Below, in pieces: positions 1-57,160 of a stretch of DNA of 57,160 nucleotides. The notes below the pieces were generated by a model that was given only the letters and a program-made list of their open reading frames with translations, made no database searches and had not been told where the DNA came from. The stretch comes from Fulvivirga sp. GTDB lineage: Bacteria; Bacteroidota; Bacteroidia; Cytophagales; Cyclobacteriaceae. Each line of letters opens with the position of its first letter. Positions within the stretch are counted from its first letter, which is position 1. Location: contig JANQLQ010000109.1 of the NCBI GenBank assembly GCA_028280565.1, positions 1 to 57,160 on the forward strand, read 5' to 3'. The position numbers and the translations under genes were made by a program.

Positions 1-118
1 GAAACAAAAGAAAAGGGCGCCAGGAACAAAGCCCATTTTCCGCGCAAAACGCGCTGTCCAGCCCCTATAGGCTGCTTACGCACAGGCCTCAAATGTGCCA
101 CGCTGTTCCTGGAGGTCT
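1..118 (-). ncRNA. Candidate structured RNA, family not recognised
   Basis: No open frame is supported here. Read on the minus strand, a perfect 9-bp helix (CCAGGAACA at 112-104 pairing with TGTTCCTGG at 28-20) closes a region holding three short hairpins: GCACA/TGTGC, CAGCC/GGCTG and a GCGC-rich stem with a TTTT loop. A GGAGG/CCTCC hairpin lies just before it, and a T-rich tail (CCCTTTTCTTTTG) follows at 15-1. Nested helices plus a T-rich end suggest a small RNA or leader. I could not match it to tmRNA, RNase P, SRP RNA or a riboswitch, so the call is tentative. The window edge may cut it. Confidence 0.3.
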
Positions 119-162
119 CCCCTCCGTACGTCACTTGAATTTTCAATGATGTCCTTAGAAGA

Positions 163-190
163 AGAGGGGAGTAGTTTAACTTACCCCTCT
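163..190 (-). terminator. Hairpin downstream of the Asp-box T9SS gene
   Basis: AGAGGGG pairs with CCCCTCT, then GTA with TAC after a one-base bulge, around a short loop. On the minus strand the stem is followed by a T/C-rich run (TCTTCTTCT). It lies about 60 bp past the stop of the minus-strand gene ending at 249, so it is probably its transcription terminator. The tail is not a clean T run, so confidence is moderate. Confidence 0.4.
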
Positions 191-248
191 CTGCTACAGG
201 CTTATTTGCCGGGTTAACCCAGGTATATGGTCCCTTATGTAACGACTA

Positions 249-3200
249 TCAGTCCGGTTTCATCACGCGTAACGTAGTCTCGTTACCTTGGGCGGCTAGT
301 CGTACAAGGTAAACCCCCGCTTCTTCACCGGCTAAGTCAATATCAAAGGTATGTGCTCCCGGTAATTTTATTCCTAAAGCATCACTAGCCACCTGTCGCC
401 CGTTCAAGTCTACTACTTCCAATGTTACTTCCGACGGTGAAGAGAGGAAATATTGCCCATGTACCTGGTTATTGCTGATGGGGTTTGGAAATATTTTCAG
501 GGGTTCTTCCCGGATGCCCGTTTCCGTGCTTGTGACCAGCTCGTCAGTTTGTATCAAAAGGTTGTCAATGGCCCATCCCCAAAAGGCAGCATCGTTCGGG
601 TTACCAAAGTCAGAAAAAAGGCGAAAACGTATGAAGATAGTATCGCCCTCATCAAAGGTATCGGTTAACCTAAATCCTGTGGTTTCATACAGATCTTCCG
701 TGGGGTCATTAAGACGATTTAAGGCATTACGCCAGCGGATATTCTCCTCCGCGTCATAACCCGGGCCAACTGGCTCCCAGTTGATGCCATCTTCAGATCC
801 TTCTACGATAACAAAATCATTTGCGGTGCCGCCGGTTTCAACAAGGGCAATGTTATCGAATTGGATACTAGCGCGGGGCGGGCTTGCTACACGGATAGGC
901 ACCTTTAGCTGGGCCGTCAGTTCTACCGAGGCAGGGTAGGGGTGAGTGCTGTGTAATGCTCCATCGGAAAATCCCTCTATTTCTTCAATTTCAAAACCGC
1001 TCAACTCAAAGTCATCCAGCGACAAGTTGTTAAAATCCGTAGCGTATTGATTGCGCACTACTAAACCAAATATGTCGATGGTTTGTGGGATCGAGCTTAC
1101 GGTGGTGCCACCTGTTGTCCCATCGATCCGGAGTTCGATAGTGCGATCTTGGGTAGGGAACGGGTTTAAAGGGATGTTGTAAACAAATAGCCCGGGTTCT
1201 GTGGGCACCCCTAGGTTCGTCGATAGCTCCCCGTCTAAAAACAGTTGTATCCCGTCGTATACCTCGTAATACCTGGCCAGGATCGTGAGTCCCCCGGCGG
1301 TAGTTTGTGTAACTTCCACTATATTCGGAATAAATCTCGCAGGCAATGCGGGACTCAGTTCCGTAGTCCAGATCCCACGACCGTGGGTAGCGGCTATGAT
1401 CCTATCTTCAGTAGCCGTGAGCTGCCAAACTTGCGCACTAGGTAGATTTCCCTCTAACAGCTGCCAAGTGGCACCGTTATTGGTAGATTCTACGATACCT
1501 ATTTCCGTACCTACCCATATTGTATTCGGCTCATTCGGATGTACTAGCAATGTATTTACGGCTACATCCGGGAACCCGTTCGTACTCTCATCGGTGGTTT
1601 CGAAGCCGCTGATATCCTCCCACGTTTGCCCTAGGTCCGTGGTCCTGAGCACTTTCGGGCGATCTGCAAAAGAGAACAGGGCATAGGCCGTGTTGCGTTG
1701 GGTCGGGTGTGTAAATATTCCACTGGTAAGCCCCATGGTGACCGTAGTATAGTCTTCCACCTCTTGGAAGGAGTCTCCGCCATCAGTAGACACGAAAAAG
1801 CTACCGAATGCATCCATTCTGCCGCCTGCCCACACCAAGGAAGGGTCTGCCAGTGAAACTTCAACATCACTGATATCATTAAATGCCCAATTCGTGGTGA
1901 TCGGCGTCAATTCCCATGCCCCTAGGTTTAAACCAAATCTTCGCGATTTCCATACGCCTTGTGAACCTACAGTGAAAATAAGCTCAGGATTTTGTGGTGA
2001 ACTGGCCAAGCGAGAAACAAAAGGCCCTCGATCGGTGAACCCGAAATCGGCAGCATACGTTTGGTTAAGATCGCCTTGCCCGGCATTGAGAGACCCAATA
2101 AAATTATTGAATTGGGAGGATACAATGAGCAGATTGCCATCTGACAGGTTCCAGCTGGCTTCGAAACCATCTCCAAAGCCTGACCTTACGTATTGCGAGT
2201 TATCGTTGGCCACTTCACCGGTTTGTGAGGTCCACGATCCATTATCTTGCAGGCCCCCGGCATACACATCTGCCCCGGGCTGCTTTACGGCCGCGTAGAA
2301 CTGCCCGGTGTTATAGCCGCTGCCTGAAAAGACCCAGCTTCCGTCTTGTTCACCGGGTGTGGTGGAAGGAGTAGAAAGGTAAACTCCCCCGTCGTTCCCG
2401 TTAATGACCTGGAAAGTCTGCGTGGTGGGATTGGCGTTGATCACCTGTAAATAGTGGTGGTCAGGGTGGAGACCCCCTTCTTGTGAGACCGTACCGAATT
2501 GCCCCACCTGGTCAAAGGTATTGACGGGGTTATTGGGAAATGAATTCCTTGAGTCCGACATATTGACCGTATTGCGTTCCTGGACCTGTACTTGTGATGG
2601 AATTATCCTTACATGGGAGGTAGGGAGATTAGACGTATTGATGGTGTTTTCCGTTGCAGAAATCGGCCATAAGAAGTACATCCGTTCAAAGGTATGGCCA
2701 CCATTTACGGTTACGTTTGTATTTGGGGTAGCGGCATCATAGTCCAAGTCGTGGATGAAAATATATTCCCTGCCTTCATCTGGGTCATTTAAGCCGGTCA
2801 GATCCCATTGGCCGTTCCTTTCTTGGTCACGAAAAGAGATCACAAGCTGTCGTTCGGGTACAACAGAAACATCCCATGCCTGGAAGGGAACATTTACAAA
2901 GTCTATGTATTCGTAATCTTCGTCAGGTACTCCTGAAGAACCGTTCCCGAAGTTACCGGAAGTAGGGGGGACGGTAAATTGGTGCGCATTCTGATTTACC
3001 CCGGGGCCAAAACGTATTTCTACGGTCTTTAATTGGGAGGTGGGTACAGGACCTGTTACCGCTCCTCCGTTTAAAAACGTACCCCTAAAGTCGTTAAAAT
3101 CTAAAAATGAGCTAGTATTAACTAGCGTTTCGGAGACTGTGAATACAGGGTCGGCAAAACTAGAGACTAATTCCGTTTTGAAAAGGTCTACTCCACCGAA

Positions 3201-4400
3201 ATAAGCAATGTCTTCATCAAAAGGATGCCCTATGATCACGTTGTCGAAATTACCTTGTAGGAGATTGTCAACGTTCTGTGGGCTATCGGCTTCACGGGTT
3301 AGTGTCCACGTTTCACCGGCATCGTCAGAGATCCAAAGGTCTGCATCCGTTGAAAAATTGCCTCCTTCGGCATAGGCAAATATGCGGTTAGTGTTTGCCG
3401 GTGAGATTGCCATTTCAATTCGTCCCGTCGAGCTCAGTCCCGGGCTGGAATATTCCCAGGTCTCTCCTTGGTCGATACTTTTGTAAATGCCTGAGCCTCG
3501 CAAGGAAGCAAACAGGGTGTTGAAATCACCCGGCATGGCCAGTAACTGTTGGATTTCCGCTTCACTTTGGAATACCTCGGTCCAGCTGGCGCCGCCGTCG
3601 GTGGATTTTAAAATGTACGAAGTATCATCTTCGGGTCTATCTACAGAGATAAAGCCGATGGTACATGCCAAAACTATGTTTTCATCCAGTGGGTTTACGA
3701 TTACCCGGTTAACGTTGGTAAATCGAGGGTCATTTGCTGTATTGGCGAGTTGGAAGAAGGATTGGCCCCCGTCAGTTGATTTGAACATTCCATCGCCATT
3801 GCTCCCGGTGGTGAACCCCGGTGAGGCAAAACTTTCACCGGTACCCGCGTAGAAAACGTTGGGGTTACTCACGGACCTTACCAAGCTTGTGGTGGCCAGG
3901 TTCGGTAGGTCCGGTGTACGATTATCCCAAGATTGACCGGCATCATCGGTATACCAAATTCCACCACCGACAGAGGCTGCCAGCCAAGTGCTCCCGCTGG
4001 CGTCCTCATCCAGGACCACGATAGCCCGGGTACGGCCGGGTACATTCCCAGGCCCCCTGCTGGTCCATTGTGTGGATTTTGTGCGTACATTAATTCGGTT
4101 CTTTTGGAGGCCATCCATCTCGTTGTATTTATAGTTCAACGGATAAGCAGGTGCTGCCAGGTCTGAAGGAGTCTTTCGCATGGCCATGATCTCGTAATAA
4201 AGTTCCGGGTTGTCCGGGTTTTGCTTTTTTAGCTTTTTACGATACTCAGCCAATGACTTTGCTGGTAGCATGGATTTTGCCGGTACCATGGGCTCATAAG
4301 TCACGGTCGGAATGGGTTTGGCCAGGTGGTTCAATAACCAGGCCCCTACAGCCACGGCTAGGATAACAAGCGTAATGAAGTAAGTTTTTCTAGAGGTCAT
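249..4400 (-). CDS. Secreted Asp-box (BNR/sortilin-like) repeat protein with T9SS sorting domain
   Basis: Protein of 1383 residues. An N-terminal hydrophobic segment (about 6-24) acts as signal peptide or anchor. Roughly eight Asp-box motifs of the form S-x-D-x-G-x-x-W/F follow (for example STDGGASW, SDDAGETW, STNNGATW), the signature of BNR/sortilin-type beta-propellers. A jelly-roll-like region is placed at about 1180-1290. The last ~85 residues are a type A sorting domain starting FPNPISNN and ending in a short basic tail, so the protein should cross the outer membrane by the type IX system. Substrate is unknown: many such propellers are adhesins or glycan binders, and I see no sialidase FRIP motif. 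Its ATG overlaps the stop of the upstream lipoprotein gene by 4 bp (ATGA), implying translational coupling. Confidence 0.85.
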   Translation of the reverse strand: MTSRKTYFITLVILAVAVGAWLLNHLAKPIPTVTYEPMVPAKSMLPAKSLAEYRKKLKKQNPDNPELYYEIMAMRKTPSDLAAPAYPLNYKYNEMDGLQKNRINVRTKSTQWTSRGPGNVPGRTRAIVVLDEDASGSTWLAASVGGGIWYTDDAGQSWDNRTPDLPNLATTSLVRSVSNPNVFYAGTGESFASPGFTTGSNGDGMFKSTDGGQSFFQLANTANDPRFTNVNRVIVNPLDENIVLACTIGFISVDRPEDDTSYILKSTDGGASWTEVFQSEAEIQQLLAMPGDFNTLFASLRGSGIYKSIDQGETWEYSSPGLSSTGRIEMAISPANTNRIFAYAEGGNFSTDADLWISDDAGETWTLTREADSPQNVDNLLQGNFDNVIIGHPFDEDIAYFGGVDLFKTELVSSFADPVFTVSETLVNTSSFLDFNDFRGTFLNGGAVTGPVPTSQLKTVEIRFGPGVNQNAHQFTVPPTSGNFGNGSSGVPDEDYEYIDFVNVPFQAWDVSVVPERQLVISFRDQERNGQWDLTGLNDPDEGREYIFIHDLDYDAATPNTNVTVNGGHTFERMYFLWPISATENTINTSNLPTSHVRIIPSQVQVQERNTVNMSDSRNSFPNNPVNTFDQVGQFGTVSQEGGLHPDHHYLQVINANPTTQTFQVINGNDGGVYLSTPSTTPGEQDGSWVFSGSGYNTGQFYAAVKQPGADVYAGGLQDNGSWTSQTGEVANDNSQYVRSGFGDGFEASWNLSDGNLLIVSSQFNNFIGSLNAGQGDLNQTYAADFGFTDRGPFVSRLASSPQNPELIFTVGSQGVWKSRRFGLNLGAWELTPITTNWAFNDISDVEVSLADPSLVWAGGRMDAFGSFFVSTDGGDSFQEVEDYTTVTMGLTSGIFTHPTQRNTAYALFSFADRPKVLRTTDLGQTWEDISGFETTDESTNGFPDVAVNTLLVHPNEPNTIWVGTEIGIVESTNNGATWQLLEGNLPSAQVWQLTATEDRIIAATHGRGIWTTELSPALPARFIPNIVEVTQTTAGGLTILARYYEVYDGIQLFLDGELSTNLGVPTEPGLFVYNIPLNPFPTQDRTIELRIDGTTGGTTVSSIPQTIDIFGLVVRNQYATDFNNLSLDDFELSGFEIEEIEGFSDGALHSTHPYPASVELTAQLKVPIRVASPPRASIQFDNIALVETGGTANDFVIVEGSEDGINWEPVGPGYDAEENIRWRNALNRLNDPTEDLYETTGFRLTDTFDEGDTIFIRFRLFSDFGNPNDAAFWGWAIDNLLIQTDELVTSTETGIREEPLKIFPNPISNNQVHGQYFLSSPSEVTLEVVDLNGRQVASDALGIKLPGAHTFDIDLAGEEAGVYLVRLAAQGNETTLRVMKPD

Positions 4401-4876
4401 ATCTTCTCTTTTGGGTATTGGATAATTCGTTTTTGCTTTAGGTCATATAAAAATCTGCCTTTGTCATTTGGGTGGTCCATGTGCTCTTGGTACCCTGACA
4501 TTTCTATTTTGGTATCGTCATACCAGCTGACTTTGCCATCGAGCACGCGGTTTTCATATACAATTTGGTTCTTAGCCGCCTCCATGATCACAAAGTGCAG
4601 CGATTGCGGGGTGCGGATCTTAGTTTCCTTTGGAAGGTTTTTTATTGCTAAAAAGTGGGTGCGAGACTTATTCCATTTTACCTGGTAAGCTTCTCCCTCG
4701 AAGTGTTCTTCGAGTAATTGATCCCGATCCTTCGTATTGCCGGTTGCATCATTACTGCTGTGCCTGGATGATTGGCAGGCTACAATGATCAAAAAAAGGC
4801 TAAAATGTAAGCCCGTTTTTTTTAGAATAGATAAAAAAATAGTTGAGAATGAGATTCTAGGTAGGCTCCTTGTCAT
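4397..4876 (-). CDS. Small predicted lipoprotein, unknown function
   Basis: Protein of 159 residues with a long, positively charged N-terminal region, a hydrophobic stretch and a lipobox-like IVAC followed by a Ser-rich spacer, so it is probably a lipoprotein processed at the Cys near residue 34. The mature part is hydrophilic and matches no family I recognise. It overlaps the start of the T9SS Asp-box gene by 4 bp, so the two are almost certainly co-transcribed and may act together at the cell surface. The first ATG is used because no later Met precedes the lipobox. Confidence 0.7.
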   Translation of the reverse strand: MTRSLPRISFSTIFLSILKKTGLHFSLFLIIVACQSSRHSSNDATGNTKDRDQLLEEHFEGEAYQVKWNKSRTHFLAIKNLPKETKIRTPQSLHFVIMEAAKNQIVYENRVLDGKVSWYDDTKIEMSGYQEHMDHPNDKGRFLYDLKQKRIIQYPKEKI

Positions 4877-5028
4877 GACATTTAACGAACTTAATTTAGT
4901 TATTGTAACAATGAGACCGTCCTACTGACGTTAGAAACGTAGGATTTGTTTAAAAATTTTGTGTAAATTGTAATTTTAGTCTTCATGCTAACATTTTATA
5001 TTATTTGGTTTAACTTACCATTTTTTCA

Positions 5029-5065
5029 AGTTAGCTTTGGGCTTTTACGCGAAAAGCGCTAAACT
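5029..5065. other. Two-part hairpin in a divergent intergenic region
   Basis: AGTTAGC and GCTTTT pair with AAAAGC and GCTAAACT around the loop ACGCG, giving a stem of about 13 bp with an internal loop. It sits ~48 bp upstream of the 5113 start, between two divergent genes. It could be an operator or a leader structure; no T run follows, so a terminator is unlikely. Confidence 0.35.
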
Positions 5066-5112
5066 ACCCTATTTTTCGTTTAGCTTGTGAATCATGGCAA
5101 GCTTTATTTTTG

Positions 5113-5952
5113 ATGAAACAGCTAGATCGTCTTTTTTGGGGGATTCTTTTTTTACTCGCGGTGCAAGCCTGTACGGAGAGGATGATCTGCCCTGCATATC
5201 AAAGCGCGTTTATCCATGACGAGGAGGAACTGAGAAAGCGTTTCAGCTATTTCAACGAAGATTCGACCCCTAAAGTCCTGGAAGCCAGCAAAAACAGGTA
5301 CCTCTTGATCGAGCCGGTCTCCTATAGGCGAAAGCTTAGGAGCTTACAAACGATCCCGATGCGAGATGTCTACCCACAGGTTGAAGATTCTCTACTCTTT
5401 GACGATGAATTTGCTTTAGCAGAACGTGATGCAGTTACCCGTGACCTGTATGATTCCGCTGACCTGGTAAAAGATCACTCGATTGATAAAGAACCTGTAG
5501 ATAGCACCTACGTCATTTCCCTGAAAAAGGAAAAATTCAATATCGACCAAGAGTTATACCTCTGGTATCTCAGGAAATACCTGGTTTACCCCGATGTAAG
5601 GCTGCAAATGGAAGACGCAGATCCAGCTAAGACCGAAGCCAAGGCGAAAAAAGAGAAAAAAGGAATTCTTGGCTTCTTCAAAAACCTGTTTAAAAAGAAA
5701 GATAAAGAAGAAGAACTAGATCCCGACAGCGAAGACCCTAAAGTACAAAACGGTGTAGAAACCTCTGCTACCGAGCTAGAAGAAGACAGCAAAAAGAAAA
5801 AGAGCCCCTTTTCATTCCTAAAAAAAGGAAATAAAACCCCTAAAGAAAAGAAACCGAAAAAAGAGAAAAAGAAGAAAAACAAAGAGGAAGAAGAACCCAT
5901 CCCCATCGAAGAACCCGAAGAGGAAGAAGATGACGGCGAAGATGACTTTTAA
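5113..5952 (+). CDS. Lipoprotein with a Lys/Glu-rich low-complexity C-terminal tail
   Basis: Protein of 279 residues from the ATG at 5113; a TTG one codon earlier is less likely. A signal sequence ends in a lipobox-like VQAC at about residue 20, followed by a conserved-looking block with CPAYQSAF and DSTPK, which I associate with uncharacterised Bacteroidota lipoproteins. The middle is ordered (Tyr/Leu-rich, about 90-170). From about residue 175 to the end it is almost entirely Lys, Glu, Asp and Pro, with two short hydrophobic islands (GILGFFKNLFKK and SPFSFLKK) each followed by KKxK. The tail is probably disordered and highly charged. No enzymatic motif is visible; function unknown. Confidence 0.75.
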   Translation: MKQLDRLFWGILFLLAVQACTERMICPAYQSAFIHDEEELRKRFSYFNEDSTPKVLEASKNRYLLIEPVSYRRKLRSLQTIPMRDVYPQVEDSLLFDDEFALAERDAVTRDLYDSADLVKDHSIDKEPVDSTYVISLKKEKFNIDQELYLWYLRKYLVYPDVRLQMEDADPAKTEAKAKKEKKGILGFFKNLFKKKDKEEELDPDSEDPKVQNGVETSATELEEDSKKKKSPFSFLKKGNKTPKEKKPKKEKKKKNKEEEEPIPIEEPEEEEDDGEDDF

Positions 5953-6018
5953 CGACCAGCTCATCCTTTTCCCAAACAACCACCCCCACACTTCCACACC
6001 CCGGCACTTAACCACCTT

Positions 6019-6105
6019 AACACCTAGCACCCCAACACTCTAGCACTTCAACACTCTAGCACTTCAACACTCTAGCACTCCAACACTCTAGCACTCCAAC
6101 ACTTC
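6019..6105. repeat. 16-bp tandem minisatellite between convergent genes
   Basis: Four consecutive 16-bp units AACACTCTAGCACT(T/C)C at 6034, 6050, 6066 and 6082, preceded by a degenerate 15-bp unit at 6019 and followed by a partial unit that overlaps the stop codon of the minus-strand TPR gene. The whole interval from 5955 is extremely G-poor on the plus strand. Confidence 0.9.
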
Positions 6106-7360
6106 AAAAACACTTCTTCAAAAACACCCTATCCAAATCCTCCTCTTTCATCCCCAACTCAATCGCCTTCCTTACATCCTTACAAGCCTCTTTCCTTTTC
6201 CGCAACTGTAGTTTCACCAATGCTCTAAAATACCTACCCCAATAATAATTAGGCATTTGTTTAATACCCTCGTTCAAGTCTTCCAGCGCTTCATTGGGGC
6301 GGTTAAGAAGGTAGTAAGAGTATCCACGATTGATGCGGGTAAAAGATTGGTCCGGCTCCAAGCTTAATGCCTCGTCAAAGTCTTTTACAGCGAGTTCGTA
6401 TTCAGCTTTTTTGAAATAGGTAAGCCCACGGTTTCGCCAGGCCTCTTGGTTTTCCGGGTTCAGGGTTAATACCTTTGTCCAGTCTTCCAGCGCGTTAGAA
6501 GACTCACCTAGTTCGTTGTAAAGTACTGCCCGCCTAAAAAAGACGTCTTCAGATCGATCGTCGAGCTGTATGAAGCGGGTAAGAGCTTCCACGGCTTCCC
6601 GGTATCGTTGTTTTTCGGTAAGTACCAGCCCTTTGTATTTATACGTTAATTTAAAAAGGGGGTTTAATTGAATCGCGCTGTTGTAATAATATAATGCACT
6701 GTCCAGCCCTTTCTCTTTGAAAAAAAGATTCCCCAAGCTAAAATGCGCTTTACCTGCCAGCAGAGGTTCTTTCGCCGCCTTATGTAAATACTTTTTGGCA
6801 GCCGGCAGCTTACCCATTGCTGTGAGAACCGTGGCTTTATCGATGTACAAACTGTTATTCGAGGCGTTTAATTGTATGGCCCGGTCCAGCTCTTCCAGTG
6901 CTTCATCATGTTTCATTTGTTTTAGCCGGATCAGCCCTTTTAAATGGTGTGCATCCGATTTGTCAGACCGGTATTGGTGTTTCTTTTCTGTTTGCTCTTC
7001 AAGTTCTTGCTTTGACATTTGCCCTTTCCCCTCGGCTAAGAGCAGGTCTTGTCGGTTTAGATATTCATCCGTGATGTCCAGTGCTATGTTCGTATACAAA
7101 ATGGCATGGTAATAATCCGTGAGCTCATAATAGAGCTCGGCCAGCCGCTTGGTCACCACAAAGTTTTGTGGAAAATGCGCTAAGGCTTGTTTATATTCCG
7201 TCACGGCCTTACTGGTATCCCCTTGAAGTAAAAAGTTTTCCGCTTTTAGGATCGTTTGCACCTCCTTTTGTCCATAGGCCGGGGCGTGGTAAAGGAGTGT
7301 GAACGTCCCAAAGCCATAAAACACAACAACCAAACATCTAAAGAACATGGAGCCGGTCAT
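6104..7360 (-). CDS. Periplasmic tetratricopeptide-repeat protein
   Basis: Protein of 418 residues with a cleavable signal peptide (hydrophobic to about residue 26, ending AYGQ) and then TPR units almost to the end. Recognisable repeats have the usual small/large pattern, such as A-x-x-x-L-x-x-A-I-x-L-x-P, with the best copies at about 140-370 (for example YYNSAIQLNP, DFDEALSLEP). TPR superhelices are protein-binding scaffolds; no catalytic domain is attached. It begins 20 bp after the stop of the SRAP-like gene and on the same strand, so they probably share a transcript, though a functional link is not evident. Partner unknown. Confidence 0.85.
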   Translation of the reverse strand: MTGSMFFRCLVVVFYGFGTFTLLYHAPAYGQKEVQTILKAENFLLQGDTSKAVTEYKQALAHFPQNFVVTKRLAELYYELTDYYHAILYTNIALDITDEYLNRQDLLLAEGKGQMSKQELEEQTEKKHQYRSDKSDAHHLKGLIRLKQMKHDEALEELDRAIQLNASNNSLYIDKATVLTAMGKLPAAKKYLHKAAKEPLLAGKAHFSLGNLFFKEKGLDSALYYYNSAIQLNPLFKLTYKYKGLVLTEKQRYREAVEALTRFIQLDDRSEDVFFRRAVLYNELGESSNALEDWTKVLTLNPENQEAWRNRGLTYFKKAEYELAVKDFDEALSLEPDQSFTRINRGYSYYLLNRPNEALEDLNEGIKQMPNYYWGRYFRALVKLQLRKRKEACKDVRKAIELGMKEEDLDRVFLKKCF

Positions 7361-7380
7361 TTTTAAGTGACTGAAACGCG

Positions 7381-8076
7381 TCAGTCGAAAAGTGAATAAT
7401 TTCCAAATTGATCAGCTGGCGCAAAGGGCTGGATAAGCGCTGGACTGTCATTAGTAACATCATCGATCTTAGGAGATACGCTGTAGCTGTGCATATCGTT
7501 TTCCGGGTAAGGATCCAATAGGGCGAGTAGGTCCTCTTTAGTACTGGCGGGGTTCGACCAGGTGGACTCTGCGTTCTTATTTAACACTAAGGGCATGGTA
7601 GGATGCATGGGAGCCACTAGTGAATTCGCCGGGGTGGTTATGATCCTGAAGGTGTGGGCTACAGTACCACTGTCATCTTCAAATTCTTCCCAAATGCCTC
7701 CCAATGTCACTATTTCATTATGACCAAAGACAATCCTATGGGCTACCTTACCTTTTTTACTGATCCTTTTCCACGTATAAAAGCCATCGGCTGGCACCAG
7801 GCAGCGTCTTTCCATGAGCGTAGTCAATTGTATGGGCTTATTTTTAATCGTTTCTGCCTCGGAATACAAAAGTTTAGCGCTGATGGAACGGTTATGAGCG
7901 CGCCCCGGTATCTGGCCCCAATAAAAAAAAGAAAGCCCTTTTGATCCTGGCGTGACCAGGGGGAGTAGCTGGGTAGGGGCGGCATTATACCGCGGTTGAT
8001 AGTGACCCGGTACATCTACACCCAACCTTTTTGATAAAACCTCTTTGCTTGCCGTAAGCGTATATCGATCACCCAT
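7381..8076 (-). CDS. SRAP-family (YedK/HMCES-like) protein lacking key catalytic residues
   Basis: The fold is recognisable from RYTLT at the N-terminus, YNAAPTQ, FYWGQIP, LVPADGFY-x-W and APMH-x-x-MP. I start it at the ATG at 8076 (231 residues), which puts RYTLT where active members have MCGRYTL; a TTG 18 bp upstream is the alternative. Active SRAP proteins cross-link abasic sites through Cys2, helped by Asn75, Glu105 and His160 (E. coli YedK numbering). Here position 2 is Gly (MGDRY), the Asn position in the xARAET motif is Tyr (YSEAET), and Glu105 is Thr (GFYTWK); only the His (APMH, about residue 158) remains. It is therefore probably not a conventional abasic-site cross-linker but may still bind DNA. 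It lies upstream of, and is likely co-transcribed with, the TPR gene. Confidence 0.8.
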   Translation of the reverse strand: MGDRYTLTASKEVLSKRLGVDVPGHYQPRYNAAPTQLLPLVTPGSKGLSFFYWGQIPGRAHNRSISAKLLYSEAETIKNKPIQLTTLMERRCLVPADGFYTWKRISKKGKVAHRIVFGHNEIVTLGGIWEEFEDDSGTVAHTFRIITTPANSLVAPMHPTMPLVLNKNAESTWSNPASTKEDLLALLDPYPENDMHSYSVSPKIDDVTNDSPALIQPFAPADQFGNYSLFD

Positions 8077-8488
8077 AACTGCTAAAGTAGGCAATTATTT
8101 TCTGACTGCATTTGTGAGCTTGTATAATCCGCATTTAGGCCGGGACACCCTAGAAAATAACCTGCTGGCAGCACGCTTGAAGCATCCTCCCAGCACTGCA
8201 TTCCTCCCTTTTCATTGGAACCCAACCGCCATGATTTATGTGCGTTTAGAAGGCGTTTTTAGTCCTAAATCACCCGGGTAAAACAGCCGATTTCAAATTT
8301 TGGCAAAATACAACAATCGAAAGTTCCATTTAGTTTTCGAAAGTTACCAGGCAACTATCAAAAATCATACGATGCAATCGTTTTCATGCATCCAAGTCAT
8401 ATTTGATACTGATGAAAGTCACTCCTATTCGTCTATTCTAATGATAGATTTAATATAGTAATATGTGGTACTCCAAAAGCTTATAACG
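8077..8488. promoter_or_regulatory. Divergent regulatory region upstream of pckG
   Basis: This 412-bp gap has no convincing gene; a 78-codon frame overlapping it looks accidental. It contains three candidate regulator sites: ATTTTGGCAAAAT at 8297-8309 (6-bp arms, one central base), two direct copies of TCGAAAGTT-n-C at 8317 and 8337 exactly 20 bp apart, and ACGATGCAATCGT at 8369-8381. Their clustering 110-190 bp before the PEPCK start suggests carbon-source control of gluconeogenesis. The regulators are unknown. Confidence 0.45.
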
Positions 8489-10354
8489 ATGAACGACGCA
8501 ATCATGGAATTAAAAGAAGATTATTCTGAAAATGTGGAGCATAAAGAGTTAAGGCAATGGGTAGATGACATGGCGAGGCTCTGTCAGCCGGCAAGTGTAT
8601 ACTGGTGTGATGGTTCCGAGGAGGAGTATAATGCCTTATGTGACCTATTAGTGAGCAAGGGTACATTTATTAGGTTAAATCAAGAAAAGCGACCCAACAG
8701 TTTCGCTTGTTTCTCAGATCCTAGCGACGTAGCTCGCGTGGAAGACCGAACATATATCTGCAGCCGGGTTAAGGAAGATGCAGGACCTACCAATAACTGG
8801 ATTGATCCTAAAGAAATGAAACAGACCCTCAGCGGACTTTTTGAGGGATGTATGAAAGGTCGTACCATGTATGTGATCCCATTTTGCATGGGACCTTTAG
8901 GCTCTGATATATCACAAGTAGGAGTAGAGATCACAGATTCCGAATACGTGGTAGTGAACATGAAGATCATGACCCGTATGGGAAAAAAAGCATTGGACCA
9001 AATTGGCACCGATGGCGAATTTGTAAAATGCATGCACACCGTAGGAGCACCACTTTCTCCTGGGCAAGAAGATGCTAAATGGCCTTGTAACCCCGATACA
9101 AAATACATTGTACATTTCCCTGAAGAAAGATCCATTGTTTCCTATGGCTCAGGGTATGGTGGCAATGCCCTACTCGGGAAAAAATGTTTCGCCCTCAGGA
9201 TCGCTTCTGTCATGGCCAGGGAAGAGGGCTGGCTTGCAGAGCATATGCTGATCCTAGGTGCTAAAGACCCCAAAGGAACAAAAACCTACGTAGCAGCGGC
9301 ATTCCCCAGTGCCTGTGGTAAAACCAATTTTGCCATGCTGATCCCGCCCAAAGAACTTAACGGATGGGAGATCACCACGGTAGGTGATGATATTGCCTGG
9401 ATAAAACCGGGTGAAGATGGCAAGCTCTATGCGATCAATCCTGAATCTGGCTATTTCGGTGTAGCCCCCGGGACCAACGAAAAAACAAATCCAAACGCTA
9501 TCAAGACGATCAGCGCCAACTCCATTTTCACTAACGTGGCATTGACCCCGGACGGCGATGTATGGTGGGAAGGCCTTACCAAAGAAGCACCCGAAGGATT
9601 GATCGATTGGCATGGACTTCCTTATGACCCTGCTAGCGGTAAACCCGCAGCGCATCCTAACGCTCGTTTTACTACCCCTGCGTCCCAATGCCCTAGTATA
9701 GACAGTGAATGGGAAAATCCTAAAGGGGTACCCATCAGTGCATTTATTGTAGGTGGTAGGAGGAGCACAGCCGTACCCCTGGTGTACCAACCTGTCAACT
9801 GGAACTTTGGGGTGTATGCCGCTTCCACGATCGGTTCTGAAATGACAGCTGCCGCCTTTGGAGAAGTCGGGAAAGTAAGGAGAGACCCTTTCGCTATGTT
9901 GCCGTTCTGCGGGTACAACATGGCCGACTATTTTAACCACTGGTTGCAGTTTGGAAGGAAGCTTCCTAACCCTCTAAGGTTGTTTGTGGTGAACTGGTTC
10001 AGGAAAGACGCTGAAGGCAACTTCCAATGGCCGGGATTTGGTGATAACATGAGGGTACTCCAGTGGATAATAGGGAGGGTTCACGGTGAGACCGGTGCCG
10101 TAGAAAGCCCGATAGGCTGGATGCCTAGGTACCAAGACCTGGACTGGGCAGGCTTAGATTTTTCCGAGGAGCAATTTGACGAGCTTATGTCAATAGACCG
10201 TGAAGCTTGGAAAAGAGAAGTATTAATGCACGAAGAACTTTTCGAACGCATGTACGATAAGCTTCCGAAGGAATTCTTCTTTATGAGAGAGCTTCTTCTT
10301 TCCAGCTTGTGGAGATCGCCTGAAAAATGGGCCTTAGCCCCCGAGAGAGTGTAA
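8489..10354 (+). CDS. pckG: Phosphoenolpyruvate carboxykinase (GTP-type)
   Basis: Converts oxaloacetate plus GTP to phosphoenolpyruvate, CO2 and GDP, the entry step of gluconeogenesis. The GTP-dependent family is identified by the P-loop [12 protein letters not shown] at about residue 272, with the reactive Cys typical of this class (ATP-type enzymes differ), the following GDDIAWI kinase-2 motif, and [10 protein letters not shown]. With the ATG at 8489 the protein has 621 residues, close to the family norm of ~600-620; a GTG at 8465 would add eight residues with no family support. Monocistronic: divergent from the SRAP-like gene and closed by a strong hairpin at 10383-10414. Confidence 0.97.
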
Positions 10355-10382
10355 TTGTTAATTGTTTTAGGGTTATATATTT

Positions 10383-10420
10383 CAACGGGCCTTGCGTATA
10401 GTCAAGGCCTGTTGGTTTTC
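10383..10420 (+). terminator. Rho-independent terminator of pckG
   Basis: CAACGGGCCTTG (10383-10394) pairs with CAAGGCCTGTTG (10403-10414) over 12 bp with one G-T wobble and an 8-nt loop, followed by GTTTTC. It lies 29 bp after the pckG stop and before the end of the convergent hydrolase gene. Confidence 0.75.
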
Positions 10421-10461
10421 AAATGGGGCATTTTTATTGAAATGGCTGGTTAACGAACCCA

Positions 10462-11424
10462 TTAGCCATGCCCTGCTACAAAGCGTACTGCCCGTTTCTC
10501 AGACCAAAAAAGACCGTCTTTGTTAAACTCCGTAAACCCTACGTGCCCTCCCCGCTTGGGGCTTTGAAAGTGCACTACGGGATGATCCCGCAGCATATCC
10601 ATGGGGTAGCAGTCCTCGGATAAAAAGGGATCGTTCATGGCATTCACGATCAATGTAGGGATGCCAATGTCCTGTACAAAATTAATAGAGCTGCAGGATT
10701 CATAGTAATGGATGGCATTAATGAAACCGTGAAGTGGAGCGGTGTAATGGTCGTCAAAGTCTTGCAGTGTTTTTATACCGTTCAGCGGGGAGGTGTCGAG
10801 CTGGTTTGGCATTAACTGCGCCTTGTTCCGGATCTTTTCTTTCAGGTCGTTTAAAAACCGAAGGGCATACATAAAATTGGAAGGCCGTGAGATCTGGATA
10901 CAGCTGGTGTGTAGGTTAAGAGGCACAGAAAAAGCGACGGCGGAAGCTATTTTTCCTATCGCTTGCTTGCCCATCTCCCCGAGGTATTTCAACGTAAGAT
11001 TGCCTCCTAAGCTGAATCCTACCAAGTGGATATATTCATATGCCTTACCTGAAGCATGATCGATGATCAGTGATAGGTCGTCAGTCGCCCCGCTATGGTA
11101 AAAACGGAGCTGTTTGTTCATTTCTTCGCTACATCCCCGGTAATTCCACGCCATAACGTCGTAACCGGCCCGGTCAAAGGCGCGTGCCATCCCGGTCACA
11201 TAGGCGCGTTTGGAATTTCCTTCTAAGCCATGTGATATGATCACCACGCGCTTGTTTCCTCTTAACACCAGGTCAATATCGAGAAAATCATCGTCCGGGG
11301 TAGGGATCCGCTCTTGATGCGTGTAGCCGAAATCCTTGACCTTGCGCAGCAGGGCAGGTGCAATGGTTTCTATATGAGGATGAAAATAAAGTGCAGGAGC
11401 CTGGTACTGCATAACTGGGATCAT
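10462..11424 (-). CDS. yheT: YheT-family alpha/beta hydrolase
   Basis: Protein of 320 residues without a signal peptide, so cytoplasmic. It has the alpha/beta hydrolase order: oxyanion region SHGLEGN (64-70), an N-Y-R-G-C segment typical of the YheT/ABHD1-3 group, nucleophile elbow GFSLGG with Ser138, acid Asp265 in NAMNDPF and His294 in GGHVGF. Length matches the family. The natural substrate is unknown; relatives are esterases or lipases. The gene converges on pckG and diverges from the TonB receptor at 11596. Confidence 0.88.
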   Translation of the reverse strand: MIPVMQYQAPALYFHPHIETIAPALLRKVKDFGYTHQERIPTPDDDFLDIDLVLRGNKRVVIISHGLEGNSKRAYVTGMARAFDRAGYDVMAWNYRGCSEEMNKQLRFYHSGATDDLSLIIDHASGKAYEYIHLVGFSLGGNLTLKYLGEMGKQAIGKIASAVAFSVPLNLHTSCIQISRPSNFMYALRFLNDLKEKIRNKAQLMPNQLDTSPLNGIKTLQDFDDHYTAPLHGFINAIHYYESCSSINFVQDIGIPTLIVNAMNDPFLSEDCYPMDMLRDHPVVHFQSPKRGGHVGFTEFNKDGLFWSEKRAVRFVAGHG

Positions 11425-11595
11425 TCAATGGCATAACGATTATACTAAAAATTGCGGTCTTTTTGAAAGAAATTTATACCGGGCAGGTTTTAAGGACGTT
11501 ATAAATTTTTTTTTAAACAAAACGTCAACCCTTTTATAAGTTGTGTAGTCTTTAGGATCGAAAACGAATATACTTTCAAACAAAAACTCAAATTG

Positions 11596-13956
11596 ATGAA
11601 TAAAAAACTCCGAATGAAGAGGTTCTTTTTACTGGCTATGATCCTTATCCCGGGCCTTACCTTGGGGCAGTCAAAGTTTACACTGAATGGCTATGTAAAA
11701 GATGCCAGTAACGGTGAGGAGCTCATCGGCGTGACGGTGTATGTGCATGAGCTAAAGACAGGTACGGCTACGAATGTCTATGGTTTCTACGCCTTAAGCT
11801 TGCCACAGGGCAGTTACGAGATCACCTTCAGTTCAGTCGGGTATCAGCCGGTAAGAAAGTCCGTGGAATTAACCCGGAACATGGAATTTAACGTAGAACT
11901 TCCGGTACAGATCACGGAGATGGATGAAATCGTAGTGACCGGGGATGCCCTTGACGCCAATGTTACGGATATAAAGATGAGCCGTAACGAGATCAATGTA
12001 AAACAGGTCAAGCGCCTGCCTGCACTTTTTGGCGAACCGGATATCATTAAAACCATCCAAATGTTACCGGGGGTGAGTTCTGCGGGTGAAGGGACTTCCA
12101 GCTTTTTTGTGAGAGGAGGTAGCGCAGATCAAAACCTGATCCTGATCGATGAGGCGCCGGTGTATGACCCTTCTCACCTTTTTGGCCTTTTTTCGGTGTT
12201 TAATGCTGATGTGATCAAAGAGTCCGAGCTGTACCGGGGGGGTATACCCTCACGTTTCGGGGGGCGGCTTTCATCAATTTTGGAGGTACGTACCAAGGAT
12301 GGGAATAACAAAAAGCTGGAAGGCAGCGGGGGCATTGGCAGCCTGGCGAGCCGTATCATGCTGGAAGGACCTATTCGCAAAGAAAAAAGCTCGTTTATTG
12401 TTTCTGCCAGGAGGTCTTATGTTGATCTTTTCTTACGGGCGGCTGGCGAGGAAAATACGGTCCATTTTTATGATGTGAACGCTAAGGTTAACTGGAAACA
12501 TAATAACAATAATCGCTTCTTTGCGGCCATCTACCTCGGGCGCGACGTTTTTGATTTTGACGACACTTTCGGGTTTGATTGGGGGAATGCCACGGCTACG
12601 TTCCGCTGGAATCACCTCTTTAACGACCGGCTCTTTTCCAATACGTCCATTATTGCCAGTAATTTTGATTATGCCATGGAATTGGACGATGAATCGCAGG
12701 GCTTTAAATGGACCTCTAACATTCGTGAGGTGACGCTAAAAGAAGACCTGAACTATTTTGTAAGCCCTAGCGTAGAGTTGAATTTCGGCTACCACGTGTC
12801 ATACAGGAGCTTTGAGCCCGGTGTCATAGAGCCTAACTCTGACCGGTCGCTGTTTACACGTACAGAACTGCAAAATGAATTTGCGCTGGACCATGCCTTT
12901 TATTTAGAAAACCAGCACAAGATCAGCAATAAATTGACCCTGCTGTATGGCGCTAGGCTTTCTATTTTCCAAAGTATCGGGGAGTCTGACATTTACCTTT
13001 ACGAGGACCCGCAGGATAATGTGAATATCGTCCGTACGGATACACTCAGCTTTGACAATTTTGAGAACATCAAAACCTTCGTCAACCTAGAGCCAAGGTT
13101 TTCAGCACGTTACATGCTGAACCCTGCCAGCTCTGTGAAATTCTCTTACAATCGAATGGTGCAAAATACCCATCTCATCTCGGCAGGGACAGTTCCTATC
13201 CCTTTCAACACATGGGCGCCCACCTCTTACTACCTAGAGCCACAGCTGGCCGATCAAATAGCGGTAGGATATTTCAGGAATTTCAAAGACAATGCCTTTG
13301 AGTTTTCAGCAGAAGCTTATTACAAAGACATTAATAATGTCACTGATTTTGCGGATAATGCAGAGATCTTTTTCAATGAAGACCTTTCTACGGAATATCG
13401 GCAGGGCGATTCCTGGTCCTACGGCCTGGAGCTTATGTTGCAGAAAAAAGAAGGGAGATTTACCGGCTTCACCAGCTACACATGGTCCAGGACTGAGCGC
13501 GATATCCCGGACGTAAATCTTAATGAGCCCTTCCTGGCCAACTACGATCGAAGGCATAACTTCAACATTGTCGGGACTTATGAATTAAACAATAAGTGGA
13601 CATTTGGCGCAAATTTCACCTACACCACCGGGCGACCTTTCACGTTGCCTAGTGGAAAATATCAATACGAGGATTACCAGGTGGACCTGATCACCGAACG
13701 GAATGCTTCGAAGCTACCGGACTTTCACCGGTTAGACCTTTCCGCCACGTTAATACCACAAAACAAGAGAGGAAGAAAGTGGCAGGGGAGCTGGGTATTT
13801 TCCATTTACAATGCCTACAGCCGGAAAAATGCCTTCACCATTTATACACAAACCCCCGAGGATAGCAACGGGGAGCCTATTCGCAACCAAAAAGAAGCAC
13901 GTTTGATCTACCTTTTCCCCATTTTACCTTCCGTTACCTATAACGTTAAATTCTAA
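11596..13956 (+). CDS. TonB-dependent outer-membrane receptor with N-terminal carboxypeptidase-regulatory-like domain (copy 1)
   Basis: Protein of 786 residues from the ATG at 11596. Signal peptide to about residue 25, then a CarboxypepD_reg-like beta-sandwich (FTLNGYVKDASNGEELIGVTV to about 110), a plug domain (about 130-245, with LPGVSSAGEGTSSFFVRGG and the NGG-like turn region), and a ~540-residue beta-barrel ending in SVTYNVKF, whose terminal aromatic is the usual outer-membrane insertion signal. Such receptors import large or scarce substrates using TonB energy. It is shorter than SusC proteins and is followed 10 bp later by a DUF4249 lipoprotein, a standard pairing. It is clearly paralogous to the receptor at 14972, and substrate is unknown. 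Confidence 0.92.
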   Translation: MNKKLRMKRFFLLAMILIPGLTLGQSKFTLNGYVKDASNGEELIGVTVYVHELKTGTATNVYGFYALSLPQGSYEITFSSVGYQPVRKSVELTRNMEFNVELPVQITEMDEIVVTGDALDANVTDIKMSRNEINVKQVKRLPALFGEPDIIKTIQMLPGVSSAGEGTSSFFVRGGSADQNLILIDEAPVYDPSHLFGLFSVFNADVIKESELYRGGIPSRFGGRLSSILEVRTKDGNNKKLEGSGGIGSLASRIMLEGPIRKEKSSFIVSARRSYVDLFLRAAGEENTVHFYDVNAKVNWKHNNNNRFFAAIYLGRDVFDFDDTFGFDWGNATATFRWNHLFNDRLFSNTSIIASNFDYAMELDDESQGFKWTSNIREVTLKEDLNYFVSPSVELNFGYHVSYRSFEPGVIEPNSDRSLFTRTELQNEFALDHAFYLENQHKISNKLTLLYGARLSIFQSIGESDIYLYEDPQDNVNIVRTDTLSFDNFENIKTFVNLEPRFSARYMLNPASSVKFSYNRMVQNTHLISAGTVPIPFNTWAPTSYYLEPQLADQIAVGYFRNFKDNAFEFSAEAYYKDINNVTDFADNAEIFFNEDLSTEYRQGDSWSYGLELMLQKKEGRFTGFTSYTWSRTERDIPDVNLNEPFLANYDRRHNFNIVGTYELNNKWTFGANFTYTTGRPFTLPSGKYQYEDYQVDLITERNASKLPDFHRLDLSATLIPQNKRGRKWQGSWVFSIYNAYSRKNAFTIYTQTPEDSNGEPIRNQKEARLIYLFPILPSVTYNVKF

Positions 13957-13966
13957 AGACCTTAAA

Positions 13967-14800
13967 ATGAAAAATATCATAAAGACTTTCGCATTGCTTT
14001 TGTTATTCAATGCCTGTGATGAGCCTATTACCATCGATAGCGACTCGGTAGAACCTGTCGTGATCATCGAAGGCTTGGTGACAGACCAAATGACATCACA
14101 TTATGTCAGGGTTTCCAGGAGTGTGGATTTTTACGATGATGTGGCGGTTGAGCCTGTCCTTGATGCCCAGGTGAGCATTCGTGATGACCAGGGTAATCTC
14201 TATTCATTTGATCATAACCCTTGGAATAATGCTGAGCAGCAGGGCTACTATTATTCGGATATCGAATTTGCCGGCCAGGTAGGGACTACCTATTCGCTCA
14301 CGGTAACCATCGGTGAAGAAGTGTACCGTGCCTCGGACCGTTTGCAGCCCATTATGGCAATTGATTCACTGACCGTAAGCTTGGACGAAGACGAATTTGA
14401 CGACCCCGAGGATCCCGGTTATTATTACGAGGTGCTGTTTTTTGCGCGTGAACCCCAGGATAGGAAAGACTTTTACTTGTTCAAGTTCTATCGAAATGAT
14501 AGCATACTTCGTGACGACGAGGATGATATCTACTTTTCTGATGACGACCTGCTGGCCGAAGAGATCAACGGGATACCTACGGCAGGGTATTATAGCCTTG
14601 GAGACCAGGCACGGGTAGAGATGTACAGCATGAGCAGGCAGGGTTTCATTTATTACAATGACCTGATCAATTTATTACAAGGAGATGGTGGTATGTTCGG
14701 GGCGCCCCCGGTCAACCCCAGGACAAACCTGGACAACGACGCGCTGGGCTTTTTCCAAGTCAGCGCCGTAGTGTCAGAAGAGATCGCGATAGAGTTTTGA
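13967..14800 (+). CDS. DUF4249 family lipoprotein (partner of receptor copy 1)
   Basis: Protein of 277 residues with a short signal and lipobox-like FNAC at Cys17, then the DUF4249 pattern: VVIIEGLVTDQ near the start, a beta-sandwich region with V-S-I-R-D-D-Q-G, and an AIDSL segment in the middle. DUF4249 proteins are surface or periplasmic lipoproteins encoded next to TonB receptors in Bacteroidota and are thought to help substrate capture, by analogy with SusD. The gene starts 10 bp after the receptor stop and is closed by a strong terminator at 14808, so the pair is one transcription unit. It is very acidic (runs such as DEDEFDD), which could favour cation binding; that is inference. Confidence 0.85.
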   Translation: MKNIIKTFALLLLFNACDEPITIDSDSVEPVVIIEGLVTDQMTSHYVRVSRSVDFYDDVAVEPVLDAQVSIRDDQGNLYSFDHNPWNNAEQQGYYYSDIEFAGQVGTTYSLTVTIGEEVYRASDRLQPIMAIDSLTVSLDEDEFDDPEDPGYYYEVLFFAREPQDRKDFYLFKFYRNDSILRDDEDDIYFSDDDLLAEEINGIPTAGYYSLGDQARVEMYSMSRQGFIYYNDLINLLQGDGGMFGAPPVNPRTNLDNDALGFFQVSAVVSEEIAIEF

Positions 14801-14807
14801 CCCTGCG

Positions 14808-14845
14808 CCTGGGGTGTTTTCCCGGCACCCCAGGTACATCTTTTT
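14808..14845 (+). terminator. Rho-independent terminator of the first receptor/DUF4249 pair
   Basis: CCTGGGGTG (14808-14816) pairs perfectly with CACCCCAGG (14826-14834) across a 9-nt loop and is followed within 6 nt by a TTTTT run. It separates the two receptor/lipoprotein pairs. Confidence 0.75.
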
Positions 14846-14971
14846 GGGCTCAACTTGCCAAGACTGTCAAGTACCTGGCCACGGTGTTAAACTTTCTTCA
14901 AATAATTGGAACAAAATAGTGCTACAAATGTCTATATAAGAAGTTTGACACCAACATTGAATCGGGTATTT

Positions 14972-17353
14972 ATGGCGTGCGTAATTTCTTTGCGAAGAAC
15001 TTGGCTTGTGTTGTTCTTCTTCGTGTCTTCTTGGGCTGGCGTAGCCCAAGAAAAATTCACACTCAATGGCTATGTAAAAGATGGTGGCAATGGAGAAGCT
15101 TTAATTGGGGCCACTGTGTTGATCAAGGAGATATCAGGCGGGGGAGCTACCAATGTCTATGGCTTTTATTCCGTTACCCTTGCCCCAGGCACCTATACCG
15201 TGGAGTATAGCTACATCGGTTATGCTTCTCAATCACAAACTATTTCTATTGATAGCAACCAGCGACTGGACATTGAGCTGGCAGCCTCCGGCACACAACT
15301 GGAAGAGGTGGTGATCAAAGGAGAAGCCGAAGATGAGAATGTGTCGAGCGTGGAGATGAGCACAAACAAGCTCGATGTAAAGACCATCCAAAAGATCCCG
15401 GCATTCCTAGGTGAGGTAGATGTGCTCAGGAGCATCCAATTACTCCCGGGGGTGAGCTCCGTAGGGGAGGGGTCCTCTGGGTTTAATGTACGTGGAGGCA
15501 ATGTAGGTCAAAACTTGGTCTTGTTAGATGACGCCCCGGTCTATAACTCTTCCCATCTGTTCGGGTTTTTCTCCGTGTTTAATCCTGACGCTGTTAAGGA
15601 CATAAAACTGATCAAAGGTGGGGTACCTGCTAACTATGGAGGCCGGCTGGCCTCTATCCTGGACGTACGTATGAAAGAAGGGAACTCGAAGGAAATGGAG
15701 GTATCTGGGGGCGTGGGTACTGTATTCAGCCGTTTGGCTGTGCAGGGCCCTATTAAAAAGGACAAAGCCAGCTTCCTCGTCGCCGGCCGGAGATCTTATG
15801 TAGACATATTCGCACGTCCCTTTACTGGGGATGCCACGTTGTTTTTCTACGACCTTACCACCAAAGTCAATTATGACATTAACAAAAAGAACCGTCTGTT
15901 CCTTTCGGGCTATTTTGGTAGGGATGTATTCCGTTTTGATGAGCAACAGGGCTTCGATTGGGGAAGTATCACGGGTACGTTACGTTGGAATCATCTCTTT
16001 AATGATCGCTTGTTTTCAAATTTTGCTTTCTTCGTTTCTACTTATGATTACGGCTTTAGCTTTGGGGAGAACGACCTGGACCGGTTCGATTGGGAATCGA
16101 GGATATTGACCTACACCTTCAAGCCATCTTTTAATTATTTTCTCAATACCAATAATGAATTACTGATCGGTGGAGAAACCACCCTGTACGATTTTAAGCC
16201 GGCTGATGCACAAGGTGTTTCTGATGGTGTGGTGACCGATATCAGCTTAGATGAAAAATTTTCACTAGAGAGCGCCGTGTATGTCGATAACACTCAAAAG
16301 GTGAACGACAGGCTCACACTGAAATACGGGCTCAGGTTTTCTACCTTCCAATACCTCGGGGTAAACACGGTTTATGATTATGAGATCGTAGAACCGGGAA
16401 GACGCCAGCAGCTTGTTTCGGAGGAAGAAGTGGACCCAAGTGATATCATAGAGAGTTTTTCTAATTGGGAGCCTCGCTTTTCCTTTCGCTACCAAATTGG
16501 TAAAGGGTCTATCAAAGGGAGTTACATGCGCACGGCCCAGTACATCCACCTAATTTCGAACACTGCGGCTTCTACTCCTATTGATCTCTGGACTCCCAGT
16601 ACGAACAATATCGATCCCCAAATTGGCGAACAGGTGGCCTTTGGGTACTTTCGCAATTTTGGTTCGGGAAATACCTATGAAGCTTCCATAGAAACCTACT
16701 ATCGTGACAATCAAAATCAATTGGAATTTGTAAAGGGGGCAGACCTGTTTTTAAATGAATTCATAGAGGGTGACCTGATCAGCGGTGAGGGTAGGGCCTA
16801 CGGGGTGGAATTCAGCCTGAAAAAAAACAAGGGTAAGCTCAATGGCTGGATCAGCTACACCTTGGGCCGGTCAGAATTACGGGTAGACGGGATCAATCGT
16901 AACGAATGGTATCCCACCCGGTTTGATCAAACCCATAACCTGAAAATATTTGGAAGTTATATCTTATCCGCAAGGACCTCCTTTTCCGGTAATTTTACTT
17001 TCATCAGCGGTGCCCCAGTTACCGCACCTACCTCCAGGTTTACCCAGCAAGGCTTGGTAATACCGTTCGATTATTTTGATTCTAGGAATGGGCTCAGGGT
17101 GCCATCTACCCACCGGCTAGACCTGTCCCTGACCATCCAGATGCGAACGGAGAAGAAAGGGCGTGTGAGGAAAAATAGTGATGAACTGGTAATATCTTTA
17201 TACAATGCCTACGGAAGGAGAAATCCATTTTCCATCTTTTTTGCGCAGGAAGATGGGCAGGTACTGCCCGGTGATCCTGTGAATACACTGGCCTACAGGT
17301 TTTCCATAGTAGGAGCCCCGGTACCTTCAATCTCTTACAACTTTAAATTTTAA
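14972..17353 (+). CDS. TonB-dependent outer-membrane receptor with N-terminal carboxypeptidase-regulatory-like domain (copy 2)
   Basis: Protein of 793 residues from the ATG at 14972, chosen because a signal peptide (hydrophobic 10-25, ending GVAQ) begins right there; an upstream in-frame TTG at 14906 would bury it. Domain order is identical to copy 1: carboxypeptidase-regulatory-like domain beginning KFTLNGYVKDGGNGEALIG, plug with LPGVSSVGEGSSGFNVRGG, and a barrel ending SISYNFKF. Long colinear identity with copy 1, especially over residues 30-260, shows an old tandem duplication. The DUF4249 gene follows after 5 bp. Substrate unknown, but barrel divergence suggests the two copies import different ligands. 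Confidence 0.92.
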   Translation: MACVISLRRTWLVLFFFVSSWAGVAQEKFTLNGYVKDGGNGEALIGATVLIKEISGGGATNVYGFYSVTLAPGTYTVEYSYIGYASQSQTISIDSNQRLDIELAASGTQLEEVVIKGEAEDENVSSVEMSTNKLDVKTIQKIPAFLGEVDVLRSIQLLPGVSSVGEGSSGFNVRGGNVGQNLVLLDDAPVYNSSHLFGFFSVFNPDAVKDIKLIKGGVPANYGGRLASILDVRMKEGNSKEMEVSGGVGTVFSRLAVQGPIKKDKASFLVAGRRSYVDIFARPFTGDATLFFYDLTTKVNYDINKKNRLFLSGYFGRDVFRFDEQQGFDWGSITGTLRWNHLFNDRLFSNFAFFVSTYDYGFSFGENDLDRFDWESRILTYTFKPSFNYFLNTNNELLIGGETTLYDFKPADAQGVSDGVVTDISLDEKFSLESAVYVDNTQKVNDRLTLKYGLRFSTFQYLGVNTVYDYEIVEPGRRQQLVSEEEVDPSDIIESFSNWEPRFSFRYQIGKGSIKGSYMRTAQYIHLISNTAASTPIDLWTPSTNNIDPQIGEQVAFGYFRNFGSGNTYEASIETYYRDNQNQLEFVKGADLFLNEFIEGDLISGEGRAYGVEFSLKKNKGKLNGWISYTLGRSELRVDGINRNEWYPTRFDQTHNLKIFGSYILSARTSFSGNFTFISGAPVTAPTSRFTQQGLVIPFDYFDSRNGLRVPSTHRLDLSLTIQMRTEKKGRVRKNSDELVISLYNAYGRRNPFSIFFAQEDGQVLPGDPVNTLAYRFSIVGAPVPSISYNFKF

Positions 17354-17358
17354 CCGCC

Positions 17359-18264
17359 ATGAAAAAGGTTTTTATCTTACTCGTTTTGGTAGCAGGCTTA
17401 TGGAGTTGTGAGGACTCGGTGAATATTAGTCTTAACGATGCGCCACCCGTTTTAGTCGTCGATGCTTGGATCAATAATAAGCCGGAGGTCCAGGTGATCC
17501 GCCTTAGCCAATCGCAGCCATTCTTTGAGTCTGAGCTTCCACCCCCAGTCAGTGGTGCGGAAATTACCGTGAGCAGTTCGGAAGGGAATACATTCACATT
17601 TTCCGAAGAGGGAGTACCCGGGGAATATCGCTGGAACCCCATCACCAATGGAAACTCTATCGGCGCTATTGGTACCACTTACCAGCTTTCAATTCGTGTA
17701 GACGACGAAAGCTATACTGCAGTGTCCCAGATCAATAGGGTGCCTGCGATCGACTCGATCACCTTCACGTTCGAAGAGGAGCGCAACCCGTTCCAGCCGG
17801 AGGGATACTACGGCGAGTTTGTAAGTACCGACCCCGTAGGAGTAGGAGATACTTACTGGATACGCACCTTTAAGAACGGTATATATCAAAATCGGCCCTT
17901 TGACCTTACGATCGCTTTTGACGCCGGGTTCAGCCAGGGTGGAGTGATTGATGGAGTGGTGTTCATTCAACCCATACAAGATGCTGTAAATCCACTGAAC
18001 GAAGACCTGGACGAGATCGTGCCTTATGAAATAGGCGACTCGTTGTACGTAGAGATACATTCTATCACCAATGAAGCTTTCTTTTTCTTGCAAGAGGTAC
18101 AGATCCAAACGCAACGTGATGGCGGATTCGACGAGATTTTTGCCGAGCCTTTGGAAAATGTACCCACGAATATCATTAACGTAAATGAGAACTCTACGCG
18201 AAGAGCCATTGGCTACTTTTGTGTATCGGCTGTGGAAAGCCGTGGGAGAAGGCTCACAGAGTAA
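17359..18264 (+). CDS. DUF4249 family lipoprotein (partner of receptor copy 2)
   Basis: Protein of 301 residues with signal peptide and lipobox-like LWSC at Cys16, followed by DUF4249 features: PPVLVVDAWINNKPEVQVIRLSQ, V-S-G-A-E-I-T-V-S, a mid-protein PAIDSITF segment, and a C-terminal FCVSA strand. It is more distant from the first DUF4249 protein than the receptors are from each other, as expected if it contacts the substrate. It starts 5 bp after the receptor stop. No strong terminator was found after it; an imperfect CATAAC/GTTATG hairpin at 18345-18372 is the best candidate. Confidence 0.83.
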   Translation: MKKVFILLVLVAGLWSCEDSVNISLNDAPPVLVVDAWINNKPEVQVIRLSQSQPFFESELPPPVSGAEITVSSSEGNTFTFSEEGVPGEYRWNPITNGNSIGAIGTTYQLSIRVDDESYTAVSQINRVPAIDSITFTFEEERNPFQPEGYYGEFVSTDPVGVGDTYWIRTFKNGIYQNRPFDLTIAFDAGFSQGGVIDGVVFIQPIQDAVNPLNEDLDEIVPYEIGDSLYVEIHSITNEAFFFLQEVQIQTQRDGGFDEIFAEPLENVPTNIINVNENSTRRAIGYFCVSAVESRGRRLTE

Positions 18265-18516
18265 CCACTTGTGCCAGGGTGGGGTTCCCTTGATACATGT
18301 TAACACGCTGCCAGTGTATCGAATGCTTCGGTGGTGCCGTATTCCATAACCAGGTTTAAACTGGCGGTTATGAGGCATAACCGGTTGACGTAGGGTTCAG
18401 CATTTGAGCACACATTTTGAAACCCAATTCAATTTATACCTTCCTTCTACATACTAAACGCCTGGTTTTAGCGTTACACGAGTAAAGTTTTAGGATCTAT
18501 TCTAAGCCCCCAAGCT

Positions 18517-18852
18517 ATGTCTCGTCCGTCGTTTGTCCTACACAAAACCGGGAATCGTCAATTCCATTTTAATTTATTGGGGGAAAGTGGAGAAACTATT
18601 CTCACCAGTAGGCATTACACGACTAAAAATGCTTGCTTTAGTGGCATAGACTCTGTTAAGAGAAACGCTGTGCAAAGTATACGCTACAGGAAAAGGGTGG
18701 CGCTGAACGGGTTACACTATTACAATTTAAAAGCCGAAAATGGCCGGATCATTGGCAGAAGCGAACAATACAGGTCCGAAACTTCGCGTAATAAAAGCAT
18801 GGCTTCCGTAATAGCAAATGCCCCTATAGCCGCCATTGAAGACCGTACTTAA
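18517..18852 (+). CDS. DUF1508 (YegP-like) protein with two repeats
   Basis: Protein of 111 residues made of two tandem copies of the short DUF1508/YegP motif: F-x-F-N-L-x-G-E-S-G-E-T-I-L-T-S (about 12-27) and YNLKAENGRIIGRSEQY (about 69-85), each followed by a helix with a basic and Asn/Ala-rich pattern. YegP-type proteins are small cytoplasmic proteins of unknown role, often stress-associated. There is no signal peptide. It is flanked by intergenic space on both sides and is apparently monocistronic. Confidence 0.75.
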   Translation: MSRPSFVLHKTGNRQFHFNLLGESGETILTSRHYTTKNACFSGIDSVKRNAVQSIRYRKRVALNGLHYYNLKAENGRIIGRSEQYRSETSRNKSMASVIANAPIAAIEDRT

Positions 18853-18978
18853 CTGGGTTCACTAGGAAAGTTTTTCAAAAATTGATTTATACCAGCAGGT
18901 GACCATCCCTGGGGTACCAGTACTACTTTGTCACATTTAATTAGTTGATAGACATGAATTTAAAGATAAGGGAGCCCG

Positions 18979-19262
18979 TTGGATATCCTTATCAAAAACG
19001 AAAAAGACCTTCTTTATCGTCATTCCTGCCGGCCTTGCCGGGTGAGCGATGCGCGAGAGCAGGAACCTGCTGTGTCGTTGAACGTGAACCCTTTTTTTAA
19101 AGTGTACTGGGTTTTGGTTTCACAACTTCGCAGATTCCTTGTCACGCCTAGCCCAACGCACAGGCTGCAAGGAATGACGTTCCTATGGGGGTGTGGGTTT
19201 TGGGTGGATTTAGGACAGGATGTGGATCACCCATTCTTTGTAACTCGCTAGCACTAGGTTTG
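18979..19262 (+). repeat. Dispersed repeat, copy A (inverted relative to copy B at 48039-48337)
   Basis: About 284 bp that recur in reverse orientation at 48039-48337 with high identity; copy B has an extra ~20 bp including a duplicated GGAATGAC. Inside are two imperfect palindromes, one with ends TTCCTGC/GCAGGAA and one with ATTCCTTG/CAAGGAAT, both opening with the GTCATTCC type sequence seen in non-coding repeats of many bacteria. A 90-codon frame across it is accidental. With the hairpin at 19286 it fills the 587-bp gap after the YegP-like gene; nothing is seen in 18853-18978. Confidence 0.88.
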
Positions 19263-19285
19263 AGGTATTAGAAGGTTCTCGATCA

Positions 19286-19355
19286 ATCAGCAATAGGCAA
19301 AAAGGCAATCGGCAAAAAATATAGAGTTGCCGATTGCCCTTTGCCAACTGCTGAC
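19286..19355. repeat. Long inverted repeat (30-nt arms) between convergent genes
   Basis: ATCAGCAATAGGCAAAAAGG continues into CAATCGGCAA (19286-19315) and is matched in reverse complement by 19327-19355, with an 11-nt AT-rich loop and few mismatches. The inner 12 bp (GCAATCGGCAA side) are perfect. It may terminate transcription from both sides or be a mobile repeat unit; no T run follows directly. Confidence 0.7.
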
Positions 19356-19439
19356 CTAAGAACGGGGATGAGAAAAAATAGCTAACGGTTCAATTGCTCT
19401 TGATTTAACACTACAGCATACCTCGATGAATGTTGTGTT

Positions 19440-22400
19440 CTACTCTATGATAAATTTCCCGCTGTACCATTGGGCATACTCATCCCTAACAAGCATATAG
19501 TAAAACCCGGGAGGAAGACCTACTAGATCTAATGCGTTATCAAGGACCTGCTCTTCATAATAGCGCCTCACTTCTACGCCGTTGGTGGTAAAAAGAGCTA
19601 CCTCCATTACTGTCATGTGAAGGTGGATCTCATTGGTATAAAGTTCTATGGTAGTCGAGGTTTTGGCGGGATTCGGATAACATTTCAGCTTAAAGCCATC
19701 TTTCTTATAGCCCACCATGGTATTCATCACTTCATTGGTTACAATGTACTCGTTGTAGTCGAATTGAATGTAAGCCTTATTGGTAATCACTGCCTCGGAA
19801 GCAATACCGATGACATTAGGCCGTACCTTGAACTGTACATAACCATGGCTCATGGGCTCATTGGAGACACTATCTGGCAAATTGATATCGATGAATTTAA
19901 ATTTCAAAACGCCGTCGTCACTAATGGATAAGCTTCCTTCATGACTCATTTGAATATCCGACAATGTACTTATGTCCAGGTAGGTCGAAAGGGTGTCGAT
20001 CACGATGACCTGGTAGGCAGGATAGTTCCCTACATTTTGAAAGCGTATTTTGTAAGTCAACGTGTCATCCATTGGGATTATAGCTTCTTTTCCATACCCC
20101 TCCGGGAAAACCTGCTTATCGTTAGGGTCTACAGCTCCCACTACTTGGTCTGTGAACGTCATCTCGTTATTCGTATAATCCGTTTCCATATTGGAGCAGG
20201 AAATAATGGCTTGGATCACCTTATCTTCTCCTAACGTGGCAGACAAACTAACGGAGTCTTCTAAGATGATAAAGCCGCGCGCCCCAATTTCCATGGTGCC
20301 TAGGTCCCAGGTAAACGTGGTGTCTGTCCGGGAGGTCCAAGGAAAATCCGTACCCACGATGACAATATCAGTACTTACTTTTAGTGTCAAGACTGCGTTT
20401 TGAGCTTCAAAAGCGCCTTTGTTTTGATAAGATAGATGAATGGTATTTCTGAACCCGCGTCTCAGAACTGAAGCACCCACGGTCACTGCCAAGTCTGGTT
20501 TTTCATCCAGTGCGACTAAGGGAAAGTCCAGGTCACGGTACTCCTCATTAGGGGTACCCACTACGTTGACCGCGTGATTCACCTCGGCGCCGGAGCACTG
20601 GGTTTCCCAATGATCATCAGGGACCAAGCTGATGGTATGAGAACCGGCCTTCACGTAAGCGGAATAGTACCCGTTTTGATCCGTTGTAACGATGTGGTTA
20701 CTAGGACTTATTACGATTCTCTTCTGGGCAATAACTGCCTCTCCCTCATCCCTGGTGCAGTTTTGATTGCTGTCGTGATAGGCTGTGCCGGATACTAGGT
20801 ACCCTTCTTCTTCTACGATGTCTACACAATCATTGATCGTAAGGTTGATCAAATATTGCCGGGTACCGGATGGCCACTCCACGATTACGGAATCTATTCG
20901 TGTGGCATCCGCCAGGCCAAACATGGCCTTGAGTGAATTTTGTCCACCGGCTCCTCCTCCCGTCTGGCCGGAGATCTCTCTTAGCTGCCAAGTGGGAGTT
21001 CCGTAAAGATCGGCTTTTACCCTGATTTTGGCCCCTATGGCAGACCGGTTAGAGTTGGTGCCGGTTAGGTTGAAACACGTCCAAGCATTACAGCTTCCCT
21101 GGCTGTTGACATAAAAATCATTGGCCTCGTAAGAGTGGTTCCCAACCAGTATATCGAGGTCCCCGTCATTGTCATAATCGGACATAGCTGTACCAAAGGA
21201 ATTGGCTTTATCCGTATTGATGGTGATGTCGGGTTTGTAAAATGTACCGTCCCCGCTATTGACATACAAAGCGTTGACCGTACCCTGGTCATTGGTCACA
21301 AAGAGGTCCAGGTCCCCGTCATTATCTATATCTCCCCAGGAACTGCCGTGGGAGTGTCCCGAATCATTGACGATGATGCCGTCGACGACCTTCGTAAAGG
21401 TACCGTCCCCGTTGTTGTTATATAAAAAGTTATTTTGATTGCTGGCATTGGCCACAAAAAGGTCTTGATCTCCATCATTGTCATAATCTCCCCATGAACT
21501 TCCGACAGAGTTGGCCTGGTCCGTATCTATACCGCCGGTCGATACTTTGGTGAACCGTGCCCCTCCTTCGTTTTTGTAGAGAGAATTTGTGCCGTTCAAT
21601 CCATTGGGTACAAAAAGATCCTGGTAGCCATCATTGTTGTAATCCGACCAGGTGGCTCCTAAAGAGTAGGCTGCTTCCTCTACGATGGGGTCACTCGTTA
21701 CGTTAGAAAACGTACCGTCCCCGTTGTTTTTGAACAGTAAGTTGAATTTCGTGGGCATGTATTCTGCCACGAAGAGGTCGACATATCCATCGTTATCATA
21801 ATCCGCCCATGAGGCACTGTGAGAATAAAAGCCATGGGTATAAAGGGTATTGTCTTGGACTTTAGAGAAGGTGCCGTTACCATTGTTTTGATAAAGCGCA
21901 TTGCGTGTCCCGATATTATTCGCCAAAAAGACATCAATATAGCCATCATTATTATAGTCAGCCCATGTGCTGGCTACGGTGCTCGAAATATCGGAAGTCA
22001 GCGCACCCGCTTGTGTCACTGCTGTGAAGGTTCCGTCAGTATTATTAACATATAACTGGTTCGCTTTATTATCAGAGTAATTGGCTACAAAAACATCGTC
22101 AAACCCATCTTGGTTGTAATCGGCCCAGGACACACTCCAGTTGTCTGTGGCGTCATTTGAAAGACCTGAGATCGTATTTTTGGCCAGTTTTACACTCGGG
22201 TCGTACGACATATTGATGGTGGGTAGTGGCTTACCACATATTTCTTCTCCATCTACCATAATCCTTACAAAGTCCCCGGTCCTAAAATTATTTTCTAAAT
22301 CCAGTTGGAACCTGAGTTGGAACTTATTGGAGTCCAGGTCAAGTACCCCGGGTAAGGCACGGAAGGCAATGGCAGCATTAATATCATTGATCACATATTC

Positions 22401-25400
22401 TAAATGGTCTCCGTTCAGTACCGGGTCAGCGATTACGCTGAAATCATCCCCCAAGGGGTACTTCATCTCGCTGGAACCCGAAACGTAACCCAAGCTATTG
22501 TTAGCAGGCAGTGCGATAGAGACTTTTACATGGTCCGCGGAAGCTAGCTTTACACTGGCCACCTCGGTGGTCACCTCAATGGTGCGACTGCATTGATCGC
22601 CCACTGTGGTTCCGCTAATGATCGACTGGAGCTCTGCAGGCTTAGGTTCAACTCTCAACTCCATTTGTGAATAGTTACATTTGAACGCTGAAAATGAAGA
22701 AGGATACCCGGAACATTCATATCCTGTATAGGCCCATACCCGGTCTACGTTACAGGCAGAATAACTGGCGGTTATTTGTAGGTTTTTGGTTTTGTTTCTT
22801 TTAAGGGTTCCTATCTCAAAGTAATCCGAATTACTGACCAGGCCGATTCCGGTATCTGCATCTCGCACACTTAAAATGGCCAGGTCTCCTGACGGTGCTT
22901 TCAGGTGGATCCAGGCATGGGATGCGTCCGTATTCCCGGAGGTGTTCCTCACTTTTACCTCCCAGGTAACTGTTTTTTCTAAACCGTCCATAACAGGGTT
23001 GGTCGAAGAAATATCCAGCGCGGTAGGCGTATACCGGATCCTATCCGGCGTGGCGTGATACCACGAGGTTTCTCCCGCTCCTATGTAATCAGTCTGGTGA
23101 AATTTAAAACTCCAGTCGATATCCTGGTAGGTGTTATTAGGCACATCACAGGTGGGAGCCACGACTAAATAGAGAGTACCTCTAAACCCATCGTCCGGTA
23201 AAGGGACATTGCCCCCATTAGATTCGTAATAGTTATCCAGGTAGTAGGTGAAGTATCCACCGGCGGATTCATCCGGTACGATAGGGTTGATCGTGGAAGT
23301 GGATGAATTATTTGTGCTGGCGGTTCTTCGAAATTTCACATAGCTAGATTCAAGAACATAATGATCCGGGATATGGACATGCGCCCGGGTCACATGCGCC
23401 CAATTCCGGTATTCATAAGGAAACAAGTTACCTCCCTCGTAGTTTGAACAGCAATCTCCAATGCTCAAAGCAAAATCCTGCTGTATCGTTTGGTTACAGG
23501 TTTTGACTGTATAATTATTTCGAGAAAACGTTGTAAAGTAATACCCGATCAGCGTGAAACGATCGTTGTAGTAATCACATTGGTATTTGTCCGAGCTAGA
23601 GACGGGACTCAATACATTAGATAGATAATAGGAGTTAGTGACTTTAACCTCCTGCACCTTCCCTCCAATATTTCCTGCTACCTTGTATTTTGTGTACAGG
23701 GACACAGAATCCCCATCTTCAAACACGAAATTTGAGAATGCACTGTTGCCATTTTTCAACTTCACGGGGCTATAGTTAAAAAAGAAGGTCTTATCGTCAC
23801 CTGCAGTTTGTTCTGTTACCTCCACCGAGTTACTGGTGAGATAGGTTCCCGAACTGGCATCATAAACTACCGCCGTAGCGCCAACAGAAGAAAGGTGCTT
23901 TCCTAGTTCTATTGATGAACTGGCATAACCATAGTTCCAAGAAGGGTGATTCGCGCTTGTGCCGATCACACCCCTAAAAACGCCCTGTAATGTATCTCCC
24001 ACCATCACCCTATTTCTTTTGATCTTACCGAGATCTAAGGCACCACTGTTATCCGCCAATCCATTTTGGTCATTGTCTGCGTCGCCGAAACTCGTTCTTA
24101 AAATGTCATAGGACAAAAACTTCATGCCTTCACACGGGCCCGGTGAAGGACAGTGCAGATCTACGCTGATGGTTTGATCACATAAGAAGGGAATGACATT
24201 GGCCGGGTTACAAAAAGCATCCGGGAGGTAATTGACCGCCATGGAAATGGTCTTTGTTCCTGCCGATGCTGCCGAGCAGTTCCCCGCCAGCTTCAAGTTA
24301 AATTCTGATTTTGGAATGTGAAACGGTGCTGTCAAATCGTAGTAAGCCGTAACCGTATTATTCGTGGCATTAAAATTAAAACCAGAAGGCACCCACGTAG
24401 TACGGTCGCTGGTAAACGTCAAGTCGCTGGCGTTGCCAGAAAATGCCAATCCCATGGGAATATCGAAAATTACTTCGTATTGTGCTTGGGTCCCTTCGGG
24501 TAATTGATTGGAATGGCTGGAAACAATAAATGTAAAAGTCTCTTCTTCACCATTATCTATGTCTGTAGGGGATTCGGTGAACATGGTCATGTTATGATTG
24601 CCTGTCCCTTGGCCTGTCCCGGCTTTGCTGAACTGTTCGTTCTCACATACATCTACATAATCCAGGGCATACTTCCATCCTTTGACGGTCTCTCCGTTAC
24701 AAACGTTGATATTGCAATGACGCATGTTCCATCTTACTTGAATGTTTTCTCCAGCTTCTATGTCCGGCAAGTTGAGCACCACACGCCCGGTGGCCCCTGT
24801 GCCCAGGCAAGAAGAAGTAGATGTCGAAAAAGTTTGCGCGGGAGTGACGGCTTGGTATGCGCCATTTCCTATTTTGTATTCAATACTATTTTGATCTATT
24901 GCGGAAAATAATTGTTCAGAGGATTTAAAAAGGTCTAAAACCACGGACTTGGCTATTCCCTGGCCATTATTCGTCAGTTTGATGCGCTGTGAACTCGCCT
25001 CTCCTGACCCAAAACAAGCATCCAGGGTCTCGGTGATGTTCACACCGATGTTGGGTGTTTTATAATTGATGGTGGCGTGCGCGTACGTTTGCGTCCCTTC
25101 TCGTTTGAAACTATCGCATCCCCAAGAAGTATTGATCGTAGAAGTCACCGTCTTGTTGTCACATCCGCTGGCTTCTAAGGTTTCAATCACTGTAATGCTT
25201 TCACCCGGGTCAAAGAAGCCATCAAGATTACCGATAGCTTGGAAGTCAGAGGCACTTAAAGTGATCTCATCCTTATTGGCATTGATCACTCCGAAGTTGG
25301 CCTGGATAAGGGCTATACCTGTATCGTTTCTTTCGTCGGTCAAATCAAAGGTGGAGAACTTGCCATACCCGGCATTGACGATCGTGATATTTCGCTGGAA

Positions 25401-25922
25401 GGTGTTCCCGGAAGTCAACGTTTTAGAAGTAGGGGAAACAGCAGTTATATTAAGTGCAGCATAGAGCAAATTATAATTACTAGAGTATATGGTTTCAGAT
25501 CCCCCTGTAAACTGGATTGTTATTTTATTCCTGGTCAAGTTACCTTCCAGCAAGTAATTGACCGCCTCTACTGTGGCGATAGCTTGGATGGTAAAGATTG
25601 CACTTTCACCGGCAGGAAGGTCAGCAAGGGTAAAAGTAGGCTTATTAAGGTTTGAAAGATCACCCTCCGCCAGGCTGAAACTAGTACTCTCAGAGAGTGA
25701 TGATCCCACATAGAATATACCGGCAGGCAACTCCATCTCCACTACCGGGTTGCTAAGCGGAAGCTCGGTATTATTGGAGAGGGTGATTTGAAACTCTTCC
25801 TGGTCGCCGCATGCAGTGATAGAAAAAGGTTCTACACTATCGATCTGCACTTGGGCTTTTATTTTCGTGTTTACTAAAAATAAAAGAAAAAATATCACAA
25901 AATGTTGACTTAACCTTTTCAT
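19440..25922 (-). CDS. Giant secreted T9SS protein with seven FG-GAP/VCBS repeats and an ASPIC/UnbV domain
   Basis: Protein of 2160 residues with a signal peptide (to about 24, ending KAQ). Residues ~25-1240 are DUF11-like/CARDB-like beta-sandwich domains, rich in Cys pairs. Seven FG-GAP units follow at about 1260-1590, each with a calcium-binding loop of the D-x-N-x-D-G-x-x-D type (for example DYNNDGYIDVF, DYDNDGDQDLF). Then come an ASPIC/UnbV domain (about 1615-1700, GTNSNRSAIGAKIRV and VEWPSGTRQ), a Cna-B/SdrD-like module (SGTAYHDSNQNCTRDEGE), a CARDB-like unit, a DUF7619-like domain (VDPNDKQVFPEGYG, KAYIQFDYN) and a type A sorting domain (KCYPNPAKTS to GKFIIE). Probably a surface adhesin or matrix protein exported by the type IX system. 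It diverges from the sigma54 regulator gene. Confidence 0.88.
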   Translation of the reverse strand: MKRLSQHFVIFFLLFLVNTKIKAQVQIDSVEPFSITACGDQEEFQITLSNNTELPLSNPVVEMELPAGIFYVGSSLSESTSFSLAEGDLSNLNKPTFTLADLPAGESAIFTIQAIATVEAVNYLLEGNLTRNKITIQFTGGSETIYSSNYNLLYAALNITAVSPTSKTLTSGNTFQRNITIVNAGYGKFSTFDLTDERNDTGIALIQANFGVINANKDEITLSASDFQAIGNLDGFFDPGESITVIETLEASGCDNKTVTSTINTSWGCDSFKREGTQTYAHATINYKTPNIGVNITETLDACFGSGEASSQRIKLTNNGQGIAKSVVLDLFKSSEQLFSAIDQNSIEYKIGNGAYQAVTPAQTFSTSTSSCLGTGATGRVVLNLPDIEAGENIQVRWNMRHCNINVCNGETVKGWKYALDYVDVCENEQFSKAGTGQGTGNHNMTMFTESPTDIDNGEEETFTFIVSSHSNQLPEGTQAQYEVIFDIPMGLAFSGNASDLTFTSDRTTWVPSGFNFNATNNTVTAYYDLTAPFHIPKSEFNLKLAGNCSAASAGTKTISMAVNYLPDAFCNPANVIPFLCDQTISVDLHCPSPGPCEGMKFLSYDILRTSFGDADNDQNGLADNSGALDLGKIKRNRVMVGDTLQGVFRGVIGTSANHPSWNYGYASSSIELGKHLSSVGATAVVYDASSGTYLTSNSVEVTEQTAGDDKTFFFNYSPVKLKNGNSAFSNFVFEDGDSVSLYTKYKVAGNIGGKVQEVKVTNSYYLSNVLSPVSSSDKYQCDYYNDRFTLIGYYFTTFSRNNYTVKTCNQTIQQDFALSIGDCCSNYEGGNLFPYEYRNWAHVTRAHVHIPDHYVLESSYVKFRRTASTNNSSTSTINPIVPDESAGGYFTYYLDNYYESNGGNVPLPDDGFRGTLYLVVAPTCDVPNNTYQDIDWSFKFHQTDYIGAGETSWYHATPDRIRYTPTALDISSTNPVMDGLEKTVTWEVKVRNTSGNTDASHAWIHLKAPSGDLAILSVRDADTGIGLVSNSDYFEIGTLKRNKTKNLQITASYSACNVDRVWAYTGYECSGYPSSFSAFKCNYSQMELRVEPKPAELQSIISGTTVGDQCSRTIEVTTEVASVKLASADHVKVSIALPANNSLGYVSGSSEMKYPLGDDFSVIADPVLNGDHLEYVINDINAAIAFRALPGVLDLDSNKFQLRFQLDLENNFRTGDFVRIMVDGEEICGKPLPTINMSYDPSVKLAKNTISGLSNDATDNWSVSWADYNQDGFDDVFVANYSDNKANQLYVNNTDGTFTAVTQAGALTSDISSTVASTWADYNNDGYIDVFLANNIGTRNALYQNNGNGTFSKVQDNTLYTHGFYSHSASWADYDNDGYVDLFVAEYMPTKFNLLFKNNGDGTFSNVTSDPIVEEAAYSLGATWSDYNNDGYQDLFVPNGLNGTNSLYKNEGGARFTKVSTGGIDTDQANSVGSSWGDYDNDGDQDLFVANASNQNNFLYNNNGDGTFTKVVDGIIVNDSGHSHGSSWGDIDNDGDLDLFVTNDQGTVNALYVNSGDGTFYKPDITINTDKANSFGTAMSDYDNDGDLDILVGNHSYEANDFYVNSQGSCNAWTCFNLTGTNSNRSAIGAKIRVKADLYGTPTWQLREISGQTGGGAGGQNSLKAMFGLADATRIDSVIVEWPSGTRQYLINLTINDCVDIVEEEGYLVSGTAYHDSNQNCTRDEGEAVIAQKRIVISPSNHIVTTDQNGYYSAYVKAGSHTISLVPDDHWETQCSGAEVNHAVNVVGTPNEEYRDLDFPLVALDEKPDLAVTVGASVLRRGFRNTIHLSYQNKGAFEAQNAVLTLKVSTDIVIVGTDFPWTSRTDTTFTWDLGTMEIGARGFIILEDSVSLSATLGEDKVIQAIISCSNMETDYTNNEMTFTDQVVGAVDPNDKQVFPEGYGKEAIIPMDDTLTYKIRFQNVGNYPAYQVIVIDTLSTYLDISTLSDIQMSHEGSLSISDDGVLKFKFIDINLPDSVSNEPMSHGYVQFKVRPNVIGIASEAVITNKAYIQFDYNEYIVTNEVMNTMVGYKKDGFKLKCYPNPAKTSTTIELYTNEIHLHMTVMEVALFTTNGVEVRRYYEEQVLDNALDLVGLPPGFYYMLVRDEYAQWYSGKFIIE

Positions 25923-26067
25923 ATCCGATTTGATTTTCTTTCATTTATGTTAAAACAGTGCTAAACTCATAAAGTGTTGATAATCAATAACTTATGAAGT
26001 TGGCATTTTTCAAAACGATCTCTGGTAGAAAAATAATCTCTGTGAGAGACAGGATTTATCGAAAAAA

Positions 26068-27417
26068 ATGGGCGATTCTTTTAAGATTTTTATTCTCGAG
26101 GACGATCTGTGGTATGCTGAGCTTTTGGAGCACTATTTGGCGATGAACCCGGATTATATTATTGAAAAGTTTACAACAGCCAATGAGTGTATAAAAATGC
26201 TCTATCAAAAACCAAATGTCTTGTGCGTTGATTATTCTTTGCCTGATATGAAGGGAGATCAACTCATTAAGAAGTTAGCCAATTCCCATGGTCATATCCC
26301 TGTCATATTGATTTCGGGTCAACAGGACATTCAAACCGCCATCGATTTGTTAAAGCATGACAATGTCCAGGATTATATTGTTAAGGATGATGATACTAAT
26401 GAACGGCTTTGGAAATCCATTATCAAAATAAGGGAAAGGGGAAACCTGGTAGAAGAAGTAGAACAACTCAGGGAAGAGCTGGGCAAAAAATATGAATTTG
26501 AAAACATCATCAAAGGGAAAAGCCCAGGGATCAGGCAGGTTTTTAACATCATGCAAAAAGCGTGTAGTAATAATATCACGGTATCCGTCTCTGGCGAGAC
26601 GGGAACGGGAAAAGAGCTGGTTGCCAAATGCATACATTACAATTCTCCGCGATCCAAAAAACCGTTTGTGGCCGTAAACATGTCAGCTATCCCTTCTGAA
26701 CTGGTTGAAAGCGAGTTGTTTGGACATGAAAAGGGTGCATTTACCGGGGCGCAGGCCAGGAGGATTGGAAAGTTTGAAGAAGCAAATAAGGGAACCATCT
26801 TTTTAGATGAGGTGGCGGACATGGATGTGGCCATGCAAGCTAAGCTCCTGCGCGTACTGCAGGAAAAAGAAGTGACGAGAGTAGGAAGTAATAACACGGT
26901 ATCGGTAGACGTAAGGGTTATTGTGGCTACACATAAAAACCTGGCGGAAGAAGTCAAGCAGGGAAATTTCAGGGAAGACCTGTATTTCAGGCTACTGGGG
27001 CTCCCTGTCAAGCTGCCTCCACTAAGGGACAGGAAGGAAGATATACTGGTGCTCGCCCAGCATTTCCTGGAAAGCTTTGCGAAAGAAAACAAAACGAAGA
27101 AAAAAACGCTGGGCAAAGAAGCCCGTGAAAAGCTATTGGCTTATGCTTTCCCGGGCAATGTCCGTGAATTAAAGGCAGTGATCGAGCTGGCCGCGGTCAT
27201 GGCAGATGAAAATGATATAAAGGTCGAGGACATTACTTTCCATTCCACGATATCCATCAAGGATTTAACCCATGCGGAGAACACATTGAAAGAATATAAC
27301 GGCATGATCATCCGCCATTTCTTGGAAAAATACAATGACGATATAGCACTGGTCGCCCAAAAGCTGGATATAGGTAAATCTACCCTTTATAAGATGATCA
27401 AGAGAGGAGATGTCTAA
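26068..27417 (+). CDS. Sigma54-dependent response regulator (NtrC type)
   Basis: Protein of 449 residues. Receiver at about 5-120 with acidic pair EDD, phospho-acceptor in LCVDYSLPDMKG, the Ser of ISGQ and the Lys of YIVKDD. AAA+ domain at about 145-375 with Walker A GETGTGKE, sigma54-contact loop GAFTGA, Walker B TIFLDEVADM and the arginine-finger region. C-terminal Fis-type helix-turn-helix at about 410-449 (DIALVAQKLDIGKSTLYKMIKRG). It activates transcription by sigma54 RNA polymerase after phosphorylation. The nearest candidate kinase is the hybrid kinase at 28760. A near-consensus sigma54 site lies at 31172. Its receiver shares the SGQ motif with the two single-domain receivers of this locus, suggesting crosstalk. 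Confidence 0.93.
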   Translation: MGDSFKIFILEDDLWYAELLEHYLAMNPDYIIEKFTTANECIKMLYQKPNVLCVDYSLPDMKGDQLIKKLANSHGHIPVILISGQQDIQTAIDLLKHDNVQDYIVKDDDTNERLWKSIIKIRERGNLVEEVEQLREELGKKYEFENIIKGKSPGIRQVFNIMQKACSNNITVSVSGETGTGKELVAKCIHYNSPRSKKPFVAVNMSAIPSELVESELFGHEKGAFTGAQARRIGKFEEANKGTIFLDEVADMDVAMQAKLLRVLQEKEVTRVGSNNTVSVDVRVIVATHKNLAEEVKQGNFREDLYFRLLGLPVKLPPLRDRKEDILVLAQHFLESFAKENKTKKKTLGKEAREKLLAYAFPGNVRELKAVIELAAVMADENDIKVEDITFHSTISIKDLTHAENTLKEYNGMIIRHFLEKYNDDIALVAQKLDIGKSTLYKMIKRGDV

Positions 27418-27619
27418 TTTTCTATTGCTGGCACCTGGCTAATATGCCACTCATTTTCTATGAGAGAAAATAGTCTCCCATAGAAACTGTATGCTATATG
27501 CTTTCAATACAACTCCCTGATAATTAGTGATTTATAAAAAGGATCAATAATTGCCGATACCTGTAATGGCCTGTCTTTTTCTTTTAAAACTAGGCAGGCA
27601 GAAATCAAAAACTACAGAT

Positions 27620-28747
27620 ATGAGGCCAAATGATGCAATGACTTTTTATTTTTCAACCGTAGAGGAAAGCCTTTCAGCGCCTGGCCTCAAAGAACGTTCA
27701 CCCGGAAGCACTTTGATGATTTTCGTTGCTGAAAAATCAAAACACGAGCTTACCCGCTTGATGCAGGGACTGGAGGAACGTGATATACCTTATTTTGGAG
27801 CCATTTTTCCAAAATTAATTTATGATAATGAACAATTGGAGCATGGTTTTGTCATCAATACCTTAGACCGGGTAGAAAGCATCCATGTTATTAAAGACCT
27901 CAATACAGGTCATATCGAAATACCGCACTATAATTTTTCCCGGGATGAGGGCCACGAGGTTTGTGCGATCACCTTTGTAGACGGGCTTACCTCCAATATT
28001 TCAAATTACTTATCTAAACTCTTCTCCATATTCGGGAATAAGATGAGTTATTTTGGGGGAGGAGCGGGGTCACTCTCTTTGACTCAAATGCCCTGTGTAT
28101 TTTCTAACCAGGGAATATACCAAGATGCGGCGGTGCTGGCTTTTCAAGAGGTCAAAAGCAACCTGTCTGTGAAACACGGCTGGGAAAAGATCCATGGTCC
28201 TATCGTAGCCACGAAAACCGAAAAAAATATCGTAAAGGAACTTAACTGGGAGAATGCCTTTGATGTGTACCAAAACATTGTAGAACAAGATTCTGGTATG
28301 AAATTCACGGGAGACAACTTTTTCGATATTGCCAAAGGATATCCTTTTGGTATGGTAAAAGAGTACTCCGAAAGTATCGTACGGGATCCTCTTTCACTGA
28401 ATGAAAATAAAGAACTCATTTGCGTGGGAGAAGTTCCCCAAAACTCGGTCCTGAATATTCTGAAAGGCAAAAAAGAAACGCTGCTGGAAGCTGCCACATC
28501 AGCCGCGGTAGCAGGCATAAACACCGATATACAGGCCAGGAGATGCCTGGTCATAGACTGTATATCACGCGTGTTATTCTTAAAAAATGATTTTGATCAA
28601 GAATTGAGCAACGTAAAACGTGTAATTAACAATAAATTTTCAGAAATTACCATTTCAGGAGCGTTGACCCTTGGTGAAATCTCTTCCTACGATGGAGGAT
28701 ACCTGGAGTTCTTTAACAAAACGATGGTAGTTGGTGTGTTTGAGTAG
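27620..28747 (+). CDS. FIST-domain sensor protein (NosP-like)
   Basis: Protein of 375 residues from the ATG at 27620 (ATG 27566 and TTG 27551 are also in frame but add a stretch without family character). The N-terminal FIST part has FYFSTVEESL, L-x-E-R-D-I-P-Y-F-G-A and FVDGLTSN with the glycine-rich YFGGGAGS; the C-terminal FIST_C part has DSGMKFTGDNFFDIAKGYPFGM and the VGEVPQNS region. FIST proteins sense small molecules; the Pseudomonas and Vibrio NosP members bind heme and NO and inhibit a hybrid kinase encoded next to them. Exactly that neighbour follows here after 12 bp. Heme binding is inference; I cannot assign the ligand residue with confidence. Confidence 0.82.
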   Translation: MRPNDAMTFYFSTVEESLSAPGLKERSPGSTLMIFVAEKSKHELTRLMQGLEERDIPYFGAIFPKLIYDNEQLEHGFVINTLDRVESIHVIKDLNTGHIEIPHYNFSRDEGHEVCAITFVDGLTSNISNYLSKLFSIFGNKMSYFGGGAGSLSLTQMPCVFSNQGIYQDAAVLAFQEVKSNLSVKHGWEKIHGPIVATKTEKNIVKELNWENAFDVYQNIVEQDSGMKFTGDNFFDIAKGYPFGMVKEYSESIVRDPLSLNENKELICVGEVPQNSVLNILKGKKETLLEAATSAAVAGINTDIQARRCLVIDCISRVLFLKNDFDQELSNVKRVINNKFSEITISGALTLGEISSYDGGYLEFFNKTMVVGVFE

Positions 28748-28759
28748 TACGTGGGTGGA

Positions 28760-30835
28760 ATGGATGGAAGTGGTGTAGTTACAGAGATATTCATGCTCTA
28801 TGAGCTTTCTATGGCAATTGGAAACTCATTGGTCTTTGAAGAGAATTGTCATGATTTTCTGAATGCCCTGATGGCAAAAAAGGAACTGGATAATACTTGG
28901 CTCTTTGAAAAAAAAGCCAAGCACTTCCAATTGTCCTATTCCATTCCCCAGGATCACAAGCTGATCGACCTAGGGTTTAATTTTGATAATTTCATCTCCC
29001 CGGCATCCATCGATCGCGGTAAGTATCCCGATGTATTTGACCAATTCGGTTTGCAGGGCGGAGCCTTAGCCATGTTTCCGCTGTCCCATTCGGGATTACT
29101 GGTCCTTTACTCTAAAAAAAGAGAAGTTTTTTCCACCAAAGAACTGAATCAACTGGCCCCATTGGCCAAAAAGTTTGGGATTTCATTAGAAGGCAGCAAG
29201 GTGCATGAGGCTTCAGTGAGCCAAAAAGATGAACTGGATAGGCTATATGGTGAATTATCCGAAACCAATAACCAGTTGATGACTGAAATTTTGATCCGAA
29301 AGGATTCGGAAGAGTCATTAAAATTAGCCAAACAAAAGGCGGAGGATTCATTGGAATTCAAACAGCGCTTTCTCGCCAATATGAGTCATGAGATCAGGAC
29401 CCCCATGAATGGGATTTTGGGGATGTCCAAACTGCTGCAATCGGCCGACCTGGACAAAAAAAATAAAATCAGGCTGGGTTCGATCAGGAGCTCTGCTAAA
29501 AACTTGCTCGTCATTATCAACGATATTCTAGACCTCTCAAAAATAGAGTCCGGTAAATTGGAGTTGGAAGAGATCGGCTTTGACCTAAAGAAAATGCTCG
29601 GTGAAATCATATCGAGTGTAGAGTACCTGGCGGCAGAAAAAGACTTAGTCATTGATGTGGAAGTACCCCCGGAATTAGAGGACCTGGTGATGATCGGGGA
29701 CCCGGTAAGGTTAGGACAAATACTCACCAACCTGGTGAGCAATGGGATCAAGTTCACCCAGGAAGGAAAAGTATCTATATCCTGCAAGTTGATCGATCCT
29801 CAAAGAATAGAGTTCGCCGTCTCAGATACAGGCATTGGAATTCCCGAGGAAAAGTTAAAAACCATATTTAACAGTTTTAGCCAGGCAGATTCGAGCACGA
29901 CACGAAAGTTTGGCGGAACGGGACTTGGATTAACCATCAGCAAACAGTTAGTAGAGCTTCACAAAGGAAAACTACACGTAAACAGCATCGAAGGCATAGG
30001 AACCCGGTTTCATTTTTCTATTCCCTTTCGGCGAGGCAGCATGGAAGACTTACCGGTATCGAAGCATACAACGCCGGGTAAATTAGACGTAAAGGGGCTC
30101 AATATCTTGCTTGTAGAAGATAATAAGATAAACCAAGTCTATGCCATGAGTGTTTTGGAAGAAGAAGGAATGGACCTGGTATTGGCAGAAAATGGTTTGG
30201 AAGCCATAGAGCTGCTAAGGGACAGACATGACTTCGATGTTATCCTAATGGACATACAGATGCCCATTATGGGGGGAGAGGAAGCCACTCAAGTCATAAG
30301 GACCGAGTTAAAGCTTTCTATTCCCATTATTGCCCTTACGGCTAATGCTTTAAATGGAGAGATGGAGAAATACTTGGACTGTGGGATGGATGCATATGTA
30401 TCAAAGCCGTTTGACGATACAGAGCTGGTAAGCGTAATAGCAAGACTCACCGACCGGCAACACAAAGCAAAACCTGCTGCAAAGCAAGACGTTGTTGAAG
30501 AAGAGCGATTGTACAGCCTTTCAAAACTTGAAAGGATATTCAAAGGCAAGCAACCACTTATTGACAATATGATCGATAAGTTCGTAGAGCAGGTGCCTAA
30601 AGACATGAACCTCCTTTTAGAGGCCTCTCGTGACAAAGATTATGCAAGGATAGGATCCATTGCGCATAAGATGAAGTCTTCCCTGGATGTCATGGGAGTA
30701 GAAAAAACCTACCACACCATCCGTTCGCTGGAAAAACATGCTCAAAGCAAAACCAACGTGGAGGAAATCCCCGGTTGGGTAAAAGAAATAGAAACAACGC
30801 TCACCCAATTATTTGAGCAACTGAAAAGGGTGTAG
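28760..30835 (+). CDS. Hybrid histidine kinase with receiver and Hpt domains (NahK-like context)
   Basis: Protein of 691 residues from the ATG at 28760 (an in-frame GTG lies at 28751). No membrane segment, so cytoplasmic. Residues ~10-145 form a GAF-like sensory region (LYELSMAIGNSL, GGALAMFPLSHSGLLVLYS), then a coiled coil, HisKA with FLANMSHEIRTPMNG (phospho-His ~210), HATPase with NLVSNGIKFT, DTGIGIP and GGTGLGLTIS, a receiver with LMDIQMPIMGG (phospho-Asp ~498) and KPF, and a C-terminal Hpt with AHKMKSS (phospho-His ~636). The full His-Asp-His relay could pass phosphate to the separate regulators nearby. It sits 12 bp after the FIST gene, so the FIST protein is its probable controller. 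No transmembrane sensor means the signal is cytoplasmic. Confidence 0.93.
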   Translation: MDGSGVVTEIFMLYELSMAIGNSLVFEENCHDFLNALMAKKELDNTWLFEKKAKHFQLSYSIPQDHKLIDLGFNFDNFISPASIDRGKYPDVFDQFGLQGGALAMFPLSHSGLLVLYSKKREVFSTKELNQLAPLAKKFGISLEGSKVHEASVSQKDELDRLYGELSETNNQLMTEILIRKDSEESLKLAKQKAEDSLEFKQRFLANMSHEIRTPMNGILGMSKLLQSADLDKKNKIRLGSIRSSAKNLLVIINDILDLSKIESGKLELEEIGFDLKKMLGEIISSVEYLAAEKDLVIDVEVPPELEDLVMIGDPVRLGQILTNLVSNGIKFTQEGKVSISCKLIDPQRIEFAVSDTGIGIPEEKLKTIFNSFSQADSSTTRKFGGTGLGLTISKQLVELHKGKLHVNSIEGIGTRFHFSIPFRRGSMEDLPVSKHTTPGKLDVKGLNILLVEDNKINQVYAMSVLEEEGMDLVLAENGLEAIELLRDRHDFDVILMDIQMPIMGGEEATQVIRTELKLSIPIIALTANALNGEMEKYLDCGMDAYVSKPFDDTELVSVIARLTDRQHKAKPAAKQDVVEEERLYSLSKLERIFKGKQPLIDNMIDKFVEQVPKDMNLLLEASRDKDYARIGSIAHKMKSSLDVMGVEKTYHTIRSLEKHAQSKTNVEEIPGWVKEIETTLTQLFEQLKRV

Positions 30836-31266
30836 ATCTTATGCTGACTACCCAACCCCGCATTTCCAAGTATTGAAGATTGCCGTTAAGGCAGAAGAAA
30901 AGATGGATAGATCAACCGAGAGTTTTGGAAATATCAAATCCGCATCAAACCGTAAAGTCAATGACCGGGTAGAGCAGGGCCAGGTTGGTCCCTACTGCCT
31001 TTTCCACTTGCCATGTATACCTCACAACCTTTTTTTACTCTTTCAAATCCTTGACACCTCTCCGCCACAGCACTCACTACCAAAATTTCAAATCGAGAAA
31101 AATTCTCTAGGAAAGAAAATGGAAACTATGTGATGATATTTAAATAATTGATTATCAGTGTTTTAACTAAATGGAACTCCTGTTGTAACTAGATAACTGT
31201 CCATGAAAACATGTGGCATCAAGGGTAAAAGCTCTTGGTTTTTATTGTCAAATAAAAGTAGTAAAG
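30836..31266. other. Intergenic region between the sensor kinase and the EPS-side receiver
   Basis: This 431-bp interval has only an 86-codon frame (30873) with no family character or credible start, which I reject. An imperfect hairpin AGGGCC/GGTCCCT at 30976-30993, followed by CTGCCTTTTCC, may terminate the kinase transcript. A sigma54-like promoter at 31172-31187 would start a new transcript into the EPS locus. Confidence 0.4.
31172..31187 (+). promoter_or_regulatory. Candidate sigma54 (-24/-12) promoter for the EPS locus
   Basis: TGGAAC-N5-TTGTA matches the consensus TGGCAC-N5-TTGCA at all but two positions, with correct spacing; the deviation at the usually invariant -12 C is a weakness. 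It is about 80 bp before the ATG of the single-domain receiver gene. A sigma54 activator gene lies 5 kb upstream, which makes the site plausible. Confidence 0.4.
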
Positions 31267-31704
31267 ATGAAAAAGAAAGAGCCATTAATATTTATAGTAG
31301 AAGATGACGCATTTGTCAATTTGATGATCTCTTCCCACTTATCCGACCTGGGATATTCAAAGGTGGAAGTGTTTGGATCCGGCGAAGAGGCTTTGGTCAA
31401 TAGGTATAAAATGCCTGGCATTGTGGTATGTGATTACCATTTAAGTGGAGACCTTGACGGGTCAGAAGTACTCAAAGAAATCAAAGCCTTTAACCCTGAT
31501 ATACATGTCATCATGCTTTCAGGCCAGGAAAAAATGGACGTAGCCGTTAACTCCCTAAAATATGGCGCTTATGACTATGTAGTAAAAGGAGATGGGGCTA
31601 TAGAAAAAGTAGGAAAACTAGTACAAAAGGCAGACGCCTTCAATTCCGCTTTGAAAAGCAATCGTTGGAAGAGAGTTTTTTCAGCGTTCATGTTCAATTT
31701 TTAA
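31267..31704 (+). CDS. Single-domain response regulator
   Basis: Protein of 145 residues from the ATG at 31267 (a GTG at 31213 is in frame but adds a non-homologous extension). A complete receiver: FIVEDD acidic pair, phospho-Asp in VVCDYHLSG, Ser in LSGQ, Lys in YVVKGD. No output domain follows; the last ~13 residues (NRWKRVFSAFMFNF) are basic and aromatic, perhaps an amphipathic membrane-touching helix. It probably acts by protein interaction or as a phosphate shuttle or sink for the hybrid kinase. It is the first gene after the kinase and 39 bp before the EPS export gene, so a role in EPS control is likely. Confidence 0.85.
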   Translation: MKKKEPLIFIVEDDAFVNLMISSHLSDLGYSKVEVFGSGEEALVNRYKMPGIVVCDYHLSGDLDGSEVLKEIKAFNPDIHVIMLSGQEKMDVAVNSLKYGAYDYVVKGDGAIEKVGKLVQKADAFNSALKSNRWKRVFSAFMFNF

Positions 31705-31743
31705 CGCGAAGCCCTGCTAAGCTAATACTCAAATTTCTGTAGC

Positions 31744-32499
31744 ATGCGTACTAAAAAGTCATTTTTTGCATCTGCCAGGCCTATCATCATCATAAGCGTT
31801 GTATGCCTGTTTTCCAGTTGTGCCACGCAAAACCTTTTTCACCGGGAAAACACAGCTTCTTATGCTTCATTAGATAGCCTGGCACTGCAAGGAAGCGCCC
31901 AGCATACGATCAGGCCAGACGACAAGATCAGTGTAAGCATCTGGAATCATGATGATCTCAGCATAGGGTCCATTTTTGGTATATACAATTCCAATGAAGT
32001 CTATGGTAAATGGGTATTGGTGGACCAGGCGGGCTACATCAGCTTGCCTAAGATAGGAAGGGTCAACGTGAACGGGATGACCGTCACAGCGTGTGAGATC
32101 AAATTAAGAACAGCGTATGCCGAATACATCAGGGAGCCGATCATCGTCGTCAAAGTATTGAACAGGGAAGTAACTGTGCTCGGCGAGGTCAAATCACCCG
32201 GTGTTTTTTTATTGGAAAAGGAAAAAAATACATTGTTTGAGACGATCGGCAGGGCAGGAGGGCTTGATTTTTATGCCAACAAAAAAGAGGTGAAGTTTAT
32301 CAGGAACGAAAAGGAGTACCTACTGGACCTGACTAAAATGGAAGATTTTGAACAAAACAACCTGGTACTCCAGTCCGGTGACATCATTTACATCCCCACA
32401 CGAAAGGGCAAAACACTGGATAAGAAAGCCCCAACCTTGCTCCCTGTCGCAAGTATATTGACAACCGTAGTGGTGATCCTCACCTTCATAAACAATTAA
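31744..32499 (+). CDS. Polysaccharide export lipoprotein (OPX/Wza family)
   Basis: Protein of 251 residues. N-terminal signal with lipobox-like FSSC (Cys ~27). The Poly_export motif follows (IRPDDKISVSIWNHDDLS), then a SLBB-type region (REVTVLGEVKSPGVFLLE, TLFETIGRAGGLDFYANKKEVKFIR) and QSGDIIYIP. A C-terminal hydrophobic segment (ASILTTVVVILTFINN) forms an extra membrane helix. OPX proteins form the periplasmic and outer-membrane channel for EPS. The Wzc-like protein is encoded 7 bp downstream, the usual partner. It lacks the large C-terminal barrel of E. coli Wza, as is normal for short Bacteroidota OPX proteins. Confidence 0.92.
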   Translation: MRTKKSFFASARPIIIISVVCLFSSCATQNLFHRENTASYASLDSLALQGSAQHTIRPDDKISVSIWNHDDLSIGSIFGIYNSNEVYGKWVLVDQAGYISLPKIGRVNVNGMTVTACEIKLRTAYAEYIREPIIVVKVLNREVTVLGEVKSPGVFLLEKEKNTLFETIGRAGGLDFYANKKEVKFIRNEKEYLLDLTKMEDFEQNNLVLQSGDIIYIPTRKGKTLDKKAPTLLPVASILTTVVVILTFINN

Positions 32500-32506
32500 T
32501 CCCGTC

Positions 32507-34816
32507 ATGAATGATTTTCAAAATATAAAGAGACTACTCATTCCTTTATTCCGGGGATCACCTATCGTGGTGGGGTGCTTTCTTTTGGCCCTCGTGTTAG
32601 GGTACAGGTCTGTCCTCTATACCAATCCTGTCTATGAAAGCACGGCAAAAATGAGGCTAGATGATGTAGATAACGGGGTTTCCTCCACCAACTTATTCAA
32701 AGACTTCGATGTCTTTGCGCATACGAATAAGATCGCGGCAGAAGTAGAGGTCCTAAAATCCCGGTTATTGACCGAAAAGACATTGGAACAACTGGATTTT
32801 GGCATCAGTTACTATAGGATTGGTAAGATCCGAACGACAGAGCTGTATCACAATTCCCCGTTTTGGGTACAATTTCACAGTGATTCAACGGCCTTAGCGG
32901 ATCGAGATATACGACTGGAGATCATTTCAGATCAATCTTTCAAAGTATTCCAGTCCATGAGCGAGGATTCTGAATTTATAACCGGAGACTTTGGACAGAA
33001 AATAACCTTCAAAGGTGTCCGGCTGAGCATTGTTAAAAACGAAACATTGATCCAAAACAAACCGGGTTTACACTTGGTGGACCAATATGCGTTTCGGCTC
33101 AACTCCATGCAACACATGGTAAGTAAGATGGTAGGAGGGAACCTGGACGTCGTTGCCATTGATAAGGACGTAGCGGTGTTACGGATTTCATTTAAAAGTG
33201 AAGTGCCGGAAAAGTCCGCTCTTTTTGTCAATACGTTAGCCAAGACTTACATTAATGATTACATCGCTCACAAAACCGAGGTGGCGAAAAAAACAGTCCA
33301 ATTCATCGACGATCAATTATCCCAACGATCGCGTGAGCTTCAAAATTCGGAGCGTAATATAGAACAGTACAGGAATGATGAGGGGATCATCAATACTCGG
33401 CAAGAGACAGAAACAGACCTAAGAAAAATAGCCCAGTTAAAGATCCAGCTTGCCAATATGGAAATGAACGTCAGCGCGCTGGATTCTCTATACGAATACA
33501 TCGAAAACGGACAGGAAAACTTTTTGGAGCTAGCTCCCAATTTTGAAGCGTTTACCGATTTGCTTTCCACCGAGATCATCAAGAAGATAAAAGCTTACCA
33601 GGCGGAGAAAAAAGACCTGCTATTGAAGTATACCGAGAAGGAAGAGAAGGTGCAAGTCGTGGACAGAAAGATTGAAGACCTTACCTCTTACCTAAGGGAA
33701 AGCATCAGGAACACGCGTAACAATCTTCATATCAAGAAGGAAAAGATTGCAGGAGCGATCAAAAAAGCAGAAGAAGCTTTCGAGGGCTTACCGACCAAAG
33801 AAAAGAAAATGGTGGTCCTTCAACGAGACTTTAGTCTCAACGAGTCTATTTACAACTTCCTAATGCAGAAGAGAACGGAAGCCGCTATCGCCCAGGCGGC
33901 AAGGATGGCCTTTCATCGATTGATCCAGCAAGCCGAAGTACCTAAACGCCCTATCTCCCCTAAGAAAACACTGATCATGATCGTTTGTGGCATGACCGGA
34001 CTTATTATTGGTATAGCATTTATCTATACCCGGGAGTTTATAGGCAGTAAAGTACGGAACCGCTCCGAAATAGAGAAGATTGTTAGCCAGCCGGTAATAG
34101 GTGTGATAAGAAAAAAGAGTAAGGACCCACAAACAAACCAAGAGGAGTTCCAGTCCTTGGCTACCCAAATGATGATCCAGGACCAGCTGGGAAAAAATCA
34201 AAAACTGCTTGTCAGCTCGACGCTCTCGGGAGAAGGAAAAACGGAGATCGTGAAAAATATGGGTGCCGCATTTGCCAGTTTGGGATGGAAGGTCCTATTG
34301 GTAGACCTGAACCTTAGAAAGCCAGGACTGGATAACCCGTCCGAAGGGATATCAGACGTTATCCTGCAAGGGAAAAATCCGGGAGAGTGTATCACGCGCA
34401 TGGAAGAAAACCTGGATTGCTTGGGAGCAGGAACTAAGCGCGCTTTTCCATTACAGGTCATTAGCTCTCCTCACCTGGAGACTACCCTTAACCAGCTATC
34501 TACAGAATATGACTTGGTCATTATGGACTCTCCCGCTACGGCAATGAACCTGGATGCGATCAAGCTGATGAAATTAGCAGACCATATACACTTCGTAGCC
34601 AGGGCACATTTTACCAAATCCTATTACCTGCCTCAAGCCGATATGCTGGCGCTGGAATATGGCTTCAGCCACATCAAAATACTCCTGAACGGCGTACATC
34701 GGGCCACCAATTATAATGGAAATTTTACCGGCAGCCGATTTGATTATGGTACGCTAGGTCAAAGTACCAGGCAAAAAATAATGCACTATTTCAAAACTTA
34801 CGTTGGCGGATCATGA
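32507..34816 (+). CDS. Wzc-like polysaccharide co-polymerase with degenerate BY-kinase domain
   Basis: Protein of 769 residues. Wzz domain between two membrane helices (about 18-38 and 486-505) with a long periplasmic coiled coil (about 240-450). A cytoplasmic tyrosine-kinase-like domain follows: Walker A with GEGKT at about 574-578, Walker A' VDLNLRKP at about 599, and Walker B VIMDSPAT at about 670. In active BY-kinases A' reads D-x-D-x-R; here the second Asp is Asn. The C-terminal tyrosine cluster is also sparse (NYNGNF, FDYG, HYFKTY), so autophosphorylation may be weak or absent. It would set chain length and link polymerisation to the OPX channel. The next gene overlaps by 4 bp. Confidence 0.9.
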   Translation: MNDFQNIKRLLIPLFRGSPIVVGCFLLALVLGYRSVLYTNPVYESTAKMRLDDVDNGVSSTNLFKDFDVFAHTNKIAAEVEVLKSRLLTEKTLEQLDFGISYYRIGKIRTTELYHNSPFWVQFHSDSTALADRDIRLEIISDQSFKVFQSMSEDSEFITGDFGQKITFKGVRLSIVKNETLIQNKPGLHLVDQYAFRLNSMQHMVSKMVGGNLDVVAIDKDVAVLRISFKSEVPEKSALFVNTLAKTYINDYIAHKTEVAKKTVQFIDDQLSQRSRELQNSERNIEQYRNDEGIINTRQETETDLRKIAQLKIQLANMEMNVSALDSLYEYIENGQENFLELAPNFEAFTDLLSTEIIKKIKAYQAEKKDLLLKYTEKEEKVQVVDRKIEDLTSYLRESIRNTRNNLHIKKEKIAGAIKKAEEAFEGLPTKEKKMVVLQRDFSLNESIYNFLMQKRTEAAIAQAARMAFHRLIQQAEVPKRPISPKKTLIMIVCGMTGLIIGIAFIYTREFIGSKVRNRSEIEKIVSQPVIGVIRKKSKDPQTNQEEFQSLATQMMIQDQLGKNQKLLVSSTLSGEGKTEIVKNMGAAFASLGWKVLLVDLNLRKPGLDNPSEGISDVILQGKNPGECITRMEENLDCLGAGTKRAFPLQVISSPHLETTLNQLSTEYDLVIMDSPATAMNLDAIKLMKLADHIHFVARAHFTKSYYLPQADMLALEYGFSHIKILLNGVHRATNYNGNFTGSRFDYGTLGQSTRQKIMHYFKTYVGGS

Positions 34817-36057
34817 GAAGTAGAATATCAGCATACAAACGCTATATACCACTACTGGACCAAGGGCTGGTGAGTGGAGGGAACTTCCTCGTTGGGGTTT
34901 TGCTTACCCGGAGCCTGGGACTGGATTTTTACGGGGAGTTCACACTAGCCTGGTTAATTGTTCTATTTGCCGCCAGTGTCCAGCAAGCCGCCATACTTAA
35001 TCCCTTGTACACGTTCGCTCCTGCCATGAAAGGTGAGGATAAGAAAGACTACCTAGGAGATCTAACGGGCTTCCAGTGGATGTTTGCGGCATTTGCAGCA
35101 GTTGCTTGTTATATCATCCTTCGCCTCAATGCTTGGTTAGTCCCTTCATGGGAGCTAACTTCATCTTCTTTGTGGCTTCCATTCACGCTTTTCACTTTCC
35201 TGGTACATGACTTTTTCAGGAAGCTAAATTATGCGAAAGATAAAGTATTAAAGTCCTTTTTAATGGACATCATGACCTATAGCGTGCAGGTCGTTTGCCT
35301 TTTGATCGTAAGTCACCGGGGAACCCTCGATTTAAGAACTGCACTGATCATCTTGGGCGTAAGCTTTTCTGTTTCCATTCTCTTTTCATGGAGAGAACTA
35401 ACCAGGGCGTTACTTTCCGGGAGAAAGTGGTCATCGATCATAAGCAAGCACTGGGATTTTTCCAAGTGGCTGGTGGGAACTGCGCTCCTGCAATGGTTCT
35501 CGGGCAATATTTTTATCCTAGTCGCAGCAGCCCTTCTTTCCCCCTTAGCCGTAGGCGCCATTCGGATTATACAAAATATTATGGGACTACTGCATGTGTT
35601 GTTCCTGGCTTTTGAAAACATTGTCCCACTTCGTGCCTCCAAAATATTCCACGAAGATGGCCTTCGATCCCTTGGAATATACCTCGGGAAAATGCTCGTG
35701 AAAGGCGGGCTAGGTACCCTAGCGATAGGAGGGACGGTCGCCTTATTTGGAAAGGAGATCATGGACCTGCTGTATGAAGGTCAACACATAGAGTTTGCCT
35801 ACCTGCTCTACGGTTTTGCCGGGCTGTATGTATTAGTGTTTACGGGTACCATTATCCGGTTTGCCATTAGGACGCTGGAACAGACCCGATTGATTTTTAT
35901 CTCCTATATCATCAGCGCGCTGGCCAGTATGCTGCTGGCCAAACCCATGATCGCTCATTTTGGGATCAATGGGGTTATCATAGGATTGGTGCTCAGCCAA
36001 CTCATCATACAAGCTTATTTCATCTATTCACTAAGAACGTATTGGAAAAAAATATGA
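34813..36057 (+). CDS. Polysaccharide flippase (Wzx/MOP-type)
   Basis: Protein of 414 residues with about twelve hydrophobic helices through the whole length and no soluble domain, matching the oligosaccharide flippase (MATE/MOP) fold. The start has the usual L-x-x-G-L-V-S-G-G-N-F-L-x-G-x-L-L-T-R pattern and an early Y-G-E-F motif. It would move polyprenyl-linked repeat units across the inner membrane. It is translationally coupled on both sides: its ATG overlaps the Wzc-like stop (ATGA) and its stop overlaps the glycosyltransferase ATG (ATGA). Confidence 0.85.
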   Translation: MRSRISAYKRYIPLLDQGLVSGGNFLVGVLLTRSLGLDFYGEFTLAWLIVLFAASVQQAAILNPLYTFAPAMKGEDKKDYLGDLTGFQWMFAAFAAVACYIILRLNAWLVPSWELTSSSLWLPFTLFTFLVHDFFRKLNYAKDKVLKSFLMDIMTYSVQVVCLLIVSHRGTLDLRTALIILGVSFSVSILFSWRELTRALLSGRKWSSIISKHWDFSKWLVGTALLQWFSGNIFILVAAALLSPLAVGAIRIIQNIMGLLHVLFLAFENIVPLRASKIFHEDGLRSLGIYLGKMLVKGGLGTLAIGGTVALFGKEIMDLLYEGQHIEFAYLLYGFAGLYVLVFTGTIIRFAIRTLEQTRLIFISYIISALASMLLAKPMIAHFGINGVIIGLVLSQLIIQAYFIYSLRTYWKKI

Positions 36058-37208
36058 AGATTATCCATATCATACTGGGAAAAGCGAACCCTGATCGTAT
36101 GAACGGGGTCAATAAAGTGGTCAATAGCCTGGCTACCGCCCAGGCGCATCTCAACTACCAGGCAGAAGTTTGGGGGATCACGTATTCCTTGGAAAAGAAT
36201 TACCCTGGGAGAAACTACACCACTCGCCTGTTCCGGGCCCATAAAAACAAATGGAGGCTGGATCATAAATTGATCGAGGCCATTCAAAACGTTAAAGAGG
36301 GCGTTTTTCATATTCATGGCGGCTTTATACCAGAGTTTTTCCATGTGGCACGTTACCTGGAGACTTTCGGGAAAGCCTTCATCTATACTCCTCATGGCGC
36401 CTACAATGCTAAAGCCATGATGAGGAACAAATGGATCAAAAAAGTCTACTTCCAGTTGTTCGAAAAGTACATCAGTTCACACTCCTACGCCGTGCATAGC
36501 ATTGGTCTTAGTGAAGAATTGAATACACAAAAACTAGTTCCCGGTGCAAAAACGGTCTTGATCCCTAACGGACAGCATACACAAGACTTGATCTTTGAAG
36601 CGAGCGTTCTTAAGAAAAACAGTACGCCCGTTTTTGGTTTCATCGGGAGAATAGACATTGAAACCAAAGGATTAGACTTATTACTCGAAGCTTTTGCGAT
36701 TTTTTTGAGTAAAAACCAACGAAAAGGTGAACTCTGGATCATAGGAGGAGGGGGTGAGGTGGATAAGCTCAAACAAATGGCGCGGAAACTGGAAATTATG
36801 CCTAGCGTAGTTTTCTGGGACCAACAATTTGGCCAAAGCAAACTCAATATCATGTCACAAGCGGATGCCTTCTTTCAGCCTTCAAGAAATGAAGGCCTAC
36901 CCGGTTCGGTGCTGGAGGCATGCGGCCTAGGCGTGCCCTGTGTAGTAAGCAAAGAAAGTAATATGGCAGGATACATCCAACAGCACCAGGCCGGGATAGG
37001 AATGGAATGCAATGATGTGCAACATATTTCAAATGCCATGAGGGTCATTAGGGACAAAGTAGAAGACCAATCTATTTTACAGTGGAAACGTAATGCGGTG
37101 AAAATGGTAGAATCAGAATTTGATTGGGAGCACATTTCCCGGTCATTGATGGAAGTCTATCAATCCGCGGTTGATCGTACATACTCCCACGTATCCAGTA
37201 TCACTTGA
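36054..37208 (+). CDS. Glycosyltransferase family 4
   Basis: Protein of 384 residues with GT-B fold. I use the ATG at 36054, which overlaps the flippase stop; an in-frame TTG at 36042 is less likely. The N-domain begins MKIIHIILGKANPDRMNGV with a G-V-x-K motif. The C-domain has FGFIGRIDIETKGLDLLLEAF and the catalytic E-x-x-x-x-x-x-x-E region SRNEGLPGSVLEACGLG. Cytoplasmic enzyme adding one sugar from a nucleotide donor to the lipid-linked EPS repeat; sugar and linkage cannot be read from sequence. Confidence 0.9.
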   Translation: MKIIHIILGKANPDRMNGVNKVVNSLATAQAHLNYQAEVWGITYSLEKNYPGRNYTTRLFRAHKNKWRLDHKLIEAIQNVKEGVFHIHGGFIPEFFHVARYLETFGKAFIYTPHGAYNAKAMMRNKWIKKVYFQLFEKYISSHSYAVHSIGLSEELNTQKLVPGAKTVLIPNGQHTQDLIFEASVLKKNSTPVFGFIGRIDIETKGLDLLLEAFAIFLSKNQRKGELWIIGGGGEVDKLKQMARKLEIMPSVVFWDQQFGQSKLNIMSQADAFFQPSRNEGLPGSVLEACGLGVPCVVSKESNMAGYIQQHQAGIGMECNDVQHISNAMRVIRDKVEDQSILQWKRNAVKMVESEFDWEHISRSLMEVYQSAVDRTYSHVSSIT

Positions 37209-38490
37209 ATACAAGAAATTGATCCAACAGGTTTCAAATACCGACCGATTTCTAAAACGTATCCCGGTGATACTGATGATCATCCTGCTGTTTAAAATCA
37301 CGGGATATTTTACCCTCACTGAAAATATAGCTATAACACGGGCGCTTAAAGTAGTCATACGAACGGCGATGACCGCCTGGATATTTTACTTGTATCACCA
37401 GGTAAAAACCCGGAATCGTGTTGCTTCCTTTACGAAGGAAAATACACTGGCCCCATTCTTCTACGGGCTCTACCTTTTCATGGGGTTTATGTCCCTGCTG
37501 TATTCTACTAACCCGGGATACTCTCTTTTGCAACTGGTGATGAATATTGAAAGCTTTGTTTTTGCGTGGAAGTACATCCAAACGTTTATCCTGGCCAGGC
37601 ATTGCTATTCTAACCATGGTTTTAGGTTGGGCCGGCTGACTGCCCCAGCCATTTTTATGATCCAGTTGGCATTCATTATAGGAAAATATGTTGCTCCCGA
37701 CCAGTTTTTCCGGCTCACGCATGGAGGCGAGGTAGCGCGATTGGGAGGCTACCTCATGAATCCCAACGAGCTGGGCATGTTAGCCGTAGTGGGTATCGCA
37801 TGCTGCATCATGGAATTGGTCGAGGGTGCCAGTCGATGGAAAAACCTAGGCATGCTGCTGGTCATACTTTACGCCCTGGTCCTGACAGGTTCGAGGTCAT
37901 CGATGATCGGCTTTATGCTGATCTTATTCTACTTTATCAATAAATCCGACAGTGCCAAACTCAAGATGGCAGTGTATGTAGCAGGGATCTTAGCGATCCC
38001 GGTCATTGTACAAACCATCTTCATCAAGCAAGGAGATATAGAGGAAGTTTTGAGCATGACCGGCAGGTTACCCTTCTGGAAGGCGTTGTTAACGGAAGGG
38101 TTGCCGAAAGAACCCTGGTTTGGTTTTGGTTACATGCGCATAGCCTACACAGAAGCCTTCCAAAGTGTACATACCTATGCAGGGAAAATGACCCATAACA
38201 CCTTCATTCAAGTATTAATGAATCTTGGGTTTGTAGGTTTCTTTATCGTGCTCTTACAAATGACCTTCACGATCAGGGCCTTTACCCTGTCTAAAAATAA
38301 AACGGACAAAGCCTATTTTACCGGGTTGTTCATTCCTATTCTCATCAACTCATTTACCGAGTTTGGGATTTTTGGAGAAACAAACTACGGCATCCTATTC
38401 TGGCAGTTATTGACCTGGCTGTTTGTTTTCGAGTATAATCCCCGGCTTAGCCTCAGGGAGAGGGCTTTGCAGCTAGAAAAACGCCGATAA
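37171..38490 (+). CDS. O-antigen ligase/polymerase-like membrane protein (Wzy-type)
   Basis: Protein of up to 439 residues with ten or more membrane helices and a large periplasmic loop between about 270 and 350. Typical Wzy/WaaL motifs are present: NPNELG at about 198, LTGSRSS at about 233, a GRLPFWKALL loop segment, and HNTFIQVLMNLG at about 343. In a Wzx/Wzy/Wzc locus it should polymerise repeat units. The start is uncertain: TTG at 37171 overlaps the previous gene by 38 bp, and the first in-frame ATG (residue 36) falls inside the first helix. A 137-bp gap follows, so this probably ends the first EPS transcription unit. Confidence 0.85.
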   Translation: MIVHTPTYPVSLEYKKLIQQVSNTDRFLKRIPVILMIILLFKITGYFTLTENIAITRALKVVIRTAMTAWIFYLYHQVKTRNRVASFTKENTLAPFFYGLYLFMGFMSLLYSTNPGYSLLQLVMNIESFVFAWKYIQTFILARHCYSNHGFRLGRLTAPAIFMIQLAFIIGKYVAPDQFFRLTHGGEVARLGGYLMNPNELGMLAVVGIACCIMELVEGASRWKNLGMLLVILYALVLTGSRSSMIGFMLILFYFINKSDSAKLKMAVYVAGILAIPVIVQTIFIKQGDIEEVLSMTGRLPFWKALLTEGLPKEPWFGFGYMRIAYTEAFQSVHTYAGKMTHNTFIQVLMNLGFVGFFIVLLQMTFTIRAFTLSKNKTDKAYFTGLFIPILINSFTEFGIFGETNYGILFWQLLTWLFVFEYNPRLSLRERALQLEKRR

Positions 38491-38627
38491 AATTAATTCT
38501 CAAAAAGAAAAAAACTCTCCAAAAGAGACCCTTGCAAAACTAACATCATTCATAAACACCAGTAAAACAGTCACTTATGCGTAAGGAACGATATTGGAAG
38601 ATCGAGTAATAGCGTAAAGAAACAATT

Positions 38628-41114
38628 ATGGGATCTACTATTCATCGTTCAGATTTAAAGCTTATTCGCCAACTCTTTTTTGCGGGTGAAATGTCGGATG
38701 ACTATGTCATTAGTACAAAAACATTAAGTAAGCCTCGCCACCGGTCCGTGTCTTTCCAGTACATCAACAACCCGGATGGCACCATCCGGTGGATCTTTCC
38801 TAAAGGGCTGACCAAGCCTACTTACCTTTCCTTCTATAATGCAAAGGGGATCAAAGCCAGGCTTTTGAGAGTAGCGCTCACCGGGTTGCACCGGTTAAGA
38901 TGTCACCGCTGGATAGTATCCGGTGAATTTACCCTCTACTTTTCTAAGCCACTGGCCCTGCAATGGGAAGGCACCTTTGACCACTATACGATTTTTACAG
39001 GCACCACGGGCCCCAATCGAAAAGTGTTGATTGAGCTAAACAAGGGCGGGAAGACCATCTCTTTCGTCAAAGTTCCTATATCCGATGCCAGTGCGGCTCT
39101 TATCCAAAATGAGAAGAACTTTCTACAACAGCTTAGATCATTCGACCTCAAAAAATGGCAGTTGCCTAACGCTGAACCACACCCACAGTATGGTATATTT
39201 TCCAATTTGAAAAGCAAGCATTCTGTCACCTCCAATGAATTTACCCCAATACATGCCGATACACTGGTGGAACTCTACCAAGTGAGTGCTTCCAAACAGG
39301 AATTAAGGACGATAAAGAAAGTGATCAAAGACAAACTGGACGGTTTGGTCGCGGACATAAGATTTCCCAAATGCGAATCCGTGATCCAACTTATGTACCA
39401 ACTACTGGAAACTATCCCGGCCGCAGGTACTTTCATGACGTCATTGGCCCATAAGGATTTTACTCCATGGAATGGCTATGTGAATGGAAGCCAATTATCC
39501 GTGTACGATTGGGAACTGGCGGAGCACCATATGCCCGTACTCTATGATCTTTTTCACTTTTTGTTTCAATCCGGCGTTTTGATCAAGCATCAATCTTTCC
39601 CCGAAGTCCATGACGCATTGATCAAAGTACTCGAAATGGATACGGTAAAGCAATACATCTGCGAACACGATATTGATGTGACACTACATCTCAAATTGTA
39701 CCTTTTGATCAACACCTGCTATTACCTGGATTTGTATCATCGTCAATCTCACTTGCATGTACAGGCAGGTTGGTTGGTGGAGTGCTGGCACGTGGCGCTA
39801 GAAAATTTGATGGCAAGGAAGACCGCCGAAACACATCGCCAATTCTTCCTGTCGCAGTTTGCTGTAGAGATGCAAGACAGGAGGTACGGCCTGCTCAAAT
39901 TTCTTCATGAAAAGCTGACCGATTTACCGGAAAATTCGGACATCGACCTGGTCATGGATAGGAGGGACGTCAAAAGTGTCTTCACATGGATCCGTTCACA
40001 GCAATACATCCAGCAAGTCATTACCAGGCATAAGAGCTTCATGACAACCGTGGAGATCTTTTTTCAAGATAACACCTACCTCAGCCTGGATTTTATCTAT
40101 CAATTCAAAAGGAAACATTGGGAAATACTTCCTGCTGAAGAGGTTTTGGATCATTGTATCTCCGTGGGCGCTGTAAAGTGTGTACATCCTAAACACGACC
40201 TGGCGTATATACTCCTGTTTTATCGCCTTAACGGAAGCGATATTCCCAACAGGTACATGGATAAATACTTAGGACTGGACAAGGCGGAACAGGACCAACT
40301 CAGTGATTATTTAAGTGCCAGCCTACAAATTGGTCGCTCGACATTAGCAGTTCAATTATTTGAAACCACTCCCCATGAGCTGTTACAAGTAATGCGGGTA
40401 AAAAACCGGGGATTCAAAAGCATCATGAACAAATTTCATTATGCCGTGGACGTCATCAAAGATCGTATGTTAGGAAATGGGTTTGTGATCACCTTTAGCG
40501 GTGTAGACGGTGCGGGCAAGACTACGGTCATCGAAAAGGTCAAATCCGAATTGCGTAAAAAGTATCGAAAGCAGATCGTTTATTTGAGACATCGGCCCTC
40601 CCTTTTGCCCATACTCAGCGCCTATAAGTACGGCCGAAAAGGAGCGGAACAGCGAAGTGTAGATGCATTGCCCAGGTCAGGAAGCAATACTTCTTTTGTT
40701 AGTTCCATAGCCAGGTTTTCTTACTACCTCCTGGATTATTTGATTGGGCAGTTTATCGTCAAGATCAAGTACACCATGAGAGGGAAGATCGTGCTTTATG
40801 ACCGGTATTACTATGACTTTATCAGCGATGCTAAACGCACCAATATAGTACTGCCGAAATGGATCATGAAAGCCTGTTGCAGGCTGATTATTAAGCCTAA
40901 ATTCAACTTCTTCCTTTACGCCAAACCCGGGGTTATATTGGCAAGAAAGCAAGAGCTCAATGCAGATACCATTACCTCGCTGACACAAGAGTATAGTGAT
41001 TTGTTCCGGCATTATGACCGGCAGTACAAAAAATCAGTGTTCAAACAAATTGAAAACAACGAAATCAGCCAAACCTTGGAAGAAGTAATGAAGACGATCC
41101 AAGCAGCGGCTTAG
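38628..41114 (+). CDS. Three-part fusion: APH-like kinase, nucleotidyltransferase-like and thymidylate-kinase-like domains
   Basis: Protein of 828 residues, soluble. Part 1 (about 1-400) ends in an aminoglycoside/choline-kinase-type lobe with HKDFTPWN (275-282, H-x-D-x-x-x-x-N) and the metal-binding YDWE (293-296). Part 2 (about 415-600) resembles a nucleotidyltransferase: NSDIDL at 436-441 (usual GSDIDL) with a third acidic residue near 488 (LSLDF). Part 3 (about 615-828) is thymidylate-kinase-like, with P-loop GVDGAGKTT (625-633), R-H-R-P and a DR-type motif YDRYYYD (724-730). I know no characterised enzyme with this order. Its place between the EPS polymerase and a glycan acyltransferase suggests phosphorylation or nucleotidylation of a sugar or polyol. 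Function is unproven, but domain motifs are clear. Confidence 0.75.
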   Translation: MGSTIHRSDLKLIRQLFFAGEMSDDYVISTKTLSKPRHRSVSFQYINNPDGTIRWIFPKGLTKPTYLSFYNAKGIKARLLRVALTGLHRLRCHRWIVSGEFTLYFSKPLALQWEGTFDHYTIFTGTTGPNRKVLIELNKGGKTISFVKVPISDASAALIQNEKNFLQQLRSFDLKKWQLPNAEPHPQYGIFSNLKSKHSVTSNEFTPIHADTLVELYQVSASKQELRTIKKVIKDKLDGLVADIRFPKCESVIQLMYQLLETIPAAGTFMTSLAHKDFTPWNGYVNGSQLSVYDWELAEHHMPVLYDLFHFLFQSGVLIKHQSFPEVHDALIKVLEMDTVKQYICEHDIDVTLHLKLYLLINTCYYLDLYHRQSHLHVQAGWLVECWHVALENLMARKTAETHRQFFLSQFAVEMQDRRYGLLKFLHEKLTDLPENSDIDLVMDRRDVKSVFTWIRSQQYIQQVITRHKSFMTTVEIFFQDNTYLSLDFIYQFKRKHWEILPAEEVLDHCISVGAVKCVHPKHDLAYILLFYRLNGSDIPNRYMDKYLGLDKAEQDQLSDYLSASLQIGRSTLAVQLFETTPHELLQVMRVKNRGFKSIMNKFHYAVDVIKDRMLGNGFVITFSGVDGAGKTTVIEKVKSELRKKYRKQIVYLRHRPSLLPILSAYKYGRKGAEQRSVDALPRSGSNTSFVSSIARFSYYLLDYLIGQFIVKIKYTMRGKIVLYDRYYYDFISDAKRTNIVLPKWIMKACCRLIIKPKFNFFLYAKPGVILARKQELNADTITSLTQEYSDLFRHYDRQYKKSVFKQIENNEISQTLEEVMKTIQAAA

Positions 41115-41204
41115 TGACTCCATCAAAAACGATAGAAGACACACGGAAGAGCTTTCTATCCTGCTAACCTGCACAACTAAAGTATGGATTAAAAAGCACA
41201 TGAG

Positions 41205-41915
41205 ATGAAAAGGATATTAGAAGTCATTATACAAAAGAGGAATCCGAATTTCCAATTCGACCCCTCTATAACCCTTTGGATGTTAATAGGCCTATTTTTG
41301 GAAAAAGGCTGGTACATCGTGAGGGGTTGGAAAAGGCTACTGCATTTCAAAAAGCCTAACATGCTGATGCTGGGAAGAAAAGTAAAATTCTTCCATGCTG
41401 CCAATATGGAACTAGGGCGATGGGTCAAGGTCGAAGATTATGTCTACTTGAATGCCTTGGGAAGAGGGAAACTGGTTCTCGGGGATCATGTAGGCATTGG
41501 AGCTTTTAGTCGCATCATTATTTCCACCTCTTTTAACCATATCGGGAGTCACATCACCATAGGGAATAATGTAGGGATCGGGGAATATGCCTACCTAGGC
41601 GGCGGTGGCGGCCTGGAAATAGGGGACGACTGTATCATCGGGCAGTATTTTAGCTGCCATCCTGAAAACCACCATTTTGAAGATGAAAAACTATTGATCA
41701 GGGAACAAGGGGTGAGCAGGCAAGGGATTAAAATCGGTAAAAACTGCTGGATCGGTTCTAAGGTCACCATACTGGATGGGGTGACCATTGGCGATCACTG
41801 CGTGATCGCGGCTGGCGCTGTGGTCACTAAAAATATGCCCTCCCATTCCGTTATCGGAGGTGTACCTGCCAAAGCATTAAAATCAATCCCGGTAAACTTC
41901 AAAGAAGTTGCCTGA
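41205..41915 (+). CDS. Hexapeptide-repeat acyltransferase
   Basis: Protein of 236 residues. An N-terminal helix region (1-60), then a left-handed beta-helix of imperfect [LIV]-G-x-x-x-x repeats (about 80-215): LGDHVGIGAFSR, IGNNVGIGEYAY, IGDDCIIGQ, IGKNCWIGSKVTILDGVTIGDHCVIAAGAVVTK, closing with GGVPAKALK. This is the pattern of acetyl-CoA dependent sugar O-acetyltransferases of the WcaF/NodL/LacA kind, with His residues in CHPENHHF available as catalytic base. It probably adds acetyl groups to the EPS repeat unit. It follows the three-part fusion by 90 bp. Confidence 0.88.
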   Translation: MKRILEVIIQKRNPNFQFDPSITLWMLIGLFLEKGWYIVRGWKRLLHFKKPNMLMLGRKVKFFHAANMELGRWVKVEDYVYLNALGRGKLVLGDHVGIGAFSRIIISTSFNHIGSHITIGNNVGIGEYAYLGGGGGLEIGDDCIIGQYFSCHPENHHFEDEKLLIREQGVSRQGIKIGKNCWIGSKVTILDGVTIGDHCVIAAGAVVTKNMPSHSVIGGVPAKALKSIPVNFKEVA

Positions 41916-41936
41916 TCACACGAAATTAAAAAAATT

Positions 41937-43208
41937 ATGAAAACGATATTAGCAACTACTTATGCCCTCAACCCCTACAAAGGCTCAGAAGACGGTATGG
42001 GATGGAACTTCGTACGTCAAATGGCTAAAAACAACCGAGTCTATGCCGTGACCCGGAAAAACAACCGGGAGCACATAGAAAAGTATCTCTTGGAACATCC
42101 TGGCCCGGCTTATCATAATATTTCTTTTCTCTATTATGATCTGCCGTATTGGATGAGATTTTGGAAAAAAGGTTCAAGAGGAGCCATGTTGTATTTCTAC
42201 CTGTGGCAGTTCTTTCTACCTGCTTTTATAGGGCTAAAAGGCATCAAATTTGACATCAGCCACAATGTCAACTTTCACAATGACTGGACTCCCAGCTTTC
42301 TCTGGGTATTGGGCAAGCCGATGGTGTGGGGACCTATTGGCCATCACCCCAAGATCCCGGCGGGATACCTCGATCCATTTTATGGTAAAAAAGCGCTGTG
42401 GAAGGACTTAGCGACTTGGAGCCTCAAGCAGGTTTTTTGGAAGCTTGATCCGTTCTTGAAACTGACACTGAAAAACGCCCGTCACATATGGGCCATGAAT
42501 TCTTCTGTAAAGGAAATTTTCCCAAAATACGCTGGTAAAATAAGCTTGATGCCCTCGGTAGCATCAGAGCATGTTACATGGACTGACCGGCCGAGAGAGG
42601 GTTTCCATGTGCTCTCCATTGGGAGACTCGTTGCTTTGAAAGGGTTTGACCTCACCTTAAAAGCTTTTGCCCGGTTTTATTTTGACCTTCCTATCGAAAA
42701 TCGTAAAAATGTAATGCTCCACATCATTGGCGATGGCCCGGAAAGAGAAAGACTATGGGATCTTGCTCAAAAACTTGGTGTAACCAAGGCGGTCATCTTT
42801 AAAAAATGGATGGACCGATCCCAGCTCACAGAATATTATGCCCGGTCAAAGGCTTTTTTATTCCCCTCTCATGAAGGCGCTGGTATGGTAGTAGCGGAAG
42901 CGATGTCACATGGACTCCCGGTGCTTTGCTTGGATAACTACGGCCCTGGTGAATTTATTACGAATGAATGCGGCTTCAAAGCACCCGTTTCCAACCCGGA
43001 AGCGACGGTATGTGATCTGGCCAAGGGCCTTAACCAACTATATGGTAACGAAACTCTGTTTGACCGGATGTCAAAAGCGGCGCGAAAAAGGTTCGACGAT
43101 AAATTTGACTGGAACACGCGGTCACCAAGATTAGACCTTGTTTATAACAAGGTATGTCAAAAAAATATAGGAGCTGAAATGGACTATACCTTGATAAATC
43201 ATGCATAA
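41937..43208 (+). CDS. Glycosyltransferase family 4
   Basis: Protein of 423 residues, GT-B fold. N-domain starts TILATTYALNPYKGSEDGMGW, the substrate-binding P-Y-K-G-S-E-x-G motif of a GT4 subgroup; the C-domain has VLSIGRLVALKGFDLTLKAF, IGDGPERERL and the catalytic SHEGAGMVVAEAMSHGLPVL. Cytoplasmic sugar transferase of the EPS pathway, 21 bp after the acyltransferase and overlapping the next glycosyltransferase by 8 bp. Confidence 0.9.
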   Translation: MKTILATTYALNPYKGSEDGMGWNFVRQMAKNNRVYAVTRKNNREHIEKYLLEHPGPAYHNISFLYYDLPYWMRFWKKGSRGAMLYFYLWQFFLPAFIGLKGIKFDISHNVNFHNDWTPSFLWVLGKPMVWGPIGHHPKIPAGYLDPFYGKKALWKDLATWSLKQVFWKLDPFLKLTLKNARHIWAMNSSVKEIFPKYAGKISLMPSVASEHVTWTDRPREGFHVLSIGRLVALKGFDLTLKAFARFYFDLPIENRKNVMLHIIGDGPERERLWDLAQKLGVTKAVIFKKWMDRSQLTEYYARSKAFLFPSHEGAGMVVAEAMSHGLPVLCLDNYGPGEFITNECGFKAPVSNPEATVCDLAKGLNQLYGNETLFDRMSKAARKRFDDKFDWNTRSPRLDLVYNKVCQKNIGAEMDYTLINHA

Positions 43209-44346
43209 GACGGTATATAAAATCGTATGTTTTCACCTGCTCAATGATTTTAGTGGCAGCCCAAAGGTCTTATCACAAGCCATTGATGGATTAGTACAGG
43301 AAGGCTATACCGTTGACCTGTTTACCAGCCGCAATGGGGACAAGGGCTTTTTATCAGGTAAAAAGGGGGTAAACTATCACTATTTTTCTTACCGATGGAG
43401 CCGGTTCAAATGGGTCACTCTTTTCAATTTTTTGTGGTCACAACTGAATTTGATGTTCCGGTTGCTCCAATATAGGAACCAGCAGGTCATCTTTTATGTG
43501 AACACCGTATTGCCCTTCGGGGCGGGCCTGGTGGGAAAGCTTATGGGAAAACGTGTCGTCTATCACATTCATGAGACATCAATCAAACCTGAACTTTTCA
43601 AGCGTTTTCTCTTCGGTATTGCCCATTGGGCCGCCGATCAAAAGATACATGTATCACGGTACTTACTGGACCAAGAAGAAACGGATACCGAAAGGTCTGA
43701 AGTGATTTACAATTCTTTATCCCAGGATTTCCTGGAAAAGGCAAATAAAGCGAAGGTTGTGCGCTCGCAATCCTTTACGGTATTGATGTTATGCTCTTTA
43801 AAAGCCTATAAAGGAGTGATAGAATTTGTCCGGGTTGCACAGCAGCTCCCCGGGTTACAGTTTGAATTGGTATTAAATGCCAGCGAAGAAGAGATCCATA
43901 CGTTCTTTTTGCATGAAGATATACCGGGTAACCTGGCATTGTTTCCCTCACAGTCCGATGTTCACCCATTTTACCGAAGAGCTAGCTTGGTCCTTAACTT
44001 ATCGCTCCCGGACCAATGGGTAGAGACCTTTGGTCTAACGGCGCTGGAAGCCATGAGTTATGGATTACCTGTCATTGTGCCACCTGTAGGGGGTATCACA
44101 GAGTTGGTCAACCATGGCGAGAACGGGTACCAAATGGATCCAAGAGATGTCGGGGCAATCGTTGAAAAAATTCATGAACTGGAAGCCAGTAAGGATCTTT
44201 ATCACCGGCTTTCTGAAAACGCTTTAAGCTTTTCAAAGGATTTCTCACCGGGGAGATTCCATCAAAAAATCAAACATGCCCTTTTCTCTACGCGAGAAAT
44301 ACATCTCGATGGGAGATTGAATGAACATTATGAAATACTTAAATAG
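43201..44346 (+). CDS. Glycosyltransferase family 4
   Basis: Protein of 381 residues. The N-domain has FHLLNDFSGSPKVLSQAI with G-S-P-K-V, a donor-region motif, and VVYHIHETS; the C-domain has LMLCSLKAYKGVIEFVRVAQQL and the E-x7-E catalytic region as ETFGLTALEAMSYGLPVIV. It starts inside the end of the previous gene (8-bp overlap), so translation is coupled. Specificity unknown. Confidence 0.88.
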   Translation: MHKTVYKIVCFHLLNDFSGSPKVLSQAIDGLVQEGYTVDLFTSRNGDKGFLSGKKGVNYHYFSYRWSRFKWVTLFNFLWSQLNLMFRLLQYRNQQVIFYVNTVLPFGAGLVGKLMGKRVVYHIHETSIKPELFKRFLFGIAHWAADQKIHVSRYLLDQEETDTERSEVIYNSLSQDFLEKANKAKVVRSQSFTVLMLCSLKAYKGVIEFVRVAQQLPGLQFELVLNASEEEIHTFFLHEDIPGNLALFPSQSDVHPFYRRASLVLNLSLPDQWVETFGLTALEAMSYGLPVIVPPVGGITELVNHGENGYQMDPRDVGAIVEKIHELEASKDLYHRLSENALSFSKDFSPGRFHQKIKHALFSTREIHLDGRLNEHYEILK

Positions 44347-44393
44347 CTGTATATCAGTAATTTAATTCTTTTGGTTTAATTTTTAACACGACT

Positions 44394-45623
44394 ATGGTAA
44401 ACAAGGGAATCATGAGGAAGAAAAAGATAGCGATCATAGGCACAGCGGGAGTTCCATCAAGGTATGGAGGATTTGAAACCCTGGCTCATCATTTGGTTAA
44501 AAATTTGGAGGAAACCTTTCACTTGTCAGTATACTGCAGCAAGGTCCTTTATAAAAAGGAAGAAAGAGTTAACTATTGGAATGGAGCGAGGCTTATTTAT
44601 TTGCCCTTCAGCGCAAATGGTATACAAAGCATCATTTATGATATAGCATCTATGATCCATGCGTTATTCTTTGCTGACGTATTGATCGTCTTGGGCGTGT
44701 CGGGAGGTATTTTTATCCCGGTAATTAAGCTTTTTACTCGCAAAAAAGTGATTGTCAACATCGATGGTTTAGAGTGGAGACGGGATAAGTGGTCTAAACC
44801 GGTAAAAAAGTTCTTAAAGCTTTCAGAAAGGCTGGCGGTAAAGTTTTCGGATGCCGATGTTACCGATAATGCCGCCATCAAGCGATACACAGCCATGTAC
44901 TATAAAACACTGAGCCACCAAATTGAATACGGTGGTGATCACTGTCAGAAAGTAAAACTTATCAAATCGGATTATGTAGAATACGATTTCCTTAAATACC
45001 CCTATGCTTTCAAGGTATGTCGCATAGAGCCAGAAAACAACGTGCACATTATTCTTAACGCTTTTGCCGCGTTACCTTCTAAGACTTTAGTGATGATCGG
45101 AAACTGGCAAAACAGTGCGTATGGCATCGAACTTTTTGAAAAGTTCTCACAGTTTGAAAACATTCACCTGTTAGACCCCATCTACGACCAGCAAAAGCTG
45201 GACAAAATACGGTTTAACTGCTATGTGTATCTCCATGGGCACAGTGCGGGTGGTACTAATCCTTCCCTAGTAGAAGCTATGTATCTTAATCTACCCGTTA
45301 TTGCTTTTGATGTATCATACAACAGGGCAACTACCGAGGACAAAGCGCTCTTTTTTAAAGACGAGTCGTCGCTGCAACAGTTATTGGAAACCACTTCCCT
45401 AAGTCAATACACGACGGTCAAAAAAGCGTTGAAATTGGTGGCCGATAAAAAATACACGTGGTCCATCATTGCCCAAAAATATGCACAGCTGGTCTATTGT
45501 TTTGACCATGACTACCAAAAAAGTTCCGTTCGTTCGAAGATCTCCAGGTTAGAGGAAACCTATTTGATCGGGCAGGGCCTGGGGCACTTAAAAAGATCAA
45601 GGCTCTTTTATGAAGAGTTGTGA
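44394..45623 (+). CDS. DUF1972-type glycosyltransferase (rhamnosyltransferase-like)
   Basis: Protein of 409 residues (a second Met at 44412 is an equally good start). The DUF1972 N-domain is plain: KIAIIGTAGVPSRYGGFETL, then GVSGGIFIPVIK and VNIDGLEWRRDKWSK. The C-domain is GT4-like with HGHSAGGTNPSLVEAMYLNLPVIAFD. Characterised members include capsule transferases of the Cps2F type, some of which transfer rhamnose; the sugar here is inferred only. It is 47 bp after the previous gene and 32 bp before the sugar-phosphate transferase. Confidence 0.9.
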   Translation: MVNKGIMRKKKIAIIGTAGVPSRYGGFETLAHHLVKNLEETFHLSVYCSKVLYKKEERVNYWNGARLIYLPFSANGIQSIIYDIASMIHALFFADVLIVLGVSGGIFIPVIKLFTRKKVIVNIDGLEWRRDKWSKPVKKFLKLSERLAVKFSDADVTDNAAIKRYTAMYYKTLSHQIEYGGDHCQKVKLIKSDYVEYDFLKYPYAFKVCRIEPENNVHIILNAFAALPSKTLVMIGNWQNSAYGIELFEKFSQFENIHLLDPIYDQQKLDKIRFNCYVYLHGHSAGGTNPSLVEAMYLNLPVIAFDVSYNRATTEDKALFFKDESSLQQLLETTSLSQYTTVKKALKLVADKKYTWSIIAQKYAQLVYCFDHDYQKSSVRSKISRLEETYLIGQGLGHLKRSRLFYEEL

Positions 45624-45655
45624 GCAAAATTTTTTGAAAGCAAAAACATAGAGTC

Positions 45656-46777
45656 ATGAAAATTTGGATACCACCTGTGATATATTTTGCTGGGATTTAT
45701 GCAATGTTTATCTCTATACTTATTACACCCTTTATTATTTATTGGACAAAAAAGAAAAAGCTGCTGGATACTCCAAACCACCGGGCTTCACACATAATCC
45801 CAACGCCTACACTAGGAGGCGTTGGAATATTCATCGCTTCTGTTAGCTCCATCCTGACGTGGTATTGGGGCCAAATGACATTTCCTTCTGAAGTGCCTGT
45901 TTTTATAGGTACAATTACGGTTCTTTTTATAGTAGGCCTCAGGGATGACCTGGTCGAGATAAGAGCTTCTCGTAAGCTCTTCATTCAGCTTAGTCTTTCG
46001 TTCATTATCGCGTATTCCGGGATACGGATCACAAGTTTGCACGGATTATTAGGCATTTATGAAATAAATATTTTTTATCAATACGCCCTGACCATCCTCG
46101 TGATTGCCGGTATTACAAATGCCCTCAACCTTCTTGATGGAATTAATGGCTTGGCAGGAGGTATTTCTTTTATTAACCTCGTCGTCTTTACGCTGTTGTT
46201 CCTGCAAAACGAAAATTTGGCTTTTGCCATCGTTGCGGCGAGCTTAGCAGGCGGGGTTCTTGGATTTTTGAGGTATAATTTTAACCGCGCCAAAATCTTT
46301 ATGGGAGATACCGGCTCCTTGGTGCTTGGTTTCAGCCTAGCGGTATTGGCCATCAAGTTCTTACATGTAGGGAGTCATAATGGCAACCCATCTATGATCA
46401 TCGTAGTAGGTATAATGATACTTCCCGTTTTTGATACGATCCGGGTGTTTGTCCAAAGGATAGTAAGCGGAGGCTCACCTTTTAAAGCAGACAAGACCCA
46501 TATTCACCATTTATTACTCAAACTAGGCTTATCACACCTTGGGTCATCTTTGGTCTTGTATGCGGCCAACTTAGCCTTGATCGGACTTGCCATAATACTC
46601 CATAAAACGAGTGTGGACCTAAAGTCATCAATGGTTGTGATCGTCATCCTTGCCACCTGGCTGACAGAATTGATCACCATAGTTAAGTTAAGCAGATCCA
46701 GCGGCGAGCATAAAAAGCTCCTCCACATAGAACAAGAGCTGACCGCACAAAATGTATTGTTGAAGAAAAATGTGTAA
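45656..46777 (+). CDS. Polyprenyl-phosphate sugar-1-phosphate transferase (WecA/TagO/MraY family)
   Basis: Protein of 373 residues with about eleven membrane helices. Family signatures in order: HIIPTPTLGGVGIF, the metal-binding Asp pair GLRDDL, NALNLLDGINGLAGG, FMGDTGSLVLGF, and the donor-recognition loop KTHIHHLLLKLG. It starts repeat-unit synthesis by moving a sugar-1-phosphate (often a HexNAc) onto undecaprenyl phosphate at the inner membrane. Being the first step, it is a natural control point, and it is followed immediately by a membrane-anchored receiver and an H-NOX gene, apparently in one operon. Confidence 0.93.
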   Translation: MKIWIPPVIYFAGIYAMFISILITPFIIYWTKKKKLLDTPNHRASHIIPTPTLGGVGIFIASVSSILTWYWGQMTFPSEVPVFIGTITVLFIVGLRDDLVEIRASRKLFIQLSLSFIIAYSGIRITSLHGLLGIYEINIFYQYALTILVIAGITNALNLLDGINGLAGGISFINLVVFTLLFLQNENLAFAIVAASLAGGVLGFLRYNFNRAKIFMGDTGSLVLGFSLAVLAIKFLHVGSHNGNPSMIIVVGIMILPVFDTIRVFVQRIVSGGSPFKADKTHIHHLLLKLGLSHLGSSLVLYAANLALIGLAIILHKTSVDLKSSMVVIVILATWLTELITIVKLSRSSGEHKKLLHIEQELTAQNVLLKKNV

Positions 46778-46781
46778 TAGG

Positions 46782-47264
46782 ATGAAAAGGAAAATAAAAA
46801 TAGCGATCATAGAAGATGATGAATTCTTCGCAGAATTATTGTACTGGAAGCTGGGGCAAAACAAGCAATACGAAGTGACTGTTTTTAATGATCCGGATAC
46901 CTTCTTAAATACCCCGGCTAAATCTCATGATGTGGCTGTGATAGATTATCATTTGGGAAATAGCCATTATAATGGTTTGGATATCGCCAAGAGAATTAAG
47001 AATGTGCCCAAGATTTTCATATCCGGTCAAAATGACATCGTATGTGCTCTAAACATGATAAAGGAAGGTGCTGCCGTAGATTACATTAATAAAGCATCTG
47101 CTTCACTAGATAAAATCGTCATGAGCACAGACAGTATTGTAAAACGAATGAACGCAAAGCACAAATTATCATGTATAGAGAAAGAACGCAAGAAAATGCT
47201 TGGTCGTCTATCTTGCATGGCGCTGATTTCTATCTTAGTTTTAATAGTTTCTTTACTATTTTAA
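46782..47264 (+). CDS. Response regulator receiver with a C-terminal membrane anchor
   Basis: Protein of 160 residues from the ATG at 46782 (ATG 46770, overlapping the previous gene by 8 bp, is also possible). Receiver features: IIEDDE acidic pair, phospho-Asp in VIDYHLGN, Ser in ISGQ, Lys in YINKAS. After a basic linker (KERKKMLGR) the protein ends in one strongly hydrophobic segment (MALISILVLIVSLLF), so it should be tail-anchored in the inner membrane with the receiver in the cytoplasm. No output domain exists. It lies between the sugar-phosphate transferase and H-NOX genes. I infer that it contacts the EPS machinery when phosphorylated. Confidence 0.85.
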   Translation: MKRKIKIAIIEDDEFFAELLYWKLGQNKQYEVTVFNDPDTFLNTPAKSHDVAVIDYHLGNSHYNGLDIAKRIKNVPKIFISGQNDIVCALNMIKEGAAVDYINKASASLDKIVMSTDSIVKRMNAKHKLSCIEKERKKMLGRLSCMALISILVLIVSLLF

Positions 47265-47291
47265 ATCTATATTTCCTGTAAAGTTGCAACT

Positions 47292-47858
47292 ATGCATGGC
47301 TTAATTTTTCAAAAACTTCAAGACTTTGTTATAGATATTTCTTCAGGAGAGACATGGTTGAAAATGAAAAAAGAGGCGGGTTTAGAAGATGTAATATTCT
47401 CACCTACCCGGAAATACCCTGACGAATATATTGAAAAGTTTGTAGCATTGGCTCAAGATCATTTTGGATTGGAAAGAGACGATGTATTGGAAGCCTTTGG
47501 TAAACACATGGGCCCAAAGCTCATCCAGCTTTTCAACTTTACCATCGTCCCGGGATGGACAGCGCTCGAAATCATTGAGAACACGGAAGAATACATCCAC
47601 AAGACCCTGAAAACGGCGGATCCCAACGTGGATACGCCCAAGCTTGTGGTTACCAGGATCTCAGGCAATGAACTCAAACTCGAATATAACTCTCCGAGAA
47701 AGATGATTGCCCTGGGCATAGGCATTGTCAAAGCCATTGGAGAAGCATTTGGCGAACAGCTAACCATTACTCGGGAAGATACCGACGAAGGGACCACCCT
47801 GGTGATAAAAAAACAACTTGGACACGCTTGGACTGCACGGCCACAATCCACCATGTAA
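47292..47858 (+). CDS. Stand-alone H-NOX heme sensor, probably NO-selective
   Basis: Protein of 188 residues, the usual size for an independent H-NOX domain. The N-terminus MHGLIFQKLQDFV is family-typical. Heme contacts fall one position after their T. tengcongensis counterparts: proximal His103 (102), Pro116 (115) and the Y-x-S-x-R motif Tyr132, Ser134, Arg136 (131/133/135). The distal pocket lacks the Tyr needed for O2 binding (position 141 is Leu, corresponding to Tyr140), so NO selectivity is predicted. H-NOX proteins usually control a histidine kinase or cyclic-di-GMP enzyme encoded beside them; here the neighbour, 27 bp away, is a membrane-anchored receiver in an EPS operon. Confidence 0.93.
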   Translation: MHGLIFQKLQDFVIDISSGETWLKMKKEAGLEDVIFSPTRKYPDEYIEKFVALAQDHFGLERDDVLEAFGKHMGPKLIQLFNFTIVPGWTALEIIENTEEYIHKTLKTADPNVDTPKLVVTRISGNELKLEYNSPRKMIALGIGIVKAIGEAFGEQLTITREDTDEGTTLVIKKQLGHAWTARPQSTM

Positions 47859-48366
47859 AAACGTGAGCTCGCTATAGAAATACGGTTAGATTATATAGAT
47901 CCTGGTTGCAAATTACACCTATAAACAAGATGGCATTTTGATTGCCAGTAGGTTAAAGAACAGGACTAAACCACAAAATTACACCTCACTAGGACTACTT
48001 TTCCAGATTTAAGTCATTGATAATAAGGCTTGTAGTTTCAAACCTAGTGCCAGCGAGTTGCAAAGGATAGGTGATCCATATCCTGTGCTAAATCCATCCA
48101 AAACCTATACCTAAGAACGTCATTCCTTATTTATAATATCGTCATTCCTTGCAGCCTGTGCGTTAGGCTAGGCGTGACAAGGAATCTGCGAAATCGTGAA
48201 ACGAAAACCCAGTACACTCAAAAAAAGGTTTACGTCCAACGACACAGCAGATTCCTGCTCTCGCATATCGCTCACCCTGCAAGGCCGGCAGGAATGACGA
48301 TAAAGAAGGTTTTTTTCGTTTTTGATGAGGGTTATCCAGTGCTATTTTATTTAAATTCTTTGTGCA
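47859..48366. other. Intergenic region between H-NOX and pgi genes
   Basis: A 508-bp gap between convergent genes. Most of it is copy B of the dispersed repeat (48039-48337). No gene or clear terminator was seen in 47859-48038; a 70-codon frame at 48174 lies inside the repeat and is rejected. Confidence 0.7.
48039..48337 (-). repeat. Dispersed repeat, copy B (inverted relative to copy A at 18979-19262)
   Basis: Reverse complement of copy A over its whole length, with the same two internal palindromes and scattered substitutions. It differs by ~20 extra bases at about 48121-48142, where GTCATTCC occurs twice around an AT-rich spacer. Nearly intact conservation over ~280 bp of non-coding DNA implies recent copying or gene conversion. 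Confidence 0.88.
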
Positions 48367-50019
48367 CTACGAACGTAACTCCTTGAACGTATTGATAAGT
48401 CCATTGGTAGACCCATCGTGGCTGGAGATGGCCGTGGTGTCACCTAGTTCCGGTAATATCTTTTTTGCCAATTGCTTTCCGAGCTCTACGCCCCACTGGT
48501 CAAAGCTGTAAATATTCCAAATGATGCCTTGTACAAATATTTTATGTTCGTACATCGTGATAAGGCTCCCCAGTGTTCTTGGGGTCAGTTTTTTGAAAAG
48601 AATGGAATTGGTAGGACGATTTCCTTCGAATACCTTGAAAGGTGTGAGGCGTGTTACTTCGCTTTCGTCCAGTCCCTGCGACTGTAATTCTTGTATTACC
48701 TCTGTTTCGCTTTTGCCATTCATCAAAGCTTCTGTTTGGGCGAAGAAGTTGGCCATGAGCTTATCATGGTGGTCACCGATTGGATTTTGGGAGATCGCAG
48801 GGGCCAGGAAATCACACGGGATGAGTTTTGTCCCTTGGTGTATTAGTTGGTAAAAGGCATGCTGGCCGTTAGTGCCGGGCTCTCCCCAAATGACCGGGCC
48901 TGTTTGGTAACTTACCTTCTTTCCATTCCTGCCTACATACTTCCCATTACTCTCCATATCTCCTTGCTGGAAATAGGCGGCAAACCGGTGCATGTACTGG
49001 TCGTATGGAAGCAATGCCTGCGATTCGGCACCATAGAAGTTATTATACCATATACCTAGCAGGGCCAAAATTACTGGTATGTTCTGATCCATTGCGGCCG
49101 TTCTGAAATGCTCATCTAAGGCATGGGCGCCCTCTAACAACGCTTGAAAATTATCAAAACCCACGGAACAGGCAATAGAAAGACCAATCGCTGACCATAG
49201 TGAATAACGGCCACCTACCCAATCCCAAAACTCGAACATATTCCCGGTATCAATCCCGAATTGGGCTACAGCTTCCGCGTTTGTTGAGATAGCGACAAAA
49301 TGCTTTTTGATATCTTCCTCCGTACCCTCTCCTGCAAGGAACCAGTTCCTGGCAGAGTGTGCGTTAGTCATGGTTTCTTGGGTGGTGAAAGTCTTAGAGG
49401 CAATCATAAAAAGGGTAGTTTCCGGGTCCACCTTTTTCAAGATCTCGCTGATATGGGTACCGTCTACGTTAGAAACGAAATAGGTATCAATATGGGGGAC
49501 CTTGTAGGGCTTCAAGGCTTCGGTCACCATAACCGGGCCTAGGTCGGAACCGCCGATGCCTATGTTTACAATGCTCTTGATCTCTTTTCCACTATATCCC
49601 TTCCAGCTGCCGCTGATCACTTTTTCACTAAAAGACCGCATCTTGTCGAGTACGTCCGCTACGGCGGGCATTACATCTTGTCCATCTACAAGGAGAGAAT
49701 TATTTGCGGGGTTCCGAAGGGCTACGTGGAGTACGGAGCGGCCCTCGGTCTGGTTGATCTTCTCCCCAGAAAACATAGCTTGTATGGCCTCCTTCACCCC
49801 GGTTTCCTGTGCCAGGTCGATCAAAAGATTGAATGTTTCTTGGCTGATACGGTTTTTAGAATAATCGACCAGGATATCTTCAAACGTGATCGAAAAATTT
49901 TCGAAACGCTTTGCGTCGCTTTCAAAGTATGATTTGATCGTTTTGGATCGGTTTTCTTTTACATGTTGCTCCAGTGCTTTCCATGCATTGGACTGGGTAG
50001 GGTCGATAGAAGATAACAT
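48367..50019 (-). CDS. pgi: Glucose-6-phosphate isomerase
   Basis: Protein of 550 residues, full length for the long bacterial/eukaryotic-type enzyme. Interconverts glucose-6-phosphate and fructose-6-phosphate in the cytoplasm. Signature 1 is [13 protein letters not shown]; signature 2 is [13 protein letters not shown], containing the Lys that binds substrate. The catalytic Glu is in [10 protein letters not shown] and the ring-opening His in [10 protein letters not shown]; phosphate-binding SKTFTTQET is present. Besides glycolysis and gluconeogenesis it supplies fructose-6-phosphate for EPS sugar nucleotides, though it is convergent with the EPS locus, not part of its operon. Confidence 0.97.
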
Positions 50020-50370
50020 AATATAACGTTGCTTACGCCAGCGAATTTATAAAATCGATGCCCTTTCTAAAAGCTAAATCCAGTGAATAATTTTGTTATC
50101 GGTGGGGTAGTAGATGGTGGATCATTTTCCCGTGATTCCTGTAGAGTGTTACCCCTGGTTTTAGAAGTTTAGACCTATTGATTAAATCCGTCAATCCTTC
50201 CTATTTCTGATTTCAAATATTGCCTCCCGTTTTCTTAAGTTGAGAAATTCGACAGGGAATTAGCTGCCGGCTACCTACTATAAATGGCTATAGAAAAAAG
50301 AATCCGGATCGGCAAAAAATGGGGTAGAGAACACGATCCGGACCTGGCTGTAAGTATTGAAAAAAAATGA
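50020..50370. other. Intergenic region upstream of pgi
   Basis: A 351-bp gap between two minus-strand genes. It must hold the pgi promoter near 50030-50100, but no clear consensus was seen. Its other end contains the terminator of the HU/SPOR gene (50292-50342). No gene was found. Confidence 0.5.
50292..50342 (-). terminator. Rho-independent terminator of the HU-CCDC81/SPOR gene
   Basis: TCCGGATCG (50303-50311) and CGATCCGGA (50334-50342) form a perfect 9-bp stem with a 22-nt loop. On the minus strand the stem is followed at once by TTCTTTTTTC (50302-50292). It lies ~29 bp after the stop of the gene ending at 50371. Confidence 0.72.
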
Positions 50371-51549
50371 TCACTTCCTGGTAATCCATGCATAGGGCTC
50401 TCGCTGGTTCCTCATATCCGCCAGTAAGGAAAGCGCATTATCTTTCCCTTTGATCTTTTCAAACCCGACAAAGTAAAAGTTGTCATTCCCTAAGAACTTG
50501 CTCACCTCTAATCCTTGGTTATTCAACCGGTTTGCGAAGCGGTCTGCATACGGTTCATGTTTGAAGCTGCCTAGTATTAAACTGTATACCCGCGGGTCGG
50601 ACGAGTGTTGCTCCAACACCGGTAGCGTTTTGACCTCGAGATTTTTTCGTGGTCTATCACTATTGTTGTTGGGACTTTTTCCCGTAGTTTCTTCTTTTTT
50701 GGGACTTGCGGCTTCGGGCTCTTCGGTTTGTGAAACTTCATGTTCTACAGGTTCTTCGTTTTTCTCAGCCGTATTTTCAATGTCGTGTGCCGTAGATTGT
50801 GATTCTAACGCTTCTGCCGTCTCCGCAGATGGCGTATTTCCTGCATGTTGATCCTTCTTATAGATTTGGAAATAATACAAGGCTACCAACCCCAGGATCA
50901 AAAGCGGTATAAAGATCCATAAAGCATTGAAAGCAGGTCGTTTTTTTTCGAATTTCGCTTTTCGAACATAATACGCTTGTACCCCTTCATCCTCTTCCGA
51001 AAGGATGGTGTTATAGTTCGGTTTTTCTTCTTCGAACTTTTCCAATTCGGTATCTTCCTCCTCTACAGCAGTCTCATAAGAGGGTGAAAGATCCTCGGCG
51101 GGCTCCTGGAACGTTTCTTCTTCTTTTATATCAGCTGCGGTCCCTGTTTCATCATTTGGGACAGGAGTGTTAAAAGGTTCTTCTTGTTCAAAACTGCTCT
51201 CTTCTTGCAGGTCATTTCCTTCGGGTAAGATGTCCTCTTTGGTTTTAGATAAGGCCAAGTCACCACGTTCATCTATGGCCAGGTAGCCAATACCTCCTAT
51301 AAAATAATATCCCTTATCCTTAATGGTTTCTTGAAGGGATTGAATGTAGTTCGAGAGTGCACTTTTGGATTCTTCCAAGTCCATGTGCTGCTGTCGCTGT
51401 ATTTCTTCGAGTACTTTGCCGTCGTCTAGGGTGAGGTGTTCGTTGAAATAGGAGCGGTCGGTAGCCTCAGAGTATATTACAGCCCCAAAACCCGGGATGA
51501 AAACACGCTGCTCTCGCTGGAATACGGCATTTATGCATTGATCTATCAT
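50371..51549 (-). CDS. HU-CCDC81 and SPOR domain membrane protein
   Basis: Protein of 392 residues. N-terminal HU-like (CCDC81) region at about 1-100 (FIPGFGAVIYS, FIGGIGYLAIDERGDL), a Glu-rich acidic linker (about 105-190), one membrane helix at about 208-228 (LWIFIPLLILGLVALYYF), a second acidic disordered linker, and a C-terminal SPOR domain at about 315-392 (YSLILGSFKHEPYADRFANRL). HU-CCDC81/SPOR proteins are widespread in Bacteroidota; SPOR binds denuded peptidoglycan at division sites, and the N-terminal domain faces the cytoplasm, where it might touch DNA. A cell-division or envelope-maintenance role is likely. Confidence 0.9.
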   Translation of the reverse strand: MIDQCINAVFQREQRVFIPGFGAVIYSEATDRSYFNEHLTLDDGKVLEEIQRQQHMDLEESKSALSNYIQSLQETIKDKGYYFIGGIGYLAIDERGDLALSKTKEDILPEGNDLQEESSFEQEEPFNTPVPNDETGTAADIKEEETFQEPAEDLSPSYETAVEEEDTELEKFEEEKPNYNTILSEEDEGVQAYYVRKAKFEKKRPAFNALWIFIPLLILGLVALYYFQIYKKDQHAGNTPSAETAEALESQSTAHDIENTAEKNEEPVEHEVSQTEEPEAASPKKEETTGKSPNNNSDRPRKNLEVKTLPVLEQHSSDPRVYSLILGSFKHEPYADRFANRLNNQGLEVSKFLGNDNFYFVGFEKIKGKDNALSLLADMRNQREPYAWITRK

Positions 51550-51892
51550 AGTAATGAGGGTTTATTTTAATATACATATCATACAAGCCTATGACACGAT
51601 ATCTCAGGTTTCTCAGTAGAAAGATATACAAGAAAAGGGGTAAAAAAGAATCTATTCCTTATGCTTGCTGACAAACATAAGAAAATGGTATTTTTCGAAG
51701 CTTAATGGGTGATTTGGTTGTATATATTTAAGTCAATGTATTCAATTAGCCAGTTAAATGGTTTATTGCGGCCCAAACCTGCATGTAAGATATAGCGGCT
51801 GTTTGGACAGGAATTCCCAATGCTCAGGCCCCTAGATCATAGAGCTACACGAATTGTGCACGTAGCACATTCAATTAGGGGAGAGTATCGCC
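51550..51892. other. Intergenic region between two minus-strand genes
   Basis: A 343-bp AT-rich gap with no gene seen. Just after the LRR gene stop, CCCCTA/TAGGGG (about 51830-51880) encloses TGTGC/GCACA, a weak two-tier hairpin without a T run that might end the four-gene operon. The upstream part should carry the promoter of the HU/SPOR gene. Confidence 0.4.
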
Positions 51893-53935
51893 TTAATAAA
51901 AAGTCACTTTACAATTTGGCCGGCTTTTTTTAAAGTTATTCACCTCCTTTTCTGCCAGCTTTGTATTATAGCAAGAGAGTTTACTTAAGTGCTGTAGGGT
52001 GATCAAAGGGGTGAGGCTTGTGATCGCCGTGTTATGACATTCTATTTCTTCGAGCTTTTCTGCATCACGTAGAGCGTTTAAGTTCTTAACACGCGTGCCG
52101 GATACGTTTATGGACTTTAGATCTTGCAAGGTAGCTAAAGGGGAAAGGTCCGATGCTTTGGTGTATTCCATATTGATCGAAACCAATCGTGATAGCTTTT
52201 CCAGTGGCGCTATCGACTCTACAGGATTATAAGAAAAGTCTAATTCTACTAGGTTTTGAAGATGGACAATGGGTTTTAGGTCGCTGATGGTCATCAGCTT
52301 GGATATGTTGAGCTTTCTCAGTGCCGGCAGCATTTCCAGCCCTTGTAGGTCCTGCAGCTCTTGCCGCTCACTTATATCCAACTGTTTTATCTTCACAATC
52401 TCGAAAAGCTTGTCCAAGGAGGGAGACTGGGGACTTTCATACCCGATCAGTCTTTTGAAAGTAGATTTCCACTCTTCACTGATCTTTAACCAGATCGGTA
52501 CGTATTTTTTAGAGTTAAATACTACCAGTGCGTTAGGATGCTCCACTATAAATTGGGTGGCCTGGTCATCTTCTATATTGGTATAATCTACATTTAAATA
52601 TTCAAGCTGCGGGAGGTTCATGATCGGCTTCATATCACTGGTGAAGGTGTTGCTGATATCCAATTTTTTTAAATTGGATAGTTTGCTAAGTACATCGATG
52701 GATGATATTCTTGTCTTGGCCGCCTTGAGTACCTCCAGGTTTTTCATCATGCCTACAGGGGATAGGTCGGCGAGTTTCTTTCCGCTAATGTCAAGTGATA
52801 TTAGCTCACTGATCTGGGCCAGTTCTTCAGCATTAGGTTCCAGCTTAAGCATGGTCACGTTTTCACGAAAAATACTTTGCCATTCCGCGTCCAGTGATTT
52901 CCACCATTTGGTTAGCGTCACTGATTCGGCGATGATCTCACAGTTTGGCAGTGTTTTACGTAGCAAGTCAATATCTTCTTGCGACAAGCGAGTATCCGTA
53001 CATATGATCTTACGCACCTGCGTAAGCCCCAATAAGGGCGTGATATCGGCCACGTCTGTACTTTCAAAACTTAGTATTTTCAAGCTGGGCAACTCTTTCA
53101 CCATATCCAGGTTTTTAACAGTAGTGTTGGAGAGGTGTAATTCCTCCAGGTTGCTCAGGCCATACAAAGGAGAAAGGTCTTGTACAGTCGTATTCGATAG
53201 GTTAAGTTTTTTAAGGTTGACCAATACATTCAGTGGCTCTAGCGTTTGTATATAGCGATTGTAAGATATGTCAATCTCATTGATCCCGAAAAGACGCCGA
53301 ACATCACTTATACCGATCTCTGATTGAAGTTTACGCTGGTAAATGACTTTCCATTCAAAAGAAAGATCCTTCCACCACTGCCCGAGGGTGAGGCGGCTGT
53401 TGGTCTCTACATTGTAAATACTGGCAATTTTGTACTCCCCGTTGGTTTCATCGATGTTTACCTCGATAAAGCGTTCCATCTCGTTTTGCACTTTTTCGTT
53501 ATTGAAATTAGTGCCTTGTAGCTTTCGGATGGTTTTTACTTTAAGGTAGCTTTGGCCGTTGGCATTTTGCAAGGACTCAACCCCTTGTACTTCGAAATCA
53601 AATGTTGCATTCTTAAAAAAGATATCGAGATCCCTTAAGTAATTCTGTACGTCTTTGTTGATGATCACATCCCTTTCATGAAGGTCATCTTCGATTTTTG
53701 CATTGGTACTGGCAAATGCCTTCAGGTAGGTTTGGGCAATTACGGTATTCTTCTCTCTTAGGCTGGCCTGTTGCGAACCTACCGTGTTAAACAACATTTC
53801 CACAAAAGAAACTAAGCTCTCTACATTATCCTGCACAACGCCTGCAGTGGGTTCATGGCTGCTGGCTAAAGAAGGCCACGAAAGGGTTGGGCATAAGAGT
53901 AAGCTGAATACTATATATCTTAAGCGCCGGATCAT
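51893..53935 (-). CDS. Exported leucine-rich-repeat protein with three tandem W-box/LRR modules
   Basis: Protein of 680 residues with a signal peptide (to about 25). Residues 30-180 resemble an NTF2-like cone fold. Then three modules follow, each with a Trp box, a run of ~22-residue SDS22/internalin-type LRRs (LxxLxLSNTTVxDLSPL pattern) and a closing P-N-x-x-x element. Trp boxes: WWKDLSFEWKVIY (187-199), WWKSLDAEWQSIF (344-356), WLKISEEWKSTF (482-493). Caps: LPNCEII, HPNALVV and RPNCKVTFY. LRR arcs bind proteins; the module repeats suggest three similar binding surfaces. It is the last gene of a four-gene cluster, 20 bp after the previous gene. Function is unknown. Confidence 0.82.
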   Translation of the reverse strand: MIRRLRYIVFSLLLCPTLSWPSLASSHEPTAGVVQDNVESLVSFVEMLFNTVGSQQASLREKNTVIAQTYLKAFASTNAKIEDDLHERDVIINKDVQNYLRDLDIFFKNATFDFEVQGVESLQNANGQSYLKVKTIRKLQGTNFNNEKVQNEMERFIEVNIDETNGEYKIASIYNVETNSRLTLGQWWKDLSFEWKVIYQRKLQSEIGISDVRRLFGINEIDISYNRYIQTLEPLNVLVNLKKLNLSNTTVQDLSPLYGLSNLEELHLSNTTVKNLDMVKELPSLKILSFESTDVADITPLLGLTQVRKIICTDTRLSQEDIDLLRKTLPNCEIIAESVTLTKWWKSLDAEWQSIFRENVTMLKLEPNAEELAQISELISLDISGKKLADLSPVGMMKNLEVLKAAKTRISSIDVLSKLSNLKKLDISNTFTSDMKPIMNLPQLEYLNVDYTNIEDDQATQFIVEHPNALVVFNSKKYVPIWLKISEEWKSTFKRLIGYESPQSPSLDKLFEIVKIKQLDISERQELQDLQGLEMLPALRKLNISKLMTISDLKPIVHLQNLVELDFSYNPVESIAPLEKLSRLVSINMEYTKASDLSPLATLQDLKSINVSGTRVKNLNALRDAEKLEEIECHNTAITSLTPLITLQHLSKLSCYNTKLAEKEVNNFKKSRPNCKVTFY

Positions 53936-53955
53936 AGTGGTTAGGTTTTAGGTGT

Positions 53956-54816
53956 TTATGGGTTTACTGCATTTTTTCTCATGAAAACATACTGCTTCAA
54001 GAGGTTTTTATCTTTTTCAGAAACGTAAGCAATGTCCGATATCAGCCAGCCGGAATTTTTTGAATCTCTCCGCATCTTGGCCAATTCAAAATACCAATTA
54101 TTGATTTGGAAGAAGTGAAATTTGACTTTGTTGATCGATTGTAACGCTAATTTTTTTCGTTTCATTTCGAAGATAAACAAGGTCAAAAAATCAGGCTGAT
54201 GATCATTTTTGATATAATCTTCCAATACATCGGTATCGTTTAGAGCACTTTTCAAATTAATGAAATGGAGCTCATGACTTTTCGGGTGTATGTATTTTTT
54301 CATTTTAGGTTTCCCGTAATTTTTGTCGTTCCACCCATCCGTTACGGTGTTAAACATTTCTACAAAGGGGTAAAAATATATGTTGCTCAGCACCCATTTG
54401 TAACCCTTATTCTCTTTTTCCAAGGATAAAAAAAGGATGCCATGTTCTAATTTTCCATTGTATTTAAACATGGCGTCAACTTGTGCAAACCAGTCACCCC
54501 CGTGAAAATCAAGGTATTGTGGGTTCCGATTGACAACTTGGTCGATGAAAGAAGCTTTCAACTCTTCGCTTATACCATGATTAAATTTGTCAAAGGCATT
54601 GCTGATGTAGAACTGCCGTAAAGTTTTACTATGGTAGAGGGTGTCGCGTTTGGAAAATCGCTTGCCTTTAAAGCCTTCTTCGCTGTTAAAGCGTCGGAAA
54701 AATTGCCCTACTTGCTTGGTTTCCGCTATTAAAAACTTTCCATCCAGGTCATCTTGTACCTGGGCCGTTGCGTACAACGGGAGGGCGAATGAAAGAATTA
54801 AAAATGCCTTTTTCAT
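53956..54816 (-). CDS. Exported protein of unknown function (envelope operon gene 3)
   Basis: Protein of 286 residues with a clean signal peptide (FLILSFALPLYATAQ). No family is recognised. The middle (about 110-180, HGILFLSLEKENKGYKWVLSNIYFYPF) and the end (KVKFHFFQINNWYFELAKMRR) look like curved beta-sheets of an NTF2-like or similar periplasmic domain. The ATG overlaps the stop of the upstream gene by 4 bp, so expression is coupled. The set of four exported proteins in one operon suggests an envelope complex. Confidence 0.7.
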   Translation of the reverse strand: MKKAFLILSFALPLYATAQVQDDLDGKFLIAETKQVGQFFRRFNSEEGFKGKRFSKRDTLYHSKTLRQFYISNAFDKFNHGISEELKASFIDQVVNRNPQYLDFHGGDWFAQVDAMFKYNGKLEHGILFLSLEKENKGYKWVLSNIYFYPFVEMFNTVTDGWNDKNYGKPKMKKYIHPKSHELHFINLKSALNDTDVLEDYIKNDHQPDFLTLFIFEMKRKKLALQSINKVKFHFFQINNWYFELAKMRRDSKNSGWLISDIAYVSEKDKNLLKQYVFMRKNAVNP

Positions 54817-55409
54817 GAAGTAGTTTCGCTTACAACAATATCACCAAGAAGCACATCCCAGAAATCAATGATGTCCCCATCGATCTGCATCTGCTTTTTT
54901 TCTACAAAAACGGTAATATCTTTTTTGGTGACGTCTTTGTACATGAGTTTATCCCCTATGGACCCTTGGAACCGCTGGAAGATCGTGATCACCCCTACGT
55001 ATTTCCCGTCTGGGGTCATTTCCAAGTCACTGATGTACTGGATATCGTACCAATCTATTTCCACTTGGTCGTAGTTAAGCGCCATCAGCCGCTCAAAATA
55101 CTTGCGCATTTCGTAGGTCTGCACCTCGTCGCTTCCCAGCGAAGATACACCTACTACGCTACCTTCGCTGAACAGTTCTAATGCCCTGTCGATCACGCGG
55201 CTAGCCTCTGAAAAGGAGGTTTCTTTACTGCCTATGATCCGGATGTAAGCCTTTAGGTCTTTTACTTTCTCTAGGGCCAACGAGTCGATCTTTAGCTTTT
55301 CTTCGAACTCTAGGTCATGATCTTCGGCTTCGGTTTGTGCCTTTGTATACCAGGGTGCTAGCAGTAAGATCGCTGTAAGACAGCTCCACACTTGTATTCT
55401 GGTTATCAT
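54813..55409 (-). CDS. Exported protein of unknown function (envelope operon gene 2)
   Basis: Protein of 198 residues with a signal peptide (LTAILLLAPWYTKAQ). The mature part starts with a charged helical segment, followed by a beta-rich region (VEIDWYDIQYISDLEMTPDGKYVGVITIFQRFQG, about 115-150) that fits an NTF2-like fold. No catalytic motif was seen. It overlaps the genes on both sides by 4 bp (both ATGA junctions), a strong sign of one operon with coupled translation. Confidence 0.7.
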   Translation of the reverse strand: MITRIQVWSCLTAILLLAPWYTKAQTEAEDHDLEFEEKLKIDSLALEKVKDLKAYIRIIGSKETSFSEASRVIDRALELFSEGSVVGVSSLGSDEVQTYEMRKYFERLMALNYDQVEIDWYDIQYISDLEMTPDGKYVGVITIFQRFQGSIGDKLMYKDVTKKDITVFVEKKQMQIDGDIIDFWDVLLGDIVVSETTS

Positions 55410-55873
55410 CGTTGTTTCAAGGTGAGTTCAAGTTTTGTAATCCTTCCTTCCTCATCCAACTCAAAATTGTTTATCGTATGTGGGCTCTGCCGGGTATGCT
55501 TCAGGTAATCTAAGTACTTTTCGATATTGGTAGGCTTATCATAGATATTTTTACCATCAACTTGGTTCACAATGATCAGTATTGGGGTGGAAGCGTTCTG
55601 AAAGTACGCTAACCCTTTTTGAAGATAATCCTCACGCTTTTCCTCGTCCCCCAGGGCAAGCTGGGAGTATTCCTCGAAATAGGTTTCAAGATCGTGCCGG
55701 ATGGTGCCTGGTACCCGGAGCATGTTGTCCATACCATTTGTGCTAAACTGCGCATTTACTGCTGGGGCTTCGGCTTGCGGTGTAGCATCAGCTTTTGGTT
55801 GTGAAGCTTTGCACCCAGCCAGTAGACCTAGGGCCACTAAAAGTACTCTATGGATATGGGCAAAAAATGGCAT
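55406..55873 (-). CDS. Small predicted lipoprotein (envelope operon gene 1)
   Basis: Protein of 155 residues from the ATG at 55873; the in-frame TTG at 55888 is less likely. The signal ends in LLAGC (lipobox, Cys ~21), followed by an Ala/Pro-rich linker and a small domain with IRHDLETYFEEYSQL and TPILIIVNQVDGKNIYDKPTNIEKYLDYLKH, ending in a beta hairpin (ITKLELTLKQR). It is probably another NTF2-like or cystatin-like unit. First gene of the operon; it likely anchors the complex to a membrane. A 720-bp gene-free region lies upstream. Confidence 0.68.
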   Translation of the reverse strand: MPFFAHIHRVLLVALGLLAGCKASQPKADATPQAEAPAVNAQFSTNGMDNMLRVPGTIRHDLETYFEEYSQLALGDEEKREDYLQKGLAYFQNASTPILIIVNQVDGKNIYDKPTNIEKYLDYLKHTRQSPHTINNFELDEEGRITKLELTLKQR

Positions 55874-56103
55874 AATCGAACAGTTCAAAAAATGACGAAT
55901 TCTCGCCTCGATAGAACAATTAAACTACGAGTTTAATGAATTCATAGTTTCTACTTCATGTTTTACTTTAAATCTCGCGATCTGCTCGATGAAACGCAGC
56001 ATTTGTCTTTGAATTAAATTCGATGAATTTGGAGGAATTGGTACCTGTCAAAATAAGGAAGTGAGAAGTTGATCGGCCTTTCTAGCGCTAAAATTTACGT
56101 TGA

Positions 56104-56381
56104 TAGGTTAAGCGCAGTGATCCTAAGACCTACCGTTGGGGTAGAGCATCCGCTCGGTTTATCATGCAGCCGGTAATTTTCAATTTATACATTCAAGACA
56201 CTTTATTCACGACCTTATTTGAGACAACGGTTATTTTAGTATTGATCACCTACAAACTTAATGGTTGCTGTTTTGACCGGTAGGATAAATCAAGTTCTTG
56301 GCGATGGAATGTAGGCTGTAATACTTCGTCGAGCGGACGCTCTCGGTGATTTAGGGTCTTAGGACCGTTGCACTTAACCTA
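56104..56381. repeat. MITE-like element with ~65-bp inverted terminal repeats
   Basis: Left arm 56104-56169 and right arm 56316-56381 are imperfect reverse complements: AGGTTAAG-x-GCA, GTCCTAAGACC-type and GAGCGTCCGCTCG-type blocks recur in the same order. About 146 bp of non-coding DNA separate the arms. No target-site duplication is obvious. It could fold into a long hairpin or be a non-autonomous transposon remnant. Confidence 0.7.
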
Positions 56382-56540
56382 AGACTAGGGGACTCACCAT
56401 GACGATCCGTTTTTCTATTTTATCATCCCAACTTCAAGCATTTTTGTGAAAATGAACGGACTCGCAGTGGCGATAGTAGTCTTTGTGGGGGATTGTTATT
56501 TTGATCCCATATTAATTTTAGATTAAGCTAAAAATTAAAT

Positions 56541-56571
56541 TTTGCTTAACTAATTTTAGTTGTTATTTTTG
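56541..56571 (+). promoter_or_regulatory. Bacteroidota-type promoter of the last TonB receptor gene
   Basis: TTTG (56541-56544, -33 box) and TATTTTTG (56564-56571, matching TAnnTTTG, -7 box) are separated by 19 bp, the optimum for the Bacteroidota primary sigma factor. Transcription should start near 56578, giving a ~16-nt leader before the ATG at 56594. Confidence 0.65.
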
Positions 56572-56593
56572 CGTCAAAATAGTTTTAAAACAT

Positions 56594-57160
56594 ATGCGAA
56601 TATACTCCATAACACTTTTAATAATATCATGGTTCTGTGCTCATACTGTGGCACAGGAAAAGGCAACGGTAAACGGCACAGTGACTACCTCAAAGCAGCC
56701 GTTGCCCTATGCATCTATCCAATACATGAATACAGAAATAGGAGCTACGGCCGATGTGAACGGTGCTTTTACTTTGACCGGTCTGCCAGCGGGGAAAGGA
56801 GCCATAAAGATCCGCTCGGTTGGCTACAGGACATTGACAAAGGAGGTAAACCTACGGCCCGGGGAAACCCTTGTTCTTGACGTAGAATTACTTGAAGATA
56901 ATTTACAACTTAACGAGGTGGTGGTCAGTGCTACACGATATGAGCTTGACCGCTCGGAATCTCCCGTGATCGTGAATGTACTAGGGTCGAAGCTATTCAA
57001 TGCTACCCAATCGATGGCGCTTTCGGAAGGCTTGAACTTTCAGCCAGGGGTGCGGGTAGAAAACAATTGTCAAAACTGTGGTTTTACACAGGTGCGGCTG
57101 AATGGATTGGAAGGAGCATACTCACAAATACTTATCAATAGCCGGCCGATCTTCAGTGCC
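56594..57160 (+). CDS. TonB-dependent receptor, 5' part only (runs off the window)
   Basis: The first 189 codons are open to the window end. Signal peptide (LLIISWFCAHTVAQ), then a carboxypeptidase-regulatory-like domain (ATVNGTVTT to VVVSATRYEL, about 22-110), then the start of the plug with LNFQPGVRVENNCQNCGFTQVRLNGLEG (about 148-175) and INSRPIF. The Cys pair in NCQNC and the following V-R-L-N-G-L-E-G mark a receptor group distinct from the two at 11.6-17.4 kb; the group is often linked to metal or heme uptake, which is only a suggestion here. A well-matched promoter precedes it. Confidence 0.88.
   Translation, partial: MRIYSITLLIISWFCAHTVAQEKATVNGTVTTSKQPLPYASIQYMNTEIGATADVNGAFTLTGLPAGKGAIKIRSVGYRTLTKEVNLRPGETLVLDVELLEDNLQLNEVVVSATRYELDRSESPVIVNVLGSKLFNATQSMALSEGLNFQPGVRVENNCQNCGFTQVRLNGLEGAYSQILINSRPIFSA

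Follow-up and report, generated by a model that had tools for sequence, protein, structure and literature searches.

The window considered here, the whole stretch of DNA that was analyzed, is a contig of 57,160 nucleotides from Fulvivirga sp. that harbors an EPS locus with candidate nitric oxide (NO) sensors of two unrelated families, FIST and H-NOX, at its two ends. At this type of locus in other Bacteroidota, a slot between an NtrC-type regulator and a kinase is filled by FIST in some genomes and by H-NOX in others, so that a single sigma-54/phosphorelay EPS module has had unrelated candidate NO-sensor cassettes docked onto it. Such docking supports control through the FIST-kinase arm, and suggests that nitric oxide controls slime making at this locus type. 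The explanation that we favor, and regard as fairly probable, is that the FIST-kinase pair couples NO to NtrC phosphorylation and EPS transcription, with H-NOX being a separate 3' addition.

Organization of the locus

Between positions 26068 and 47858, on the + strand, the order is NtrC-type regulator, FIST, hybrid kinase (His-Asp-Hpt), receiver, Wza/Wzc/Wzy EPS locus, WecA-type initiator, receiver and H-NOX. The individual features are:

26068..27417, +, NtrC-type response regulator (Pfam REC and sigma-54 AAA, 1.4e-69; GAFTGA present)
27638..28747, +, FIST protein, candidate NO/heme sensor, NosP-like but under the NosP cut-off (Pfam; invariant HGW motif)
28751..30835, +, hybrid histidine kinase (Pfam HisKA-HATPase-REC-Hpt)
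31171..31187, +, degenerate sigma-54-like site ATGGAACTCCTGTTGTA, outside the strict pattern
31267..31704, +, REC1, stand-alone receiver 5' of Wza (Pfam REC)
31744..32499, +, Wza-type polysaccharide export protein (Pfam)
32507..34816, +, Wzc-type chain-length/kinase protein (Pfam)
34813..36057, +, presumed flippase (Wzx), from position alone
36042..37208, +, glycosyltransferase family 4, GT4 (Pfam)
37171..38490, +, Wzy-type polymerase, Wzy_C (Pfam)
38628..41114, +, P828, kinase-like protein of 828 aa, marker for the EPS locus type
41205..41915, +, hexapeptide-repeat acetyltransferase (Pfam)
41937..45623, +, three glycosyltransferases, 41937-43208, 43201-44346 and 44394-45623 (Pfam)
45656..46777, +, WecA-type initiating sugar-phosphate transferase (PF00953)
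46770..47264, +, REC2, receiver with a C-terminal hydrophobic tail, overlapping WecA (Pfam REC)
47292..47858, +, stand-alone H-NOX (Pfam HNOB, 1.2e-28; H103, P116, Y132-x-S134-x-R136)

Pfam matches confirm the layout given in an earlier note on this DNA, with FIST and a hybrid kinase ahead of the EPS locus and H-NOX at its end. The same note called the Wzx/Wzy locus complete, which holds for Wza, Wzc, Wzy, the initiator and the glycosyltransferases, all present as profile matches, but the flippase candidate has no Pfam or NCBIfam match at 0.01. A PDB sequence search with P828 returned nothing at 0.1. FIST_N (8.6e-22) and FIST_C (3.3e-21) are both matched within the ORF 27551-28747, although the ATG at 27638 is a likelier start than the listed TTG at 27551; for REC1, similarly, the ATG at 31267 is likelier than the listed GTG at 31213.

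The WecA and REC2 genes share 8 bases, and a gap of 27 bases separates REC2 from H-NOX on the same strand. A single transcript for these three genes is therefore plausible, in keeping with the apparent operon that had been proposed; the gene beyond H-NOX (PGI) is on the opposite strand. The gap between the kinase and REC1 is 377 to 431 bases, depending on the start chosen, and hence the sensor and EPS genes are not necessarily one operon. Scans of the window for sigma-70 promoters (36 versus 33.2 in shuffles) and terminators (21 versus 17.2) were uninformative.

The NtrC-type regulator and sigma-54 sites

GAFTGA is the motif of NtrC-type sigma-54 activators, and the regulator of the window combines it with REC and AAA domains; rpoN is present in the window's genome. 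The regulator has no Pfam HTH match at 0.01, and its C-terminal sequence is Fis-like by eye. An NtrC gene is found in 16 of the 18 fetched loci that are not cut near P828. A sigma-54-like pattern, picked after a first look at the data, lies 5' of the receiver/Wza head in 8 of 20 loci, as against 5 of 495 other genes (P 1.3e-9) and none of 24 NtrC genes (P 7e-4). The window has no strict site before its receiver/Wza genes, and over its whole length matches to the sigma-54 consensus are no commoner than in shuffles.

The candidate sensors

As in NosP proteins, the FIST of the window contains both FIST domains and is adjoined by a histidine kinase (28751-30835), but it scores only 38.2 bits against the NCBIfam NosP equivalog, the cut-off of which is 450. 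None of ten further FISTs reaches this cut-off, and nine kinase-linked or EPS-linked FISTs range from no match to 71.5 bits; a lone FIST elsewhere in the window's genome is nearer, at 248.9 bits. The HGW motif is invariant in both alignments (11 and 20 sequences), and a PDB sequence search with the FIST profile gave nothing at 0.1. EPS-linked FISTs (23 of 124 rows) are scattered over the FIST tree with 16 changes, at least 12 of them forced by starred branches, both FIST trees being quick trees with a long-branch warning and the second using the longest stretch per locus. A grouping of the window FIST with Flavobacteriaceae FISTs had a support of 95 in the first tree, was unstarred in the repeat and is not relied on.

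H-NOX proteins are recognized by a proximal histidine, a conserved proline and a YxSxR motif. All are present in the window protein (H103, P116 and Y132/S134/R136) and invariant across 12 aligned H-NOX sequences, and the match to Pfam HNOB is 100.6 bits for a cut-off of 25.5. A kinase lies next to H-NOX in G200, G064, G158 and G206, which is the pairing seen with HnoX and HahK, whereas the window H-NOX has no kinase alongside. Recent transfer of this gene was considered and dropped, as its GC of 0.44 and GC3 of 0.47 are ordinary for the locus.

Linkage of sensors to the EPS locus type

A sensor-blind search with P828 located further loci of this EPS type in 26 other genomes, all of Bacteroidota. 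A FIST gene is no more than 20 kb from P828 in 10 of these and an H-NOX gene in four, where chance would give 0.15 and 0.09 genes, under a null of random placement and independent genomes, with several linked genomes belonging to one genus and the 20-kb limit having been picked after a first look at the data. Within that distance fall 10 of the 15 FIST genes and 4 of the 11 H-NOX genes of the 26 genomes. Sensor-linked loci span 10 of 19 genera, and H-NOX is found at the locus type in four other genera. Absence of the sensors from relatives, which the earlier note took as speaking against its proposal, is seen in 12 of the 26, although for three of the 12 the contig is cut close to P828.

It is difficult to reconcile these counts with an ordinary EPS cluster that has sensors nearby by chance. 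From the H-NOX side linkage is rare, with EPS markers within about 10 kb in 3 of 55 loci fetched for H-NOX, but the excess of linked genes makes chance proximity very improbable.

The gene orders reveal how the sensors are placed. G748 has the order of the window, NtrC-FIST-HK-rec-Wza, and G792 has WecA-NtrC-FIST-HK. In G200 the order is NtrC-HNOX-HK-rec-Wza, and in both G064 and G001, the latter fetched for its H-NOX and not through the P828 search, it is NtrC-HNOX-HK-x-rec-Wza. Other loci are arranged differently: the FIST-kinase pair of G405 and G331 sits amid glycosyltransferase genes while NtrC accompanies a different kinase, G155 has FIST and kinase in a stretch that lacks NtrC, and the H-NOX-kinase pair of G158 and G206 is elsewhere than between NtrC and its kinase. 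In the 10 kb read of G208, no EPS genes adjoin the H-NOX-kinase pair, and this candidate was set aside.

That the FIST and H-NOX pairs are common modules which any regulated locus may acquire, or that the FIST ligand is something other than NO, so that NO is not the EPS signal, is unlikely, if worth keeping in mind. FIST was originally put forward as a domain for small ligands, and such a view accommodates both the distance of the window FIST from the NosP model, to which the lone FIST of the genome is closer, and the P828 genomes with neither sensor nearby. Yet two unrelated families replace each other in a single slot of one EPS locus type, NO sensors are the best-known members of both, and 23 of the 80 named FIST loci have H-NOX as well.

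The two-sensor arrangement itself is another matter. The window alone, among 27 P828 genomes, has both sensors within 20 kb of P828. The congeners G142 and G036 possess the EPS locus and lack both genes in their genomes; FIST matches occur in 4 of 15 genomes of the genus, that of the window included, but for the other three the stretch that was read contains no EPS genes, and H-NOX is absent from all three congeners searched. Conservation of the double arrangement among these genomes was thus rejected, and the suggestion that the sensors provide different thresholds or opposite signs gains no support from conservation. In three loci of another EPS type (L178, L212 and L214), both sensors and EPS markers lie inside the 20-kb stretch fetched. 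Mutual exclusion of the two families was also considered; there is no overlap outside the window, and the numbers are too small for such a claim.

In the tree group of the window H-NOX (support 86), a kinase is directly adjacent in 2 of 25 genes, so conservation does not back a role for this H-NOX at the locus. It could well be a chance neighbor that acts elsewhere, perhaps with a distant kinase or as an NO sink, and we rate this only a little below an even chance, its being the one double case among P828 genomes pointing the same way. Its place close behind REC2 on the strand of the initiator argues against this, as do the H-NOX genes at P828 loci in other genera and the H-NOX of G158, which is also at a glycosyltransferase end, albeit in convergent orientation and accompanied by a kinase and a receiver of its own. 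A chance neighbor would leave the favored explanation of the FIST arm intact. The broader link of NO to EPS is supported by recurrent linkage and slot exchange in distant Bacteroidota, though this does not extend to the H-NOX arm of the window.

A proposed model for control of the locus

In the FIST-kinase explanation, a sigma-54-dependent NtrC-type regulator would switch on a conserved Bacteroidota EPS locus, receiving phosphate from the hybrid kinase through His-Asp-Hpt steps. At about half of the loci, a putative gas sensor of a soluble, heme-type family, either NosP-like FIST or H-NOX, stands beside a kinase, and each apparently arrived with its own. In the window, NO on FIST would change kinase activity, then NtrC phosphorylation and finally EPS transcription. 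This model builds on the gene content, linkage, sensor exchange, intact motifs and rpoN described above, while we infer that the sensors bind heme and NO, that phosphate is transferred, that the promoter of the window is controlled in this way, and which direction the effect takes. The orphan H-NOX would have been added separately, at the 3' end. Should it be active here, its most likely target is the same kinase or REC2, and it may provide feedback made only while the operon is on, both of which are guesses.

A bolder version has two levels of control, with FIST, kinase and NtrC setting transcription and H-NOX, via REC2, setting WecA activity. H-NOX would come last on the same transcript, beside a hydrophobic-tailed REC2 and an adjoining WecA. 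We think this version improbable; if true, the two heme sensors would act as one slow and one fast arm, each with an NO threshold of its own.

Relation to known systems

The NosP system of Vibrio cholerae acts inside quorum sensing and is not known to lie beside the EPS genes. In it, the FIST-type NosP, in combination with NO, inhibits a hybrid kinase; LuxU, an Hpt protein, and LuxO lie downstream, with a link to biofilm (PMC11237717, PMC7595309, PMC8738867). NosP-VpsS-LuxU-LuxO resembles the window in pairing a FIST-type sensor with a hybrid kinase. In Vibrio fischeri, H-NOX inhibits a kinase that feeds, via Hpt proteins, the response regulator of a polysaccharide locus (PMC12369376, PMC7595309), and the syp regulator is sigma-54-dependent according to a title cited in PMC12369376. 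The window is like this HnoX-HahK-SypF(Hpt)/LuxU-SypG route in leading from sensor, kinase and Hpt to a sigma-54-type regulator of a polysaccharide locus. On the published outline, however, hnoX-hahK is its own operon feeding SypF and SypG, whereas in the window sensor, kinase and NtrC are beside the EPS genes, the kinase has a built-in Hpt, and the locus type, which occurs in Bacteroidota, carries either FIST or H-NOX as its sensor.

Legionella pneumophila has Hnox1, Hnox2 and NosP, two unrelated NO sensor families with non-redundant functions in one genome; they are in three separate operons, with c-di-GMP outputs for NosP and Hnox1, and the cited passages name no EPS locus (PMC11237717). 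In the NosP-NosK-NosR system of Burkholderia pseudomallei, the FIST protein gene adjoins the kinase gene, and the sign of the NO effect on NosP-associated kinases is noted to vary among species (PMC12570481). Its reported output is a degenerate HD-GYP regulator, in contrast to the sigma-54 activator of the window. A single-domain receiver, EpsW, acts on EpsZ, the initiating transferase of the Wzx/Wzy EPS pathway in Myxococcus xanthus (PMC12802240); EpsZ is described as a large monotopic transferase, whereas the window encodes a WecA-type enzyme beside a hydrophobic-tailed receiver. FIST genes near hnox have been noted in one H-NOX group (PMC8738867, section 10), and the neighborhood as such is therefore already in print in that section.

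Implications

The open-access titles and abstract openings listed for NosP, H-NOX and EPS topics contain no report of this locus, nor of NO being tied to slime production in Bacteroidota, the connection that the FIST-kinase explanation would make. The exchange of two unrelated heme-sensor families in one EPS slot provides independent genomic evidence on FIST sensing: Bacteroidota FIST proteins that fall short of the NosP model may detect the kind of signal that H-NOX does. The extent to which FIST proteins in general sense NO thereby becomes directly testable.

Organization of the locus and its candidate sensors

The EPS genes of the window form a single-strand locus in which two candidate NO sensors, a NosP-like FIST protein and an H-NOX, lie at opposite ends:

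26068-47858, all + strand, EPS locus
5' part: NtrC-type regulator, FIST, hybrid kinase (HisKA, HATPase, REC, Hpt), receiver, Wza, Wzc
Middle: presumed flippase, glycosyltransferase, Wzy, P828 (828 aa), hexapeptide transferase
3' part: three glycosyltransferases, WecA-type initiator, second receiver, H-NOX

The gene order and content given in the earlier note are upheld, except for the identity of the flippase, which no family model in Pfam or NCBIfam confirms. The stand-alone receivers (31267-31704 and 46770-47264) bracket the EPS genes. P828, a kinase-like protein (38628-41114), seems to be a fusion of a thymidylate-kinase-like P-loop domain and a region with an aminoglycoside-phosphotransferase-like motif, HxDxxxxN ... 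DWE, recognized by eye; a PDB sequence search at 0.1 returned zero relatives. Divergent from the locus lies a secreted FG-GAP/ASPIC protein of 2160 aa with a Por secretion tail (19440-25922), and at 11593-18264 a pair of TonB-plug receptor and DUF4249 protein occurs twice in succession.

The window, 57,160 bases, is an entire contig of a 9.05 Mb genome, which encodes one H-NOX and three FIST proteins; a second of these FIST proteins (C314) likewise adjoins a kinase. The genome also contains rpoN, and the NtrC-type regulator of the window has the GAFTGA motif. Residues 1-162 of the window H-NOX align with the solved Alr2278 H-NOX, and H103, P116 and Y132-x-S134-x-R136 are invariant in 12/12 aligned, hand-picked sequences. 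Both FIST domains are present in the FIST protein, whose HGW motif is invariant in alignments of 11 and of 20 relatives; the histidine is, at a guess, the heme ligand. Among FIST reading frames longer than 300 aa from the fetched loci, counted with duplicates, the wider motif HG-x(0-5)-W occurs in 125/145 with an adjoining kinase versus 3/7 without. By the NCBIfam NosP model the window FIST is not a NosP (38 bits, cut-off 450), and none of the 10 other FISTs tested passes this cut-off: of nine linked to a kinase or to EPS genes, the best scores 71.5 bits and the poorest gives no hit, and the window genome's stand-alone FIST reaches 249 bits.

Candidate sensors near P828

A sensor-blind search with P828, which marks the locus and has no evident sensing role, covered 395 genomes at phylum level and 291 at order level. 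It retained 26 genomes beyond the window, every match having an E value of 5e-44 or better; weaker partial matches (G203, G306, G266, G476, G571, G594, G598, G754) were excluded. Profiles grown from window proteins, with a Pfam check on part of them, were used to annotate 21 of the 26 neighbourhoods, the remaining five being represented by match coordinates only.

Leaving the window genome aside, a Pfam search of the 27 genomes found 11 H-NOX and 15 FIST genes. Four of the H-NOX genes (G064, G158, G200, G206; 0.09 expected, P 1.6e-6) and 10 of the FIST genes (G155, G331, G405, G433, G589, G695, G718, G748, G777, G792; 0.15 expected, P 2e-17) are no more than 20 kb from P828. The null, random placement, ignores kinship and makes these P values too small. 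Even so, the excess is large. Counted per genus (n=19), FIST linkage occurs in six and H-NOX linkage in four. In the comparison with relatives that the earlier note had proposed, one or other sensor is linked in 14/26 genomes and neither in 12/26 (G036, G142, G159, G179, G195, G208, G219, G242, G272, G354, G402, G458; the contig is broken close to P828 in G179, G208 and G272).

The slot between NtrC and its kinase

NtrC is present in 16/18 fetched P828 loci not cut near P828, and missing from G155 and G402. Gene order was read in linked genomes other than G433, G589, G695 and G718. The window and G748 share the order NtrC-FIST-HK-rec-Wza (HK, histidine kinase; rec, receiver), G792 has WecA-NtrC-FIST-HK, and G777 has WecA-NtrC-FIST, where its contig ends. 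H-NOX takes the same position in G200 (NtrC-HNOX-HK-rec-Wza) and in G064 and G001 (NtrC-HNOX-HK-x-rec-Wza; G001 was included for its H-NOX), and G142 and G036, of the window's genus, have WecA-NtrC-HK without a soluble sensor. Other arrangements occur: a FIST-kinase amid glycosyltransferase genes, with NtrC paired with a different kinase (G405, G331); a FIST-kinase with no NtrC seen in the annotated locus (G155); an H-NOX-kinase divergent from NtrC-kinase (G206); and a convergent H-NOX-kinase-receiver at the glycosyltransferase end, with NtrC at the opposite end (G158).

Among kinases beside H-NOX, those of G200 and G064 have an HNOBA domain and that of G158 lacks it; it is also absent from the kinases paired with FIST in G748, G792 and the window. 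This suggests that FIST and H-NOX each come with a kinase of their own. On quick trees with long branches, EPS linkage of FIST (23/124 rows) requires 16 changes, at least 12 on starred branches, and the EPS-linked H-NOX proteins are placed as G200+G064+G001 and as G206, both within one starred group, as G158, and as the window.

The sigma-54 consensus, with GC at -12, underlies two promoter scans. With weighted scoring, 10/20 receiver/Wza heads have their best sigma-54-like site between 39 and 50 bases upstream. A stricter pattern, fixed after that result, matched 8/20 heads versus 0/24 NtrC genes and 5/495 other genes of the same loci. The window head lacks the strict pattern; the closest candidate, at 31171, reads GT where GC is expected at -12.

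Two candidate sensors at one locus

Both sensors had been noted as flanking the EPS genes; among the 27 P828 genomes, the window alone has the two of them near the locus. Both accompany EPS markers of another type in L178 (G382) and in L212 and L214, two Winogradskyella MAGs. FIST and H-NOX are co-present in 23/80 named FIST loci, and in Flavobacteriaceae, Roseivirga and Algoriphagus the typical order is rec-HNOX-HK-FIST-HK-small Hpt-like protein-receiver; compact operons with the candidate sensors side by side include L198, L201, L202, L241, L262 and others. EPS markers lie within about 10 kb in 3/55 loci fetched for H-NOX and in 4/24 unnamed and 11/80 named loci fetched for FIST, low counts that speak against a general sensor-EPS rule.

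The window H-NOX (tree row L089) groups with that of G104 (support 97) inside a larger 25-gene group (support 86), only two members of which directly adjoin a kinase. Two members have a single-domain globin-like gene, recognized by eye, downstream of a stand-alone H-NOX (L074:10579-11016, L076:10315-10773). The link of H-NOX to EPS in the window genome is possible but unproven.

The receiver after WecA

The gene of the second receiver in the window overlaps that of the initiator, and the protein has a hydrophobic C-terminal tail. Of 14 fetched P828 loci in which WecA was recognised, two have a tailed receiver after it (G219, G208), as does L251, so this is a minority feature independent of H-NOX. 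The receiver before Wza, by eye, is tailed in 7/15 relatives compared; that of the window is not. At L178:14887-16035 a receiver is clearly fused to an initiating sugar transferase (PF00072 + PF02397), adjoining NtrC-FIST-kinase and H-NOX-kinase; the receiver match barely passes in L214 (30.5 bits against a cut-off of 30.2) and falls short of it in L212. Myxococcus has a phosphorylated single-domain receiver, EpsW, that acts as a stimulator of the initiating transferase EpsZ (PMC12802240). With this precedent, a second, post-translational NO arm acting through the receiver after WecA would be thinkable, as the boldest and an improbable reading.

Probable control of EPS by NO

NO strengthens or relieves NosP inhibition of the kinase depending on the species (PMC12570481), so its effect on the window EPS could be of either sign. 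We lean modestly towards the main explanation as a whole, our confidence being slightly lowered because some linked loci do not share the NtrC slot (G405, G331, G155, G158, G206). Most likely, the FIST-kinase-NtrC arm would render the EPS locus of the window NO-responsive, and its manner of control is proposed to resemble that of HnoX-HahK-SypG in V. fischeri and NosP-VpsS-LuxU-LuxO in V. cholerae.
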